Positions 1-64,000 of a stretch of 64,000 bases of DNA are shown here, in pieces (position 1 is the stretch's first letter; each line of letters starts with the position of its first letter). The notes under the pieces are model-generated. The model was not told the DNA's origin, did not search any database, and saw only the letters and a program-made list of their open reading frames with translations. Source of the stretch: Rhipicephalus microplus (Eukaryota > Arthropoda > Arachnida > Ixodida > Ixodidae); NCBI RefSeq assembly GCF_043290135.1, contig NC_134701.1, positions 6,912,001 through 6,976,000 of the forward strand. The letters run 5' to 3'. A program made the translations under genes and the position numbers.

Positions 1-2
1 CT

Positions 3-76
3 GTCTCCGTGGCGCAATTGGCTAGCGCGATCGGCTGTTAACCGAAAGGTTGGAGGTACGAGCCCACCCAGTGGTG
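3..76 (+). tRNA. tRNA-Asn(GTT)-like unit, first in window (type A)
   Basis: First complete unit. The anticodon GTT is at 37-39 in a CTGTTAA loop. The D-stem GCGC/GCGC pairs. The anticodon stem pairs except at 27-43 (A-A). The T-loop reads TACGAGC instead of TTCGAGC, so the nearly universal T55 is A. The T-stem GGAGG/CCACC has one A-A mismatch. The acceptor GTCTCCG faces CAGTGGT, with mismatches and G-T wobbles. The discriminator is G. It is more likely a tRNA-derived pseudogene or Pol III unit than a working tRNA. Confidence 0.75.
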
Positions 77-85
77 GTGCGGCGC

Positions 86-93
86 TTTTTTTT
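86..93 (+). terminator. Pol III-type T8 terminator of the first unit
   Basis: A run of eight T lies ten bases after the discriminator G of the unit at 3-76, the usual place for a Pol III stop. Equivalent runs of T7 to T9 follow most units in the array; exceptions are listed separately. Confidence 0.7.
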
Positions 94-150
94 CTTTGGG
101 CTGATAACTTTGAAGATATGTTCTGATGGTGGTGAGAGTGGAGCACGACT

Positions 151-223
151 GTCTCCATGGCGCAATTGGCTATTCGATCGGCTGTTAACTGAAAGGTTTG
201 AGGTTCGAGCCCTTCCGGGAGTG
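151..223 (+). tRNA. tRNA-Asn(GTT)-like unit, short D-arm class (type C)
   Basis: Representative of a recurring class beginning GTCTCCATGG, with CTATTCGATCGG in place of CTAGCGCGATCGG. This removes one base and destroys the 3' half of the D-stem. The anticodon loop is CTGTTAA with C39 T40 G41. The T-loop TTCGAGC is intact, but the T-stem has lost pairing at its first position. Folding as a canonical cloverleaf is doubtful, while the internal promoter boxes remain recognisable. Copies of this class alternate with type A and type B units throughout the array. Confidence 0.65.
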
Positions 224-297
224 TTGTGTTGCTTTTTTTATTTTGGGCTGATAGCTTTGAAGATATGTAATGATGGTGGTGAGAGTGGAGCACGACT

Positions 298-371
298 GTC
301 TCTGTGGCGCAATTGGCTAGCGCGATCGGCGGTTAACCGAAAGGTTGGAGGTTCGAGCCCTCCCGGGAGTG
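298..371 (+). tRNA. tRNA-Asn-like unit with position-33 T to G change
   Basis: The unit begins GTCTCTG, the closest acceptor 5' half to the usual animal tRNA-Asn form. The anticodon loop reads CGGTTAA, so the invariant T33 needed for the anticodon U-turn is G, next to anticodon GTT at 332-334. The B box (GGTTCGAGCCC) and T-stem (GGAGG/CCTCC) are intact. A similar loop, with an extra T for C, is seen at about 5,210-5,225 and 22,625-22,640 (CGGTGGTTAACC). Confidence 0.6.
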
Positions 372-593
372 GTGTGTTGCTTTTTTTATTTTGGGCTGAT
401 AGCTTTGAAAATATGTTCTGGTGGTGGTGAGTGTGGAGCAGGACTGTCTCCGTGGCGCAATTGGCTAGCGCGATCGGCTGTTAACCGAAAGGTTGGAGGT
501 ACGAGCCTACCCGGTGGAGGTGCGGCGCTTTTTTTTCTTTGGGCTGATAGCTTTGAAGATATGTTCTGATGGTGGTGAGAGTGGAGCACGACT

Positions 594-667
594 GTCTCCG
601 TGGCGCAATTGGCTAGCGCGATCGGCTGTTAACCGAGAGGTTGGAAGTTGGAGCCCACCCGGTGGTG
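594..667 (+). tRNA. tRNA-Asn(GTT)-like unit, TTGGAGC T-loop class (type E)
   Basis: Representative of a class with GGAAGTTGGAGCCC in place of GGAGGTTCGAGCCC: C56 of the T-loop is G and the last T-stem pair is altered, so the B box is damaged. The tail also differs: CGGCGATTTTTTTCC, then TTTTGGCTGATAGCTCTGAAGAAATG. The GTT anticodon and D-arm are intact. Copies recur near 1,928, 5,480, 11,532, 13,308, 17,291 and 30,731. Confidence 0.6.
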
Positions 668-741
668 GTGCGGCGATTTTTTTCCTTTTGGCTGATAGCT
701 CTGAAGAAATGTTCTGACGGTGGTGAGAGCGGAGCACGACT

Positions 742-813
742 GTCTCCATGGCGCAATTGGCTATGTGATCGGCTGTCAACTGAAAGGTTGGAGGTTCGAG
801 TCCCGCGGGAGTG
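742..813 (+). tRNA. tRNA-like unit with GTC (Asp-type) anticodon (type D)
   Basis: The anticodon loop reads CTGTCAA with GTC at 775-777, so the array's usual Asn anticodon has become an Asp one by a T to C change at position 36. The unit is one base short in the D-arm (CTATGTGATCGG) and one base short at the T-stem 3' side (TCCCGCGGGAG). The cloverleaf is therefore compromised, although the T-loop TTCGAGT is good. The class is abundant, with copies near 2,076, 5,626, 9,173, 11,237, 13,004, 13,448 and 29,092, and the GTC is fixed within it. Confidence 0.6.
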
Positions 814-1036
814 GTGTATTGCTTTTTTTTTCTTTGGGCTGATAGCTTTGAAGATGTGTTCTGATGGTGGTAAGAGTGGAGCACGACTGTCTCCGTGGCG
901 CAGTTGGCTAGCGCTATCGGCTGTTAACCGAAAGGTTGGAGGTTCGGGCCCACCTGGTGGTGGTGCGGCGCTTTTTTTTCTTTGGGCTGATAGCTTTGAA
1001 GATATGTTCTGATGGTGGTGAGAGTGGAGCACGACT

Positions 1037-1110
1037 GTCTCCGTGGCGCAATTGGCTAGCGCGATCGGCTGTTAACCGAAAGGTTGGAGGTACGAGCCCA
1101 CCCGGTGGTG
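1037..1110 (+). tRNA. tRNA-Asn(GTT)-like unit, consensus type A
   Basis: This is the commonest unit form: GTCTCCG acceptor 5' half, A box TGGCGCAATTGG, perfect four-base-pair D-stem, GTT anticodon, T-arm GGAGG-TACGAGC-CCACC, acceptor 3' half CGGTGGT and discriminator G, then TGCGGCGC and eight T. CCACC is what would pair with the GGTGG of ordinary animal tRNA-Asn, so the ancestral 5' T-stem probably changed GGTGG to GGAGG. T55 to A would also weaken the B box, which makes Pol III transcription of this class uncertain. Confidence 0.72.
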
Positions 1111-1631
1111 GTGCGGCGCTTTTTTTTCTTTGGGCTGATAACTTTGAAGATATGTTCTGATGGTGGTGAGAGTGGAGCACGACTGTCTCCGTGGCGCAAT
1201 CGGCTAACGCGATCGGCTGTTAACCGAAAGGTTGGAGGTACGAGGCCTCCCGGGAGTGGTGTGTTCCTTTTTTTATTTTGGGCTGATAGCTTCGAAGATA
1301 TGTTCTGATGGTGGTGAGAGTGTAGCACGACTGTCTCCGTGGCGCAATTTGCTAGCGCGATCGGCTGTTAACCGAAAGGTTGGAGGTACGAGCCCACCTG
1401 GTGGTGGTGGTGCGGCGCTTTTTTTTCTTTGGGCTGATAGCTTTGAAGATATGTTCTGATGGTGGTGAGAGTGGAGCACGACTGTCTCCATGGCGCAATT
1501 GGCTATTCGATCGGGCTGTTAACTGAAAGGTTTGAGGTTCGAGCCCTTCCGGGAGTGGTGTGTTGCTTTTTTTATTTTAGGCTTATAGCTTTGAAGATAT
1601 GTAATGATGGTGGTGAGTGTGGAGCACGACT

Positions 1632-1705
1632 GTCTCCGTGGCGCAATTGGCTAGCGCGATCGGCTGTTAACCGAAAGGTTGGAGGTTCGAGCCCTCCCGG
1701 GAGTG
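1632..1705 (+). tRNA. tRNA-Asn(GTT)-like unit, best-folding class (type B)
   Basis: This is the class nearest to a usable tRNA. The A box TGGCGCAATTGG and B box GGTTCGAGCCC both fit the Pol III consensus. The D-stem and T-stem (GGAGG/CCTCC) pair fully. The anticodon loop is CTGTTAA and the discriminator is G73, as in Asn tRNAs. Weak points are the acceptor, where GTCTCCG faces CGGGAGT (three G-C pairs, three G-T wobbles, one C-A mismatch), and an A-A pair at 27-43. A T7 run follows after TGGTGTTGC-like sequence. Identical or near-identical units recur near 3,258 and 6,366. Confidence 0.75.
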
Positions 1706-4700
1706 GTGTGTTGCTTTTTTTATTTTGGGCTGATAGCTTTGAAAATATGTTCTGGTGGTGGTGAGTGTGGAGCAGGACTGTCTCCGTGGCGCAATTGGCT
1801 AGCGCGATCGGCTGTTAACCGAAAGGTTGGAGGTACGAGCCTACCCGGTGGAGGTGCGGCGCTTTTTTTTCTTTGGGCTGATAGCTTTGAAGATATGTTC
1901 TGATGGTGGTGAGAGTGGAGCACGACTGTCTCCGTGGCGCAATTGGCTAGCGCGATCGGCTGTTAACCGAGAGGTTGGAAGTTGGAGCCCACCCGGTGGT
2001 GGTGCGGCGATTTTTTTCCTTTTGGCTGATAGCTCTGAAGAAATGTTCTGACGGTGGTGAGAGCGGAGCACGACTGTCTCCATGGCGCAATTGGCTATGT
2101 GATCGGCTGTCAACTGAAAGGTTGGAGGTTCGAGTCCCGCGGGAGTGGTGTATTGCTTTTTTTTCTTTGGGCTGATAGCTTTGAAGATGTGTTCTGATGG
2201 TGGTAAGAGTGGAGCACGACTGTCTCCGTGGCGCAATTGGCTAGCGCTATCGGCTGTTAACCGAAAGGTTGGAGGTTCGGGCCCACCTGGTGGTGGTGCG
2301 GCGCTTTTTTTTCTTTGGGCTGATAGCTTTGAAGATATGTTCTGATGGTGGTGAGAGTGGAGCACGACTGTCTCCGTGGCGTAATTGGCTAGCGCAATCG
2401 GCTGTTAACCGAAAGGTTGGAGGTACGAGCCCACCCGGTGGTGGTGCGGCGCTTTTTTTTCTTTGGGCTGATAGCTTTGAAGATATGTTCTGATGGTGGT
2501 GAGAGTGGAGCAGGACTGTCTCCGTGGCGCAATCGGCTAACGCGATCGGCTGTTAACCGAAAGGTTGGAGGTACGAGCCCTCCCGGGAGTGGCGTGTTTC
2601 TTTTTTTATTTTGGGCTGATAGCTTTGAAGTTATGTTCTGATGGTGGTGAGAGTGGAGCACGACTGTCTCCGTGGCGCAATTGGCTAGCGCGATCGGCTG
2701 TTAACCGAAAGGTTGGAGGTACGAGCCCACCCGGTGGTGGTGCGGCGCTTTTTTTTCTTTGGGCTGATAGCTTTGAAGATATGTTCTGATGGTGGTGAGA
2801 GTGGAGCAGGACTGTCTCCGTGGCGCAATCGGCTAACGCGATCGGCTGTTAACCGAAAGGTTGGAGGTACGAGGCCTCCCGGGAGTGGTGTGTTCCTTTT
2901 TTTATTTTGGGCTGATAGCTTCGAAGATATGTTCTGATGGTGGTGAGAGTGTAGCACGACTGTCTCCGTGGCGCAATTTGCTAGCGCGATCGGCTGTTAA
3001 CCGAAAGGTTGGAGGTACGAGCCCACCTGGTGGTGGTGCGGCGCTTTTTTTTCTTTGGGCTGATAGCTTTGAAGATATGTTCTGATGGTGGTGAGAGTGG
3101 AGCACGACTGTCTCCATGGCGCAATTGGCTATTCGATCGGGCTGTTAACTGAAAGGTTTGAGGTTCGAGCCCTTCCGGGAGTGGTGTGTTGCTTTTTTTA
3201 TTTTAGGCTTATAGCTTTGAAGATATGTAATGATGGTGGTGAGTGTGGAGCACGACTGTCTCCGTGGCGCAATTGGCTAGCGCGATCGGCTGTTAACCGA
3301 AAGGTTGGAGGTTCGAGCCCTCCCGGGAGTGGTGTGTTGCTTTTTTTATTTTGGGCTGATAGCTTTGAAAATATGTTCTGATGGTGGTGAGTGTGGAGCA
3401 GGACTGTCTCCGTGGCGCAATTGGCTAGCGCGACCGGCTGTAAACCGAAAGGTTGGAGGTACGAGCCTACTCAGTGGAGGTGCGGCGCTTTTTTTTCTTT
3501 GTTTTGGGCTGATAGCTTTGAAGATATGTTCTGATGGTGGTGAGAGTGGAGCAGGACTGTCTCCGTGGCGCAATCGGCTAACGCGATCGGCTGTTAACCG
3601 AAAGGTTGGAGGTACGAGCCCTCCCGGGAGTGGTGTGTTGCTTGTTTTATTATGGGCTGATAGCTTTGAAGATATGTTCTGATGGTGGTGAGAGTAGAGC
3701 ACGACCGTCTCCGTGGCGCAATGGGCTAGCGCGATCGGCTGTTAACCGAAAGGTTTGAGGTACGAGCCCACCCGGTGGTGGTGCGGCGCTTTTTTTTCTT
3801 TGGGCTGATAGCTTTGAAGATATGTTCTGATGGTGGTGAGAGTAGAGCACGACTGTCTCCATGGCGCAATGGGCTATTCAATCGGCTGTTAACTGAAAGG
3901 TTTGAGTTTCGAGCCCTTGCACGAGTGGTGTGTTGCTTTTTTTATTTTGGGCTGATAGCTTTGAAGATATGTAATGATGGTGGTGAGAGTGGAGCACGAC
4001 TGTCTCCGTGGCGCAATTGGCTAGCGCGATCGGCTGTTAACCGAAAGGTTGGAGGTACGAGCCCACCCGGTGGTGGTGCGGCGCTTTTTTTTCTTTGGGC
4101 TGATAGCTTTGAAGATATGTTCTGATGGTGGTGAGAGTGGAGCACGACTGTCTCCGTGGCGCAATTGGCTAGCGCGATCAACTGTTAACTGAAAGGTTGG
4201 ATGTTCGAGCCCTCCCGGGAGTAGTCTGTTGCTTTTTTTTCTTTGGGCTGATAGCTTCGAAGATATGTTCTGATGGTGGTGAGAGTAGAGCAGGACTGTC
4301 TCCGTGGCGCAATTGGCTGCCGCGATCGGCTGTTAACCGAAAGTTTGGAGGTACGAGCCCACCCGGTGGAGGTGCGGCGCTTTTTTTTCTTTGGGCTGAT
4401 AGCTTTGAAGATATGTTCTGATGGTGGTGAGAGTGGAGCACGACTGTCTCCGTGGCGCAATTGGCTAGCGCGATCGGCTGTTAACCGAAAGGTTGGAGGT
4501 TCGAGCCCACCCGGTGGTGGTGCGGCGCTTTTTTTCCTTTGGGCTGATAGCTCTGAAGAAATCTTCTGACGGTGGTGAGAGTGAAGCACGGCTGTCTTCG
4601 TGGCGCAATTGGCTATGTGATCGGCTGTTAACTGAAAGGTTGGAGGTTCGAGCCCTCCCGGGAGTGGTGTGTTGCTTTTTTTTCTTTGGGCTGATAGCTT

Positions 4701-7700
4701 TCAAAATATGTTCTGATGGTGGTGAGTGTGGAACAGGACTGTCTCCGTGAAGCAATTGGCTAGCGCGATCGGCTGTTAACCGAAAGGTTGGAGGTACGAG
4801 CCCTCCCGGGAGTGGTGTGTTGCTTTTTTTATTTCGGCCTGAAAGCTATGAAGATATGTTCTGATGCTGGTGAGAGTGGAGCCCGACTCTCCGTGGCGCA
4901 ATCGGCTAGCGCGATCGGCTGTTAACCGAAAGGTTGGAGGTACGAGCCCACGCAGTGGTGGTGCGGCGCCTTTTTTTTCTTTGGGCTGATAGCTTTGAAG
5001 ATATGTTCTGATGGTGGTGAGAGTGGAGCACGACTGTCTCCGTGGCGCAATAGGCTATTCGATCGGCTGTTAACTGAAAGGTTGGATGTTCGAGCCCTCC
5101 CGGGAGTAGTGTGTTGCTTTTTTTTCTTTGGGCTGATAGCTTCGAAGATATGTAATGATGGTGGTGAGAGTGGAGCACGACTGTCTCTGTGGCGCAATTG
5201 GCTAGCGCGATCGGTGGTTAACCGAAAGGTTGGAGGTTCGAGCCCTGCCGGGAGTGGTGTGTTGCTTTTTTTATTTTGGGCTGATAGCTTTGAAAATATG
5301 TTCTGATGGTGGTGAGTGTGGAGCAGGACTGTCTCCGTGGCGCAATTGGCTAGCGCGATCGGCTGTTAACCGAAAGGTTGGAGGTACGAGCCTACCCGGT
5401 GGAGGTGCGGCGCTTTTATTTCTTTGGGCTGATAGCTTTCAAGATATGTTCTGATGATGGTGAGAGTGGAGCACGACTGTCTCCGTGGCGCAATTGGCTA
5501 GCGCGATCGGCTGTTAACCGAGAGGTTGGAAGTTGGAGCCCACCCGGTGGTGGTGCGGCGATTTTTTTCCTTTTGGCTGATAGCTCTGAAGAAATGTTCT
5601 GACGGTGGTGAGAGTGGAGCACGACTGTCTCCATGGCGCAATTGGCTATGTGATCGGCTGTCAACTGAAGAGGTTGGAGGTGCGAGTCCCGCGGGAGTGG
5701 TGTATTGCTTTTTTTTTTGGGCTGATAGCTTTGAAGATGTGTTCTGATGGTGGTAAGAGTGGAGCACGACTGTCTCCGTGGTGCAATTGGCTAGCGCTAT
5801 CGGCTGTTAACCGAAAGGTTGGAGGTTCGGGCCAACCTGGTGGTGGTGCGGCGCTTTTTTTTCTTTGGGCTGATAGCTTTGAAGATATGTTCTGATGGTG
5901 GTGAGAGTGGAGCACGACTGTCTCCGTGGCGCAATTGGCTAGCGCGATCGGCTGTTAACCAAAAGGTTGGAGGTACGAGCCCACCCGGTGGTGGTGCGGC
6001 GCTTTTTTTTCTTTGGGCTGATAGCTTTGAAGATATGTTCTGATGGTGGTGAGAGTGTAGCACGGCTGTCTCCGTGGCGCAATTTGCTAGCGCGATCGGC
6101 TGTTAACCGAAAGGTTGGAGGTACGAGCCCACCTGGTGGTGGTGCGGCGCTTTTTTTTCTTTGGGCTGATAGCTTTGAAGATATGTTCTGATGGTGGTGA
6201 GAGTGGAGCACGACTGTCTCCATGGCGCAATTGGCTATTCGATCGGCTGTTAACTGAAAGGTTTGAGGTTTCAGCCCTTCCGGGAGTGGTGCGTTGCTTT
6301 TTTTATTTTGGGCTGATAGCTTTGAAGATATGTATTGATGGTGGTGAGTGTGGAGCACGACTGTCTCCGTGGCGCAATTGGCTAGCGCGATCGGCTGTTA
6401 ACCGAAAGGTTGGAGGTTCGAGCCCTCCCGGGAGTGGTGTGTTGCTTTTTTTATTTTGGGCTGATAGCTTTGAAAATATGTTTTGATGGTGGTGAGTGTG
6501 GAGCAGGACTGTCTCTGTGGCGCAATTGGCTAGCGCGATCGGCTGTAAACCGAAAGGTTGGAGGTACGAGCCTACTCAGTGGAGGTGCGGCGCTTTTTTT
6601 TCTTTGGGCTGATAGCTTTGAAGATATGTTCTGATGGTGGTGAGAGTGAAGCAGGACTGTCTCCGTGGCGCAATCGGCTAACGCGATCGGCTGTTAACCG
6701 AAAGGTTGGAGGTACGAGCCCTCCCGGGAGTGGTGTGTTGCTTGTTTTATTTTGGGCTGATAGCTTTGAAGATATGTTCTGATGGTGGTGAGAGTGGAGC
6801 ACGACTGTCTCCGTGGCGCAATGGGCTAGCGCGATCGGCTGTTAACCGAAAGGTTTGAGGTACGAGCCCACCCGGTGGTGGTGCGGCGCTTTTTTTTCTT
6901 TGGGCTGATAGCTTTGAAGATATGTTCTGATGGTGGTGAGAGTAGAGCACGACTGTCTCCATGGCGCAATGGGCTATTCAATCGGCTGTTAACTGAAAGG
7001 TTTGAGTTTCGAGCCCTTGCGCGAGTGGTGTGTTGCTTTTTTATTTTGGGCTGATAGCTTTGAAGATATGTAATGATGGTGGTGAGAGTGGAGCACGACT
7101 GTCTCCGTGGCGCAATTGGCTAGCGCGATCGGCTGTTAACCGAAAGGTTGGAGGTACGAGCCCACCCGGTGGTGGTGCGGCGCTTTTTTTTCTTTGGGCT
7201 GATAGCTTTGAAGATATGTTCTGATGGTGGTGAGAGTGGAGCACGACTGTCTCCATGGCGCAATTGGCTATTCCATCGGCTGTTAACTGAAAGAATTGAG
7301 GTTCGAGCCCTTCCAGGAGTGGTGCGGCGCTTTTTTTTCTTTGGGCTGATAGCTTTGAAGAAATGTTCTGATGGTGGTGAGAGTTGAGCACGTCTGTCTC
7401 CGTGGCGCAATTGGCTAGCGCGGTCGGCTGTTAGTCGAAAGGTTGGAGGTTCGAACCCTCCCGAGAGTGGTGTGTTGCTTTTTTTATTTTTTGCTGATAG
7501 CTTTGAAAATATGTTTAATGGTGGTGAGTGTGGAGCAGGACTGTCTCCGTGACGCAATTGGCTAGCTCGATCGGCTGTTAACCGAAAGGTTGGAGGTACG
7601 AGCCCACCCGGTGGAGGTGCGGCGCTTTTTTTTCTTTGGACTGATAGCTTTGAAGATATGTCCTGATGGTGGTGAGAGTGGAGCACGACTGTCTCCGTGG

Positions 7701-9026
7701 CGCAATTGGCTAGCGCGATCGACTGTTAACTGAAAGGTTGGATGTTCGAGCCCTCCCGGGAGTAGTGTGTTGCTTTTTTTTCTTTGGGCTGATAGCTTCG
7801 AAGATATGTTCTGATGGTGGTGAGAGTGGAGCAGGACTGTCTCCGTGGCGCAATTGGCTGCCGCGATCGGCTGTTAACCGAAAGGTTGGAGGTACGAGCC
7901 CACCCAGAGGAGGTGCGGCGCTTTTTTTTCTTTGGGCTGATAGCTTTGAAGATATGTTCTGATGGTGGTGAGAGTGGAGCACGACTGTCTCCGTGGCGCA
8001 ATTGGCTAGCGCGATCGGCTGTTAACCGAAAGGTTGGAGGTTCGAGCCCACCCGGTGGTGGTGCGGCGCTTTTTTTCCTTTGGGCTGATAGCTCTGAAGA
8101 AATCTTCTGACGGTGGTGAGAGTGGAGCACGAAAGTCTCCGCGGCGCAATTGGCTAGCGCGATCGGCTGTTAACCGAAAGGTTGGAGGTTGGAGACCTCC
8201 CGGGAGTGGTGTGTTGCTTTTTTTATTTTGGGCTGATAGCTTTGAAAATATGTTCTGATGGTGGTGAGTGTGGAGCAGGACTGTCTCCGTGGCGCAATTG
8301 GCTAGCGCGATCGGCTGTAAACCGAAAGGTTGGAGGTACGAGCCTACCCGGTGGAGGTGCGGCGCTTTTTTTTTCTTTGGGCTGATAGCTTTGAAGATAT
8401 GTTCTGATGGTGGTGAGAGTGGAGCACGACTGTCTCCGTGGCGCAATCGGCTAATGCGATCGGCTGTTAACCGAAAGGTTGGAGGTGCGAGCCCTCCCGG
8501 GAGTGGTGTGTTGCTTTTTTTATTTTGGGCTGATAGCTTTGAAGATATGCTCTGAAGGTGGTGAGAGTGGAGCACGACTGTCTCCGTGGCGCAATTGGCT
8601 AGCGCGATCGGCTGTTAACCGAAAGGTTGGAGGTACGAGCCCACCCGGTGGTGGTGCGGCGCTTATTTTTCTTTGGGCTGATAGCTTTGAAGATATGTTC
8701 TGATGGTGGTGAGAGTGGAGCACGACTGTCTCCGTGGCGCAATTGGCTAGCGCGATCAGCTGTTAACCGAAAGGTTAGAGGTACGAGCCCACCCGCTGGT
8801 GGTGCGGCGCTTTTTTTTCTTTGGGCTGATAGCTCTGAAGAAATGTTCTGACGGTGGTGTGAGTGGAGCACGACTGTCTTCCGTGGCGCAATTGGCTAGC
8901 GCGATTGGCTGTTATCCGAAAGGTTGGAGGTTCGAGCCCTCCCGGTGGAGGTGCGGCGCTTTTTTTTTTCTTTGGGCTGATAGCTTTGAAGATATGTTCT
9001 GATGGTGGTGAGAGTGGAGCGGGACT

Positions 9027-9100
9027 GTCTCCGTGGCGCAATTGGCTAGCGCGATCGGCTGATAACCGAGAGGTTGGAAGTTGGAGCCCGCCCGGTGGTG
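9027..9100 (+). tRNA. tRNA-like unit with GAT (Ile-type) anticodon
   Basis: The loop reads CTGATAA with GAT at 9,061-9,063. The duplicate of this block at about 26,443 has the ordinary CTGTTAA, so this is a private change after the 17.4-kb duplication. The T-loop is TTGGAGC (type E). The tail is CAATTTTCTTCC, with at most four T in a row. Confidence 0.55.
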
Positions 9101-9762
9101 GTGCGGCAATTTTCTTCCTTTTGGCTGATAGCTCTGAAGAAATGTTCTGACGGTGGTGAGAGTGGAGCACGACTGTCTCCATGGCGCAATTGACTATGCG
9201 ATCGGCTGTCAACTGAAAGGTTGGAGGTTCGAGTCCCGCGGGAGTGGTGTATTGCTTTTTTTTCTTTGGGCTGATAGCTTTGAAGATGTGTTCTGATGGT
9301 GGTAAGAGTGGAGCACGACTGTCTCCGTGGCGCAATTGGCTAGCGCTATCGGCTGTTACCCGAAAGGTTGGAGGTTCGGGCCCACCTGGTGGTGGTGCGG
9401 CGCTTTTTTTTCTTTGGGCTGATAGCTTTGAAGATATGTTCTGATGGTGGTGAGAGTGGAGCACGACTGTCTCCGTGGCGCATTTGGCTAGCGCGATCGG
9501 CTGTTAACCGAAAGGTTGCAGGTACGAGCCCTCCCGGGAGTGGTGTGTTGCTTTTTTTATTTCGGCTTGAAAGCTATGAAGATATGTTCTGATGCTGGTG
9601 AGAGTGGAGCCCGACTCTCCGTGGGGCAATCGGCTAGCGCGATCGGCTGTTAACCGAAAGGTTGGAGGTACGAGCCCACGCAGTGGTGGTGCGGCGCTTT
9701 TTTTTCTTTGGGCTGATAGCTTCGAAGATATGTTCTGATGGTGGTGAGAGTGGAGCAGGACT

Positions 9763-9835
9763 GTCTCCGTGGCGCAATTGGCTATGCGATCGGCTCTTAA
9801 CTGAAAGGTTGGAGGTTCGAGCCCTTCCGGGAGTA
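9763..9835 (+). tRNA. tRNA-like unit with CTT (Lys-type) anticodon
   Basis: The loop reads CTCTTAA with CTT at 9,796-9,798, which changes the wobble base G34 to C. The D-arm is one base short (CTATGCGATCGG). The discriminator is A, not G. The same change is present in the duplicate block at 27,207-27,209, so it predates the 17.4-kb duplication. Confidence 0.55.
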
Positions 9836-10649
9836 GTGTGTTGCTTTTTTTTCTTTGGGCTGATAGCTTTCAAATTATGTTCTGATGGTGGTGAGTGTGG
9901 GGCAGGACTGTCTCCGTGAAGCAATTGGCTAGCGCGATCGGCTGTTAACCGAAAGGTTGGAGGTACGAGCACACCCGGTGGAGGTGCGGCGCTTTTTTTT
10001 CTTTGGGCTGATAGCTCTGAAGAAATGTTCTGACGGTGGTGTGAGTGGAGCACGACTGTCTCCGCGGCACAATTGGCTAGCGCGATCGGCTGTTAACCGA
10101 AAGGTTGGAGGTTCGAGCCCTCCCGGGAGTGGTGTGTTGCTTTTTTTATTTTGGGCTGATAGCTTTGAAAATATGTTCTGATGGTGGTGAGTGTGTAGCA
10201 GGACTGTCTCCGTGGCGCAATTGGCTAGCGCTATCGGCTGTAAACCGAAAGGTTGGAGGTACGAGCCTACCCGGTGGAGGTGCGGCGCTTTTTTTTCTTT
10301 GGGCTGATAGCTTTGAAGATATGTTCTGATGGTGGTGAGAGTGGAGCACGACTGTCTCCGTGGCGCAATCGGCTAACGCGATCGGCTGTTAACCGAAAGG
10401 TTGGAGGTGCGAGCCCTCCCGGGAGTGGTGTGTTGCTTTTTTTATTTTGGGCTGATAGCTTTGAAGATATGTTCTGATGGTGGTGAGAGTGGAGCACGAC
10501 TGTCTCCGTGGCGCAATTGGCTAGCGCGATCGGCTGTTAACCGAAAGGTTGGAGGTACGAGCCCACCCGGTGGTGGTGCGGCGCTTTTTTTTCTTTGGGC
10601 TGATAGCTTTGAAGATATGTTCTGATGGTGGTGAGAGTGGAGCACGACT

Positions 10650-10722
10650 GTCTCCATGGCGCAATTGGCTATTCAATCGGCTGTGCACTGAAAGGTTTGA
10701 GGTTCGAGCCCTTCCGGGAGCG
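10650..10722 (+). tRNA. tRNA-like unit with GTG (His-type) anticodon
   Basis: The loop reads CTGTGCA with GTG at 10,683-10,685. The D-arm is the short type C form (CTATTCAATCGG). The acceptor 3' half is CGGGAGC, which restores a G1-C72 pair that most units lack. Copies with the same anticodon occur at 12,302-12,304, 16,285-16,287, 28,094-28,096 and 29,715-29,717. I see no extra 5' G (G-1) that would be expected of a true tRNA-His; the preceding base is T. Confidence 0.55.
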
Positions 10723-11826
10723 GTGTGTTGCTTTTTTTATTTTGGGCTGATAGCTTTGAAGATATGTAATGATGGTGGTGAGAGTGGAGCATGACTGTCT
10801 CCGTGGCGCAATTGGCTAGCGCGATCGGCTGTTAACCGAAAGGTTGGAGGTACGAGCCCACCCGGTGGTGGTGCGGCGCTTGTTTTTCTTTGGGCTGATA
10901 GCTTTGAAGATATGTTCTGATGGTGGTGAGAGTGGAGCACGACTGTCTCCGTGGCGCAATTGGCTAGCGCGATCAGCTGTTAACCGAAAGGTTAGAGGTA
11001 CGAGCCCACCCGCTGGTGGTGCGGCGCTTTTTTTTCTTTGGGCTGATAGCTCTGAAGAAATGTTCTGACGGTGGTGTGAGTGGAGCACGACTGTCTCCGT
11101 GGCGCAATTGGCTAGCGCGATCGGCTGTTATCCGAAAGGTTGGAGGTTCGAGCCCTCCCGGTGGAGGTGCGGCGCTTTTTTTCTTTGGGCTGATAGCTTT
11201 GAAGATATGTTCTGATGGTGGTGAGAGTGGAGCACGACTGTCTCCATGGCGCAATTGACTATGCGATCGGCTGTCAACTGAAAGGTTGGAGGTTCGAGTC
11301 CCGCGGGAGTTGTGTATTGCTTTTTTTCTTTGGGCTGATAGCTTTGAAGATGTGTTCTGATGGTGGTAAGAGTGGAGCACGACTGTCTCCGTGGCACAAT
11401 TGGCTAGCGCTATCGGCTGTTAACCGAAAGGTTGGAGGTTCGGGCCCACCTGGTGGTGGTGCGGCGCTTTTTTTTCTTTGGGCTGATAGCTTTGAAGATA
11501 TGTTCTGATGGTGGTGAGAGTGGAGCACGACTGTCTCCGTGGCGCAATTGGCTAGCGCGATCGGCTGTTAACCGAGAGGTTGGAAGTTGGAGCCCACCTG
11601 GTGGTGGTGCGGCGATTTTTTTCCTTTTGGCTGATAGCTCTGAAGAAATGTTCTGACGGTGGTGAGAGTGGAGCACGACTGTCTCCATGGCGCAATTGAC
11701 TATGCGATCGGCTGTCAACTGAAAGGTTGGAGGTTCGAGTCCCGCGGGAGTGGTGTATTGCTTTTTTTTCTTTGGGCTGATAGCTTTGAAGATGTGTTCT
11801 GATGGTGGTAAGAGTGGAGCACGACT

Positions 11827-11900
11827 GTCTCCTTGGCGCAATTGGCTAGCGCTAGCGGCTGGTAACCGAAAGGTTGGAGGTTCGGGCCCACCTGGTGGTG
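11827..11900 (+). tRNA. tRNA-like unit with GGT (Thr-type) anticodon
   Basis: The loop reads CTGGTAA with GGT at 11,861-11,863. The unit also has CGCTAGCGG in place of CGCGATCGG before the loop, and a TTCGGGC T-loop. The same combination recurs at 13,629-13,631, 17,612-17,614, 29,274-29,276, about 31,043, about 35,026 and about 54,350, so it is a stable subfamily. The T-stem is GGAGG/CCACC with one mismatch. Confidence 0.55.
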
Positions 11901-13890
11901 GTGCGGCGCTTTTTTTTCTTTGGGCTGATAGCTTTGAAGATATGTTCTGATGGTGGTGAGAGTGGAGCACGACTGTCTCCGTGGCGCAATTGGCTAGCGC
12001 GATCGGCTGTTAACCGAAAGGTTGGAGGTACGAGCCCACCCGGTGGTGGTGCGGCGCTTTTTTTCTTTGGGCTGATAGCTTTGAAGGTATGTTCTGATGG
12101 TGGTGAGAGTGGAGCACGACTGTCTCCGTGGCGCAATTGGCTAGCGCGATCGGCTGTTAACCGAAAGGTTGGAGGTACGAGCCCACCCGGTGGTGGTGCG
12201 GCGCTTTTTTTCTTTGGGCTGATAGCTTTGAAGATATGTTCTGATGGTGGTGAGAGTGGAGCACGACTGTCTCCATGGCGCAATTGGCTATTCAATCGGC
12301 TGTGCACTGAAAGGTTTGAGGTTTGAGCCCTTCCGGGAGCAGTGTGTTGCTTTTTTTATTTTGGGCTGATAGCTTTGAAGATATGTAATGATGGTGGTGA
12401 GAGTGGAGCACGACTGTCTCCGTGGCGCAATTGGCTAGCGCGATCGGCTGTTAACCGAAAGGTTGGAGGTACGAGCCCACCCGGTGGTGGTGCGGCGCTT
12501 GTTTTTCTTTGGGCTGATAGCTTTGAAGATATGTTCTGATGGTGGTGAGAGTGGAGCACGACTGTCTCCGTGGCGCAATTGGCTAGCGCGATCAGCTGTT
12601 AACCGAAAGGTTAGAGGTACGAGCCCACCCGCTGGTGGTGCGGCGCTTTTTTTTCTTTGGGCTGATAGCTCTGAAGAAATGTTCTGACGGTGGTGTGAGT
12701 GGAGCACGACTGTCTCCGCGGCGCAATTGGCTAGCGCGATCGGCTGTTATCCGAAAGGTTGGAGGTTCGAGCCCTCCCGGTGGAGGTGCGGCGCTTTTTT
12801 TCTTTGGGCTGATAGCTTTGAAGATATGTTCTGATGGTGGTGAGAGTGGAGCGCGACTGTCTCCATGGCGCAATTGGCTAGCGCGATCGGCTGTTAACCG
12901 AAAGGTTGGAAGTTGGAGCCCACCCGGTGGTGGTGCGGCGATTTTTTTCCTTTTGGCTGATAGCTCTGAAGAAATATTCTGACGGTGGTGAGAGTGGAGC
13001 ACGACTGTCTCCATGGCGCAATTCACTATGCGATCGGCTGTCAACTGAAAGGTTGGAGGTTCGAGTCCCGCGGGAGTTGTGTATTGCTTTTTTTTCTTTG
13101 GGCTGATAGCTTTGAAGATGTGTTCTGATGGTGGTAAGAGTGGAGCACGACTGTCTCCGTGGCACAATTGGCTAGCGCTATCGGCTGTTAACCGAAAGGT
13201 TGGAGGTTCGGGCCCACCTGGTGGTGGTGCAGCGCTTTTTTTTCTTTGGGCTGATAGCTTTGAAGATATGTTCTGATGGTGGTGAGAGTGGAGCACGACT
13301 GTCTCCGTGGCGCAATTGGCTAGCGCGATCGGCTGTTAACCGAGAGGTTGGAAGTTGGAGCCCACCTGGTGGTGGTGCGGCGATTTTTTTCCTTTTGGCT
13401 GATAGCTCTGAAGAAATGTTCTGACGGTGGTGAGAGTGGAGCACGACTGTCTCCATGGCGCAATTGACTATGCGATCGGCTGTCAACTGAAAGGTTGGAG
13501 GTTCGAGTCCCGCGGGAGTGGTGTATTGCTTTTTTTTCTTTGGGCTGATAGCTTTGAAGATGTGTTCTGATGGTGGTAAGAGTGGAGCACGACTGTCTCC
13601 GTGGCGCAATTGGCTAGCGCTAGCGGCTGGTAACCGAAAGGTTGGAGGTTCGGGCCCACCTGGTGGTGGTGCGGCGCTTTTTTTTCTTTGGGCTGATAGC
13701 TTTGAAGATATGTTCTGATGGTGGTGAGAGTGGAGCACGACTGTCTCCGTGGCGCAATTGGCTAGCGCGATCGGCTGTTAACCGAAAGGTTGGAGGTACG
13801 AGCCCACCCGGTGGTGGTGCGGCGCTTTTTTTTCTTTGGGCTGATAGCTTTGAAGGTATGTTCTGATGGTGGTGAGAGTGGAGCAGGACT

Positions 13891-13964
13891 GTCTCCGAGG
13901 CGCAATCGGCTAACGCGATCGGCTGCTAACCGAAAGGCTGGAGGTACGAGCCCTCCCGGGAGTG
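13891..13964 (+). tRNA. tRNA-like unit with GCT (Ser-type) anticodon
   Basis: The loop reads CTGCTAA with GCT at 13,925-13,927. The unit starts GTCTCCGAGG, so T8 of the A box is A. The T-loop is TACGAGC and the tail is CTTTTTATATTTTG, with only T5. Copies are at 17,908-17,910, 31,338-31,340 and 35,331-35,333. No long variable arm is present, so this is not a serine tRNA, only an Asn-derived unit with a changed anticodon. Confidence 0.55.
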
Positions 13965-14482
13965 GTGTGTTGCTTTTTATATTTTGGGCTGATAGCTTTG
14001 AAGATACGTTCTGATGGTGGTGAGAGTGGAGCACGACTGTCTCCGTGGCGCAATTGGCTAGCGCGATCGGCTGTTAACCGAAAGTTTGGAGGTACGAGCC
14101 CACCTGGTGGTGGTGCGGCGCTTTTTTTTCTTTGGGCTGATAGCTTTGAAGATATGTTCTGATGGTGGTGAGAGTGGAGCACGACTGTCTCCAAGGCGCA
14201 ATTGGCTATTCGATCGGCTGTTAACTGAAAGGTTTGAGGTTCGAGCCCTTCCGGGAGTGGTGTGTTGCTTTTTTTTATTTTGGGCTGATAGCTTTGAAGA
14301 TATGTAATGATGGTGGTGAGAGTGGAGCACGACTGTCTCCGTGGCGCAATTGGCTAGCGCGATGGGCTGTTAACCAAAAGGTTGGAGGTACGAGCCCACC
14401 CGGTGGTGGTGCGGCGCTTTTTTTTCTTTGGGCTGATAGCTTTGAAGATATGTTCTGATGGTGTTGAGAGTGGAGCAGGACT

Positions 14483-14556
14483 GTCTCCGTGGCGCAATGG
14501 GTTAGCGCGATCAGCTGTTAACCGAAAGGTTGGAGGTACGAGCCCACCCGGTGGTG
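14483..14556 (+). tRNA. tRNA-Asn(GTT)-like unit without a T-run terminator
   Basis: The unit has a D-loop AATGGGTTA close to the usual tRNA-Asn form and a GTT anticodon. Its tail reads GCGGCGCTTGTTATTCTTTGGG, in which no more than three T occur together. A Pol III transcript starting here would be expected to read into the next unit. The same tail follows the duplicates near 18,550, 31,978, 35,963, 44,369, 49,088 and 55,287. Confidence 0.6.
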
Positions 14557-15222
14557 GTGCGGCGCTTGTTATTCTTTGGGCTGATAGCTTTGAAGATATG
14601 TTCTGATGGTGGTGAGAGTGGAGCAGGACTGTCTCCGAGGCGCTATCGGCTAACGCGATCGGCTGTTAACCGAAAGGCTGGAGGTACGAGCCCTCCCGGG
14701 AGTGGTGTGTTGCTTTTTATATTTTGGGCTGATAGCTTTGAAGATACGTTCTGATGGTAGTGAGAGTGGAGCACGGCTGTCTTCATGGCGCAAGTGGCTA
14801 GCGCGATCGGCTGTTAACCGAAAGGTTGGAGGTACGAGCCCTTCCGGGAGTGGTGCGGCGCTTTTTTTTCTTTGGGCTGATAGCTTTGAAGAAATGTTCT
14901 GATGGTGGTGAGAGTTGAGCACGTCGGTCTCCGTGGTGCAATTGGCTAGCGCGGTCGGCTGTTAACCGAAAGTTTGGAGGTTCGAGCCCTCCCGGGAGTG
15001 GTGTGTTGCTTTTTTTATTTTTTGCTGATAGCTTTGAAAATATGTTTTGATGGTTGTGAGTGTGGAGCAGGACTGTCTCCGTGACGCAATTGGCTAGCTC
15101 GATCGGCTGTTAACCGAAAGGTTGGAGGTACGAGCCCACCCGGTGGAGGTGCGGCGCTTTTTTTTCTTTGGACTGATAGCTTTGAAGATATGTCCTGATG
15201 GTGGTGAGAGTGAAGCACGACT

Positions 15223-15296
15223 GTCTCCGTGGAGCAATTGGCTAGCGCGATCGACTGTTAACCGAGAGTTTGAAGGTTCGAACCCACCCGGTGGTG
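15223..15296 (+). tRNA. tRNA-Asn(GTT)-like unit with TTCGAAC T-loop (marker unit)
   Basis: The T-arm is GAAGGTTCGAACCCACC, giving a B box (GGTTCGAACCC) that fits the eukaryotic consensus fully. The anticodon is GTT; the preceding stem is ATCGA, so the pair at 31-39 is A-C. The tail is CGGCGATGTTTTTTCTTT. It is easy to track and recurs at 13 places from about 15.2 kb to 55.7 kb, marking the higher-order repeat. Confidence 0.62.
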
Positions 15297-18200
15297 GTGC
15301 GGCGATGTTTTTTCTTTGGGCTGATAGCTCTGAAAAAATGTTCAGACAGTGGTGAGAGTGGAGGACGGCTGTCTTCATGGCGCAAGTGGCTATGCGATCG
15401 GCTGTTAACTGAAAAGTTGGAGGTTCCAGCCCTCCCGGGAGTGGTTTGTTGCTTTTTTTGGGCTGATAGCTTAGAAGATATGTTCTGATGGTGGTGAGAG
15501 TGGAGCACGACTGTCTCCATGGCGCAATTTGCTAGCGCGATCGGCTGTTAACCGAAAGGTTTGAGGTACGAGCCCACACGGTGGTGGTCCGGCACTTTTT
15601 TTTTATTTGGACTGATAGCTCTGAAGGAATGTTCTGACGGTGGTGAGAGTGGAGCACGACTGTCTCCGTGGCACATTTGGCCAGCGCGATCGGCTGTTAA
15701 CCGAAAGGTTGGAGGTACGAGCCCTCCCGGGAGTGGTGTGTTGCTTTTTTTATTTCGGGCTGAAAGCTATGAAGATATGTTCTGATGCTGGTGAGAGTGG
15801 AGCACGACTGTCTCCGTGGCGCAATCGGCTAGCGCGATCAGCTGTTAACCAAAAGGTTGGAGGTACGAGCCCACGCAGTGGTGGTACGGCGCTTTTTTTT
15901 CTTTGGGCTGATAGCTTTGAAGATATGTCCTGACGGTGGTGAGAATGGAGCACGACTGTCTCCGTGGCGCAATTGGCTATTCGATCGGCTGTTAACTTAA
16001 AGGTTGGATGTTCGAGCCCTCCCGGGAGTAGTGTGTTGCTATTTTTTATTTGGGCTGATAGCTTCGAAGATATGTTCTGATGGTGGTGAGAGTGGAGCAC
16101 GACTGTCTCCGTGGCGCAATTGGCTAGCGCGATCGGCTGTTAACCGAAAGGTTGGAGGTACGAGCCCACCCGGTGGTGGTGCGGCGCTTTTTTTCTTTGG
16201 GCTGATAGCTTTGAAGATATGTTCTGATGGTGGTGAGAGTGGAGCACGACTGTCTCCATGGCGCAATTGGCTATTCAATCGGCTGTGCACTGAAAGGTTT
16301 GAGGTTTGAGCCCTTCCGGGAGCAGTGTGTTGCTTTTTTTATTTTGGGCTGATAGCTTTGAAGATATGTAATGATGGTGGTGAGAGTGGAGCACGACTGT
16401 CTCCGTGGCGCAATTGGCTAGCGCGATCGGCTGTTAACCGAAAGGTTGGAGGTACGAGCCCACCCGGTGGTGGTGCGGCGCTTGTTTTTCTTTGGGCTGA
16501 TAGCTTTGAAGATATGTTCTGATGGTGGTGAGAGTGGAGCACGACTGTCTCCGTGGCGCAATTGGCTAGCGCGATCAGCTGTTAACCGAAAGGTTAGAGG
16601 TACGAGCCCACCCGCTGGTGGTGCGGCGCTTTTTTTTCTTTGGGCTGATAGCTCTGAAGAAATGTTCTGACGGTGGTGTGAGTGGAGCACGACTGTCTCC
16701 GCGGCGCAATTGGCTAGCGCGATCGGCTGTTATCCGAAAGGTTGGAGGTTCGAGCCCTCCCGGTGGAGGTGCGGCGCTTTTTTTCTTTGGGCTGATAGCT
16801 TTGAAGATATGTTCTGATGGTGGTGAGAGTGGAGCGCGACTGTCTCCATGGCGCAATTGGCTAGCGCGATCGGCTGTTAACCGAAAGGTTGGAAGTTGGA
16901 GCCCACCCGGTGGTGGTGCGGCGATTTTTTTCCTTTTGGCTGATAGCTCTGAAGAAATATTCTGACGGTGGTGAGAGTGGAGCACGACTGTCTCCATGGC
17001 GCAATTCACTATGCGATCGGCTGTCAACTGAAAGGTTGGAGGTTCGAGTCCCGCGGGAGTTGTGTATTGCTTTTTTTTCTTTGGGCTGATAGCTTTGAAG
17101 ATGTGTTCTGATGGTGGTAAGAGTGGAGCACGACTGTCTCCGTGGCACAATTGGCTAGCGCTATCGGCTGTTAACCGAAAGGTTGGAGGTTCGGGCCCAC
17201 CTGGTGGTGGTGCAGCGCTTTTTTTTCTTTGGGCTGATAGCTTTGAAGATATGTTCTGATGGTGGTGAGAGTGGAGCACGACTGTCTCCGTGGCGCAATT
17301 GGCTAGCGCGATCGGCTGTTAACCGAGAGGTTGGAAGTTGGAGCCCACCTGGTGGTGGTGCGGCGATTTTTTTCCTTTTGGCTGATAGCTCTGAAGAAAT
17401 GTTCTGACGGTGGTGAGAGTGGAGCACGACTGTCTCCATGGCGCAATTGACTATGCGATCGGCTGTCAACTGAAAGGTTGGAGGTTCGAGTCCCGCGGGA
17501 GTGGTGTATTGCTTTTTTTTCTTTGGGCTGATAGCTTTGAAGATGTGTTCTGATGGTGGTAAGAGTGGAGCACGACTGTCTCCGTGGCGCAATTGGCTAG
17601 CGCTAGCGGCTGGTAACCGAAAGGTTGGAGGTTCGGGCCCACCTGGTGGTGGTGCGGCGCTTTTTTTTCTTTGGGCTGATAGCTTTGAAGATATGTTCTG
17701 ATGGTGGTGAGAGTGGAGCACGACTGTCTCCGTGGCGCAATTGGCTAGCGCGATCGGCTGTTAACCGAAAGGTTGGAGGTACGAGCCCACCCGGTGGTGG
17801 TGCGGCGCTTTTTTTTCTTTGGGCTGATAGCTTTGAAGGTATGTTCTGATGGTGGTGAGAGTGGAGCAGGACTGTCTCCGAGGCGCAATCAGCTAACGCG
17901 ATCGGCTGCTAACCGAAAGGCTGGAGGTACGAGCCCTCCCGGGAGTGGTGTGTTGCTTTTTATATTTTGGGCTGATAGCTTTGAAGATACGTTCTGATGG
18001 TGGTGAGAGTGGAGCACGACTGTCTCCGTGGCGCAATTGGCTAGCGCGATCGGCTGTTAACCGAAAGTTTGGAGGTACGAGCCCACCTGGTGGTGGTGCG
18101 GCGCTTTTTTTTCTTTGGGCTGATAGCTTTGAAGATATGTTCTGATGGTGGTGAGAGTGGAGCACGACTGTCTCCAAGGCGCAATTGGCTATTCGATCGG

Positions 18201-21200
18201 CTGTTAACTGAAAGGTTTGAGGTTCGAGCCCTTCCGGGAGTGGTGTGTTGCTTTTTTTTATTTTGGGCTGATAGCTTTGAAGATATGTAATGATGGTGGT
18301 GAGAGTGGAGCACGACTGTCTCCGTGGCGCAATTGGCTAGCGCGATGGGCTGTTAACCAAAAGGTTGGAGGTACGAGCCCACCCGGTGGTGGTGCGGCGC
18401 TTTTTTTTCTTTGGGCTGATAGCTTTGAAGATATGTTCTGATGGTGTTGAGAGTGGAGCAGGACTGTCTCCGTGGCGCAATGGGTTAGCGCGATCAGCTG
18501 TTAACCGAAAGGTTGGAGGTACGAGCCCACCCGGTGGTGGTGCGGCGCTTGTTATTCTTTGGGCTGATAGCTTTGAAGATATGTTCTGATGGTGGTGAGA
18601 GTGGAGCAGGACTGTCTCCGAGGCGCTATCGGCTAACGCGATCGGCTGTTAACCGAAAGGCTGGAGGTACGAGCCCTCCCGGGAGTGGTGTGTTGCTTTT
18701 TATATTTTGGGCTGATAGCTTTGAAGATACGTTCTGATGGTAGTGAGAGTGGAGCACGGCTGTCTTCATGGCGCAAGTGGCTAGCGCGATCGGCTGTTAA
18801 CCGAAAGGTTGGAGGTACGAGCCCTTCCGGGAGTGGTGCGGCGCTTTTTTTTCTTTGGGCTGATAGCTTTGAAGAAATGTTCTGATGGTGGTGAGAGTTG
18901 AGCACGTCGGTCTCCGTGGTGCAATTGGCTAGCGCGGTCGGCTGTTAACCGAAAGTTTGGAGGTTCGAGCCCTCCCGGGAGTGGTGTGTTGCTTTTTTTA
19001 TTTTTTGCTGATAGCTTTGAAAATATGTTTTGATGGTTGTGAGTGTGGAGCAGGACTGTCTCCGTGACGCAATTGGCTAGCTCGATCGGCTGTTAACCGA
19101 AAGGTTGGAGGTACGAGCCCACCCGGTGGAGGTGCGGCGCTTTTTTTTCTTTGGACTGATAGCTTTGAAGATATGTCCTGATGGTGGTGAGAGTGAAGCA
19201 CGACTGTCTCCGTGGAGCAATTGGCTAGCGCGATCGACTGTTAACCGAGAGTTTGAAGGTTCGAACCCACCCGGTGGTGGTGCGGCGATGTTTTTTCTTT
19301 GGGCTGATAGCTCTGAAAAAATGTTCAGACAGTGGTGAGAGTGGAGGACGGCTGTCTTCATGGCGCAAGTGGCTATGCGATCGGCTGTTAACTGAAAAGT
19401 TGGAGGTTCCAGCCCTCCCGGGAGTGGTTTGTTGCTTTTTTTGGGCTGATAGCTTAGAAGATATGTTCTGATGGTGGTGAGAGTGGAGCACGACTGTCTC
19501 CATGGCGCAATTTGCTAGCGCGATCGGCTGTTAACCGAAAGGTTTGAGGTACGAGCCCACACGGTGGTGGTCCGGCACTTTTTTTTTATTTGGACTGATA
19601 GCTCTGAAGGAATGTTCTGACGGTGGTGAGAGTGGAGCACGACTGTCTCCGTGGCACATTTGGCCAGCGCGATCGGCTGTTAACCGAAAGGTTGGAGGTA
19701 CGAGCCCTCCCGGGAGTGGTGTGTTGCTTTTTTTATTTCGGGCTGAAAGCTATGAAGATATGTTCTGATGCTGGTGAGAGTGGAGCACGACTGTCTCCGT
19801 GGCGCAATCGGCTAGCGCGATCAGCTGTTAACCAAAAGGTTGGAGGTACGAGCCCACGCAGTGGTGGTACGGCGCTTTTTTTTCTTTGGGCTGATAGCTT
19901 TGAAGATATGTCCTGACGGTGGTGAGAATGGAGCACGACTGTCTCCGTGGCGCAATTGGCTATTCGATCGGCTGTTAACTTAAAGGTTGGATGTTCGAGC
20001 CCTCCCGGGAGTAGTGTGTTGCTATTTTTTATTTGGGCTGATAGCTTCGAAGATATGTTCTGATGGTGGTGAGAGTGGAGCACGACTGTCTCCGTGGCGC
20101 AATTGGCTAGCGCGATCGGCTGTTAACCGAAAGGTTGGAGGTACGAGCCCACCCGGTGGTGGTGCGGCGCTTTTTTTTTCTTTGGGCTGATAGCTTTGAA
20201 GATATGTTCTGATGGTGGTGAGAGTGGAGCACGACTGTCTCCATGGCGCAATTGGCTATTCCATCGGCTGTTCACTGAAAGGTTTGAGGTTCGAGCCCTT
20301 CCGGGAGCGGTGTGTTGCTTTTTTTATTTTGGGCTGATAGCTTTGAAGATACGTTCTGATGGTAGTGAGAGTGGAGCACGACTGTCTCCGTGGCGCATTT
20401 GGCTAGCGCGATCGGCTGTTAACCGAAAGGTTGGAGGTACGAGCCCACCCGGTGGTGGTGCGGCGCTTGTTTTTCTTTGGGCTGATAGCTTTGAAGATAT
20501 GTTCTGATGGTGGTGAGAGTGGAGCACGACTGTCTCCGTGGCGCAATTGGCTAGCGCGATCAGCTGTTAACCGAAAGGTTAGAGGTACGAGCCCACCCGC
20601 TGGTGGTGCGGCGCTTTTTTTTCTTTGGGCTGATAGCTCTGAAGAAATGTTCTGACGGTGGTGTGAGTGGAGCACGACTGTCTCCGTGGCGCAATTGGCT
20701 AGCGCGATCGGCTGTTATCCGAAAGGTTGGAGGTTCGAGCCCTCCCGGTGGAGGTGCGGCGCTTTTTTTCTTTGGGCTGATAGCTTTGAAGATATGTTCT
20801 GATGGTGGTGAGAGTGGAGCGCGACTGTCTCCATGGCGCAATTGGCTAGCGCGATCGGCTGTTAACCGAAAGGTTGGAAGTTGGAGCCCACCCGGTGGTG
20901 GTGCGGCGATTTTTTTCCTTTTGGCTGATAGCTCTGAAGAAATGTTCTGACGGTGGTGAGAGTGGAGCACGACTGTCTCCATGGCGCAATTGACTATGCG
21001 ATCGGCTGTCAACTGAAAGGTTGGAGGTTCGAGTCCCGCGGGAGTTGTGTATTGCTTTTTTTTCTTTGGGCTGATAGCTTTGAAGATGTGTTCTGATGGT
21101 GGTAAGAGTGGAGCACGACTGTCTCCGTGGCACAATTGGCTAGCGCTATCGGCTGTTAACCGAAAGGTTGGAGGTTCGGGCCCACCTGGTGGTGGTGCGG

Positions 21201-21309
21201 CGCTTTTTATTCTTTGGGATGATAGCTTTGAAGATATGTTCTGATGGTGGTGAGAGTGGAGCACGACTGTCTCCGTGGCGCAATTGGCTAGCGCGATCGG
21301 CTGTTAACC

Positions 21310-24300
21310 GAAAGGTTGGAGGTACGAGCCCTCCCGGGAGTGGTGTGTTGCTTGTTTTATTATGGGCTGATAGCTTTGAAGATATGTTCTGATGGTGGTG
21401 AGAGTAGAGCACGACCGTCTCCGTGGCGCAATGGGCTAGCGCGATCGGCTGTTAACCGAAAGGTTTGAGGTACGAGCCCACCCGGTGGTGGTGCGGCGCT
21501 TTTTTTTCTTTGGGCTGATAGCTTTGAAGATATGTTCTGATGGTGGTGAGAGTAGAGCACGACTGTCTCCATGGCGCAATGGGCTATTCAATCGGCTGTT
21601 AACTGAAAGGTTTGAGTTTCGAGCCCTTGCGCGAGTGGTGTGTTGCTTTTTTTATTTTGGGCTGATAGCTTTGAAGATATGTAATGATGGTGGTGAGAGT
21701 GGAGCACGACTGTCTCCGTGGCGCAATTGGCTAGCGCGATCGGCTGTTAACCGAAAGGTTGGAGGTACGAGCCCACCCGGTGGTGGTGCGGCGCTTTTTT
21801 TTCTTTGGGCTGATAGCTTTGAAGATATGTTCTGATGGTGGTGAGAGTGGAGCACGACTGTCTCCGTGGCGCAATTGGCTAGCGCGATCAACTGTTAACT
21901 GAAAGGTTGGATGTTCGAGCCCTCCCGGGAGTAGTCTGTTGCTTTTTTTTCTTTGGGCTGATAGCTCTGAAGAAATCTTCTGACGGTGGTGAGAGTGAAG
22001 CACGGCTGTCTTCGTGGCGCAATTGGCTATGTGATCGGCTGTTAACTGAAAGGTTGGAGGTTCGAGCCCTCCCGGGAGTGGTGTGTTGCTTTTTTTTCTT
22101 TGGGCTGATAGCTTTCAAAATATGTTCTGATGGTGGTGAGTGTGGAACAGGACTGTCTCCGTGAAGCAATTGGCTAGCGCGATCGGCTGTTAACCGAAAG
22201 GTTGGAGGTACGAGCCCTCCCGGGAGTGGTGTGTTGCTTTTTTTATTTCGGCCTGAAAGCTATGAAGATATGTTCTGATGCTGGTGAGAGTGGAGCCCGA
22301 CTCTCCGTGGCGCAATCGGCTAGCGCGATCGGCTGTTAACCGAAAGGTTGGAGGTACGAGCCCACGCAGTGGTGGTGCGGCGCCTTTTTTTTCTTTGGGC
22401 TGATAGCTTTGAAGATATGTTCTGATGGTGGTGAGAGTGGAGCACGACTGTCTCCGTGGCGCAATAGGCTATTCGATCGGCTGTTAACTGAAAGGTTGGA
22501 TGTTCGAGCCCTCCCGGGAGTAGTGTGTTGCTTTTTTTTCTTTGGGCTGATAGCTTCGAAGATATGTAATGATGGTGGTGAGAGTGGAGCACGACTGTCT
22601 CTGTGGCGCAATTGGCTAGCGCGATCGGTGGTTAACCGAAAGGTTGGAGGTTCGAGCCCTGCCGGGAGTGGTGTGTTGCTTTTTTTATTTTGGGCTGATA
22701 GCTTTGAAAATATGTTCTGATGGTGGTGAGTGTGGAGCAGGACTGTCTCCGTGGCGCAATTGGCTAGCGCGATCGGCTGTTAACCGAAAGGTTGGAGGTA
22801 CGAGCCTACCCGGTGGAGGTGCGGCGCTTTTATTTCTTTGGGCTGATAGCTTTCAAGATATGTTCTGATGATGGTGAGAGTGGAGCACGACTGTCTCCGT
22901 GGCGCAATTGGCTAGCGCGATCGGCTGTTAACCGAGAGGTTGGAAGTTGGAGCCCACCCGGTGGTGGTGCGGCGATTTTTTTCCTTTTGGCTGATAGCTC
23001 TGAAGAAATGTTCTGACGGTGGTGAGAGTGGAGCACGACTGTCTCCATGGCGCAATTGGCTATGTGATCGGCTGTCAACTGAAGAGGTTGGAGGTGCGAG
23101 TCCCGCGGGAGTGGTGTATTGCTTTTTTTTGGGCTGATAGCTTTGAAGATGTGTTCTGATGGTGGTAAGAGTGGAGCACGACTGTCTCCGTGGTGCAATT
23201 GGCTAGCGCTATCGGCTGTTAACCGAAAGGTTGGAGGTTCGGGCCAACCTGGTGGTGGTGCGGCGCTTTTTTTTCTTTGGGCTGATAGCTTTGAAGATAT
23301 GTTCTGATGGTGGTGAGAGTGGAGCACGACTGTCTCCGTGGCGCAATTGGCTAGCGCGATCGGCTGTTAACCAAAAGGTTGGAGGTACGAGCCCACCCGG
23401 TGGTGGTGCGGCGCTTTTTTTTCTTTGGGCTGATAGCTTTGAAGATATGTTCTGATGGTGGTGAGAGTGTAGCACGGCTGTCTCCGTGGCGCAATTTGCT
23501 AGCGCGATCGGCTGTTAACCGAAAGGTTGGAGGTACGAGCCCACCTGGTGGTGGTGCGGCGCTTTTTTTTCTTTGGGCTGATAGCTTTGAAGATATGTTC
23601 TGATGGTGGTGAGAGTGGAGCACGACTGTCTCCATGGCGCAATTGGCTATTCGATCGGCTGTTAACTGAAAGGTTTGAGGTTTCAGCCCTTCCGGGAGTG
23701 GTGCGTTGCTTTTTTTATTTTGGGCTGATAGCTTTGAAGATATGTATTGATGGTGGTGAGTGTGGAGCACGACTGTCTCCGTGGCGCAATTGGCTAGCGC
23801 GATCGGCTGTTAACCGAAAGGTTGGAGGTTCGAGCCCTCCCGGGAGTGGTGTGTTGCTTTTTTTATTTTGGGCTGATAGCTTTGAAAATATGTTTTGATG
23901 GTGGTGAGTGTGGAGCAGGACTGTCTCTGTGGCGCAATTGGCTAGCGCGATCGGCTGTAAACCGAAAGGTTGGAGGTACGAGCCTACTCAGTGGAGGTGC
24001 GGCGCTTTTTTTTCTTTGGGCTGATAGCTTTGAAGATATGTTCTGATGGTGGTGAGAGTGAAGCAGGACTGTCTCCGTGGCGCAATCGGCTAACGCGATC
24101 GGCTGTTAACCGAAAGGTTGGAGGTACGAGCCCTCCCGGGAGTGGTGTGTTGCTTGTTTTATTTTGGGCTGATAGCTTTGAAGATATGTTCTGATGGTGG
24201 TGAGAGTGGAGCACGACTGTCTCCGTGGCGCAATGGGCTAGCGCGATCGGCTGTTAACCGAAAGGTTTGAGGTACGAGCCCACCCGGTGGTGGTGCGGCG

Positions 24301-27300
24301 CTTTTTTTTCTTTGGGCTGATAGCTTTGAAGATATGTTCTGATGGTGGTGAGAGTAGAGCACGACTGTCTCCATGGCGCAATGGGCTATTCAATCGGCTG
24401 TTAACTGAAAGGTTTGAGTTTCGAGCCCTTGCGCGAGTGGTGTGTTGCTTTTTTATTTTGGGCTGATAGCTTTGAAGATATGTAATGATGGTGGTGAGAG
24501 TGGAGCACGACTGTCTCCGTGGCGCAATTGGCTAGCGCGATCGGCTGTTAACCGAAAGGTTGGAGGTACGAGCCCACCCGGTGGTGGTGCGGCGCTTTTT
24601 TTTCTTTGGGCTGATAGCTTTGAAGATATGTTCTGATGGTGGTGAGAGTGGAGCACGACTGTCTCCATGGCGCAATTGGCTATTCCATCGGCTGTTAACT
24701 GAAAGAATTGAGGTTCGAGCCCTTCCAGGAGTGGTGCGGCGCTTTTTTTTCTTTGGGCTGATAGCTTTGAAGAAATGTTCTGATGGTGGTGAGAGTTGAG
24801 CACGTCTGTCTCCGTGGCGCAATTGGCTAGCGCGGTCGGCTGTTAGTCGAAAGGTTGGAGGTTCGAACCCTCCCGAGAGTGGTGTGTTGCTTTTTTTATT
24901 TTTTGCTGATAGCTTTGAAAATATGTTTAATGGTGGTGAGTGTGGAGCAGGACTGTCTCCGTGACGCAATTGGCTAGCTCGATCGGCTGTTAACCGAAAG
25001 GTTGGAGGTACGAGCCCACCCGGTGGAGGTGCGGCGCTTTTTTTTCTTTGGACTGATAGCTTTGAAGATATGTCCTGATGGTGGTGAGAGTGGAGCACGA
25101 CTGTCTCCGTGGCGCAATTGGCTAGCGCGATCGACTGTTAACTGAAAGGTTGGATGTTCGAGCCCTCCCGGGAGTAGTGTGTTGCTTTTTTTTCTTTGGG
25201 CTGATAGCTTCGAAGATATGTTCTGATGGTGGTGAGAGTGGAGCAGGACTGTCTCTGTGGCGCAATTGGCTGCCGCGATCGGCTGTTAACCGAAAGGTTG
25301 GAGGTACGAGCCCACCCAGAGGAGGTGCGGCGCTTTTTTTTCTTTGGGCTGATAGCTTTGAAGATATGTTCTGATGGTGGTGAGAGTGGAGCACGACTGT
25401 CTCCGTGGCGCAATTGGCTAGCGCGATCGGCTGTTAACCGAAAGGTTGGAGGTTCGAGCGCACCCGGTGGTGGTGCGGCGCTTTTTTTCCTTTGGGCTGA
25501 TAGCTCTGAAGAAATCTTCTGACGGTGGTGAGAGTGGAGCACGAAAGTCTCCGCGGCGCAATTGGCTAGCGCGATCGGCTGTTAACCGAAAGGTTGGAGG
25601 TTGGAGACCTCCCGGGAGTGGTGTGTTGCTTTTTTTATTTTGGGCTGATAGCTTTGAAAATATGTTCTGATGGTGGTGAGTGTGGAGCAGGACTGTCTCC
25701 GTGGCGCAATTGGCTAGCGCGATCGGCTGTAAACCGAAAGGTTGGAGGTACGAGCCTACCCGGTGGAGGTGCGGCGCTTTTTTTTTCTTTGGGCTGATAG
25801 CTTTGAAGATATGTTCTGATGGTGGTGAGAGTGGAGCACGACTGTCTCCGTGGCGCAATCGGCTAATGCGATCGGCTGTTAACCGAAAGGTTGGAGGTGC
25901 GAGCCCTCCCGGGAGTGGTGTGTTGCTTTTTTTATTTTGGGCTGATAGCTTTGAAGATATGCTCTGAAGGTGGTGAGAGTGGAGCACGACTGTCTCCGTG
26001 GCGCAATTGGCTAGCGCGATCGGCTGTTAACCGAAAGGTTGGAGGTACGAGCCCACCCGGTGGTGGTGCGGCGCTTATTTTTCTTTGGGCTGATAGCTTT
26101 GAAGATATGTTCTGATGGTGGTGAGAGTGGAGCACGACTGTCTCCGTGGCGCAATTGGCTAGCGCGATCAGCTGTTAACCGAAAGGTTAGAGGTACGAGC
26201 CCACCCGCTGGTGGTGCGGCGCTTTTTTTTCTTTGGGCTGATAGCTCTGAAGAAATGTTCTGACGGTGGTGTGAGTGGAGCACGACTGTCTTCCGTGGCG
26301 CAATTGGCTAGCGCGATTGGCTGTTATCCGAAAGGTTGGAGGTTCGAGCCCTCCCGGTGGAGGTGCGGCGCTTTTTTTTTCTTTGGGCTGATAGCTTTGA
26401 AGATATGTTTTAATGGTGGTGAGAGTGGAGCGGGACTGTCTCCGTGGCGCAATTGGCTAGCGCGATCGGCTGTTAACCGAGAGGTTGGAAGTTGGAGCCC
26501 GCCCGGTGGTGGTGCGGCAATTTTTTTCCTTTTGGCTGATAGCTCTGAAGAAATGTTCTGACGGTGGTGAGAGTGGAGCACGACTGTCTCCATGGCGCAA
26601 TTGACTATGCGATCGGCTGTCAACTGAAAGGTTGGAGGTTCGAGTCCCGCGGGAGTGGTGTATTGCTTTTTTTTCTTTGGGCTGATAGCTTTGAAGATGT
26701 GTTCTGATGGTGGTAAGAGTGGAGCACGACTGTCTCCGTGGCGCAATTGGCTAGCGCTATCGGCTGTTACCCGAAAGGTTGGAGGTTCGGGCCCACCTGG
26801 TGGTGGTGCGGCGCTTTTTTTTCTTTGGGCTGATAGCTTTGAAGATATGTTCTGATGGTGGTGAGAGTGGAGCACGACTGTCTCCGTGGCGCATTTGGCT
26901 AGCGCGATCGGCTGTTAACCGAAAGGTTGCAGGTACGAGCCCTCCCGGGAGTGGTGTGTTGCTTTTTTTATTTCGGCTTGAAAGCTATGAAGATATGTTC
27001 TGATGCTGGTGAGAGTGGAGCCCGACTCTCCGTGGGGCAATCGGCTAGCGCGATCGGCTGTTAACCGAAAGGTTGGAGGTACGAGCCCACGCAGTGGTGG
27101 TGCGGCGCTTTTTTTTCTTTGGGCTGATAGCTTCGAAGATATGTTCTGATGGTGGTGAGAGTGGAGCAGGACTGTCTCCGTGGCGCAATTGGCTATGCGA
27201 TCGGCTCTTAACTGAAAGGTTGGAGGTTCGAGCCCTTCCGGGAGTAGTGTGTTGCTTTTTTTTCTTTGGGCTGATAGCTTTCAAATTATGTTCTGATGGT

Positions 27301-30300
27301 GGTGAGTGTGGAGCAGGACTGTCTCCGTGAAGCAATTGGCTAGCGCGATCGGCTGTTAACCGAAAGGTTGGAGGTACGAGCACACCCGGTGGAGGTGCGG
27401 CGCTTTTTTTTCTTTGGGCTGATAGCTCTGAAGAAATGTTCTGACGGTGGTGTGAGTGGAGCACGACTGTCTCCGCGGCACAATTGGCTAGCGCGATCGG
27501 CTGTTAACCGAAAGGTTGGAGGTTCGAGCCCTCCCGGGAGTGGTGTGTTGCTTTTTTTATTTTGGGCTGATAGCTTTGAAAATATGTTCTGATGGTGGTG
27601 AGTGTGTAGCAGGACTGTCTCCGTGGCGCAATTGGCTAGCGCTATCGGCTGTAAACCGAAAGGTTGGAGGTACGAGCCTACCCGGTGGAGGTGCGGCGCT
27701 TTTTTTTCTTTGGGCTGATAGCTTTGAAGATATGTTCTGATGGTGGTGAGAGTGGAGCACGACTGTCTCCGTGGCGCAATCGGCTAACGCGATCGGCTGT
27801 TAACCGAAAGGTTGGAGGTGCGAGCCCTCCCGGGAGTGGTGTGTTGCTTTTTTTATTTTGGGCTGATAGCTTTGAAGATATGTTCTGATGGTGGTGAGAG
27901 TGGAGCACGACTGTCTCCGTGGCGCAATTGGCTAGCGCGATCGGCTGTTAACCGAAAGGTTGGAGGTACGAGCCCACCCGGTGGTGGTGCGGCGCTTTTT
28001 TTTCTTTGGGCTGATAGCTTTGAAGATATGTTCTGATGGTGGTGAGAGTGGAGCACGACTGTCTCCATGGCGCAATTGGCTATTCAATCGGCTGTGCACT
28101 GAAAGGTTTGAGGTTCGAGCCCTTCCGGGAGCGGTGTGTTGCTTTTTTTTATTTTGGGCTGATAGCTTTGAAGATATGTAATGATGGTGGTGAGAGTGGA
28201 GCATGACTGTCTCCGTGGCGCAATTGGCTAGCGCGATCGGCTGTTAACCGAAAGGTTGGAGGTACGAGCCCACCCGGTGGTGGTGCGGCGCTTGTTTTTC
28301 TTTGGGCTGATAGCTTTGAAGATATGTTCTGATGGTGGTGAGAGTGGAGCACGACTGTCTCCGTGGCGCAATTGGCTAGCGCGATCAGCTGTTAACCGAA
28401 AGGTTAGAGGTACGAGCCCACCCGCTGGTGGTGCGGCGCTTTTTTTTCTTTGGGCTGATAGCTCTGAAGAAATGTTCTGACGGTGGTGTGAGTGGAGCAC
28501 GACTGTCTCCGTGGCGCAATTGGCTAGCGCGATCGGCTGTTATCCGAAAGGTTGGAGGTTCGAGCCCTCCCGGTGGAGGTGCGGCGCTTTTTTTCTTTGG
28601 GCTGATAGCTTTGAAGATATGTTCTGATGGTGGTGAGAGTGGAGCACGACTGTCTCCATGGCGCAATTGACTATGCGATCGGCTGTCAACTGAAAGGTTG
28701 GAGGTTCGAGTCCCGCGGGAGTTGTGTATTGCTTTTTTTTCTTTGGGCTGATAGCTTTGAAGATGTGTTCTGATGGTGGTAAGAGTGGAGCACGACTGTC
28801 TCCGTGGCACAATTGGCTAGCGCTATCGGCTGTTAACCGAAAGGTTGGAGGTTCGGGCCCACCTGGTGGTGGTGCGGCGCTTTTTTTTCTTTGGGCTGAT
28901 AGCTTTGAAGATATGTTCTGATGGTGGTGAGAGTGGAGCACGACTGTCTCCGTGGCGCAATTGGCTAGCGCGATCGGCTGTTAACCGAGAGGTTGGAAGT
29001 TGGAGCCCACCTGGTGGTGGTGCGGCGATTTTTTTCCTTTTGGCTGATAGCTCTGAAGAAATGTTCTGACGGTGGTGAGAGTGGAGCACGACTGTCTCCA
29101 TGGCGCAATTGACTATGCGATCGGCTGTCAACTGAAAGGTTGGAGGTTCGAGTCCCGCGGGAGTGGTGTATTGCTTTTTTTTCTTTGGGCTGATAGCTTT
29201 GAAGATGTGTTCTGATGGTGGTAAGAGTGGAGCACGACTGTCTCCTTGGCGCAATTGGCTAGCGCTAGCGGCTGGTAACCGAAAGGTTGGAGGTTCGGGC
29301 CCACCTGGTGGTGGTGCGGCGCTTTTTTTTCTTTGGGCTGATAGCTTTGAAGATATGTTCTGATGGTGGTGAGAGTGGAGCACGACTGTCTCCGTGGCGC
29401 AATTGGCTAGCGCGATCGGCTGTTAACCGAAAGGTTGGAGGTACGAGCCCACCCGGTGGTGGTGCGGCGCTTTTTTCCTTTGGGCTGATAGCTTTGAAGG
29501 TATGTTCTGATGGTGGTGAGAGTGGAGCACGACTGTCTCCGTGGCGCAATTGGCTAGCGCGATCGGCTGTTAACCGAAAGGTTGGAGGTACGAGCCCACC
29601 CGGTGGTGGTGCGGCGCTTTTTTTCTTTGGGCTGATAGCTTTGAAGATATGTTCTGATGGTGGTGAGAGTGGAGCACGACTGTCTCCATGGCGCAATTGG
29701 CTATTCAATCGGCTGTGCACTGAAAGGTTTGAGGTTCGAGCCCTTCCGGGAGCAGTGTGTTGCTTTTTTTATTTTGGGCTGATAGCTTTGAAGATATGTA
29801 ATGATGGTGGTGAGAGTGGAGCACGACTGTCTCCGTGGCGCAATTGGCTAGCGCGATCGGCTGTTAACCGAAAGGTTGGAGGTACGAGCCCACCCGGTGG
29901 TGGTGCGGCGCTTGTTTTTCTTTGGGCTGATAGCTTTGAAGATATGTTCTGATGGTGGTGAGAGTGGAGCACGACTGTCTCCGTGGCGCAATTGGCTATC
30001 GCGATCAGCTGTTAACCGAAAGGTTAGAGGTACGAGCCCACCCGCTGGTGGTGCGGCGCTTTTTTTTCTTTGGGCTGATAGCTCTGAAGAAATGTTCTGA
30101 CGGTGGTGTGAGTGGAGCACGACTGTCTCCGCGGCGCAATTGGCTAGCGCGATCGGCTGTTATCCGAAAGGTTGGAGGTTCGAGCCCTCCCGGTGGAGGT
30201 GCGGCGCTTTTTTTCTTTGGGCTGATAGCTTTGAAGATATGTTCTGATGGTGGTGAGAGTGGAGCGCGACTGTCTCCATGGCGCAATTGGCTAGCGCGAT

Positions 30301-33300
30301 CGGCTGTTAACCGAAAGGTTGGAAGTTGGAGCCCACCCGGTGGTGGTGCGGCGATTTTTTTCCTTTTGGCTGATAGCTCTGAAGAAATATTCTGACGGTG
30401 GTGAGAGTGGAGCACGACTGTCTCCATGGCGCAATTCACTATGCGATCGGCTGTCAACTGAAAGGTTGGAGGTTCGAGTCCCGCGGGAGTTGTGTATTGC
30501 TTTTTTTTCTTTGGGCTGATAGCTTTGAAGATGTGTTCTGATGGTGGTAAGAGTGGAGCACGACTGTCTCCGTGGCACAATTGGCTAGCGCTATCGGCTG
30601 TTAACCGAAAGGTTGGAGGTTCGGGCCCACCTGGTGGTGGTGCAGCGCTTTTTTTTCTTTGGGCTGATAGCTTTGAAGATATGTTCTGATGGTGGTGAGA
30701 GTGGAGCACGACTGTCTCCGTGGCGCAATTGGCTAGCGCGATCGGCTGTTAACCGAGAGGTTGGAAGTTGGAGCCCACCTGGTGGTGGTGCGGCGATTTT
30801 TTTCCTTTTGGCTGATAGCTCTGAAGAAATGTTCTGACGGTGGTGAGAGTGGAGCACGACTGTCTCCATGGCGCAATTGACTATGCGATCGGCTGTCAAC
30901 TGAAAGGTTGGAGGTTCGAGTCCCGCGGGAGTGGTGTATTGCTTTTTTTTCTTTGGGCTGATAGCTTTGAAGATGTGTTGTGATGGTGGTAAGAGTGGAG
31001 CACGACTGTCTCCGTGGCGCAATTGGCTAGCGCTAGCGGCTGGTAACCGAAAGGTTGGAGGTTCGGGCCCACCTGGTGGTGGTGCGGCGCTTTTTTTTCT
31101 TTGGGCTGATAGCTTTGAAGATATGTTCTGATGGTGGTGAGAGTGGAGCACGACTGTCTCCGTGGCGCAATTGGCTAGCGCGATCGGCTGTTAACCGAAA
31201 GGTTGGAGGTACGAGCCCACCCGGTGGTGGTGCGGCGCTTTTTTTTCTTTGGGCTGATAGCTTTGAAGGTATGTTCTGATGGTGGTGAGAGTGGAGCAGG
31301 ACTGTCTCCGAGGCGCAATCGGCTAACGCGATCGGCTGCTAACCGAAAGGCTGGAGGTACGAGCCCTCCCGGGAGTGGTGTGTTGCTTTTTATATTTTGG
31401 GCTGATAGCTTTTAAGATACGTTCTGATGGTGGTGAGAGTGGAGCACGACTGTCTCCGTGGCGCAATTGGCTAGCGCGATCGGCTGTTAACCGAAAGTTT
31501 GGAGGTACGAGCCCACCTGGTGGTGGTGCGGCGCTTTTTTTTCTTTGGGCTGATAGCTTTGAAGATATGTTCTGATGGTGGTGAGAGTGGAGCACGACTG
31601 TCTCCAAGGCGCAATTGGCTATTCGATCGGCTGTTAACTGAAAGGTTTGAGGTTCGAGCCCTTCCGGGAGTGGTGTGTTGCTTTTTTTATTTTGGGCTGA
31701 TAGCTTTGAAGATATGTAATGATGGTGGTGAGAGTGGAGCACGACTGTCTCCGTGGCGCAATTGGCTAGCGCGATGGGCTGTTAACCAAAAGGTTGGAGG
31801 TACGAGCCCACCCGGTGGTGGTGCGGCGCTTTTTTTTCTTTGGGCTGATAGCTTTGAAGATATGTTCTGATGGTGTTGAGAGTGGAGCAGGACTGTCTCC
31901 GTGGCGCAATGGGTTAGCGCGATCAGCTGTTAACCGAAAGGTTGGAGGTACGAGCCCACCCGGTGGTGGTGCGGCGCTTGTTATTCTTTGGGCTGATAGC
32001 TTTGAAGATATGTTCTGATGGTGGTGAGAGTGGAGCAGGACTGTCTCCGAGGCGCTATCGGCTAACGCGATCGGCTGTTAACCGAAAGGCTGGAGGTACG
32101 AGCCCTCCCGGGAGTGGTGTGTTGCTTTTTATATTTTGGGCTGATAGCTTTGAAGATACGTTCTGATGGTAGTGAGAGTGGAGCACGGCTGTCTTCATGG
32201 CGCAAGTGGCTAGCGCGATCGGCTGTTAACCGAAAGGTTGGAGGTACGAGCCCTTCCGGGAGTGGTGCGGCGCTTTTTTTTCTTTGGGCTGATAGCTTTG
32301 AAGAAATGTTCTGATGGTGGTGAGAGTTGAGCACGTCGGTCTCCGTGGTGCAATTGGCTAGCGCGGTCGGCTGTTAACCGAAAGTTTGGAGGTTCGAGCC
32401 CTCCCGGGAGTGGTGTGTTGCTTTTTTTATTTTTTGCTGATAGCTTTGAAAATATGTTTTGATGGTTGTGAGTGTGGAGCAGGACTGTCTCCGTGACGCA
32501 ATTGGCTAGCTCGATCGGCTGTTAACCGAAAGGTTGGAGGTACGAGCCCACCCGGTGGAGGTGCGGCGCTTTTTTTTCTTTGGACTGATAGCTTTGAAGA
32601 TATGTCCTGATGGTGGTGAGAGTGAAGCACGACTGTCTCCGTGGAGCAATTGGCTAGCGCGATCGACTGTTAACCGAGAGTTTGAAGGTTCGAACCCACC
32701 CGGTGGTGGTGCGGCGATGTTTTTTCTTTGGGCTGATAGCTCTGAAAAAATGTTCAGACAGTGGTGAGAGTGGAGGACGGCTGTCTTCATGGCGCAAGTG
32801 GCTATGCGATCGGCTGTTAACTGAAAAGTTGGAGGTTCCAGCCCTCCCGGGAGTGGTTTGTTGCTTTTTTTGGGCTGATAGCTTAGAAGATATGTTCTGA
32901 TGGTGGTGAGAGTGGAGCACGACTGTCTCCATGGCGCAATTTGCTAGCGCCATCGGCTGTTAACCGAAAGGTTTGAGGTACGAGCCCACACGGTGGTGGT
33001 CCGGCACTTTTTTTTTATTTGGACTGATAGCTCTGAAGGAATGTTCTGACGGTGGTGAGAGTGGAGCACGACTGTCTCCGTGGCACATTTGGCCAGCGCG
33101 ATCGGCTGTTAACCGAAAGGTTGGAGGTACGAGCCCTCCCGGGAGTGGTGTGTTGCTTTTTTTATTTCGGGCTGAAAGCTATGAAGATATGTTCTGATGC
33201 TGGTGAGAGTGGAGCACGACTGTCTCCGTGGCGCAATCGGCTAGCGCGATCGGCTGTTAACCAAAAGGTTGGAGGTACGAGCCCACGCAGTGGTGGTACG

Positions 33301-33595
33301 GCGCTTTTTTTTCTTTGGGCTGATAGCTTTGAAGATATGTCCTGACGGTGGTGAGAATGGAGCACGACTGTCTCCGTGGCGCAATTGGCTATTCGATCGG
33401 CTGTTAACTTAAAGGTTGGATGTTCGAGCCCTCCCGGGAGTAGTGTGTTGCTATTTTTTATTTGGGCTGATAGCTTCGAAGATATGTTCTGATGGTGGTG
33501 AGAGTGGAGCACGACTGTCTCCGTGGCGCAATTGGCTAGCGCGATCGGCTGTTAACCGAAAGGTTGGAGGTACGAGCCCACCCGGTGGTGGTGCG
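21310..33595 (+). repeat. Segmental duplication, copy B of the ~12.6-kb block
   Basis: Partner of 3,600-16,180. Private differences include the restored GTT at the unit near 26,443 (GAT in copy A at 9,061) and one-base T-run changes such as T8 versus T7 near 28,143. The low divergence suggests a recent duplication or continuing homogenisation. Confidence 0.8.
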
Positions 33596-36500
33596 GCGCT
33601 TTTTTTTTCTTTGGGCTGATAGCTTTGAAGATATGTTCTGATGGTGGTGAGAGTGGAGCACGACTGTCTCCATGGCGCAATTGGCTATTCCATCGGCTGT
33701 TCACTGAAAGGTTTGAGGTTCGAGCCCTTCCGGGAGCGGTGTGTTGCTTTTTTTATTTTGGGCTGATAGCTTTGAAGATACGTTCTGATGGTAGTGAGAG
33801 TGGAGCACGACTGTCTCCGTGGCGCAATTGGCTAGCGCGATCGGCTGTTAACCGAAAGGTTGGAGGTACGAGCCCACCCGGTGGTGGTGCGGCGCTTGTT
33901 TTTCTTTGGGCTGATAGCTTTGAAGATATGTTCTGATGGTGGTGAGAGTGGAGCACGACTGTCTCCGTGGCGCAATTGGCTAGCGCGATCAGCTGTTAAC
34001 CGAAAGGTTAGAGGTACGAGCCCACCCGCTGGTGGTGCGGCGCTTTTTTTTCTTTGGGCTGATAGCTCTGAAGAAATGTTCTGACGGTGGTGTGAGTGGA
34101 GCACGACTGTCTCCGTGGCGCAATTGGCTAGCGCGATCGGCTGTTATCTGAAAGGTTGGAGGTTCGAGCCCTCCCGGTGGAGGTGCGGCGCTTTTTTTCT
34201 TTGGGCTGATAGCTTTGAAGATATGTTCTGATGGTGGTGAGAGTGGAGCGCGACTGTCTCCATGGCGCAATTGGCTAGCGCGATCGGCTGTTAACCGAAA
34301 GGTTGGAAGTTGGAGCCCACCCGGTGGTGGTGCGGCGATTTTTTTCCTTTTGGCTGATAGCTCTGAAGAAATGTTCTGACGGTGGTGAGAGTGGAGCACG
34401 ACTGTCTCCATGGCGCAATTGACTATGCGATCGGCTGTCAACTGAAAGGTTGGAGGTTCGAGTCCCGCGGGAGTTGTGTATTGCTTTTTTTTCTTTGGGC
34501 TGATAGCTTTGAAGATGTGTTCTGATGGTGGTAAGAGTGGAGCACGACTGTCTCCGTGGCACAATTGGCTAGCGCTATCGGCTGTTAACCGAAAGGTTGG
34601 AGGTTCGGGCCCACCTGGTGGTGGTGCGGCGCTTTTTATTCTGTGGGATGATAGCTTTGAAGATATGTTCTGATGGTGGTGAGAGTGGAGCACGACTGTC
34701 TCCGTGGCGCAATTGGCTAGCGCGATCGGCTGTTAACCGAGAGGTTGGAAGTTGGAGCCCACCTGGTGGTGGTGCGGCGATTTTTTTCCTTTTGGCTGAT
34801 AGCTCTGAAGAAATGTTCTGACGGTGGTGAGAGTGGAGCACGACTGTCTCCATGGCGCAATTGACTATGCGATCGGCTGTCAACTGAAAGGTTGGAGGTT
34901 CGAGTCCCGCGGGAGTGGTGTATTGCTTTTTTTCTTTGGGCTGATAGCTTTGAAGATGTGTTCTGATGGTGGTAAGAGTGGAGCACGACTGTCTCCGTGG
35001 CGCAATTGGCTAGCGCTAGCGGCTGGTAACCGAAAGGTTGGAGGTTCGGGCCCACCTGGTGGTGGTGCGGCGCTTTTTTTTCTTTGGGCTGATAGCTTTG
35101 AAGATATGTTCTGATGGTGGTGAGAGTGGAGCACGACTGTCTCCGTGGCGCAATTGGCTAGCGCGATCGGCTGTTAACCGAAAGGTTGGAGGTACGAGCC
35201 CACCCGGTGGTGGTGCGGCGCTTTTTTTTCTTTGGGCTGATAGCTTTGAAGGTATGTTCTGATGGTGGTGAGAGTGGAGCAGGACTGTCTCCGAGGCGCA
35301 ATCGGCTAACGCGATCGGCTGCTAACCGAAAGGCTGGAGGTACGAGCCCTCCCGGGAGTGGTGTGTTGCTTTTTATATTTTGGGCTGATAGCTTTGAAGA
35401 TACGTTCTGATGGTGGTGAGAGTGGAGCACGACTGTCTCCGTGGCGCAATTGGCTAGCGCGATCGGCTGTTAACCGAAAGTTTGGAGGTACGAGCCCACC
35501 TTGTGGTGGTGCGGCGCTTTTTTTTCTTTGGGCTGATAGCTTTGAAGATATGTTCTGATGGTGGTGAGAGTGGAGCACGACTGTCTCCAAGGCGCAATTG
35601 GCTATTCGATCGGCTGTTAACTGAAAGGTTTGAGGTTCGAGCCCTTCTGGGAGTGGTGTGTTGTTTTTTTTTTATTTTGGGCTGATAGCTTTGAAGATAT
35701 GTAATGATGGTGGTGAGAGTGGAGCACGACTGTCTCCGTGGCGCAATTGGCTAGCGCGATGGGCGGTTAACCAAAAGGTTGGAGGTACGAGCCCACCCGG
35801 TGGTGGTGCGGCGCTTTTTTTTCTTTGGGCTGATAGCTTTGAAGATATGTTCTGATGGTGTTGAGAGTGGAGCAGGACTGTCTCCGTGGCGCAATGGGTT
35901 AGCGCGATCAGCTGTTAACCGAAAGGTTGGAGGTACGAGCCCACCCGGTGGTGGTGCGGCGCTTGTTATTCTTTGGGCTGATAGCTTTGAAGATATGTTC
36001 TGATGGTGGTGAGAGTGGAGCAGGACTGTCTCCGAGGCGCAATCGGCTAACGCGATCGGCTGTTAACCGAAAGGCTGGAGGTACGAGCCCTCCCGGGAGT
36101 GGTGTGTTGCTTTTTATATTTTGGGCTGATAGCTTTGAAGATACGTTCTGATGGTAGTGAGAGTGGAGCACGGCTGTCTTCATGGCGCAAGTGGCTAGCG
36201 CGATCGGCTGTTAACCGAAAGGTTGGAGGTACGAGCCCTTCCGGGAGTGGTGCGGCGCTTTTTTTTCTTTGGGCTGATAGCTTTGAAGAAATGTTCTGAT
36301 GGTGGTGAGAGTTGAGCACGTCGGTCTCCGTGGTGCAATTGGCTAGCGCGGTCGGCTGTTAACCAAAAGTTTGGAGGTTCGAGCCCTCCCGGGAGTGGTG
36401 TGTTGCTTTTTTTATTTTTTGCTGATAGCTTTGAAAATATGTTTTGATGGTTGTGAGTGTGGAGCAGGACTGTCTCCGTGACGCAATTGGCTAGCTCGAT

Positions 36501-37020
36501 CGGCTGTTAACCGAAAGGTTCGAGGTACGAGCGCACCCGGTGGAGGTGCGGCGCTTTTTTTTCTTTGGACTGATAGCTTTGAAGATATGTCCTGATGGTG
36601 GTGAGAGTGAAGCACGACTGTCTCCGTGGAGCAATTGGCTAGCGCGATCGACTGTTAACCGAGAGTTTGAAGGTTCGAACCCACCCGGTGGTGGTGCGGC
36701 GATGTTTTTTCTTTGGGCTGATAGCTCTGAAAAAATGTTCAGACAGTGGTGAGAGTGGAGGACGGCTGTCTTCATGGCGCAAGTGGCTATGCGATCGGCT
36801 GTTAACTGAAAAGTTGGAGGTTCCAGCCCTCCCGGGAGTGGTTTGTTGCTTTTTTTGGGCTGATAGCTTAGAAGATATGTTCTGATGGTGGTGAGAGTGG
36901 AGCACGACTGTCTCCATGGCGCAATTTGCTAGCGCGATCGGCTGTTAACCGAAAGGTTTGAGGTACGAGCCCACACGGTGGTGGTCCGGCACTTTTTTTT
37001 TATTTGGACTGATAGCTCTG
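29600..37020 (+). repeat. Second tandem pair of the ~3.98-kb higher-order repeat
   Basis: Variants at 30,005, 31,203, 32,506 and 32,973 recur at 33,989, 35,186, 36,491 and 36,958 (offsets 3,983-3,985). The first member is also the end of segmental copy B, so the short and long repeats are nested. Confidence 0.78.
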
Positions 37021-40000
37021 AAGGAATGTTCTGACGGTGGTGAGAGTGGAGCACGACTGTCTCCGTGGCGCAATTGGCTATGCGAAAGGCTGTTAACCGC
37101 AAGGTTGGAGGTTCGAGCCCTCCAGGGAGTGGTGTGTTGCTTTTTTTTTCTTTGGGCTGATAGCTTTGAAGATATGTTCTGATGGTGGTGAGAGTGGAGC
37201 AGGACTGTCTCCGTGGCGCAATTGGCTAGCGCGATCGGCTGTTAACCGAAAGACTGGAGGTACGAGCCCACCCGGTGGTGGTGCGGCGCTTTTTTTCTTT
37301 GGGCTGATAGCTCTGAAAAAATGTTCTGACGGTGGTGAGAGTGGAGCACGACTGTCTCCGTGGCACATTTGGCCAGCGCGATCGGCTGTTAACCGAAAGG
37401 TTGGAGGTACGAGCCCTCCCGGGAGTGGTGTGTTGCTTTTTTTATTTCGGGCTGAAAGCTATGAAGATATGTTCTGATGCTGGTGAGAGTGGAGCACGAC
37501 TGTCTCCGTGGCGCAATCGGCTAGCGCGATCGGCTGTTAACCAAAAGGTTGGAGGTACGAGCCCACGCAGTGGTGGTACGGCGCTTTTTTTTCTGTGGGC
37601 TGATAGCTTTGAAGATATGTCCTGATGGTGGTGAGAATGGAGCACGACTGTCTCCGTGGCGCAATTGGCTATTCGATCGGCTGTTAACTTAAAGGTTGGA
37701 TGTTCGAGCCCTCCCGGGAGTAGTGCGTTGCTATTTTTTATTTGGGCTGATAGCTTCGAAGATATGTTCTGATGGTGGTGAGAGTGGAGCACGACTGTCT
37801 CCGTGGCGCAATTGGCTAGCGCGATCGGCTGTTAACCGAAAGGTTGGAGGTACGAGCCCACCCGGTGGTGGTGCGGCGCTTTTTTTTTCTTTGGGCTGAT
37901 AGCTTTGAAGATATGTTCTGATGGTGGTGAGAGTGGAGCACGACTGTCTCCATGGCGCAATTGGCTATTCCATCGGCTGTTCACTGAAAGGTTTGAGGTT
38001 CGAGCCCTTCCGGGAGCGGTGTGTTGCTTTTTTTATTTTGGGCTGATAGCTTTGAAGATACGTTCTGATGGTAGTGAGAGTGGAGCACGGCTGTCTTCAT
38101 GGCGCAAGTGGCTAGCGCGATCGGCTGTTAACCGAAAGGTTGGAGGTACGAGCCCTTCCGGGAGTGGTGCGGCGCTTTTTTTTCTTTGGGCTGATAGCTT
38201 TGAAGAAATGTTCTGATGGTGGTGAGAGTTGAGCACGTCGGTCTCCGTGGTGCAATTGGCTAGCGCGGTCGGCTGTTAACCGAAAGTTTGGAGGTTCGAG
38301 CCCTCCCGGGAGTGGTGTGTTGCTTTTTTTAGTTTTTGCTGATAGCTTTGAAAATATGTTTTGATGGTTGTGAGTGTGGAGCAGGACTGTCTCCGTGACG
38401 CAATTGGCTAGCTCGATCGGCTGTTAACCGAAAGGTTGGAGGTACGAGCCCACCCGGTGGAGGTGCGGCGCTTTTTTTTCTTTGGACTGATAGCTTTGAA
38501 GATATGTCCTGATGGTGGTGAGAGTGAAGCACGACTGTCTCCGTGGAGCAATTGGCTAGCGCAATCGACTGTTAACCGAGAGTTTGAAGGTTCGAACCCA
38601 CCCGGTGGTGGTGCGGCGATGTTTTTTCTTTGGGCTGATAGCTCTGAAAAAATGTTCAGACAGTGGTGAGAGTGGAGGACGGCTGTCTTCATGGCGCAAG
38701 TGGCTATGCGATCGGCTGTTAACTGAAAAGTTGGAGGTTCCAGCCTTCCCGGGAGTGGTTTGTTGCTTTTTTTTGGGCTGATAGCTTAGAAGTTATGTTC
38801 TGAAGGTGGTGAGAGTGGAGCACGACTGTCTCCATGGCGCAATTTGCTAGCGCGATCGGCTGTTAACCGAAAGGTTTGAGGTACGAGCCCACACGGTGGT
38901 GGTCGGCACTTTTTTTTTATTTGGACTGATAGCTCTGAAGGAATGTTCTGACGGTGGTGAGAGTGGAGCACGACTGTCTCCGTGGCGCAATTGGCTATGC
39001 GAAAGGCTGTTAACCGCAAGGTTGGAGGTTCGAGCCCACCCGGTGGTGGTGCGGCGCTTTTTTTTCTTTGGGCTGATAGCTTTGAAGATATGTTCTGATG
39101 GTGGTGAGAGTGGAGCAGGACTGTCTCCGAGGCGCAATCGGCTATGCGAAAGGCTGTTAACCGCAAGGTTGGAGGTTCGAGCCCTCCAGGGAGTGGTGTG
39201 TTGCTTTTTTTTTCTTTGGGCTGATAGCTTTGAAGATATGTTCTGATGGTGGTGAGAGTGGAGCAGGACTGTCTCCGTGGCGCAATTGGCTAGCGCGATC
39301 GGCTGTTAACCGAAAGACTGGAGGTACGAGCCCACCCGGTGGTGGTGCGGCGCTTTTTTTCTTTGGGCTGATAGCTCTGAAGAAATGTTCTGACGGTGGT
39401 GAGAGTGGAGCACGACTGTCTCCGTGGCACATTTGGCCAGCGCGATCGGCTGTTAACCGAAAGGTTGGAGGTACGAGCCCTCCCGGGAGTGGTGTGTTGC
39501 TTTTTTTATTTCGGGCTGAAAGCTATGAAGATATGTTCTGATGCTGGTGAGAGTGGAGCACGACTGTCTCCGTGGCGCAATCGGCTAGCGCGATCGGCTG
39601 TTAACCAAAAGGTTGGAGGTACGAGCCCACGCAGTGGTGGTACGGCGCTTTTTTTTCTTTGGGCTGATAGCTTTGAAGATATGTCCTGATGGTGGTGAGA
39701 ATGGAGCACGACTGTCTCCGTGGCGCAATTGGCTATTCGATCGGCTGTTAACTTAAAGGTTGGATGTTCGAGCCCTCCCGGGAGTAGTGTGTTGCTATTT
39801 TTTATTTGGGCTGATAGCTTCGAAGATATGTTCTGATGGTGGTGAGAGTGGAGCACGACTGTCTCCGTGGCGCAATCGGCTAGCGCGATCGGCTGTTAAC
39901 CGAAAGGTTGGAGGTACGAGCCCACCCGGTGGTGGTGCGGCGCTTTTTTTTTCTTTGGGCTGATAGCTTTGAAGATATGTTCTGATGGTGGTGAGAGTGG

Positions 40001-42679
40001 AGCACGACTGTCTCCATGGCGCAATTGGCTATTCCATCGGCTGTTCACTGAAAGGTTTGAGGTTCGAGCCCTTCCGGGAGCGGTGTGTTGCTTTTTTTAT
40101 TTTGGGCTGATAGCTTTGAAGATACGTTCTGATGGTAGTGAGAGTGGAGCACGGCTGTCTTCATGGCGCAAGTGGCTAGCGCGATCGGCTGTTAACCGAA
40201 AGGTTGGAGGTACGAGCCCTTCCGGGAGTGGTGCGGCGCTTTTTTTTCTTTGGGCTGATAGCTTTGAAGAAATGTTCTGATGGTGGTGAGAGTTGAGCAC
40301 GTCGGTCTCCGTGGTACAATTGGCTAGCGCGGTCGGCTGTTAACCGAAAGTTTGGAGGTTCGAGCCCTCCCGGGAGTGGTGTGTTGCTTTTTTTAGTTTT
40401 TGCTGATAGCTTTGAAAATATGTTTTGATGGTTGTGAGTGTGGAGCAGGACTGTCTCCGTGACGCAATTGGCTAGCTCGATCGGCTGTTAACCGAGAGGT
40501 TGGAGGTACGAGCCCACCTGGTGGAGGTGCGGCGCTTTTTTTTCTTTGGACTGATAGCTTTGAAGATATGTCCTGATGGTGGTGAGAGTGAAGCACGACT
40601 GTCTCCGTGGAGCAATTGGCTAGCGCGATCGACTGTTAACCGAGAGTTTGAAGGTTCGAACCCACCCGGTGGTGGTGCGGCGATGTTTTTTCTTTGGGCT
40701 GATAGCTCTGAAAAAATGTTCAGACAGTGGTGAGAGTGGAGGACGGCTGTCTTCATGGCGCAAGTGGCTATGCGATCGGTTGTTAACTGAAAAGTTGGAG
40801 GTTCCAGCCCTCCCGGGAGTGGTTTGTTGCTTTTTTTTGGGCTGATAGCTTAGAAGATATGTTCTGATGGTGGTGAGAGTGGAGCACGACTGTCTCCATG
40901 GCGCAATTTGCTAGCGCGATCGGCTGTTAACCGAAAGGTTTGAGGTACGTGCCCACACGGTGGTGGTCCGGCACTTTTTTTTTATTTGGACTGATAGCTC
41001 TGAAGGAATGTTCTGACGGTGGTGAGAGTGGAGCACGACTGTCTCCGTGGCGCAATTGGCTATGCGAAAGGCTGTTAACCGCAAGGTTGGAGGTTCGAGC
41101 CCTCCAGGGAGTGGTGTGTTGCTTTTTTTTCTTTGGGCTGATAGCTTTGAAGATATGTTCTGATGGTGGTGAGAGTGGAGCAGGACTGTCTCCGTGGCGC
41201 AATTGGCTAGCGCGATCGGCTGTTAACCGAAAAACTGGAGGTACGAGCCCACCCGGTGGTGGTGCGGCGCTTTTTTTCTTTGGGCTGATAGCTCTGAAGA
41301 AATGTTCTGACGGTGGTGAGAGTGGAGCACGACTGTCTCCGTGGCACATTTGGCCAGCGCGATCGGCTGTTAACCGAAAGGTTGGAGGTACGAGCCCTCC
41401 CGGGAGTGGTGTGTTGCTTTTTTTATTTCGGGCTGAAAGCTATGAAGATATGTTCTCATGCTGGTGAGAGTGGAGCACGACTGTCTCCGTGGCGCAATCG
41501 GCTAGCGCGATCGGCTGTTAACCAAAAGGTTGGAGGTACGAGCCCACGCAGTGGTGGTACGGCGCTTTTTTTTCTTTGGGCTGATAGCTTTGAAGATATG
41601 TCCTGATGGTGGTGAGAATGGAGCACGACTGTCTCCGTGGCGCAATTGGCTATTCGATCGGCTGTTAACTTAAAGGTTGGATGTTCGAGCCCTCCCGGGA
41701 GTAGTGTGTTGCTATTTTTTATTTGAGCTGATAGCTTCGAAGATATGTTCTGATGGTGGTGAGAGTGGAGCACGACTGTCTCCGTGGCGCAATTGGCTAG
41801 CGCGATCGGCTGTTAACCGAAAGGTTGGAGGTACGAGCCCACCCGGTGGTGGTGCGGCGCTTTTTTTTTCTTTGGGCTGATAGCTTTGAAGATATGTTCT
41901 GATGGTGGTGAGAGTGGAGCACGACTGTCTCCATGGCGCAATTGGCTATTCCATCGGCTGTTCACTGAAAGGTTTGAGGTTCGAGCCCTTCCGGGAGCGG
42001 TGTGTTGCTTTTTTTATTTTGGGCTGATAGCTTTGAAGATACGTTCTGATGGTAGTGAGAGTGGAGCACGGCTGTCTTCATGGCGCAAGTGGCTAGCGCG
42101 ATCGGCTGTTAACCGAAAGGTTGGAGGTACGAGCCCTTCCGGGAGTGGTGCGGCGCTTTTTTTTCTTTGGGCTGATAGCTTTGAAGAAATGTTCTGATGG
42201 TGGTGAGAGTTGAGCACGTCGGTCTCCGTGGTGCAATTGGCTAGCGCGGTCGGCTGTTAACCGAAAGTTTGGAGGTTCGAGCCCTCCCGGGAGTGGTGTG
42301 TTGCTTTTTTTAGTTTTTGCTGATAGCTTTGAAAATATGTTTTGATGGTTGTGAGTGTGGAGCAGGACTGTCTCCGTGACGCAATTGGCTAGCTCGATCG
42401 GCTGTTAACCGAAAGGTTGGAGGTACGAGCCCACCCGGTGGAGGTGCGGCGCTTTTTTTTCTTTGAATTGATAGCTTTGAAGATATGTCCTGATGGTGGT
42501 GAGAGTGAAGCACGACTGTCTCCGTGGAGCAATTGGCTAGCGCGATCGACTGTTAACCGAGAGTTTGAAGGTTCGAACCCACCCGGTGGTGGTGCGGCGA
42601 TGTTTTTTCTTTGGGCTGATAGCTCTGAAAAAATGTTCAGACAGTGGTGAGAGTGGAGGACGGCTGTCTTCATGGCGCA

Positions 42680-45600
42680 AGTGGCTAGCGCGATCGGCTG
42701 TTAACCGAAAGGTTGGAGGTACGAGCCCTTCCGGGAGTGGTGCGGCGCTTTTTTTTCTTTGGGCTGATAGCTTTGAAGAAATGTTCTGATGGTGGTGAGA
42801 GTTGAGCACGTCGGTCTCCGTGGTGCAATTGGCTAGCGCGGTCGGCTGTTAACCGAAAGTTTGGAGGTTCGAGCCCTCCCGGGAGTGGTGTGTTGCTTTT
42901 TTTAGTTTTTGCTGATAGCTTTGAAAATATGTTTTGATAGTTGTGAGTGTGGAGCAGGACTGTCTCCGTGACGCAATTGGCTAGCTCGATCGGCTGTTAA
43001 CCGAAAGGTTGGAGGTACGAGCCCACCCGGTGGAGGTGCGGCGCTTTTTTTTCTTTGGATTGATAGCTTTGAAGATATGTCCTGATGGTGGTGAGAGTGA
43101 AGCACGACTGTCTCCGTGGAGCAATTGGCTAGCGCGATCGACTGTTAACCGAGAGTTTGAAGGTTCGAACCCACCCGGTGGTGGTGCGGCGATGTTTTTT
43201 CTTTGGGCTGATAGCTCTGAAAAAATGTTCAGACAGTGGTGAGAGTGGAGGACGGCTGTCTTCATGGCGCAAGTGGCTATGCGATCGGCTGTTAACTGAA
43301 AAGTTGGAGGTTCCAGCCCTCCCGGGAGTGGTTTGTTGCTTTTTTTGGGCTGATAGCTTAGAAGTTATGTTCTGAAGGTGGTGAGAGTGGAGCACGACTG
43401 TCTCCATGGCGCAATTTGCTAGCGCGATCGGCTGTTAACCGAAAGGTTTGAGGTACGAGCCCACACGGTGGTGGTCGGCACTTTTTTTTATTTGGACTGA
43501 TAGCTCTGAAGGAATGTTCTGACGGTGGTGAGAGTGGAGCACGACTGTCTCCGTGGCGCAATTGGCTATGCGAAAGGCTGTTAACCGCAAGGTTGGAGGT
43601 TCGAGCCCACCCGGTGGTGGTGCGGCGCTTTTTTTTCTTTGGGCTGATAGCTTTGAAGATATGTTCTGATGGTGGTGAGAGTGGAGCAGGACTGTCTCCG
43701 AGGCGCAATCGGCTAACTTGATCGGCTGTTAACCGAAAGGCTGGAGGTACGAGCCCTCCCGGGAGTGGTGTGTTGCTTTTTATATTTTGGGCTGATAGCT
43801 TTGAAGATACGTTCTGATGGTGGTGAGAGTGGAGCACGACTGTCTCCGTGGCGCAATTGGCTAGCGCGATCGGCTGTTAACCGAAAGTTTGGAGGTACGA
43901 GCCCACCTGGTGGTGGTGCGGCGCTTTTTTTTCTTTGGGCTGATAGCTTTGAAGATATGTTCTGATGGTGGTGAGAGTGGAGCACGACAGTCTCCAAGGC
44001 GCAATTGGCTATTCGATCGGCTGTTAACTGAAAGGTTTGAGGTTCGAGCCCTTCCGGGAGTGGTGTGTTGCTTTTTTTTATTTTGGGCTGATAGCTTTGA
44101 AGATATGTAATGATGGTGGTGAGAGTGGAGCACGACTGTCTCCGTGGCGCAATTGGCTAGCGCGATCGGCTGTTAACCAAAAGGTTGGAGGTACGAGCCC
44201 ACCCGGTAGTGGTGCGGCGCTTTTTTTTCTTTGGGCTGATAGCTTTGAAGATATGTTCTGATGGTGTTGAGAGTGGAGCAGGACTGTCTCCGTGGCGCAA
44301 TGGGTTAGCGCGATCAGCTGTTAACCGAAAGGTTGGAGGTACGAGCCCACCCGGTGGTGGTGCGGCGCTTGTTATTCTTTGGGCTGATAGCTGTGAAGAT
44401 ATGTTCTGATGGTGGTGAGAGTGGAGCAGGACTGTCTCCGAGGCGCAATCGGCTAACGCGATCGGCTGTTAACCGAAAGGCTGGAGGTACGAGCCCTCCC
44501 GGGAGTGGTGTGTTGCTTTTTATATTTTGGGCTGATAGCTTTGAAGATACGTTCTGATGGTAGTGAGAGTGGAGCACGGCTGTCTTCATGGCGCAAGTGG
44601 CTAGCGCGATCGGCTGTTAACCGAAAGGTTGGAGGTACGAGCCCTTCCGGGAGTGGTGCGGCGCTTTTTTTTCTTTGGGCTGATAGCTTTGAAGAAATGT
44701 TCTGATGGTGGTGAGAGTTGAGCACGTCGGTCTCCGTGGTGCAGTTGGCTAGCGCGGTCGGCTGTTAACCGAAAGTTTGGAGGTTCGAGCCCTCCCGGGA
44801 GTGGTGTGTTGCTTTTTTTATTTTTTGCTGATAGCTTTGAAAATATGTTTTGATGGTTGTGAGTGTGGAGCAGGACTGTCTCCGTGACGCAATTGGCTAG
44901 CTCGATCGGCTGTTAACCGAAAGGTTGGAGGTACGAGCCCACCCGGTGGAGGTGCGGCGCTTTTTTTTCTTTGGACTGATAGCTTTGAAGATATGTCCTG
45001 ATGGTGGTGAGAGTGAAGCACGACTGTCTCCGTGGAGCAATTGGCTAGCGCGATCGACTGTTAACCGAGAGTTTGAAGGTTCGAACCCACCCGGTGGTGG
45101 TGCGGCGATGTTTTTTCTTTGGGCTGATAGCTCTGAAAAAATGTTCAGACAGTGGTGAGAGTGGAGGACGGCTGTCTTCATGGCGCAAGTGGCTATGCGA
45201 TCGGCTGTTAACTGAAAAGTTGGAGGTTCCAGCCCTCCCGGGAGTGGTTTGTTGCTTTTTTTGGGCTGATAGCTTAGAAGATATGTTCTGATGTTGGTGA
45301 GAGTGGAGCACGACTGTCTCCATGGCGCAATTTGCTAGCGCGATCGGCTGTTAACCGAAAGGTTTGAGGTACGAGCCCACACGGTGGTGGTCCGGCACTT
45401 TTTTTTATTTGGACTGATAGCTCTGAAGGAATGTTCTGACGGTGGTGAGAGTGGAGCACGACTGTCTCCGTGGCGCAATTGGCTATGCGAAAGGCTGTTA
45501 ACCGCAAGGTTGGAGGTTCGAGCCCTCCAGGGAGTGGTGTGTTGCTTTTTTTTCTTTGGGCTGATAGCTTTGAAGATATGTTCTGATGGTGGTGAGAGTG

Positions 45601-46590
45601 GAGCAGGACTGTCTCCGTGGCGCAATTGGCTAGCGCGATCGGCTGTTAACCGAAAGACTGGAGGTACGAGCCCACCCGGTGGTGGTGCGGCGCTTTTTTT
45701 CTTTGGGCTGATAGCTCTGAAGAAATGTTCTGACGGTGGTGAGAGTGGAGCACGACTGTCTCCGTGGCACATTTGGCCAGCGCGATCGGCTGTTAACCGG
45801 AAGGTTGAAGGTACGAGCCCTCCCGGGAGTGGTGTGTTGCTTTTTTTATTTCGGGCTGAAAGCTATGAAGATATGTTCTGATGCTGGTGAGAGTGGAGCA
45901 CGACTGTCTCCGTGGCGCAATCGGCTAGCGCGATCGGCTGTTAACCAAAAGGTTGGAGGTACGAGCCCACGCAGTGGTGGTACGGCGCTTTTTTTTCTTT
46001 GGGCTGATAGCTTTGAAGATATGTCCTGATGGTGGTGAGAATGGAGCACGACTGTCTCGGTGGCGCAATTGGCTATTCGATCGGCTGTTAACTTAAAGGT
46101 TGGATGTTCGAGCCCTCCCGGGAGTAGTGTGTTGCTATTTTTTATTTGGGCTGATAGCTTCGAAGATATGTTCTGATGGTGGTGAGAGTGGAGCACGACT
46201 GTCTCCGTGGCGCAATTGGCTAGCGCGATCGGCTGTTAACCGAAAGGTTGGAGGTACGAGCCCACCCGGTGGTGGTGCGGCGCTTTTTTTTTCTTTGGGC
46301 TGATAGCTTTGAAGATATGTTCTGATGGTGGTGAGAGTGGAGCACGACTGTCTCCATGGCGCAATTGGCTATTCCATCGGCTGTTCACTGAAAGGTTTGA
46401 GGTTCGAGCCCTTCCGGGAGCGGTGTGTTGCTTTTTTTATTTTGGGCTGATAGCTTTGAAGATACGTTCTGATGGTAGTGAGAGTGGAGCACGGCTGTCT
46501 TCATGGCGCAAGTGGCTAGCGCGATCGGCTGTTAACCGAAAGGTTGGAGGTACGAGCCCTTCCGGGAGTGGTGCGGCGCTTTTTTTTCTT
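42680..46590 (+). repeat. ~3.9-kb block, copy 1 (offset ~4.72 kb)
   Basis: Matches about 47,400-51,310 with an offset of 4,718-4,720 bp (32 units). Shared rare variants include CTAACTTGATCGG near 43,715 and 48,434 and the AGCTGTGAAG spacer near 44,390 and 49,110. Confidence 0.75.
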
Positions 46591-47399
46591 TGGGCTGATA
46601 GCTCTGAAGAAATGTTCTGACGGTGGTGAGAGTGGAGCACGACTGTCTCCGTGGCACATTTGGCCAGCGCGATCGGCTGTTAACCGAAAGGTTGGAGGTA
46701 CGAGCCCTCCCGGGAGTGGTGTGTTGCTTTTTTTATTTCGGGCTGAAAGCTATGAAGATATGTTCTGATGCTGGTGAGAGTGGAGCACGACTGTCTCCGT
46801 GGCGCAATCGGCTAGCGCGATCGGCTGTTAACCAAAAGGTTAGAGGTACGAGCCCACGCAGTGGTGGTACGGCGCTTTTTTTTCTTTGGGCTGATAGCTT
46901 TGAAGATATGTCCTGATGGTGGTGAGAATGGAGCACGACTGTCTCCGTGGCGCAATTGGCTATTCGATCGGCTGTTAACTTAAAGGTTGGATGTTCGAGC
47001 CCTCCCGGGAGTAGTGTGTTGCTATTTTTTATTTGAGCTGATAGCTTCGAAGATATGTTCTGATGGTGGTGAGAGTGGAGCACGACTGTCTCCGTGGCGC
47101 AATTGGCTAGCGCGATCGGCTGTTAACCGAAAGGTTGGAGGTACGAGCCCACCCGGTGGTGGTGCGGCGCTTTTTTTTTCTTTGGGCTGATAGCTTTGAA
47201 GATATGTTCTGATGGTGGTGAGAGTGGAGCACGACTGTCTCCATGGCGCAATTGGCTATTCCATCGGCTGTTCACTGAAAGGTTTGAGGTTCGAGCCCTT
47301 CCGGGAGCGGTGTGTTGCTTTTTTTATTTTGGGCTGATAGCTTTGAAGATACGTTCTGATGGTAGTGAGAGTGGAGCACGGCTGTCTTCATGGCGCAAG

Positions 47400-50300
47400 T
47401 GGCTAGCGCGATCGGCTGTTAACCGAAAGGTTGGAGGTACGAGCCCTTCCGGGAGTGGTGCGGCGCTTTTTTTTCTTTGGGCTGATAGCTTTGAAGAAAT
47501 GTTCTGATGGTGGTGAGAGTTGAGCACGTCGGTCTCCGTGGTGCAACTGGCTAGCGCGGTCGGCTGTTAACCGAAAGTTTGGAGGTTCGAGCCCTCCCGG
47601 GAGTGGTGTGTTGCTTTTTTTAGTTTTTGCTGATAGCTTTGAAAATATGTTTTGATGGTTGTGAGTGTGGAGCAGGACTGTCTCCGTGACGCAATTGGCT
47701 AGCTCGATCGGCTGTTAACCGAAAGGTTGGAGGTACGAGCCCACCCGGTGGAGGTGCGGCGCTTTTTTTTCTTTGGATTGATAGCTTTGAAGATATGTCC
47801 TGATGGTGGTGAGAGTGAAGCACGACTGTCTCCGTGGAGCAATTGGCTAGCGCGATCGACTGTTAACCGAGAGTTTGAAGGTTCGAACCCACCCGGTGGT
47901 GGTGCGGCGATGTTTTTTCTTTGGGCTGATAGCTCTGAAAAAATGTTCAGACAGTGGTGAGAGTGGAGGACGGCTGTCTTCATGGCGCAAGTGGCTATGC
48001 GATCGGCTGTTAACTGAAAAGTTGGAGGTTCCAGCCCTCCCGGGAGTGGTTTGTTGCTTTTTTTTGGGCTGATAGCTTAGAAGTTATGTTCTGAAGGTGG
48101 TGAGAGTGGAGCACGACTGTCTCCATGGCGCAATTTGCTAGCGCGATCGGCTGTTAACCGAAAGGTTTGAGGTACGAGCCCACACGGTGGTGGTCGGCAC
48201 TTTTTTTTATTTGGACTGATAGCTCTGAAGGAATGTTCTGACGGTGGTGAGAGTGGAGCGCGACTGTCTCCGTGGCGCAATTGGCTATGCGAAAGGCTGT
48301 TAACCGCAAGGTTGGAGGTTCGAGCCCACCCGGTGGTGGTGCGGCGCTTTTTTTTCTTTGGGCTGATAGCTTTGAAGATATGTTCTGATGGTGGTGAGAG
48401 TGGAGCAGGACTGTCTCCGAGGCGCAATCGGCTAACTTGATCGGCTGTTAACCGAAAGGCTGGAGGTACGAGCCCTCCCGGGAGTGGTGTGTTGCTTTTT
48501 ATATTTTGGGCTGATAGCTTTGAAGATACGTTCTGATGGTGGTGAGAGTGGAGCACGACTGTCTCCGTGGCGCAATTGGCTAGCGCGATCGGCTGTTAAC
48601 CGAAAGTTTGGAGGTACGAGCCCACCTGGTGGTGGTGCGGCGCTTTTTTTTCTTTGGGCTGATAGCTTTGAAGATATGTTCTGATGGTGGTGAGAGTGGA
48701 GCACGACTGTCTCCAAGGCGCAATTGGCTATTCGATCGGCTGTTAACTGAAAGGTTTGAGGTTCGAGCCCTTCCGGGAGTGGTGTGTTGCTTTTTTTTAT
48801 TTTGGGCTGATAGCTTTGAAGATATGTAATGATGGTGGTGAGAGTGGAGCACGACTGTCTCCGTGGCGCAATTGGCTAGCGCGATCGGCTGTTAACCAAA
48901 AGGTTGGAGGTACGAGCCCACCCGGTGGTGGTGCGGCGCTTTTTTTTCTTTGGGCTGATAGCTTTGAAGATATGTTCTGATGGTGTTGAGAGTGGAGCAG
49001 GACTGTCTCCGTGGCGCAATGGGTTAGCGCGATCAGCTGTTAACCGAAAGGTTGGAGGTACGAGCCCACCCGGTGGTGGTGCGGCGCTTGTTATTCTTTG
49101 GGCTGATAGCTGTGAAGATATGTTCTGATGGTGGTGAGAGTGGAGCAGGACTGTCTCCGAGGCGCAATCGGCTAACGCGATCGGCTGTTAACCGAAAGGC
49201 TGGAGGTACGAGCCCTCCCGGGAGTGGTGTGTTGCTTTTTATATTTTGGGCTGATAGCTTTGAAGATACGTTCTGATGGTAGTGAGAGTGGAGCACGGCC
49301 GTCTTCATGGCGCAAGTGGCTAGCGCGATCGGCTGTTAACCGAAAGGTTGGAGGTACGAGCCCTTCCGGGAGTGGTGCGGCGCTTTTTTTTCTTTGGGCT
49401 GATAGCTTTGAAGAAATGTTCTGATGGTGGTGAGAGTTGAGCACGTCGGTCTCCGTGGTGCAGTTGGCTAGCGCGGTCGGCTGTTAACCGAAAGTTTGGA
49501 GGTTCGAGCCCTCCCGGGAGTGGTGTGTTGCTTTTTTTATTTTTTGCTGATAGCTTTGAAAATATGTTTTGATGGTTGTGAGTGTGGAGCAGGACTGTCT
49601 CCGTGACGCAATTGGCTAGCTCGATCGGCTGTTAACCGAAAGGTTGGAGGTACGAGCCCACCCGGTGGAGGTGCGGCGCTTTTTTTTCTTTGGACTGATA
49701 GCTTTGAAGATATGTCCTGATGGTGGTGAGAGTGAAGCACGACTGTCTCCGTGGAGCAATTGGCTAGCGCGATCGACTGTTAACCGAGAGTTTGAAGGTT
49801 CGAACCCACCCGGTGGTGGTGCGGCGATGTTTTTTCTTTGGGCTGATAGCTCTGAAAAAATGTTCAGACAGTGGTGAGAGTGGAGGACGGCTGTCTTCAT
49901 GGCGCAAGTGGCTATGCGATCGGCTGTTAACTGAAAAGTTGGAGGTTCCAGCCCTCCCGGGAGTGGTTTGTTGCTTTTTTTTGGGCTGATAGCTTAGAAG
50001 ATATGTTCTGATGTTGGTGAGAGTGGAGCACGACTGTCTCCATGGCGCAATTTGCTAGCGCGATCGGCTGTTAACCGAAAGGTTTGAGGTACGAGCCCAC
50101 ACGGTGGTGGTCCGGCACTTTTTTTTATTTGGACTGATAGCTCTGAAGGAATGTTCTGACGGTGGTGAGAGTGGAGCACGACTGTCTCCGTGGCGCAATT
50201 GGCTATGCGAAAGGCTGTTAACCGCAAGGTTGGAGGTTCGAGCCCTCCAGGGAGTGGTGTGTTGCTTTTTTTTCTTTGGGCTGATAGCTTTGAAGATATG

Positions 50301-51310
50301 TTCTGATGGTGGTGAGAGTGGAGCAGGACTGTCTCCGTGGCGCAATTGGCTAGCGCGATCGGCTGTTAACCGAAAGACTGGTGGTACGAGCCCACCCGGT
50401 GGTGGTGCGGCGCTTTTTTTCTTTGGGCTGATAGCTCTGAAGAAATGTTCTGACGGTGGTGAGAGTGGAGCACGACTGTCTCCGTGGCACATTTGGCCAG
50501 CGCGATCGGCTGTTAACCGAAAGGTTGAAGGTACGAGCCCTCCCGGGAGTGGTGTGTTGCTTTTTTTATTTCGGGCTGAAAGCTATGAAGATATGTTCTG
50601 ATGCTGGTGAGAGTGGAGCACGACTGTCTCCGTGGCGCAATCGGCTAGCGCGATCGGCTGTTAACCAAAAGGTTGGAGGTACGAGCCCACGCAGTGGTGG
50701 TACGGCGCTTTTTTTTCTTCGGGCTGATAGCTTTGAAAATATGTCCTGATGGTGGTGAGAATGGAGCACGACTGTCTCGGTGGCGCAATTGGCTATTCGA
50801 TCGGCTGTTAACTTAAAGGTTGGATGTTCGAGCCCTCCCGGGAGTAGTGTGTTGCTATTTTTTATTTGGGCTGATAGCTTCGAAGATATGTTCTGATGGT
50901 GGTGAGAGTGGAGCACGACTGTCTCCGTGGCGCAATTGGCTAGCGCGATCGGCTGTTAACCGAAAGGTTGGAGGTACGAGCCCACCCTGTGGTGGTGCGG
51001 CGCTTTTTTTTTCTTTGGGCTGATAGCTTTGAAGATATGTTCTGATGGTGGTGAGAGTGGAGCACGACTGTCTCCATGGCGCAATTGGCTATTCCATCGG
51101 CTGTTCACTGAAAGGTTTGAGGTTCGAGCCCTTCCGGGAGCGGTGTGTTGCTTTTTTTATTTTGGGCTGATAGCTTTGAAGATACGTTCTGATGGTAGTG
51201 AGAGTGGAGCACGGCTGTCTTCATGGCGCAAGTGGCTAGCGCGATCGGCTGTTAACCGAAAGGTTGGAGGTACGAGCCCTTCCGGGAGTGGTGCGGCGCT
51301 TTTTTTTCTT
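47400..51310 (+). repeat. ~3.9-kb block, copy 2 (offset ~4.72 kb)
   Basis: Partner of 42,680-46,590. Small private differences include TCTCGG at about 50,777, shared with 46,057, and a CGGGCTG spacer change near 50,720. Boundaries are approximate because flanking units are also similar. Confidence 0.75.
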
Positions 51311-53099
51311 TGGGCTGATAGCTTTGAAGAAATGTTCTGATGGTGGTGAGAGTTGAGCACGTCGGTCTCAGTGGTGCAATTGGCTAGCGCGGTCGGCTGT
51401 TAACCGAAAGTTTGGAGGTTCGAGCCCTCCCGGGAGTGGTGTGTTGCTTTTTTTAGTTTTTGCTGATAGCTTTGAAAATATGTTTTGATGGTTGTGAGTG
51501 TGGAGCAGGACTGTCTCCGTGACGCAATTGGCTAGCTCGATCGGCTGTTAACCGAAAGGTTGGAGGTACGAGCCCACCCGGTGGAGGTGCGGCGCTTTTT
51601 TTTCTTTGGACTGATAGCTTTGAAGATATGTCCTGATGGTGGTGAGAGTGAAGCACGACTGTCTCCGTGGAGCAATTGGCTAGCGCGATCGACTGTTAAC
51701 CGAGAGTTTGAAGGTTCGAACCCACCCGGTGGTGGTGCGGCGATGTTTTTTCTTTGGGCTGATAGCTCTGAAAAAATGTTCAGACAGTGGTGAGAGTGGA
51801 GGACGGCTGTCTTCATGGCGCAAGTGGCTATGCGATCGGCTGTTAACTGAAAAGTTGGAGGTTCCAGCCCTCCCGGGAGTGGTTTGTTGCTTTTTTTTGG
51901 GCTGATAGCTTAGAAGATATGTTCTGATGGTGGTGAGAGTGGAGCACGACTGTCTCCATGGCGCAATTTGCTAGCGCGATCGGCTGTTAACCGAAAGGTT
52001 TGAGGTACGAGCCCACACGGTGGTGGTCCGGCACTTTTTTTTTATTTAGACTGATAGCTCTGAAGGAATGTTCTGACGGTGATGAGAGTGGAGCACGACT
52101 GTCTCCGTGGCGCAATTGGCTATGCGAAAGGCTGTTAACCGCAAGGTTGGAGGTTCGAGCCCTCCAGGGAGTGGTGTGTTGCTTTTTTTTCTTTGGGCTG
52201 ATAGCTTTGAAGTTATGTTCTGATGGTGGTGAGAGTGGAGCAGGACTGTCTCCGTGGCGCAATTGGCTAGCGCGATCGGCTGTTAACCGAAAGACTGGAG
52301 GTACGAGCCCACCCGGTGGTGGTGCGGCGCTTTTTTTTTCTTTGGGCTGATAGCTTTGAAGATATGTTCTGATGGTGGTGAGAGTGGAGCACGACTGTCT
52401 CCATGGCGCAATTGGCTATTCCATCGGCTGTTCACTGAAAGGTTTGAGGTTCGAGCCCTTCCGGGAGTGGTGTGTTGCTTTTTTTATTTCGGGCTGAAAG
52501 CTATGAAGATATGTTCTGATGCTGGTGAGAGTGGAGCACGACTGTCTCCGTGGCGCAATCGGCTAGCGCGATCGGCTGTTAACCAAAAGGTTGGAGGTAC
52601 GAGCCCACGCAGTGGTGGTACGGCGCTTTTTTTCTTTGGGCTGATAGCTTTGAAGATATGTCCTGATGGTGGTGAGAATGGAGCACGACTGTCTCCGTGG
52701 CGCAATTGGCTGTTCGATCGGCTGTTAACTTAAAGGTTGGATGTTCGAGCCCTCCCGGGAGTAGTGTGTTGCTATTTTTTATTTGGGCTGATAGCTTCGA
52801 AGATATGTTCTGATGGTGGTGAGAGTGGAGCACGACTGTCTCCGTGGCGCAATTGGCTAGCGCGATCGGCTGTTAACCGAAAGGTTGGAGGTACGAGCCC
52901 ACCCGGTGGTGGTGCGGCGCTTTTTTTTTCTTTGGGCTGATAGCTTTGAAGATATGTTCTGATGGTGGTGAGAGTGGAGCACGACTGTCTCCATGGCGCA
53001 ATTGGCTATTCCATCGGCTGTTCACTGAAAGGTTTGAGGTTCGAGCCCTACCGGGAGCGGTGTGTTGCTTTTTTTATTTTGGGCTGATAGCTTTGAAGA

Positions 53100-55900
53100 T
53101 ATGTTCTGATGGTGGTGAGAGTGGAGCACGACTGTCTCCGTGGCGCAATTGGCTAGCGCGATCAGCTGTTAACCGAAAGGTTAGAGGTACGAGCCCACCC
53201 GCTGGTGGTGCGGCGCTTTTTTTTCTTTGGGCTGATAGCTCTGAAGAAATGTTCTGACGGTGGTGTGAGTGGAGCACGACTGTCTCCGTGGCGCAATTGG
53301 CTAGCGCGATCGGCTGTTATCCGAAATGTTGGAGGTTCGAGCCCTCCCGGTGGAGGTGCGGCGCTTTTTTTCTTTGGGCTGATAGCTTTGAAGATATGTT
53401 CTGATGGTGGTGAGAATGGAGCGCGACTGTCTCCGTGGCGCAGTTGGCTAGCGCGATCGGCTGTTATCCGAAAGGTTGGAGGTTCGAGCCCTCCCGGTGG
53501 AGGTGCGGCGCTTTTTTTCTTTGGGCTGATAGCTTTGAAGATATGTTCTGATGGTGGTGAGAGTGGAGCGCGACTGTCTCCATGGCGCAATTGGCTAGCG
53601 CGATCGGCTGTTAACCGAAAGGTTGGAAGTTGGAGCCCACCCGGTGGTGGTGCGGCGATTTTTTTCCTTTTGGCTGATAGCTCTGAAGAAATGTTCTGAC
53701 GGTGGTGAGAGTGGAGCACGACTGTCTCCATGGCGCAATTGACTATGCGATCGGCTGTCAACTGAAAGGTTGGAGGTTCGAGTCCCGTGGGAGTTGTGTA
53801 TTGCTTTTTTTTCTTTGGGCTGATAGCTTTGAAGATGTGTTCTGATGGTGGTAAGAGTGGAGCACGACTGTCTCCGTGGCACAATTGGCTAGCGATATCG
53901 GCTGTTAACCGAAAGGTTGGAGGTTCGGGCCCACCTGGTGGTGGTGCGGCGCTTTTTTTTTCTTTGGGCTGATAGCTTTGAAGATATGTTCTGATGGTGG
54001 TGAGAGTGGAGCACGACTGTCTCCGTGGCGCAATTGGCTAGCGCGATCGGCTGTTAACCGAGAGGTTGGAAGTTGGAGCCCACCTGGTGGTGGTGCGGCG
54101 ATTTTTTTCCTTTTGGCTGATAGCTCTGAAGAAATGTTCTGACGGTGGTGAGAGTGGAGCACGACTGTCTCCATGGCGCAATTGACTATGCGATCGGCTG
54201 TCAACTGAAAGGTTGGAGGTTCGAGTCCCGCGGGAGTGGTGTATTGCTTTTTTTTCTTTGGGCTGATAGCTTTGAAGATGTGTTCTGATGGTGGTAAGAG
54301 TGGAGCACGACTGTCTCCATGGCGCAATTGGCTAGCGCTAGCGGCTGGTAACCGAAAGGTTGGAGGTTCGGGCCCACCTGGTGGTGGTGCGGCGCTTTTT
54401 TTTCTTTGGGCTGATAGCTTTGAAGATATGTTCTGATGGTGGTGAGAGTGGAGCACGACTGTCTCCGTGGCGCAATTGGCTAGCGCGATCGGCTGTTAAC
54501 CGAAAGGTTGGAGGTACGAGCCCACCCGGTGGTGGTGTGGCGCTTTTTTTTCTTTGGGCTGATAGCTTTGAAGATATGTTCTGATGGTGGTGAGAGTGGA
54601 GCAGGACTGTCTCCGAGGCGCAATCGGCTAACGCGATCGGCTGTTAACCGAAAGGCTGGAGGTACGAGCCCTCCCGGGAGTGGTGTGTTGCTTTTTAAAT
54701 TTTGGGCTGATAGCTTTGAAGATACGTTCTGATGGTGGTGAGAGTGGAGCACGACTGTCTCCGTGGCGCAATTGGCTAGCGCGATCGGCTGTTAACCGAA
54801 AGTTTGGAGGTACGAGCCCACCTGGTGGTGGTGCGGCGCTTTTTTTTCCTTGGGCTGATAGCTTTGAAGATATGTTCTGATGGTGGTGAGAGAGGAGCAC
54901 GACTGTCTCCAAGGCGCAATCGGCTATTCGATCGGCTGTTAACTGAAAGGTTTGAGGTTCGAGCCCTTCCGGGAGTGGTGTGTTGCTTTTTTTTTATTTT
55001 GGGCTGATAGCTTTGAAGATATGTAATGATGGTGGTGAGAGTGGAGCACGACTGTCTCCGTGGCGCAATTGGCTAGCGCGATCGGCTGTTAACCAGAAGG
55101 TTGGAGGTACGAGCCCACCCGGTGGTGGTGCGGCGCTTTTTTTTCTTTGGGCTGATAGCTTTGAAGATATGTTCTGATGGTGTTGAGAGTGGAGCAGGAC
55201 TGTCTCCGTGGCGCAATGGGTTAGCGCGATCAGCTGTTAACCGAAAGGTTGGAGGTACGAGCCCACCCGGTGGTGGTGGTGCGCTTGTTATTCTTTGGGC
55301 TGATCGCTTTGAAGATATGTTCTGATGGTGGTGAGAGTGGAGCAGGACTGCCTCCGAGGCGCAATCGGCTAACGCGATCGGCTGTTAACCGAAAGGCTGG
55401 AGGTACGAGCCCTCCCGGGAGTGGTGTGTTGCTTTTTATATTTTGGGCTGATAGCTTTGAAGATACGTTCTGATGGTAGTGAGAGTGGAGCATGGCTGTC
55501 TTCATGGCGCAAGTGGCTAGCGCGATCGGCTGTTAACCGAAAGGTTGGAGGTACGAGCCCTTCCGGGAGTGGTGCGGCGCTTTTTTTTCTTTGGACTGAT
55601 AGCTTTGAAGATATGTCCTGATGGTGGTGAGAGTGAAGCACGACTGTCTCCGTGGAGCAATTGGCTAGCGCGATCGACTGTTAACCGAGAGTTTGAAGGT
55701 TCGAACCCACCCGGTGGTGGTGCGGCGATGTTTTTTCTTTGGGCTGATAGCTCTGAAAAAATGTTCAGACAGTGGTGAGAGTGGAGGACGGCTGTCTTCA
55801 TGGCGCAAGTGGCTATGCGATCGGCTGTTAACTGAAAAGTTGGAGGTTCCAGCCCTCCCGGGAGTGGTTTGTTGCTTTTTTTTGGGCTGATAGCTTAGAA
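53100..55900 (+). repeat. Diverged copy of the 33.9-36.8 kb block
   Basis: Unit variants from 53,100 to 55,900 follow the order seen at about 33,900-36,800, including the GGT-anticodon unit, the terminator-less unit and the TTCGAAC marker at 55,642. One duplicated CTGTTATCC unit (near 53,310 and 53,460) and several deletions are local. Confidence 0.65.
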
Positions 55901-56526
55901 GATATGTTCTGATGGTGGTGAGAGTGGAGCACGACTGTCTCCATGGCGCAATTTGCTAGCGCGATCGGCTGTTAACCGAAAGGTTTGAGGTACGAGTCCC
56001 GCGGGAGTGGTGTATTGCTTTTTTTTCTTTGGGCTGATAGCTTTGAAGATGTGTTCTGATGGTGGTAAGAGTGGAGCACGACTGTCTCCGTGGCGCAATT
56101 GGCTAGCGCTATCGGCTGGTAACCGAAAGGTTGGAGGTTCGGGCCCACCTGGTGGTGGTGCGGCGCTATTTTTTCTTTGGGCTGATAGCTTTGAAGATAT
56201 GTTCTGATGGTGGTGAGAGTGGAGCACGACTGTCTCCGAGGCGCAATTGGCTAGCGCGATCGGCTGTTAACCGAAAGGTTTAGGTACGAGCCCACCCGGT
56301 GGTGGTGCGGCGCTTTTTTTTCTTTGGGCTGATAGCTTTGAAGATATGTTCTGATGGTGGTGAGAGTGGAGCAGGACTGTCTCCGAGGCGCAATCGGCTA
56401 ACGCGATCGGCTGTTAACCGAAAGGCTGGAGGTACGAGCCCTCCCGGGAGTGGTGTGTTGCTTTTTATATTTTGGGCTGATAGCTTTGAAGATACGTTCT
56501 GATGGTGGTGAGAGTGGAGCACGACT

Positions 56527-56600
56527 GTCTCCGTGGCGCAATTGGCTAGCGCGATCGGCTGTTAACCGAAAGGTTGGAGGTACGAGCCCACCTGGTGGTG
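56527..56600 (+). tRNA. Last tRNA-Asn(GTT)-like unit before the retroelement
   Basis: Complete type A unit with TACGAGC T-loop, CCACC T-stem and TGGTGGT acceptor half. It is followed by nine T (56,610-56,618) and then TTTGGGCTGATAG, where the repeat spacer is cut by the PLE junction. Confidence 0.7.
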
Positions 56601-56630
56601 GTGCGGCGCTTTTTTTTTCTTTGGGCTGAT

Positions 56631-56634
56631 AGCA
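56631..56634. other. Junction between tRNA satellite and Penelope-like element
   Basis: The spacer of the last unit reads GGGCTGATAGC and then, instead of TTTGAAG, continues AAAACTGCG, which is PLE sequence. One or two bases (C or GC) are shared by both sides, so the exact breakpoint is ambiguous. The other end of the element cluster lies outside the window, so target-site duplication cannot be tested. Confidence 0.85.
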
Positions 56635-59235
56635 AAACTGCGATTCGGCCTAGTTGGAATCTATCCATCCTGAAAATGTATGCGCAGGCGAACAAGGACA
56701 AAGAAGGGAATACAAACTGGCGCAATCTAACAACTGATTTATTAATCGAAAAACATTGACTCTTTTTAACCCTCGGAACAGCGCTCCCTGGTGACCTAAA
56801 AAAACACACAATGCACTGCGCACTTACGACAACGATAACAAAAACATAAAAACGATAACAGTTTCATTGATTGACAGACAGGAGCGCGATTTCTTTTGTT
56901 AGTAAAGCTACTGAAGGGTGGCTAACACAGTTGTCTTTCTGCTTGTCTATATGATATGCCTCCATTATCTCCCTTGACGTCTTGTTTCTACTCCTATACA
57001 GCAAGGTAGTGTCGCTAAAGCAAGGAGAGCATGCGCACTCATTGCAATGCATTGCCAAATGGGTTACAGGCCGACCTTTCAGGCTTGACATATGCTCTCT
57101 TAGCCTCGTGTTAATGCACCTGCCAGTCTGCCCTATATATACACAACCGCATGATAAAGGTATGCAATACACCACACTGTGTGCACATTCAACAAACCTG
57201 AGCTTATGTCTTATGCTACATCTCTTATGTGCGTTGGTCCCTCTGTCGCATTTCTGGTTGACCAACGCGCACACTCCTCCTATTTTGTTTTTGGCCGAAA
57301 ACACTACTTTCACATCATACTTTCCAGCCACCTTTTTTAATCTATGTGAAAGCCTATGTACATAAGGGACCGCTACTACCTTAGAGCTAGAACCAGTCAT
57401 CCCACCTGTTTCCAAACATGGCGCCGTTTCCCGTCTGAGCTTCTTTAATAACCTAGTGCCTACGGCCAACATCACAGAGAATGGGTACCCCTCGTCCTGG
57501 AGCCTAGAGACCTGTTCATGAAACGACGCATGAACAGTATGGAAACAGGATTTAACCAATGCAGACCGAAAACAATTTGTTATAATTCCATTCTTGACCA
57601 GCTTAGAATGACATGAAGCGAAACTCATAAGCGGCTTTCCTGCCCTAGGCGAAAAGGTCCAACACACATGATCTGACAAAAAGTCCAGCTTCAAATCCAA
57701 AAACTGTAGCTTATTTTCAACCGGTACTTCTGAAGTAAATGTCAACCCCTTTCCTAGAGAATTAAAAGCATTCAATACCGAAACCCTGAAGTCCTCTTTG
57801 TGCACATCGCACCCCAACACCAAGTAGTCATCGACATACCTGAAGACCTTGTAGACTACACCTTGTAGGCAAACCGACAAATCTCTATCTATGCTGCCCA
57901 TGAAAATGTCACTAAGGACCGGCGCTACCTTTGACCCAATGCATACCCCCTTCGCCTGGATGAACGTTTTATCCCCGAACCCCACGTGAGTGTTCTCTAA
58001 ATAAAAGCTCAGAAGCTCAAGAAAAGACTCGACGGGCATACCACAGGTGTTGCGAAACGTCACTTCATTATTTTCTGTTATGCACTCTAGGACACAATGC
58101 ATTAAAGGCACATGCGGCAACGAGTAATACAAGTCCTGAGCGTCAATGCTGATACCCCAACTGTTTTTTCTGTTATCTGATACAAAAAACCCCGTGAGAC
58201 CCTCAGAATTAGCCAGCAGAAAAGGGTCATTTACTTTCAACGACTTCAACATCTTTTGCAGATACCCCGCAACTAGCTTCTGCCACGCCCCTTTTTCTGA
58301 AACAATAGGCCTAAAAGGAACCTCCTGCTTATGGGTTTTTGCTGTGAAAAACACCTTCAATTCCAATCCCTTTGAATTCCCAACATCCGACGCAAGTTTT
58401 TCTAAGTTGCATTTCCTTAATAACTCGACAGCCTTCCTCTTCACGCTTTCTACATTCACATGACATTCTTTAAAGCACTTTTGAATTGCCGCAGAGGCTT
58501 TATCTACATACATAGTCTCCGGTAGAACAACCAAAAAACCTTCTTTGTCCGCTTGAACAACTCTTAAGTTGTTCTCAACCAAATAACTAGCAACCCGAGC
58601 GACATTACGGCAAGGCGTGGTGCTTACCGAAGCTTTGGCGACAACGTCCACACATTCCACTACACATCTGTCTTTTTCCTTTTCGGGTACTTGCCGGGCA
58701 ATGTCTCTTGTGAGGGATAGCTTGTCCACAAGGTCAAGTCTAGGCTCCACACAGAACTTCGGTCCCAACCTCAGGACCTTTTGTTGGCGCTCTTCCACCA
58801 CCGCATCACCCAGGAGTAGAAGGCCTCCCTTCGGCGGATCTCTCTTTTTCCTGGGCAAGCCCCGACGCACGTCATTCCACATGGCCTCAGTTAAAATGTT
58901 CGCTTGTCTACACCACTCGCGGAAGACCTTGACGTTTAGACGCCCATCAGAAACAGACGAACACGCCACTCTTAGGCAATCCTTGAAGTGCCTAACCTGT
59001 CTTCGGCTCTCTGATCGCAGAATCTTGCTGATTCTTCTCGCATGTCCTTCCGATGGAGGCAACCACCCGCACACAAGCAGAACTTCCATAGGGCACTGTG
59101 CATTCTTTAGGAACCAGCTCAGCTTGCGGGCTCTGCATTCGCAGACCGCGATAAACGGCACCAGAACCGCCGGGTTAGATAAGTCAAAGTTAGGACATGA
59201 AGAAAGAAGGCCGGATGAACTAGAAATAAACTGAA
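56632..59235 (-). mobile_element. Penelope-like element, tandem copy 1 (array-proximal, complete period)
   Basis: One full 2,604-bp period of a retroelement. In its own sense (minus strand) it holds the RT-GIY-YIG gene, then a ~230-bp terminal stretch repeating the start of the next copy, as expected of PLE pseudo-LTR structure. It joins copy 2 directly with no spacer. Unit limits are set by the junction with the array and are a convention, since the true replication end is not known. Copy 1 and copy 2 differ at only a handful of positions. Confidence 0.88.
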
Positions 59236-59272
59236 GCAAAACTGCGATTCGGCCTAGTTGGAATCTATCCAT
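56864..59272 (-). CDS. PLE reverse transcriptase / GIY-YIG endonuclease, copy 1
   Basis: An ~802-aa protein of the Penelope-like family, which copies element RNA into DNA at a nick made by its own endonuclease. RT core, numbered from the ATG: a KTHK...RPIVS block at about 309-325, motif A SIDAQDLYYSLPH at about 375-387, motif B GVCIGSKVAP at about 442-451 and motif C YVDD at 479-482, with LQFLDLKL following at about 522-529. The C-terminal GIY-YIG domain covers roughly 700-780: VYC at about 701-703, YIG at 712-714, conserved R near 718 and 723, and a likely catalytic E near 771 (MEAYHI). Cysteine/histidine pairs precede and follow YIG. The frame is open upstream for 65 more codons to the previous copy's stop, but the first ATG is at 59,272, one base after a good 3' splice site, so I start there. 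No frameshift is seen. Confidence 0.9.
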   Translation of the reverse strand: MDRFQLGRIAVLLQFISSSSGLLSSCPNFDLSNPAVLVPFIAVCECRARKLSWFLKNAQCPMEVLLVCGWLPPSEGHARRISKILRSESRRQVRHFKDCLRVACSSVSDGRLNVKVFREWCRQANILTEAMWNDVRRGLPRKKRDPPKGGLLLLGDAVVEERQQKVLRLGPKFCVEPRLDLVDKLSLTRDIARQVPEKEKDRCVVECVDVVAKASVSTTPCRNVARVASYLVENNLRVVQADKEGFLVVLPETMYVDKASAAIQKCFKECHVNVESVKRKAVELLRKCNLEKLASDVGNSKGLELKVFFTAKTHKQEVPFRPIVSEKGAWQKLVAGYLQKMLKSLKVNDPFLLANSEGLTGFFVSDNRKNSWGISIDAQDLYYSLPHVPLMHCVLECITENNEVTFRNTCGMPVESFLELLSFYLENTHVGFGDKTFIQAKGVCIGSKVAPVLSDIFMGSIDRDLSVCLQGVVYKVFRYVDDYLVLGCDVHKEDFRVSVLNAFNSLGKGLTFTSEVPVENKLQFLDLKLDFLSDHVCWTFSPRAGKPLMSFASCHSKLVKNGIITNCFRSALVKSCFHTVHASFHEQVSRLQDEGYPFSVMLAVGTRLLKKLRRETAPCLETGGMTGSSSKVVAVPYVHRLSHRLKKVAGKYDVKVVFSAKNKIGGVCALVNQKCDRGTNAHKRCSIRHKLRFVECAHSVVYCIPLSCGCVYIGQTGRCINTRLREHMSSLKGRPVTHLAMHCNECACSPCFSDTTLLYRSRNKTSREIMEAYHIDKQKDNCVSHPSVALLTKEIALLSVNQ

Positions 59273-61839
59273 CCTGAAAATGTATGCGCAGGCGAACAAG
59301 GACAAAGAAAGGAATACAAACTGGCGCAATCTAACAACTGATTTATTAATCGAAAAACATTGACTCTTTTTAACCCTCGGAACAGCGCTCCCTGGTGACC
59401 TAAAAAAACACACAATGCACTGCGCACTTACGACAACGATAACAAAAACATAAAAACGATAACAGTTTCATTGATTGACAGACAGGAGCGCGATTTCTTT
59501 TGTTAGTAAAGCTACTGAAGGGTGGCTAACACAGTTGTCTTTCTGCTTGTCTATATGATATGCCTCCATTATCTCCCTTGACGTCTTGTTTCTACTCCTA
59601 TACAGCAAGGTAGTGTCGCTAAAGCAAGGAGAGCATGCGCACTCATTGCAATGCATTGCCAAATGGGTTACAGGCCGACCTTTCAGGCTTGACATATGCT
59701 CTCTTAGCCTCGTGTTAATGCACCTGCCAGTCTGCCCTATATATACACAACCGCATGATAAAGGTATGCAATACACCACACTGTGTGCACATTCAACAAA
59801 CCTGAGCTTATGTCTTATGCTACATCTCTTATGTGCGTTGGTCCCTCTGTCGCATTTCTGGTTGACCAACGCGCACACTCCTCCTATTTTGTTTTTGGCC
59901 GAAAACACTACTTTCACATCATACTTTCCAGCCACCTTTTTTAATCTATGTGAAAGCCTATGTACATAAGGGACCGCTACTACCTTAGAGCTAGAACCAG
60001 TCATCCCACCTGTTTCCAAACATGGCGCCGTTTCCCGTCTGAGCTTCTTTAATAACCTAGTGCCTACGGCCAACATCACAGAGAATGGGTACCCCTCGTC
60101 CTGGAGCCTAGAGACCTGTTCATGAAACGACGCATGAACAGTATGGAAACAGGATTTAACCAATGCAGACCGAAAACAATTTGTTATAATTCCATTCTTG
60201 ACCAGCTTAGAATGACATGAAGCGAAACTCATAAGCGGCTTTCCTGCCCTAGGCGAAAAGGTCCAACACACATGATCTGACAAAAAGTCCAGCTTCAAAT
60301 CCAAAAACTGTAGCTTATTTCCAACCGGTACTTCTGAAGTAAATGTCAACCCCTTTCCTAGAGAATTAAAAGCATTCAATACCGAAACCCTGAAGTCCTC
60401 TTTGTGCACATCGCACCCCAACACCAAGTAGTCATCGACATACCTGAAGACCTTGTAGACTACACCTTGTAGGCAAAACGACAAATCTCTATCTATGCTG
60501 CCCATGAAAATGTCACTAAGGACCGGCGCTACCTTTGACCCAATGCATACCCCCTTCGCCTGGATGAACGTTTTATCCCCGAACCCCACGTGAGTGTTCT
60601 CTAAATAAAAGCTCAGAAGCTCAAGAAAAGACTCGACGGGCATACCACAGGTGTTGCGAAACGTCACTTCATTATTTTCTGTTATGCACTCTAGGACACA
60701 ATGCATTAAAGGCACATGCGGCAACGAGTAATACAAGTCCTGAGCGTCAATGCTGATACCCCAACTGTTTTTTCTGTTATCTGATACAAAAAACCCCGTG
60801 AGACCCTCAGAATTAGCCAGCAGAAAAGGGTCATTTACTTTCAACGACTTCAACATCTTTTGCAGATACCCCGCAACTAGCTTCTGCCACGCCCCTTTTT
60901 CTGAAACAATAGGCCTAAAAGGAACCTCCTGCTTATGGGTTTTTGCTGTGAAAAACACCTTCAATTCCAATCCCTTTGAATTCCCAACATCCGACGCAAG
61001 TTTTTCTAAGTTGCATTTCCTTAATAACTCGACAGCCTTCCTCTTCACGCTTTCTACATTCACATGACATTCTTTAAAGCACTTTTGAATTGCCGCAGAG
61101 GCTTTATCTACATACATAGTCTCCGGTAGAACAACCAAAAAACCTTCTTTGTCCGCTTGAACAACTCTTAAGTTGTTCTCAACCAAATAACTAGCAACCC
61201 GAGCGACATTACGGCAAGGCGTGGTGCTTACCGAAGCTTTGGCGACAACGTCCACACATTCCACTACACATCTGTCTTTTTCCTTTTCGGGTACTTGCCG
61301 GGCAATGTCTCTTGTGAGGGATAGCTTGTCCACAAGGTCAAGTCTAGGCTCCACACAGAACTTCGGTCCCAACCTCAGGACCTTTTGTTGGCGCTCTTCC
61401 ACCACCACATCACCCAGGAGTAGAAGGCCTCCCTTCGGCGGATCTCTCTTTTTCCTGGGCAAGCCCCGACGCACGTCATTCCACATGGCCTCAGTTAAAA
61501 TGTTCGCTTGTCTACACCACTCGCGGAAGACCTTGACGTTTAGACGCCCATCAGAAACAGACGAACACGCCACTCTTAGGCAATCCTTGAAGTGCCTAAC
61601 CTGTCTTCGGCTCTCTGATCGCAGAATCTTGCTGATTCTTCTCGCATGTCCTTCCGATGGAGGCAACCACCCGCACACAAGCAGAACTTCCATAGGGCAC
61701 TGTGCATTCTTTAGGAACCAGCTCAGCTTGCGGGCTCTGCATTCGCAGACCGCGATAAACGGCACCAGAACCGCCGGGTTAGATAAGTCAAAGTTAGGAC
61801 ATGAAGAAAGAAGGCCGGATGAACTAGAAATAAACTGAA
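59236..61839 (-). mobile_element. Penelope-like element, tandem copy 2
   Basis: The second full 2,604-bp period, head-to-tail with copy 1 and continuous with truncated copy 3. Differences seen against copy 1 in the coding part are 61,407 (A versus G at 58,803), 60,478 (A versus C at 57,874) and 60,321 (C versus T at 57,717). In the shared terminal region copy 1 has G at 56,707 where the others have A. The near identity points to very recent tandem formation or to an assembly duplication. Confidence 0.88.
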
Positions 61840-61876
61840 GCAAAACTGCGATTCGGCCTAGTTGGAATCTATCCAT
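59468..61876 (-). CDS. PLE reverse transcriptase / GIY-YIG endonuclease, copy 2
   Basis: Same ~802-aa protein as copy 1, with all RT and GIY-YIG motifs intact: YVDD at 479-482, motif A aspartates and YIG at 712-714. It differs by three residues from copy 1 (numbered from the ATG): A158V, V467F and E519G. The start is the ATG at 61,876; an earlier GTG at 62,017 opens the same frame but would not be a normal eukaryotic start. It is preceded by a 65-codon open stretch after the TGA of truncated copy 3, holding a candidate intron. It appears competent, but expression cannot be judged. Confidence 0.9.
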   Translation of the reverse strand: MDRFQLGRIAVLLQFISSSSGLLSSCPNFDLSNPAVLVPFIAVCECRARKLSWFLKNAQCPMEVLLVCGWLPPSEGHARRISKILRSESRRQVRHFKDCLRVACSSVSDGRLNVKVFREWCRQANILTEAMWNDVRRGLPRKKRDPPKGGLLLLGDVVVEERQQKVLRLGPKFCVEPRLDLVDKLSLTRDIARQVPEKEKDRCVVECVDVVAKASVSTTPCRNVARVASYLVENNLRVVQADKEGFLVVLPETMYVDKASAAIQKCFKECHVNVESVKRKAVELLRKCNLEKLASDVGNSKGLELKVFFTAKTHKQEVPFRPIVSEKGAWQKLVAGYLQKMLKSLKVNDPFLLANSEGLTGFFVSDNRKNSWGISIDAQDLYYSLPHVPLMHCVLECITENNEVTFRNTCGMPVESFLELLSFYLENTHVGFGDKTFIQAKGVCIGSKVAPVLSDIFMGSIDRDLSFCLQGVVYKVFRYVDDYLVLGCDVHKEDFRVSVLNAFNSLGKGLTFTSEVPVGNKLQFLDLKLDFLSDHVCWTFSPRAGKPLMSFASCHSKLVKNGIITNCFRSALVKSCFHTVHASFHEQVSRLQDEGYPFSVMLAVGTRLLKKLRRETAPCLETGGMTGSSSKVVAVPYVHRLSHRLKKVAGKYDVKVVFSAKNKIGGVCALVNQKCDRGTNAHKRCSIRHKLRFVECAHSVVYCIPLSCGCVYIGQTGRCINTRLREHMSSLKGRPVTHLAMHCNECACSPCFSDTTLLYRSRNKTSREIMEAYHIDKQKDNCVSHPSVALLTKEIALLSVNQ

Positions 61877-62375
61877 CCTGAAAATGTATGCGCAGGCGAA
61901 CAAGGACAAAGAAAGGAATACAAACTGGCGCAATCTAACAACTGATTTATTAATCGAAAAACATTGACTCTTTTTAACCCTCGGAACAGCGCTCCCTGGT
62001 GACCTAAAAAAACACACAATGCACTGCGCACTTACGACAACGATAACAAAAACATAAAAACGATAACAGTTTCATTGATTGACAGACAGGAGCGCGATTT
62101 CTTTTGTTAGTAAAGCTACTGAAGGGTGGCTAACACAGTTGTCTTTCTGCTTGTCTATATGATATGCCTCCATTATCTCCCTTGACGTCTTGTTTCTACT
62201 CCTATACAGCAAGGTAGTGTCGCTAAAGCAAGGAGAGCATGCGCACTCATTGCAATGCATTGCCAAATGGGTTACAGGCCGACCTTTCAGGCTTGACATA
62301 TGCTCTCTTAGCCTCGTGTTAATGCACCTGCCAGTCTGCCCTATATATACACAACCGCATGATAAAGGTATGCAA
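61840..62375 (-). mobile_element. Penelope-like element, 5'-truncated copy 3 (minus strand)
   Basis: Only the last ~300 coding bases and the following ~230 bp of the element are present. The sequence matches copies 1 and 2 up to TATGCAA at 62,375, then switches to the inverted set. A 5'-truncated copy upstream of a full one is a common PLE layout. Confidence 0.85.
62072..62375 (-). pseudogene. Truncated PLE endonuclease remnant (C-terminal ~100 aa)
   Basis: This encodes the last ~100 residues of the PLE protein, from IPLSCGCVYIGQTG to the stop. It keeps the YIG half of the GIY-YIG domain and the MEAYHI glutamate but lacks the RT and the first strand of the nuclease. The open frame continues a few codons into the inverted partner (to 62,392), which is a junction artefact. 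Confidence 0.85.
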
Positions 62376-62757
62376 CAGAGGGACCAACGCACATAAGAGA
62401 TGTAGCATAAGACATAAGCTCAGGTTTGTTGAATGTGCACACAGTGTGGTGTATTGCATACCTTTATCATGCGGTTGTGTATATATAGGGCAGACTGGCA
62501 GGTGCATTAACACGAGGCTAAGAGAGCATATGTCAAGCCTGAAAGGTCGGCCTGTAACCCATTTGGCAATGCATTGCAATGAGTGCGCATGCTCTCCTTG
62601 CTTTAGCGACACTACCTTGCTGTATAGGAGTAGAAACAAGACGTCAAGGGAGATAATGGAGGCATATCATATAGACAAGCAGAAAGACAACTGTGTTAGC
62701 CACCCTTCAGTAGCTTTACTAACAAAAGAAATCGCGCTCCTGTCTGTCAATCAATGA
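62376..62757 (+). pseudogene. Truncated PLE endonuclease remnant, inverted copy (C-terminal ~127 aa)
   Basis: Encodes the last ~127 residues of the PLE protein, including the Cys/His-rich stretch (RGTNAHKRC), the complete VYC...YIG nuclease core and the glutamate-bearing MEAYHI segment. It ends with the same SVNQ-stop as the full copies. A few codons upstream (from 62,359) are read from the opposite arm. It has no RT. Confidence 0.85.
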
Positions 62758-62793
62758 AACTGTTATCGTTTTTATGTTTTTGTTATCGTTGTC

Positions 62794-62951
62794 GTAAGTG
62801 CGCAGTGCATTGTGTGTTTTTTTAGGTCACCAGGGAGCGCTGTTCCGAGGGTTAAAAAGAGTCAATGTTTTTCGATTAATAAATCAGTTGTTAGATTGCG
62901 CCAGTTTGTATTCCTTTCTTTGTCCTTGTTCGCCTGCGCATACATTTTCAG
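62794..62951 (+). other. Candidate 158-bp 5'-UTR intron in the PLE terminal region
   Basis: The donor GTAAGT begins at 62,794. A pyrimidine-rich tract leads to the acceptor TTTTCAG ending at 62,951, one base before the ATG at 62,953. The corresponding minus-strand intervals are 61,878-62,035 and 59,274-59,431. PLEs are known to carry introns in their 5' regions, so this fits the family, but splicing is inferred from sequence only. Confidence 0.5.
62878..62883 (+). promoter_or_regulatory. AATAAA polyadenylation-like signal in PLE terminal repeat
   Basis: AATAAA lies about 120 bp after the stop codon at 62,755-62,757, inside the region shared by tandem copies. Minus-strand equivalents are at 56,738-56,743, 59,342-59,347 and 61,946-61,951. 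It could end the transcript of the upstream copy; it also sits within the candidate intron of the next one. Confidence 0.4.
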
Positions 62952-62952
62952 G

Positions 62953-64000
62953 ATGGATAGATTCCAACTAGGCCGAATCGCAGTTTTGCTTCAGTTTATT
63001 TCTAGTTCATCCGGCCTTCTTTCTTCATGTCCTAACTTTGACTTATCTAACCCGGCGGTTCTGGTGCCGTTTATCGCGGTCTGCGAATGCAGAGCCCGCA
63101 AGCTGAGCTGGTTCCTAAAGAATGCACAGTGCCCTATGGAAGTTCTGCTTGTGTGCGGGTGGTTGCCTCCATCGGAAGGACATGCGAGAAGAATCAGCAA
63201 GATTCTGCGATCAGAGAGCCGAAGACAGGTTAGGCACTTCAAGGATTGCCTAAGAGTGGCGTGTTCGTCTGTTTCTGATGGGCGTCTAAACGTCAAGGTC
63301 TTCCGCGAGTGGTGTAGACAAGCGAACATTTTAACTGAGGCCATGTGGAATGACGTGCGTCGGGGCTTGCCCAGGAAAAAGAGAGATCCGCCGAAGGGAG
63401 GCCTTCTACTCCTGGGTGATGCGGTGGTGGAAGAGCGCCAACAAAAGGTCCTGAGGTTGGGACCGAAGTTCTGTGTGGAGCCTAGACTTGACCTTGTGGA
63501 CAAGCTATCCCTCACAAGAGACATTGCCCGGCAAGTACCCGAAAAGGAAAAAGACAGATGTGTAGTGGAATGTGTGGACGTTGTCGCCAAAGCTTCGGTA
63601 AGCACCACGCCTTGCCGTAATGTCGCTCGGGTTGCTAGTTATTTGGTTGAGAACAACTTAAGAGTTGTTCAAGCGGACAAAGAAGGTTTTTTGGTTGTTC
63701 TACCGGAGACTATGTATGTAGATAAAGCCTCTGCGGCAATTCAAAAGTGCTTTAAAGAATGTCATGTGAATGTAGAAAGCGTGAAGAGGAAGGCTGTCGA
63801 GTTATTAAGGAAATGCAACTTAGAAAAACTTGCGTCGGATGTTGGGAATTCAAAGGGATTGGAATTGAAGGTGTTTTTCACAGCAAAAACCCATAAGCAG
63901 GAGGTTCCTTTTAGGCCTATTGTTTCAGAAAAAGGGGCGTGGCAGAAGCTAGTTGCGGGGTATCTGCAAAAGATGTTGAAGTCGTTGAAAGTAAATGACC
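62953..64000 (+). CDS. PLE reverse transcriptase / GIY-YIG protein, N-terminal part (runs off window)
   Basis: The ATG at 62,953 opens MDRFQLG, the same start chosen for the minus-strand copies. About 349 codons are present, ending just after the KTHK...RPIVS block, in the sequence LKVND that precedes motif A in the complete copies. The catalytic RT motifs and the nuclease lie beyond the window edge. The N-terminal ~300 residues show no domain I recognise; they are rich in Arg/Lys and contain a CECRARK segment. Confidence 0.85.
   Translation, partial: MDRFQLGRIAVLLQFISSSSGLLSSCPNFDLSNPAVLVPFIAVCECRARKLSWFLKNAQCPMEVLLVCGWLPPSEGHARRISKILRSESRRQVRHFKDCLRVACSSVSDGRLNVKVFREWCRQANILTEAMWNDVRRGLPRKKRDPPKGGLLLLGDAVVEERQQKVLRLGPKFCVEPRLDLVDKLSLTRDIARQVPEKEKDRCVVECVDVVAKASVSTTPCRNVARVASYLVENNLRVVQADKEGFLVVLPETMYVDKASAAIQKCFKECHVNVESVKRKAVELLRKCNLEKLASDVGNSKGLELKVFFTAKTHKQEVPFRPIVSEKGAWQKLVAGYLQKMLKSLKVND
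62990..64000 (+). mobile_element. Penelope-like element, plus-strand copy, cut by the window edge
   Basis: Start of a further copy in direct tandem with the inverted truncated copy. It matches copies 1 and 2 in reverse complement to the last base of the window. At the A158V site it has the alanine codon, like copy 1. Confidence 0.85.

Follow-up and report, generated by a model that had tools for sequence, protein, structure and literature searches.

Tandem or clustered tRNA genes are found in the tRNA gene arrays of Entamoeba and in the clusters on chromosome 4 of zebrafish, which comprise several tRNA species and working genes. The array analyzed here is likewise composed of tandem tRNA gene sequences, but it harbors a single tRNA in a decayed state. 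It is located within a stretch of 64,000 nucleotides of Rhipicephalus microplus (positions 6,912,001 to 6,976,000 of contig NC_134701.1, hereafter C2), the whole of which is referred to as the window. For this species, a subtelomeric tandem repeat of ~149 bp termed RMTR-1 was reportedly described by Hill et al. in 2009 (Chromosome Res 17:77-89). Species, unit length and the location near chromosome ends fit, and the 148-bp satellite may be RMTR-1, a match made by description and not by sequence. A tRNA origin is not known to have been stated for RMTR-1, which reportedly occurs on a larger number of chromosomes than the 148-bp satellite, for which there are four.

tRNA satellites as a kind are already known from maize, for which the accessible text of the report describes a 91.95-kb array of the tRNA satellite tRNASAT_ZM (Repbase) on chr4L (PMC10335936). 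According to this text, tRNASAT_ZM is likewise a tandem satellite named for a tRNA, a likeness of description and not of unit sequence, and the monomer of the tick repeat, as in maize-type tRNA satellites, is derived from a tRNA gene. While maize possesses one 92-kb plant array, the tick has megabase blocks near several chromosome ends and, additionally, a better-kept lineage of tandem genes. The Ixodes scapularis satellite ISR-2 (~7% of the genome) is, as described in the main text of the respective paper, also an abundant near-terminal satellite of a hard tick (PMC4748124). Identity with ISR-2 was rejected on account of the differing unit lengths (95-99 bp versus ~148 bp), and the word tRNA is absent from that main text. 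A literature search revealed no tick tRNA satellite among the matches listed. The tRNA origin, the scale and the co-existing intact lineage of the tick satellite appear to be new.

Organization of the window array

A single array with a period of 148 bp and 383.7 copies was detected by TRF (Table 1). Segmentation yielded 384 head-to-tail units, of which 248 are exactly 148 bp long; the remaining units measure 142-153 bp and the last, partial unit 109 bp. The first-pass annotation had described a 56-kb satellite of about 380 head-to-tail copies of a constant ~148-bp unit. Array and period were confirmed, but the unit length varies and the 56 kb are only the window's share of a larger block. Each unit starts with a tRNA-Asn-like sequence of ~74 bp, followed by a trailer of ~9 bp, a T-run and a spacer of ~55 bp. 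A 34-base pattern recovered 323 of the 384 units when up to three mismatches were allowed. The window contains what characterizes satellite DNA, a long head-to-tail array of monomers with higher-order repeats, whose periods are 27 and 118 units. More than 98% identity was determined for 41% of the unit pairs at lag 118 and for 22% at lag 27, while neighbours average 86%.

Multi-megabase arrays are hard to assemble and unplaced contigs are numerous, which might point to an assembly artefact. This explanation is hardly credible, though, in view of the 206 distinct sequences among the 384 units, the nested repeat periods, the presence of the satellite on many contigs and the insertion of a retroelement with an 11-bp duplication of the satellite. 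At the left junction of this Penelope-like element, 11 bases belong to the satellite, and they are found again at its right junction, which lies outside the window. A PDB search with the retroelement protein gave 0 matches.

Table 1. Features of the window (positions refer to the 64,000-nucleotide stretch)
Feature	Position	Strand	Basis or remark
Satellite array, 384 units of ~148 bp	1..56633	+	TRF, segmentation
First tRNA-Asn-like moiety, type A unit, 36.9 bits	3..76	+	ARAGORN, Rfam tRNA model
Trailer and T8 run of the first unit, Pol III terminator-like	77..93	+	Segmentation
Spacer of the first unit	94..148	+	Segmentation
Best-scoring tRNA-Asn-like unit, 50.9 bits	1632..1705	+	Rfam tRNA model
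Best-scoring unit, type B, 50.9 bits	3258..3331	+	Acceptor pair 3 and anticodon-stem pair 1 broken
Best-scoring tRNA-Asn-like unit, 50.9 bits	6363..6436	+	Rfam tRNA model
Best-scoring tRNA-Asn-like unit, 50.9 bits	23775..23848	+	Rfam tRNA model
Penelope-like retroelement inserted in the array	56634..62375	-	2,604-bp copies in head-to-tail order, two of them complete and a third in part
Inverted, incomplete copy of the Penelope-like retroelement	62370..64000	+	Runs off the window

Identity and decay of the tRNA half

ARAGORN called 180 tRNAs in the window, 165 of them as Asn-GTT, and the Rfam tRNA model gave 209 matches at the gathering score. Because such numbers of 'tRNAs' are called in this window alone, a strict score filter is needed for tRNA counts in tick genomes. 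All ARAGORN tRNAs, and all among the 150 Rfam matches listed of the 209, are on the plus strand, in agreement with the single orientation reported in the first pass. The best single-unit E-value obtained with Rfam (5.7e-8) excludes chance as the source of the tRNA likeness. Likewise as described before, the units carry a GTT anticodon (336/384), a discriminator G (355/384) and a following T-run, which has a length of at least four in 377 of the 384 units. The tRNA-Asn cloverleaf plan recognized earlier held only in part: the sequences are tRNA-Asn-like, but the cloverleaf is damaged in every window unit. Pair 1 of the anticodon stem is formed by none of the 384 units, and none has a complete cloverleaf of 21 stem pairs, the best reaching 19. 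The scores do not exceed 50.9 bits, and no unit of the window attains the level of a lone tRNA-Asn gene on contig C1 (67.7 bits).

A check of the best type B units with a covariance model, as proposed in the first pass, gave matches, four units of the window reaching the maximum score. These matches, and the existence of units with near-complete cloverleaves and the same trailer and spacer elsewhere in the genome, uphold the claim that the array originated from a tRNA-Asn(GTT) gene. The data support a monomer consisting of this gene with its trailer, the T-run and a flank of ~55 bp. A 42-base pattern of animal tRNA-Asn produced 0 matches, as did a spacer pattern in prokaryote genome contigs and in viral contigs. 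It is conceivable that the array is built from a tRNA-derived SINE instead of a tRNA gene, as a tRNA-Ser-like SINE, Ruka, is described for a related tick in the accessible text of PMC3160391. The chances of this are very slim, however, since no more than ~9 bp separate the tRNA from the T-run, which is a gene-like arrangement, since the unit possesses neither a SINE body nor a 3' tail and since near-complete cloverleaves exist in the identical arrangement.

The columns of the tRNA are not more conserved than the rest of the unit (difference 0.031 bits, toward more variable; p 0.56). In unique units, the variability was somewhat lower in the anticodon loop (0.23 bits) and the 5' acceptor strand (0.25 bits) than in the spacer (0.30 bits), and the columns of the A box (0.31 bits) and B box (0.33 bits) were no better conserved than the latter. 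Purifying selection detectable on the tRNA half as a whole was rejected, given that this half lacks extra conservation compared to the rest of the unit. The proportion of paired cells (0.795) slightly exceeded the mean of shuffled data (0.792, with an sd of 0.001), the highest value among 300 shuffles being 0.795. Such an excess could be produced by linked unit types.

Satellite blocks near chromosome ends

Between 5.25 and 9.7 Mb of C2, the satellite was found in 15 of the 17 stretches that were read. To the left of the window it resumes at 6.85 Mb, to the right from ~6.983 Mb, past the retroelement cluster. Similar blocks are located on unplaced contigs and, in C3, C4 and C6, close to one of the two ends. 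The true scale of the satellite is therefore megabase blocks on several chromosomes. Altogether, the 148-bp unit occurs near one end in four of eleven large contigs, and among 40 stretches of ten large contigs, for the most part read at distances of 2 and 6 Mb from a contig end, two contained the satellite (C3 and C6). Hence, not every chromosome end harbors it. On C2, C3, C4 and C6 the units mostly point away from the nearer contig end; inverted inner edges of blocks were detected on C2 and C4. The best score in 20 further loci, comprising end blocks and unplaced contigs, was 53.0 bits.

On C2 and C3, a single orientation is kept across megabases, which would suit a chromatin domain bound by Pol III or TFIIIC, where remnants of the A and B boxes recruit TFIIIC and cluster or insulate chromosome ends, with or without RNA being made. 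By strict consensus scoring, an A box is present in 235 and a B box in 106 of the 384 window units, and 51 units possess both boxes together with the T-run. We nevertheless consider such a domain unlikely, as the box columns are no less variable than the spacer and half of the units (191/384) carry a B box changed to GGTACGA. Of the three functions suggested in the first pass, a Pol III domain or a source of tRNA fragments is conceivable in view of the 51 units, while the anatomy favors an inert satellite because complete cloverleaves and extra conservation of the tRNA half are lacking. The satellite is also a natural setting in which to test if chromosome ends are shaped by dense tRNA promoters.

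Better-kept lineages and proposed history

The best tandem units elsewhere in the genome have near-complete cloverleaves and score 70.0 (C45), 65.7 (C9) and 63.9 bits (C502), which is the level of the lone C1 gene. Their trailer and spacer are the same as in the window unit, while the flanks of the C1 gene look unrelated to it. Other units in these three stretches gave 29 to 65 bits. A perfect TTCGG/CCGAA anticodon stem was found in none of 658 units of window-type arrays versus 16 of 51 units in C502, C17 and an interstitial C4 array. The loss of this stem is not absolute, since units with an intact stem are listed within the end blocks of C2, C3 and C4; the change seen in the window is also present in some units of other lineages. 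Type B units had been considered as a compensated derivative of type A, which was rejected because the GGAGG/CCTCC T-stem of type B is also found in the better-kept arrays and in the lone gene of C1. Type B thus probably retains the older state of the T-stem, which type A would have lost.

Most probably, we are dealing with a passive satellite, a damaged lineage of a tandem tRNA-Asn family that was spread by unequal exchange near chromosome ends. In the tick, a tRNA-Asn(GTT) gene would have become a tandem family, of which some arrays (C45, C9, C502) still keep units with near-complete cloverleaves. A lineage whose anticodon stem was broken would have expanded close to some chromosome ends through unequal exchange of segments of up to 118 units (17 kb), and its spread would mostly have preserved a single orientation with respect to the nearer end of the contig. 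For the most part, its units could no longer make tRNA and would persist as silent repeat DNA, while the better-kept lineage may be expressed and resemble the ancestor.

An expanded set of working genes for the bulk supply of tRNA-Asn is plausible by sequence for the best units of C45, C9 and C502, but as a reading of the satellite it is very improbable, because no window unit forms anticodon-stem pair 1, more than 19 of the 21 pairs or a match above 50.9 bits. It is also rather doubtful that tens of thousands of tRNA-Asn-derived units, by way of their remnant Pol III promoters, make up a working TFIIIC/Pol III landscape which organizes tick chromosome ends or feeds tRNA-Asn fragments, while a main source of the tick's tRNA-Asn would be the intact units found on C45, C9 and C502. 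As to the passive satellite, the conversion of a gene into a satellite usually has to be pieced together from remnants. Here, one tick genome holds a lone tRNA-Asn gene, near-intact tandem arrays, mixed arrays and a decayed megabase satellite, and therefore the steps are datable and testable.

In a tree of 165 units, the sampled window-type units appeared separate from the better-kept lineages: a split with a support of 0.91 placed all 135 window-type units, including 50 located on unplaced contigs, on one side and all of the 30 other units on the opposite side. Divergence was alike within and between chromosomes (0.09-0.13). When 16 more units were included, two units, from C8 (126.1 Mb) and C12 (51.8 Mb), joined the window-type group, the node having a support of 0.07. 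Both of these loci are situated outside the sampled end blocks.

Decayed tRNA-Asn units in the window

The satellite is real, large and derived from a tRNA gene; it is decayed in the window, while a better-kept tandem lineage exists elsewhere in the genome. With Tandem Repeats Finder, a single array with a period of 148 and 383.7 copies was detected in the window. Segmentation yielded 384 units, 206 of them unique and 248 exactly 148 bp long, with a mean pairwise identity of 0.876. Each unit comprises a tRNA-Asn-like sequence followed by a trailer of about 9 bp, a T-run and a spacer of about 55 bp. ARAGORN called 180 tRNAs in the window, 165 of which, as counted from its list, were Asn-GTT, and the Rfam tRNA model reached at least its gathering score 209 times, the top score of 50.9 bits being shared by four units. 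Units of type A (n = 208) and type B (n = 152) alternate irregularly, beside 24 others, and the differences between A and B lie chiefly in the tRNA's 3' half and in the trailer. The T-stem of a lone tRNA-Asn gene on contig C1 is retained in type B and lost in type A.

Scored against the cloverleaf plan, none of the 384 units forms the first anticodon-stem pair, 173 form acceptor pair 4 and 161 form T-stem pair 3; the maximum is 19 of 21 cloverleaf pairs. A strict A box, a B box and a T-run occur together in 51 of the 384 units. Stem pairing in 200 unique rows (0.795) was far higher than in slid controls (0.34-0.45) and close to that of a column shuffle (0.792, sd 0.001; top of 300 shuffles 0.795), and thus pairing in the window units is mostly inherited. 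The small excess over the shuffle could be caused by linked unit types. Among the window units, no extra conservation of tRNA columns compared to other columns was detected (p 0.56); the anticodon loop and the 5' acceptor strand were somewhat less variable than the spacer. A passive repeat is the best reading of the satellite and a quite probable one; a role related to TFIIIC or to tRNA fragments is possible.

Better-kept units and known systems

An animal tRNA-Asn stretch, used as a probe with at most one mismatch, gave 2,209 matches in the genome, compared to 0 for the reversed control. The C1 gene scores 67.7 bits, is the only exact copy among 40 scored of 870 candidates, and has flanks apparently unrelated to the satellite spacer. 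On contigs C502, C45 and C9, tRNA units reach 63.9, 70.0 and 65.7 bits, respectively, and are separated by the trailer and spacer of the satellite. These arrays are mixed, the remaining units of the read stretches scoring 29 to 65 bits. The units read on C293 score up to 50.0 bits, and a further 20 loci, from unplaced contigs and end blocks, produced 334 hits in 75,740 bases with a maximum of 53.0 bits. A perfect anticodon stem was found in none of 658 units of window-type arrays versus 16 of 51 in C502, C17 and interstitial C4 blocks (one wrongly cut unit of the sampled stretch L121 excluded), although among the first 100 probe matches listed there are end-block units with an intact anticodon stem. 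The C502 array (L135) also includes units of 212-218 bp, which seem to have originated by a partial duplication of about 68 bp that carries another B-box-like stretch and another T-run.

RMTR-1, a 149-bp subtelomeric repeat in R. microplus, was reportedly described by Hill et al. in 2009, so the satellite may not be new to cytogenetics. Among the matches listed in literature searches, no mention of its tRNA-Asn origin was found. As tRNA satellites are exemplified by a 92-kb one in maize (PMC10335936), they are already known as a kind. In a Rocky Mountain wood tick preprint (PMC13105059), tRNA genes are reported to be 20-30 fold more numerous in ticks, uniformly over isotypes, with a score threshold of 50 and a confidence filter applied. 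Filtering of this kind would probably exclude almost every unit of the window, and hence this tRNA excess and the satellite seem to be different things. Further literature comprises PMC4748124, PMC12211944, PMC3160391, PMC5744076, PMC8122249 and PMC2893602.

Chromosomal position and proposed spread

The assembly comprises 3.26 Gb in 1,202 contigs, and the window corresponds to C2:6912001-6976000. From it 120 short stretches (L009-L128) were read, a non-random sample since some were sited near known hits; 35 of them are at least half satellite. Interpolation over the three long blocks on C2, C3 and C4 (C4 taken to 234.3 Mb) suggests a total of about 12-13 Mb or 80,000-90,000 units. The satellite is absent from some chromosome ends, and of 40 stretches, most of them placed at distances of 2 and 6 Mb from either end of ten large contigs, two were satellite. 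At 1-5 Mb of C2 and at 235.5-241 Mb of C4, a TTAGG-rich repeat lies distal to the satellite, and the C3 satellite comes as close as 0.3 Mb to the end of its contig; the satellite-bearing ends of these contigs are therefore probably chromosome ends, but the non-telomeric first 4 kb of C2 count against this reading.

A tree was built from 165 units, 25 of them window units and at most ten per other locus; it was restricted to lengths of 139-154 and thus to just two C502 units. In this tree, 135 window-type units (50 from unplaced contigs) were split from the 30 others without exception (support 0.91). After addition of 16 units, two units from C8 and C12 entered the window-type group (node support 0.07); all 135 window-type units still stood together, and those of C45, C9, C293 and C502 all fell outside. 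These data are compatible with one damaged founder lineage. Repeated segmental exchange between chromosome ends would have spread the satellite, which fits a similar unit divergence within and between chromosomes (0.09-0.13), near-identity of units at lag 118 and lag 27, and the common orientation of units on C2, C3, C4 and C6, where they point away from whichever contig end is closer. Inner samples at 10.32 and 10.5 Mb on C2 and at 229.0 Mb on C4 are inverted.

Interruptions and neighbouring repeats

The retroelement interrupting the window array, presumably Penelope-like, forms a young cluster of two 2,604-bp copies head to tail (99.9% alike), part of a third and then an inverted copy. The two complete copies each carry a stop-to-stop frame of 867 aa with a match to reverse transcriptase (PF00078), and a 414-aa piece of the inverted copy gave no family match. 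Relatives include tick sequences, the five best in the database being 44-52% identical. Eleven satellite bases, GGGCTGATAGC, are found at the window junction and again at the far junction near 6.983 Mb on C2 (about 4 kb from the window end to the sampled stretch L021 lie outside the sequence read). This duplication at both outer junctions indicates insertion into a pre-existing array.

Satellite, interruptions and other repeats by location (C, contigs; L, sampled stretches)
Feature	Location	Remarks
tRNA-Asn-like array	window 1-56633
Satellite block	C2 5.25-9.7 Mb	15 of 17 stretches
Satellite block	C3 289.5-293.0 Mb	5 of 5 stretches
Satellite block	C4 229-233 Mb	4 of 4 stretches
Satellite	C6 2.0 Mb	none in samples at 0.5, 1.2, 3.0, 4.5 Mb
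Presumed Penelope-like retroelement cluster	window 56634-64000 and L021 1-2764	interrupts array from 56634
Another satellite interruption	L020 77-4000 (C2 6.90 Mb)	no match to Penelope-like element
Lone tRNA-Asn-like copy	L146 (C9 85,794,314-85,794,387)	58.7 bits; long T-run downstream; flanks unlike satellite
TTAGG/CCTAA-rich repeat	C2 1-5 Mb (L010-L014), C4 (L124, L059, L060), C1 2 Mb (L049)
TTAGG/CCTAA-rich repeat, further sites	C5, C6, C11, C14 (L064, L033, L088, L041)
TAACC/GGTTA repeat	L032 (C5), L035 (C8), L038 (C11), each 1-4000	contig starts

The second, TTAGG/CCTAA-rich repeat has periods of 213 and 273 bp in L012, and its best matches between sampled contigs are 84-97% identical. 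All five of the 1-Mb samples from C2 contain it, in a position distal to the tRNA satellite. The TAACC/GGTTA repeat makes up almost all of the starts of C5, C8 and C11 (797-798 copies per 4,000 bases), and thus telomeres seem to be assembled there.
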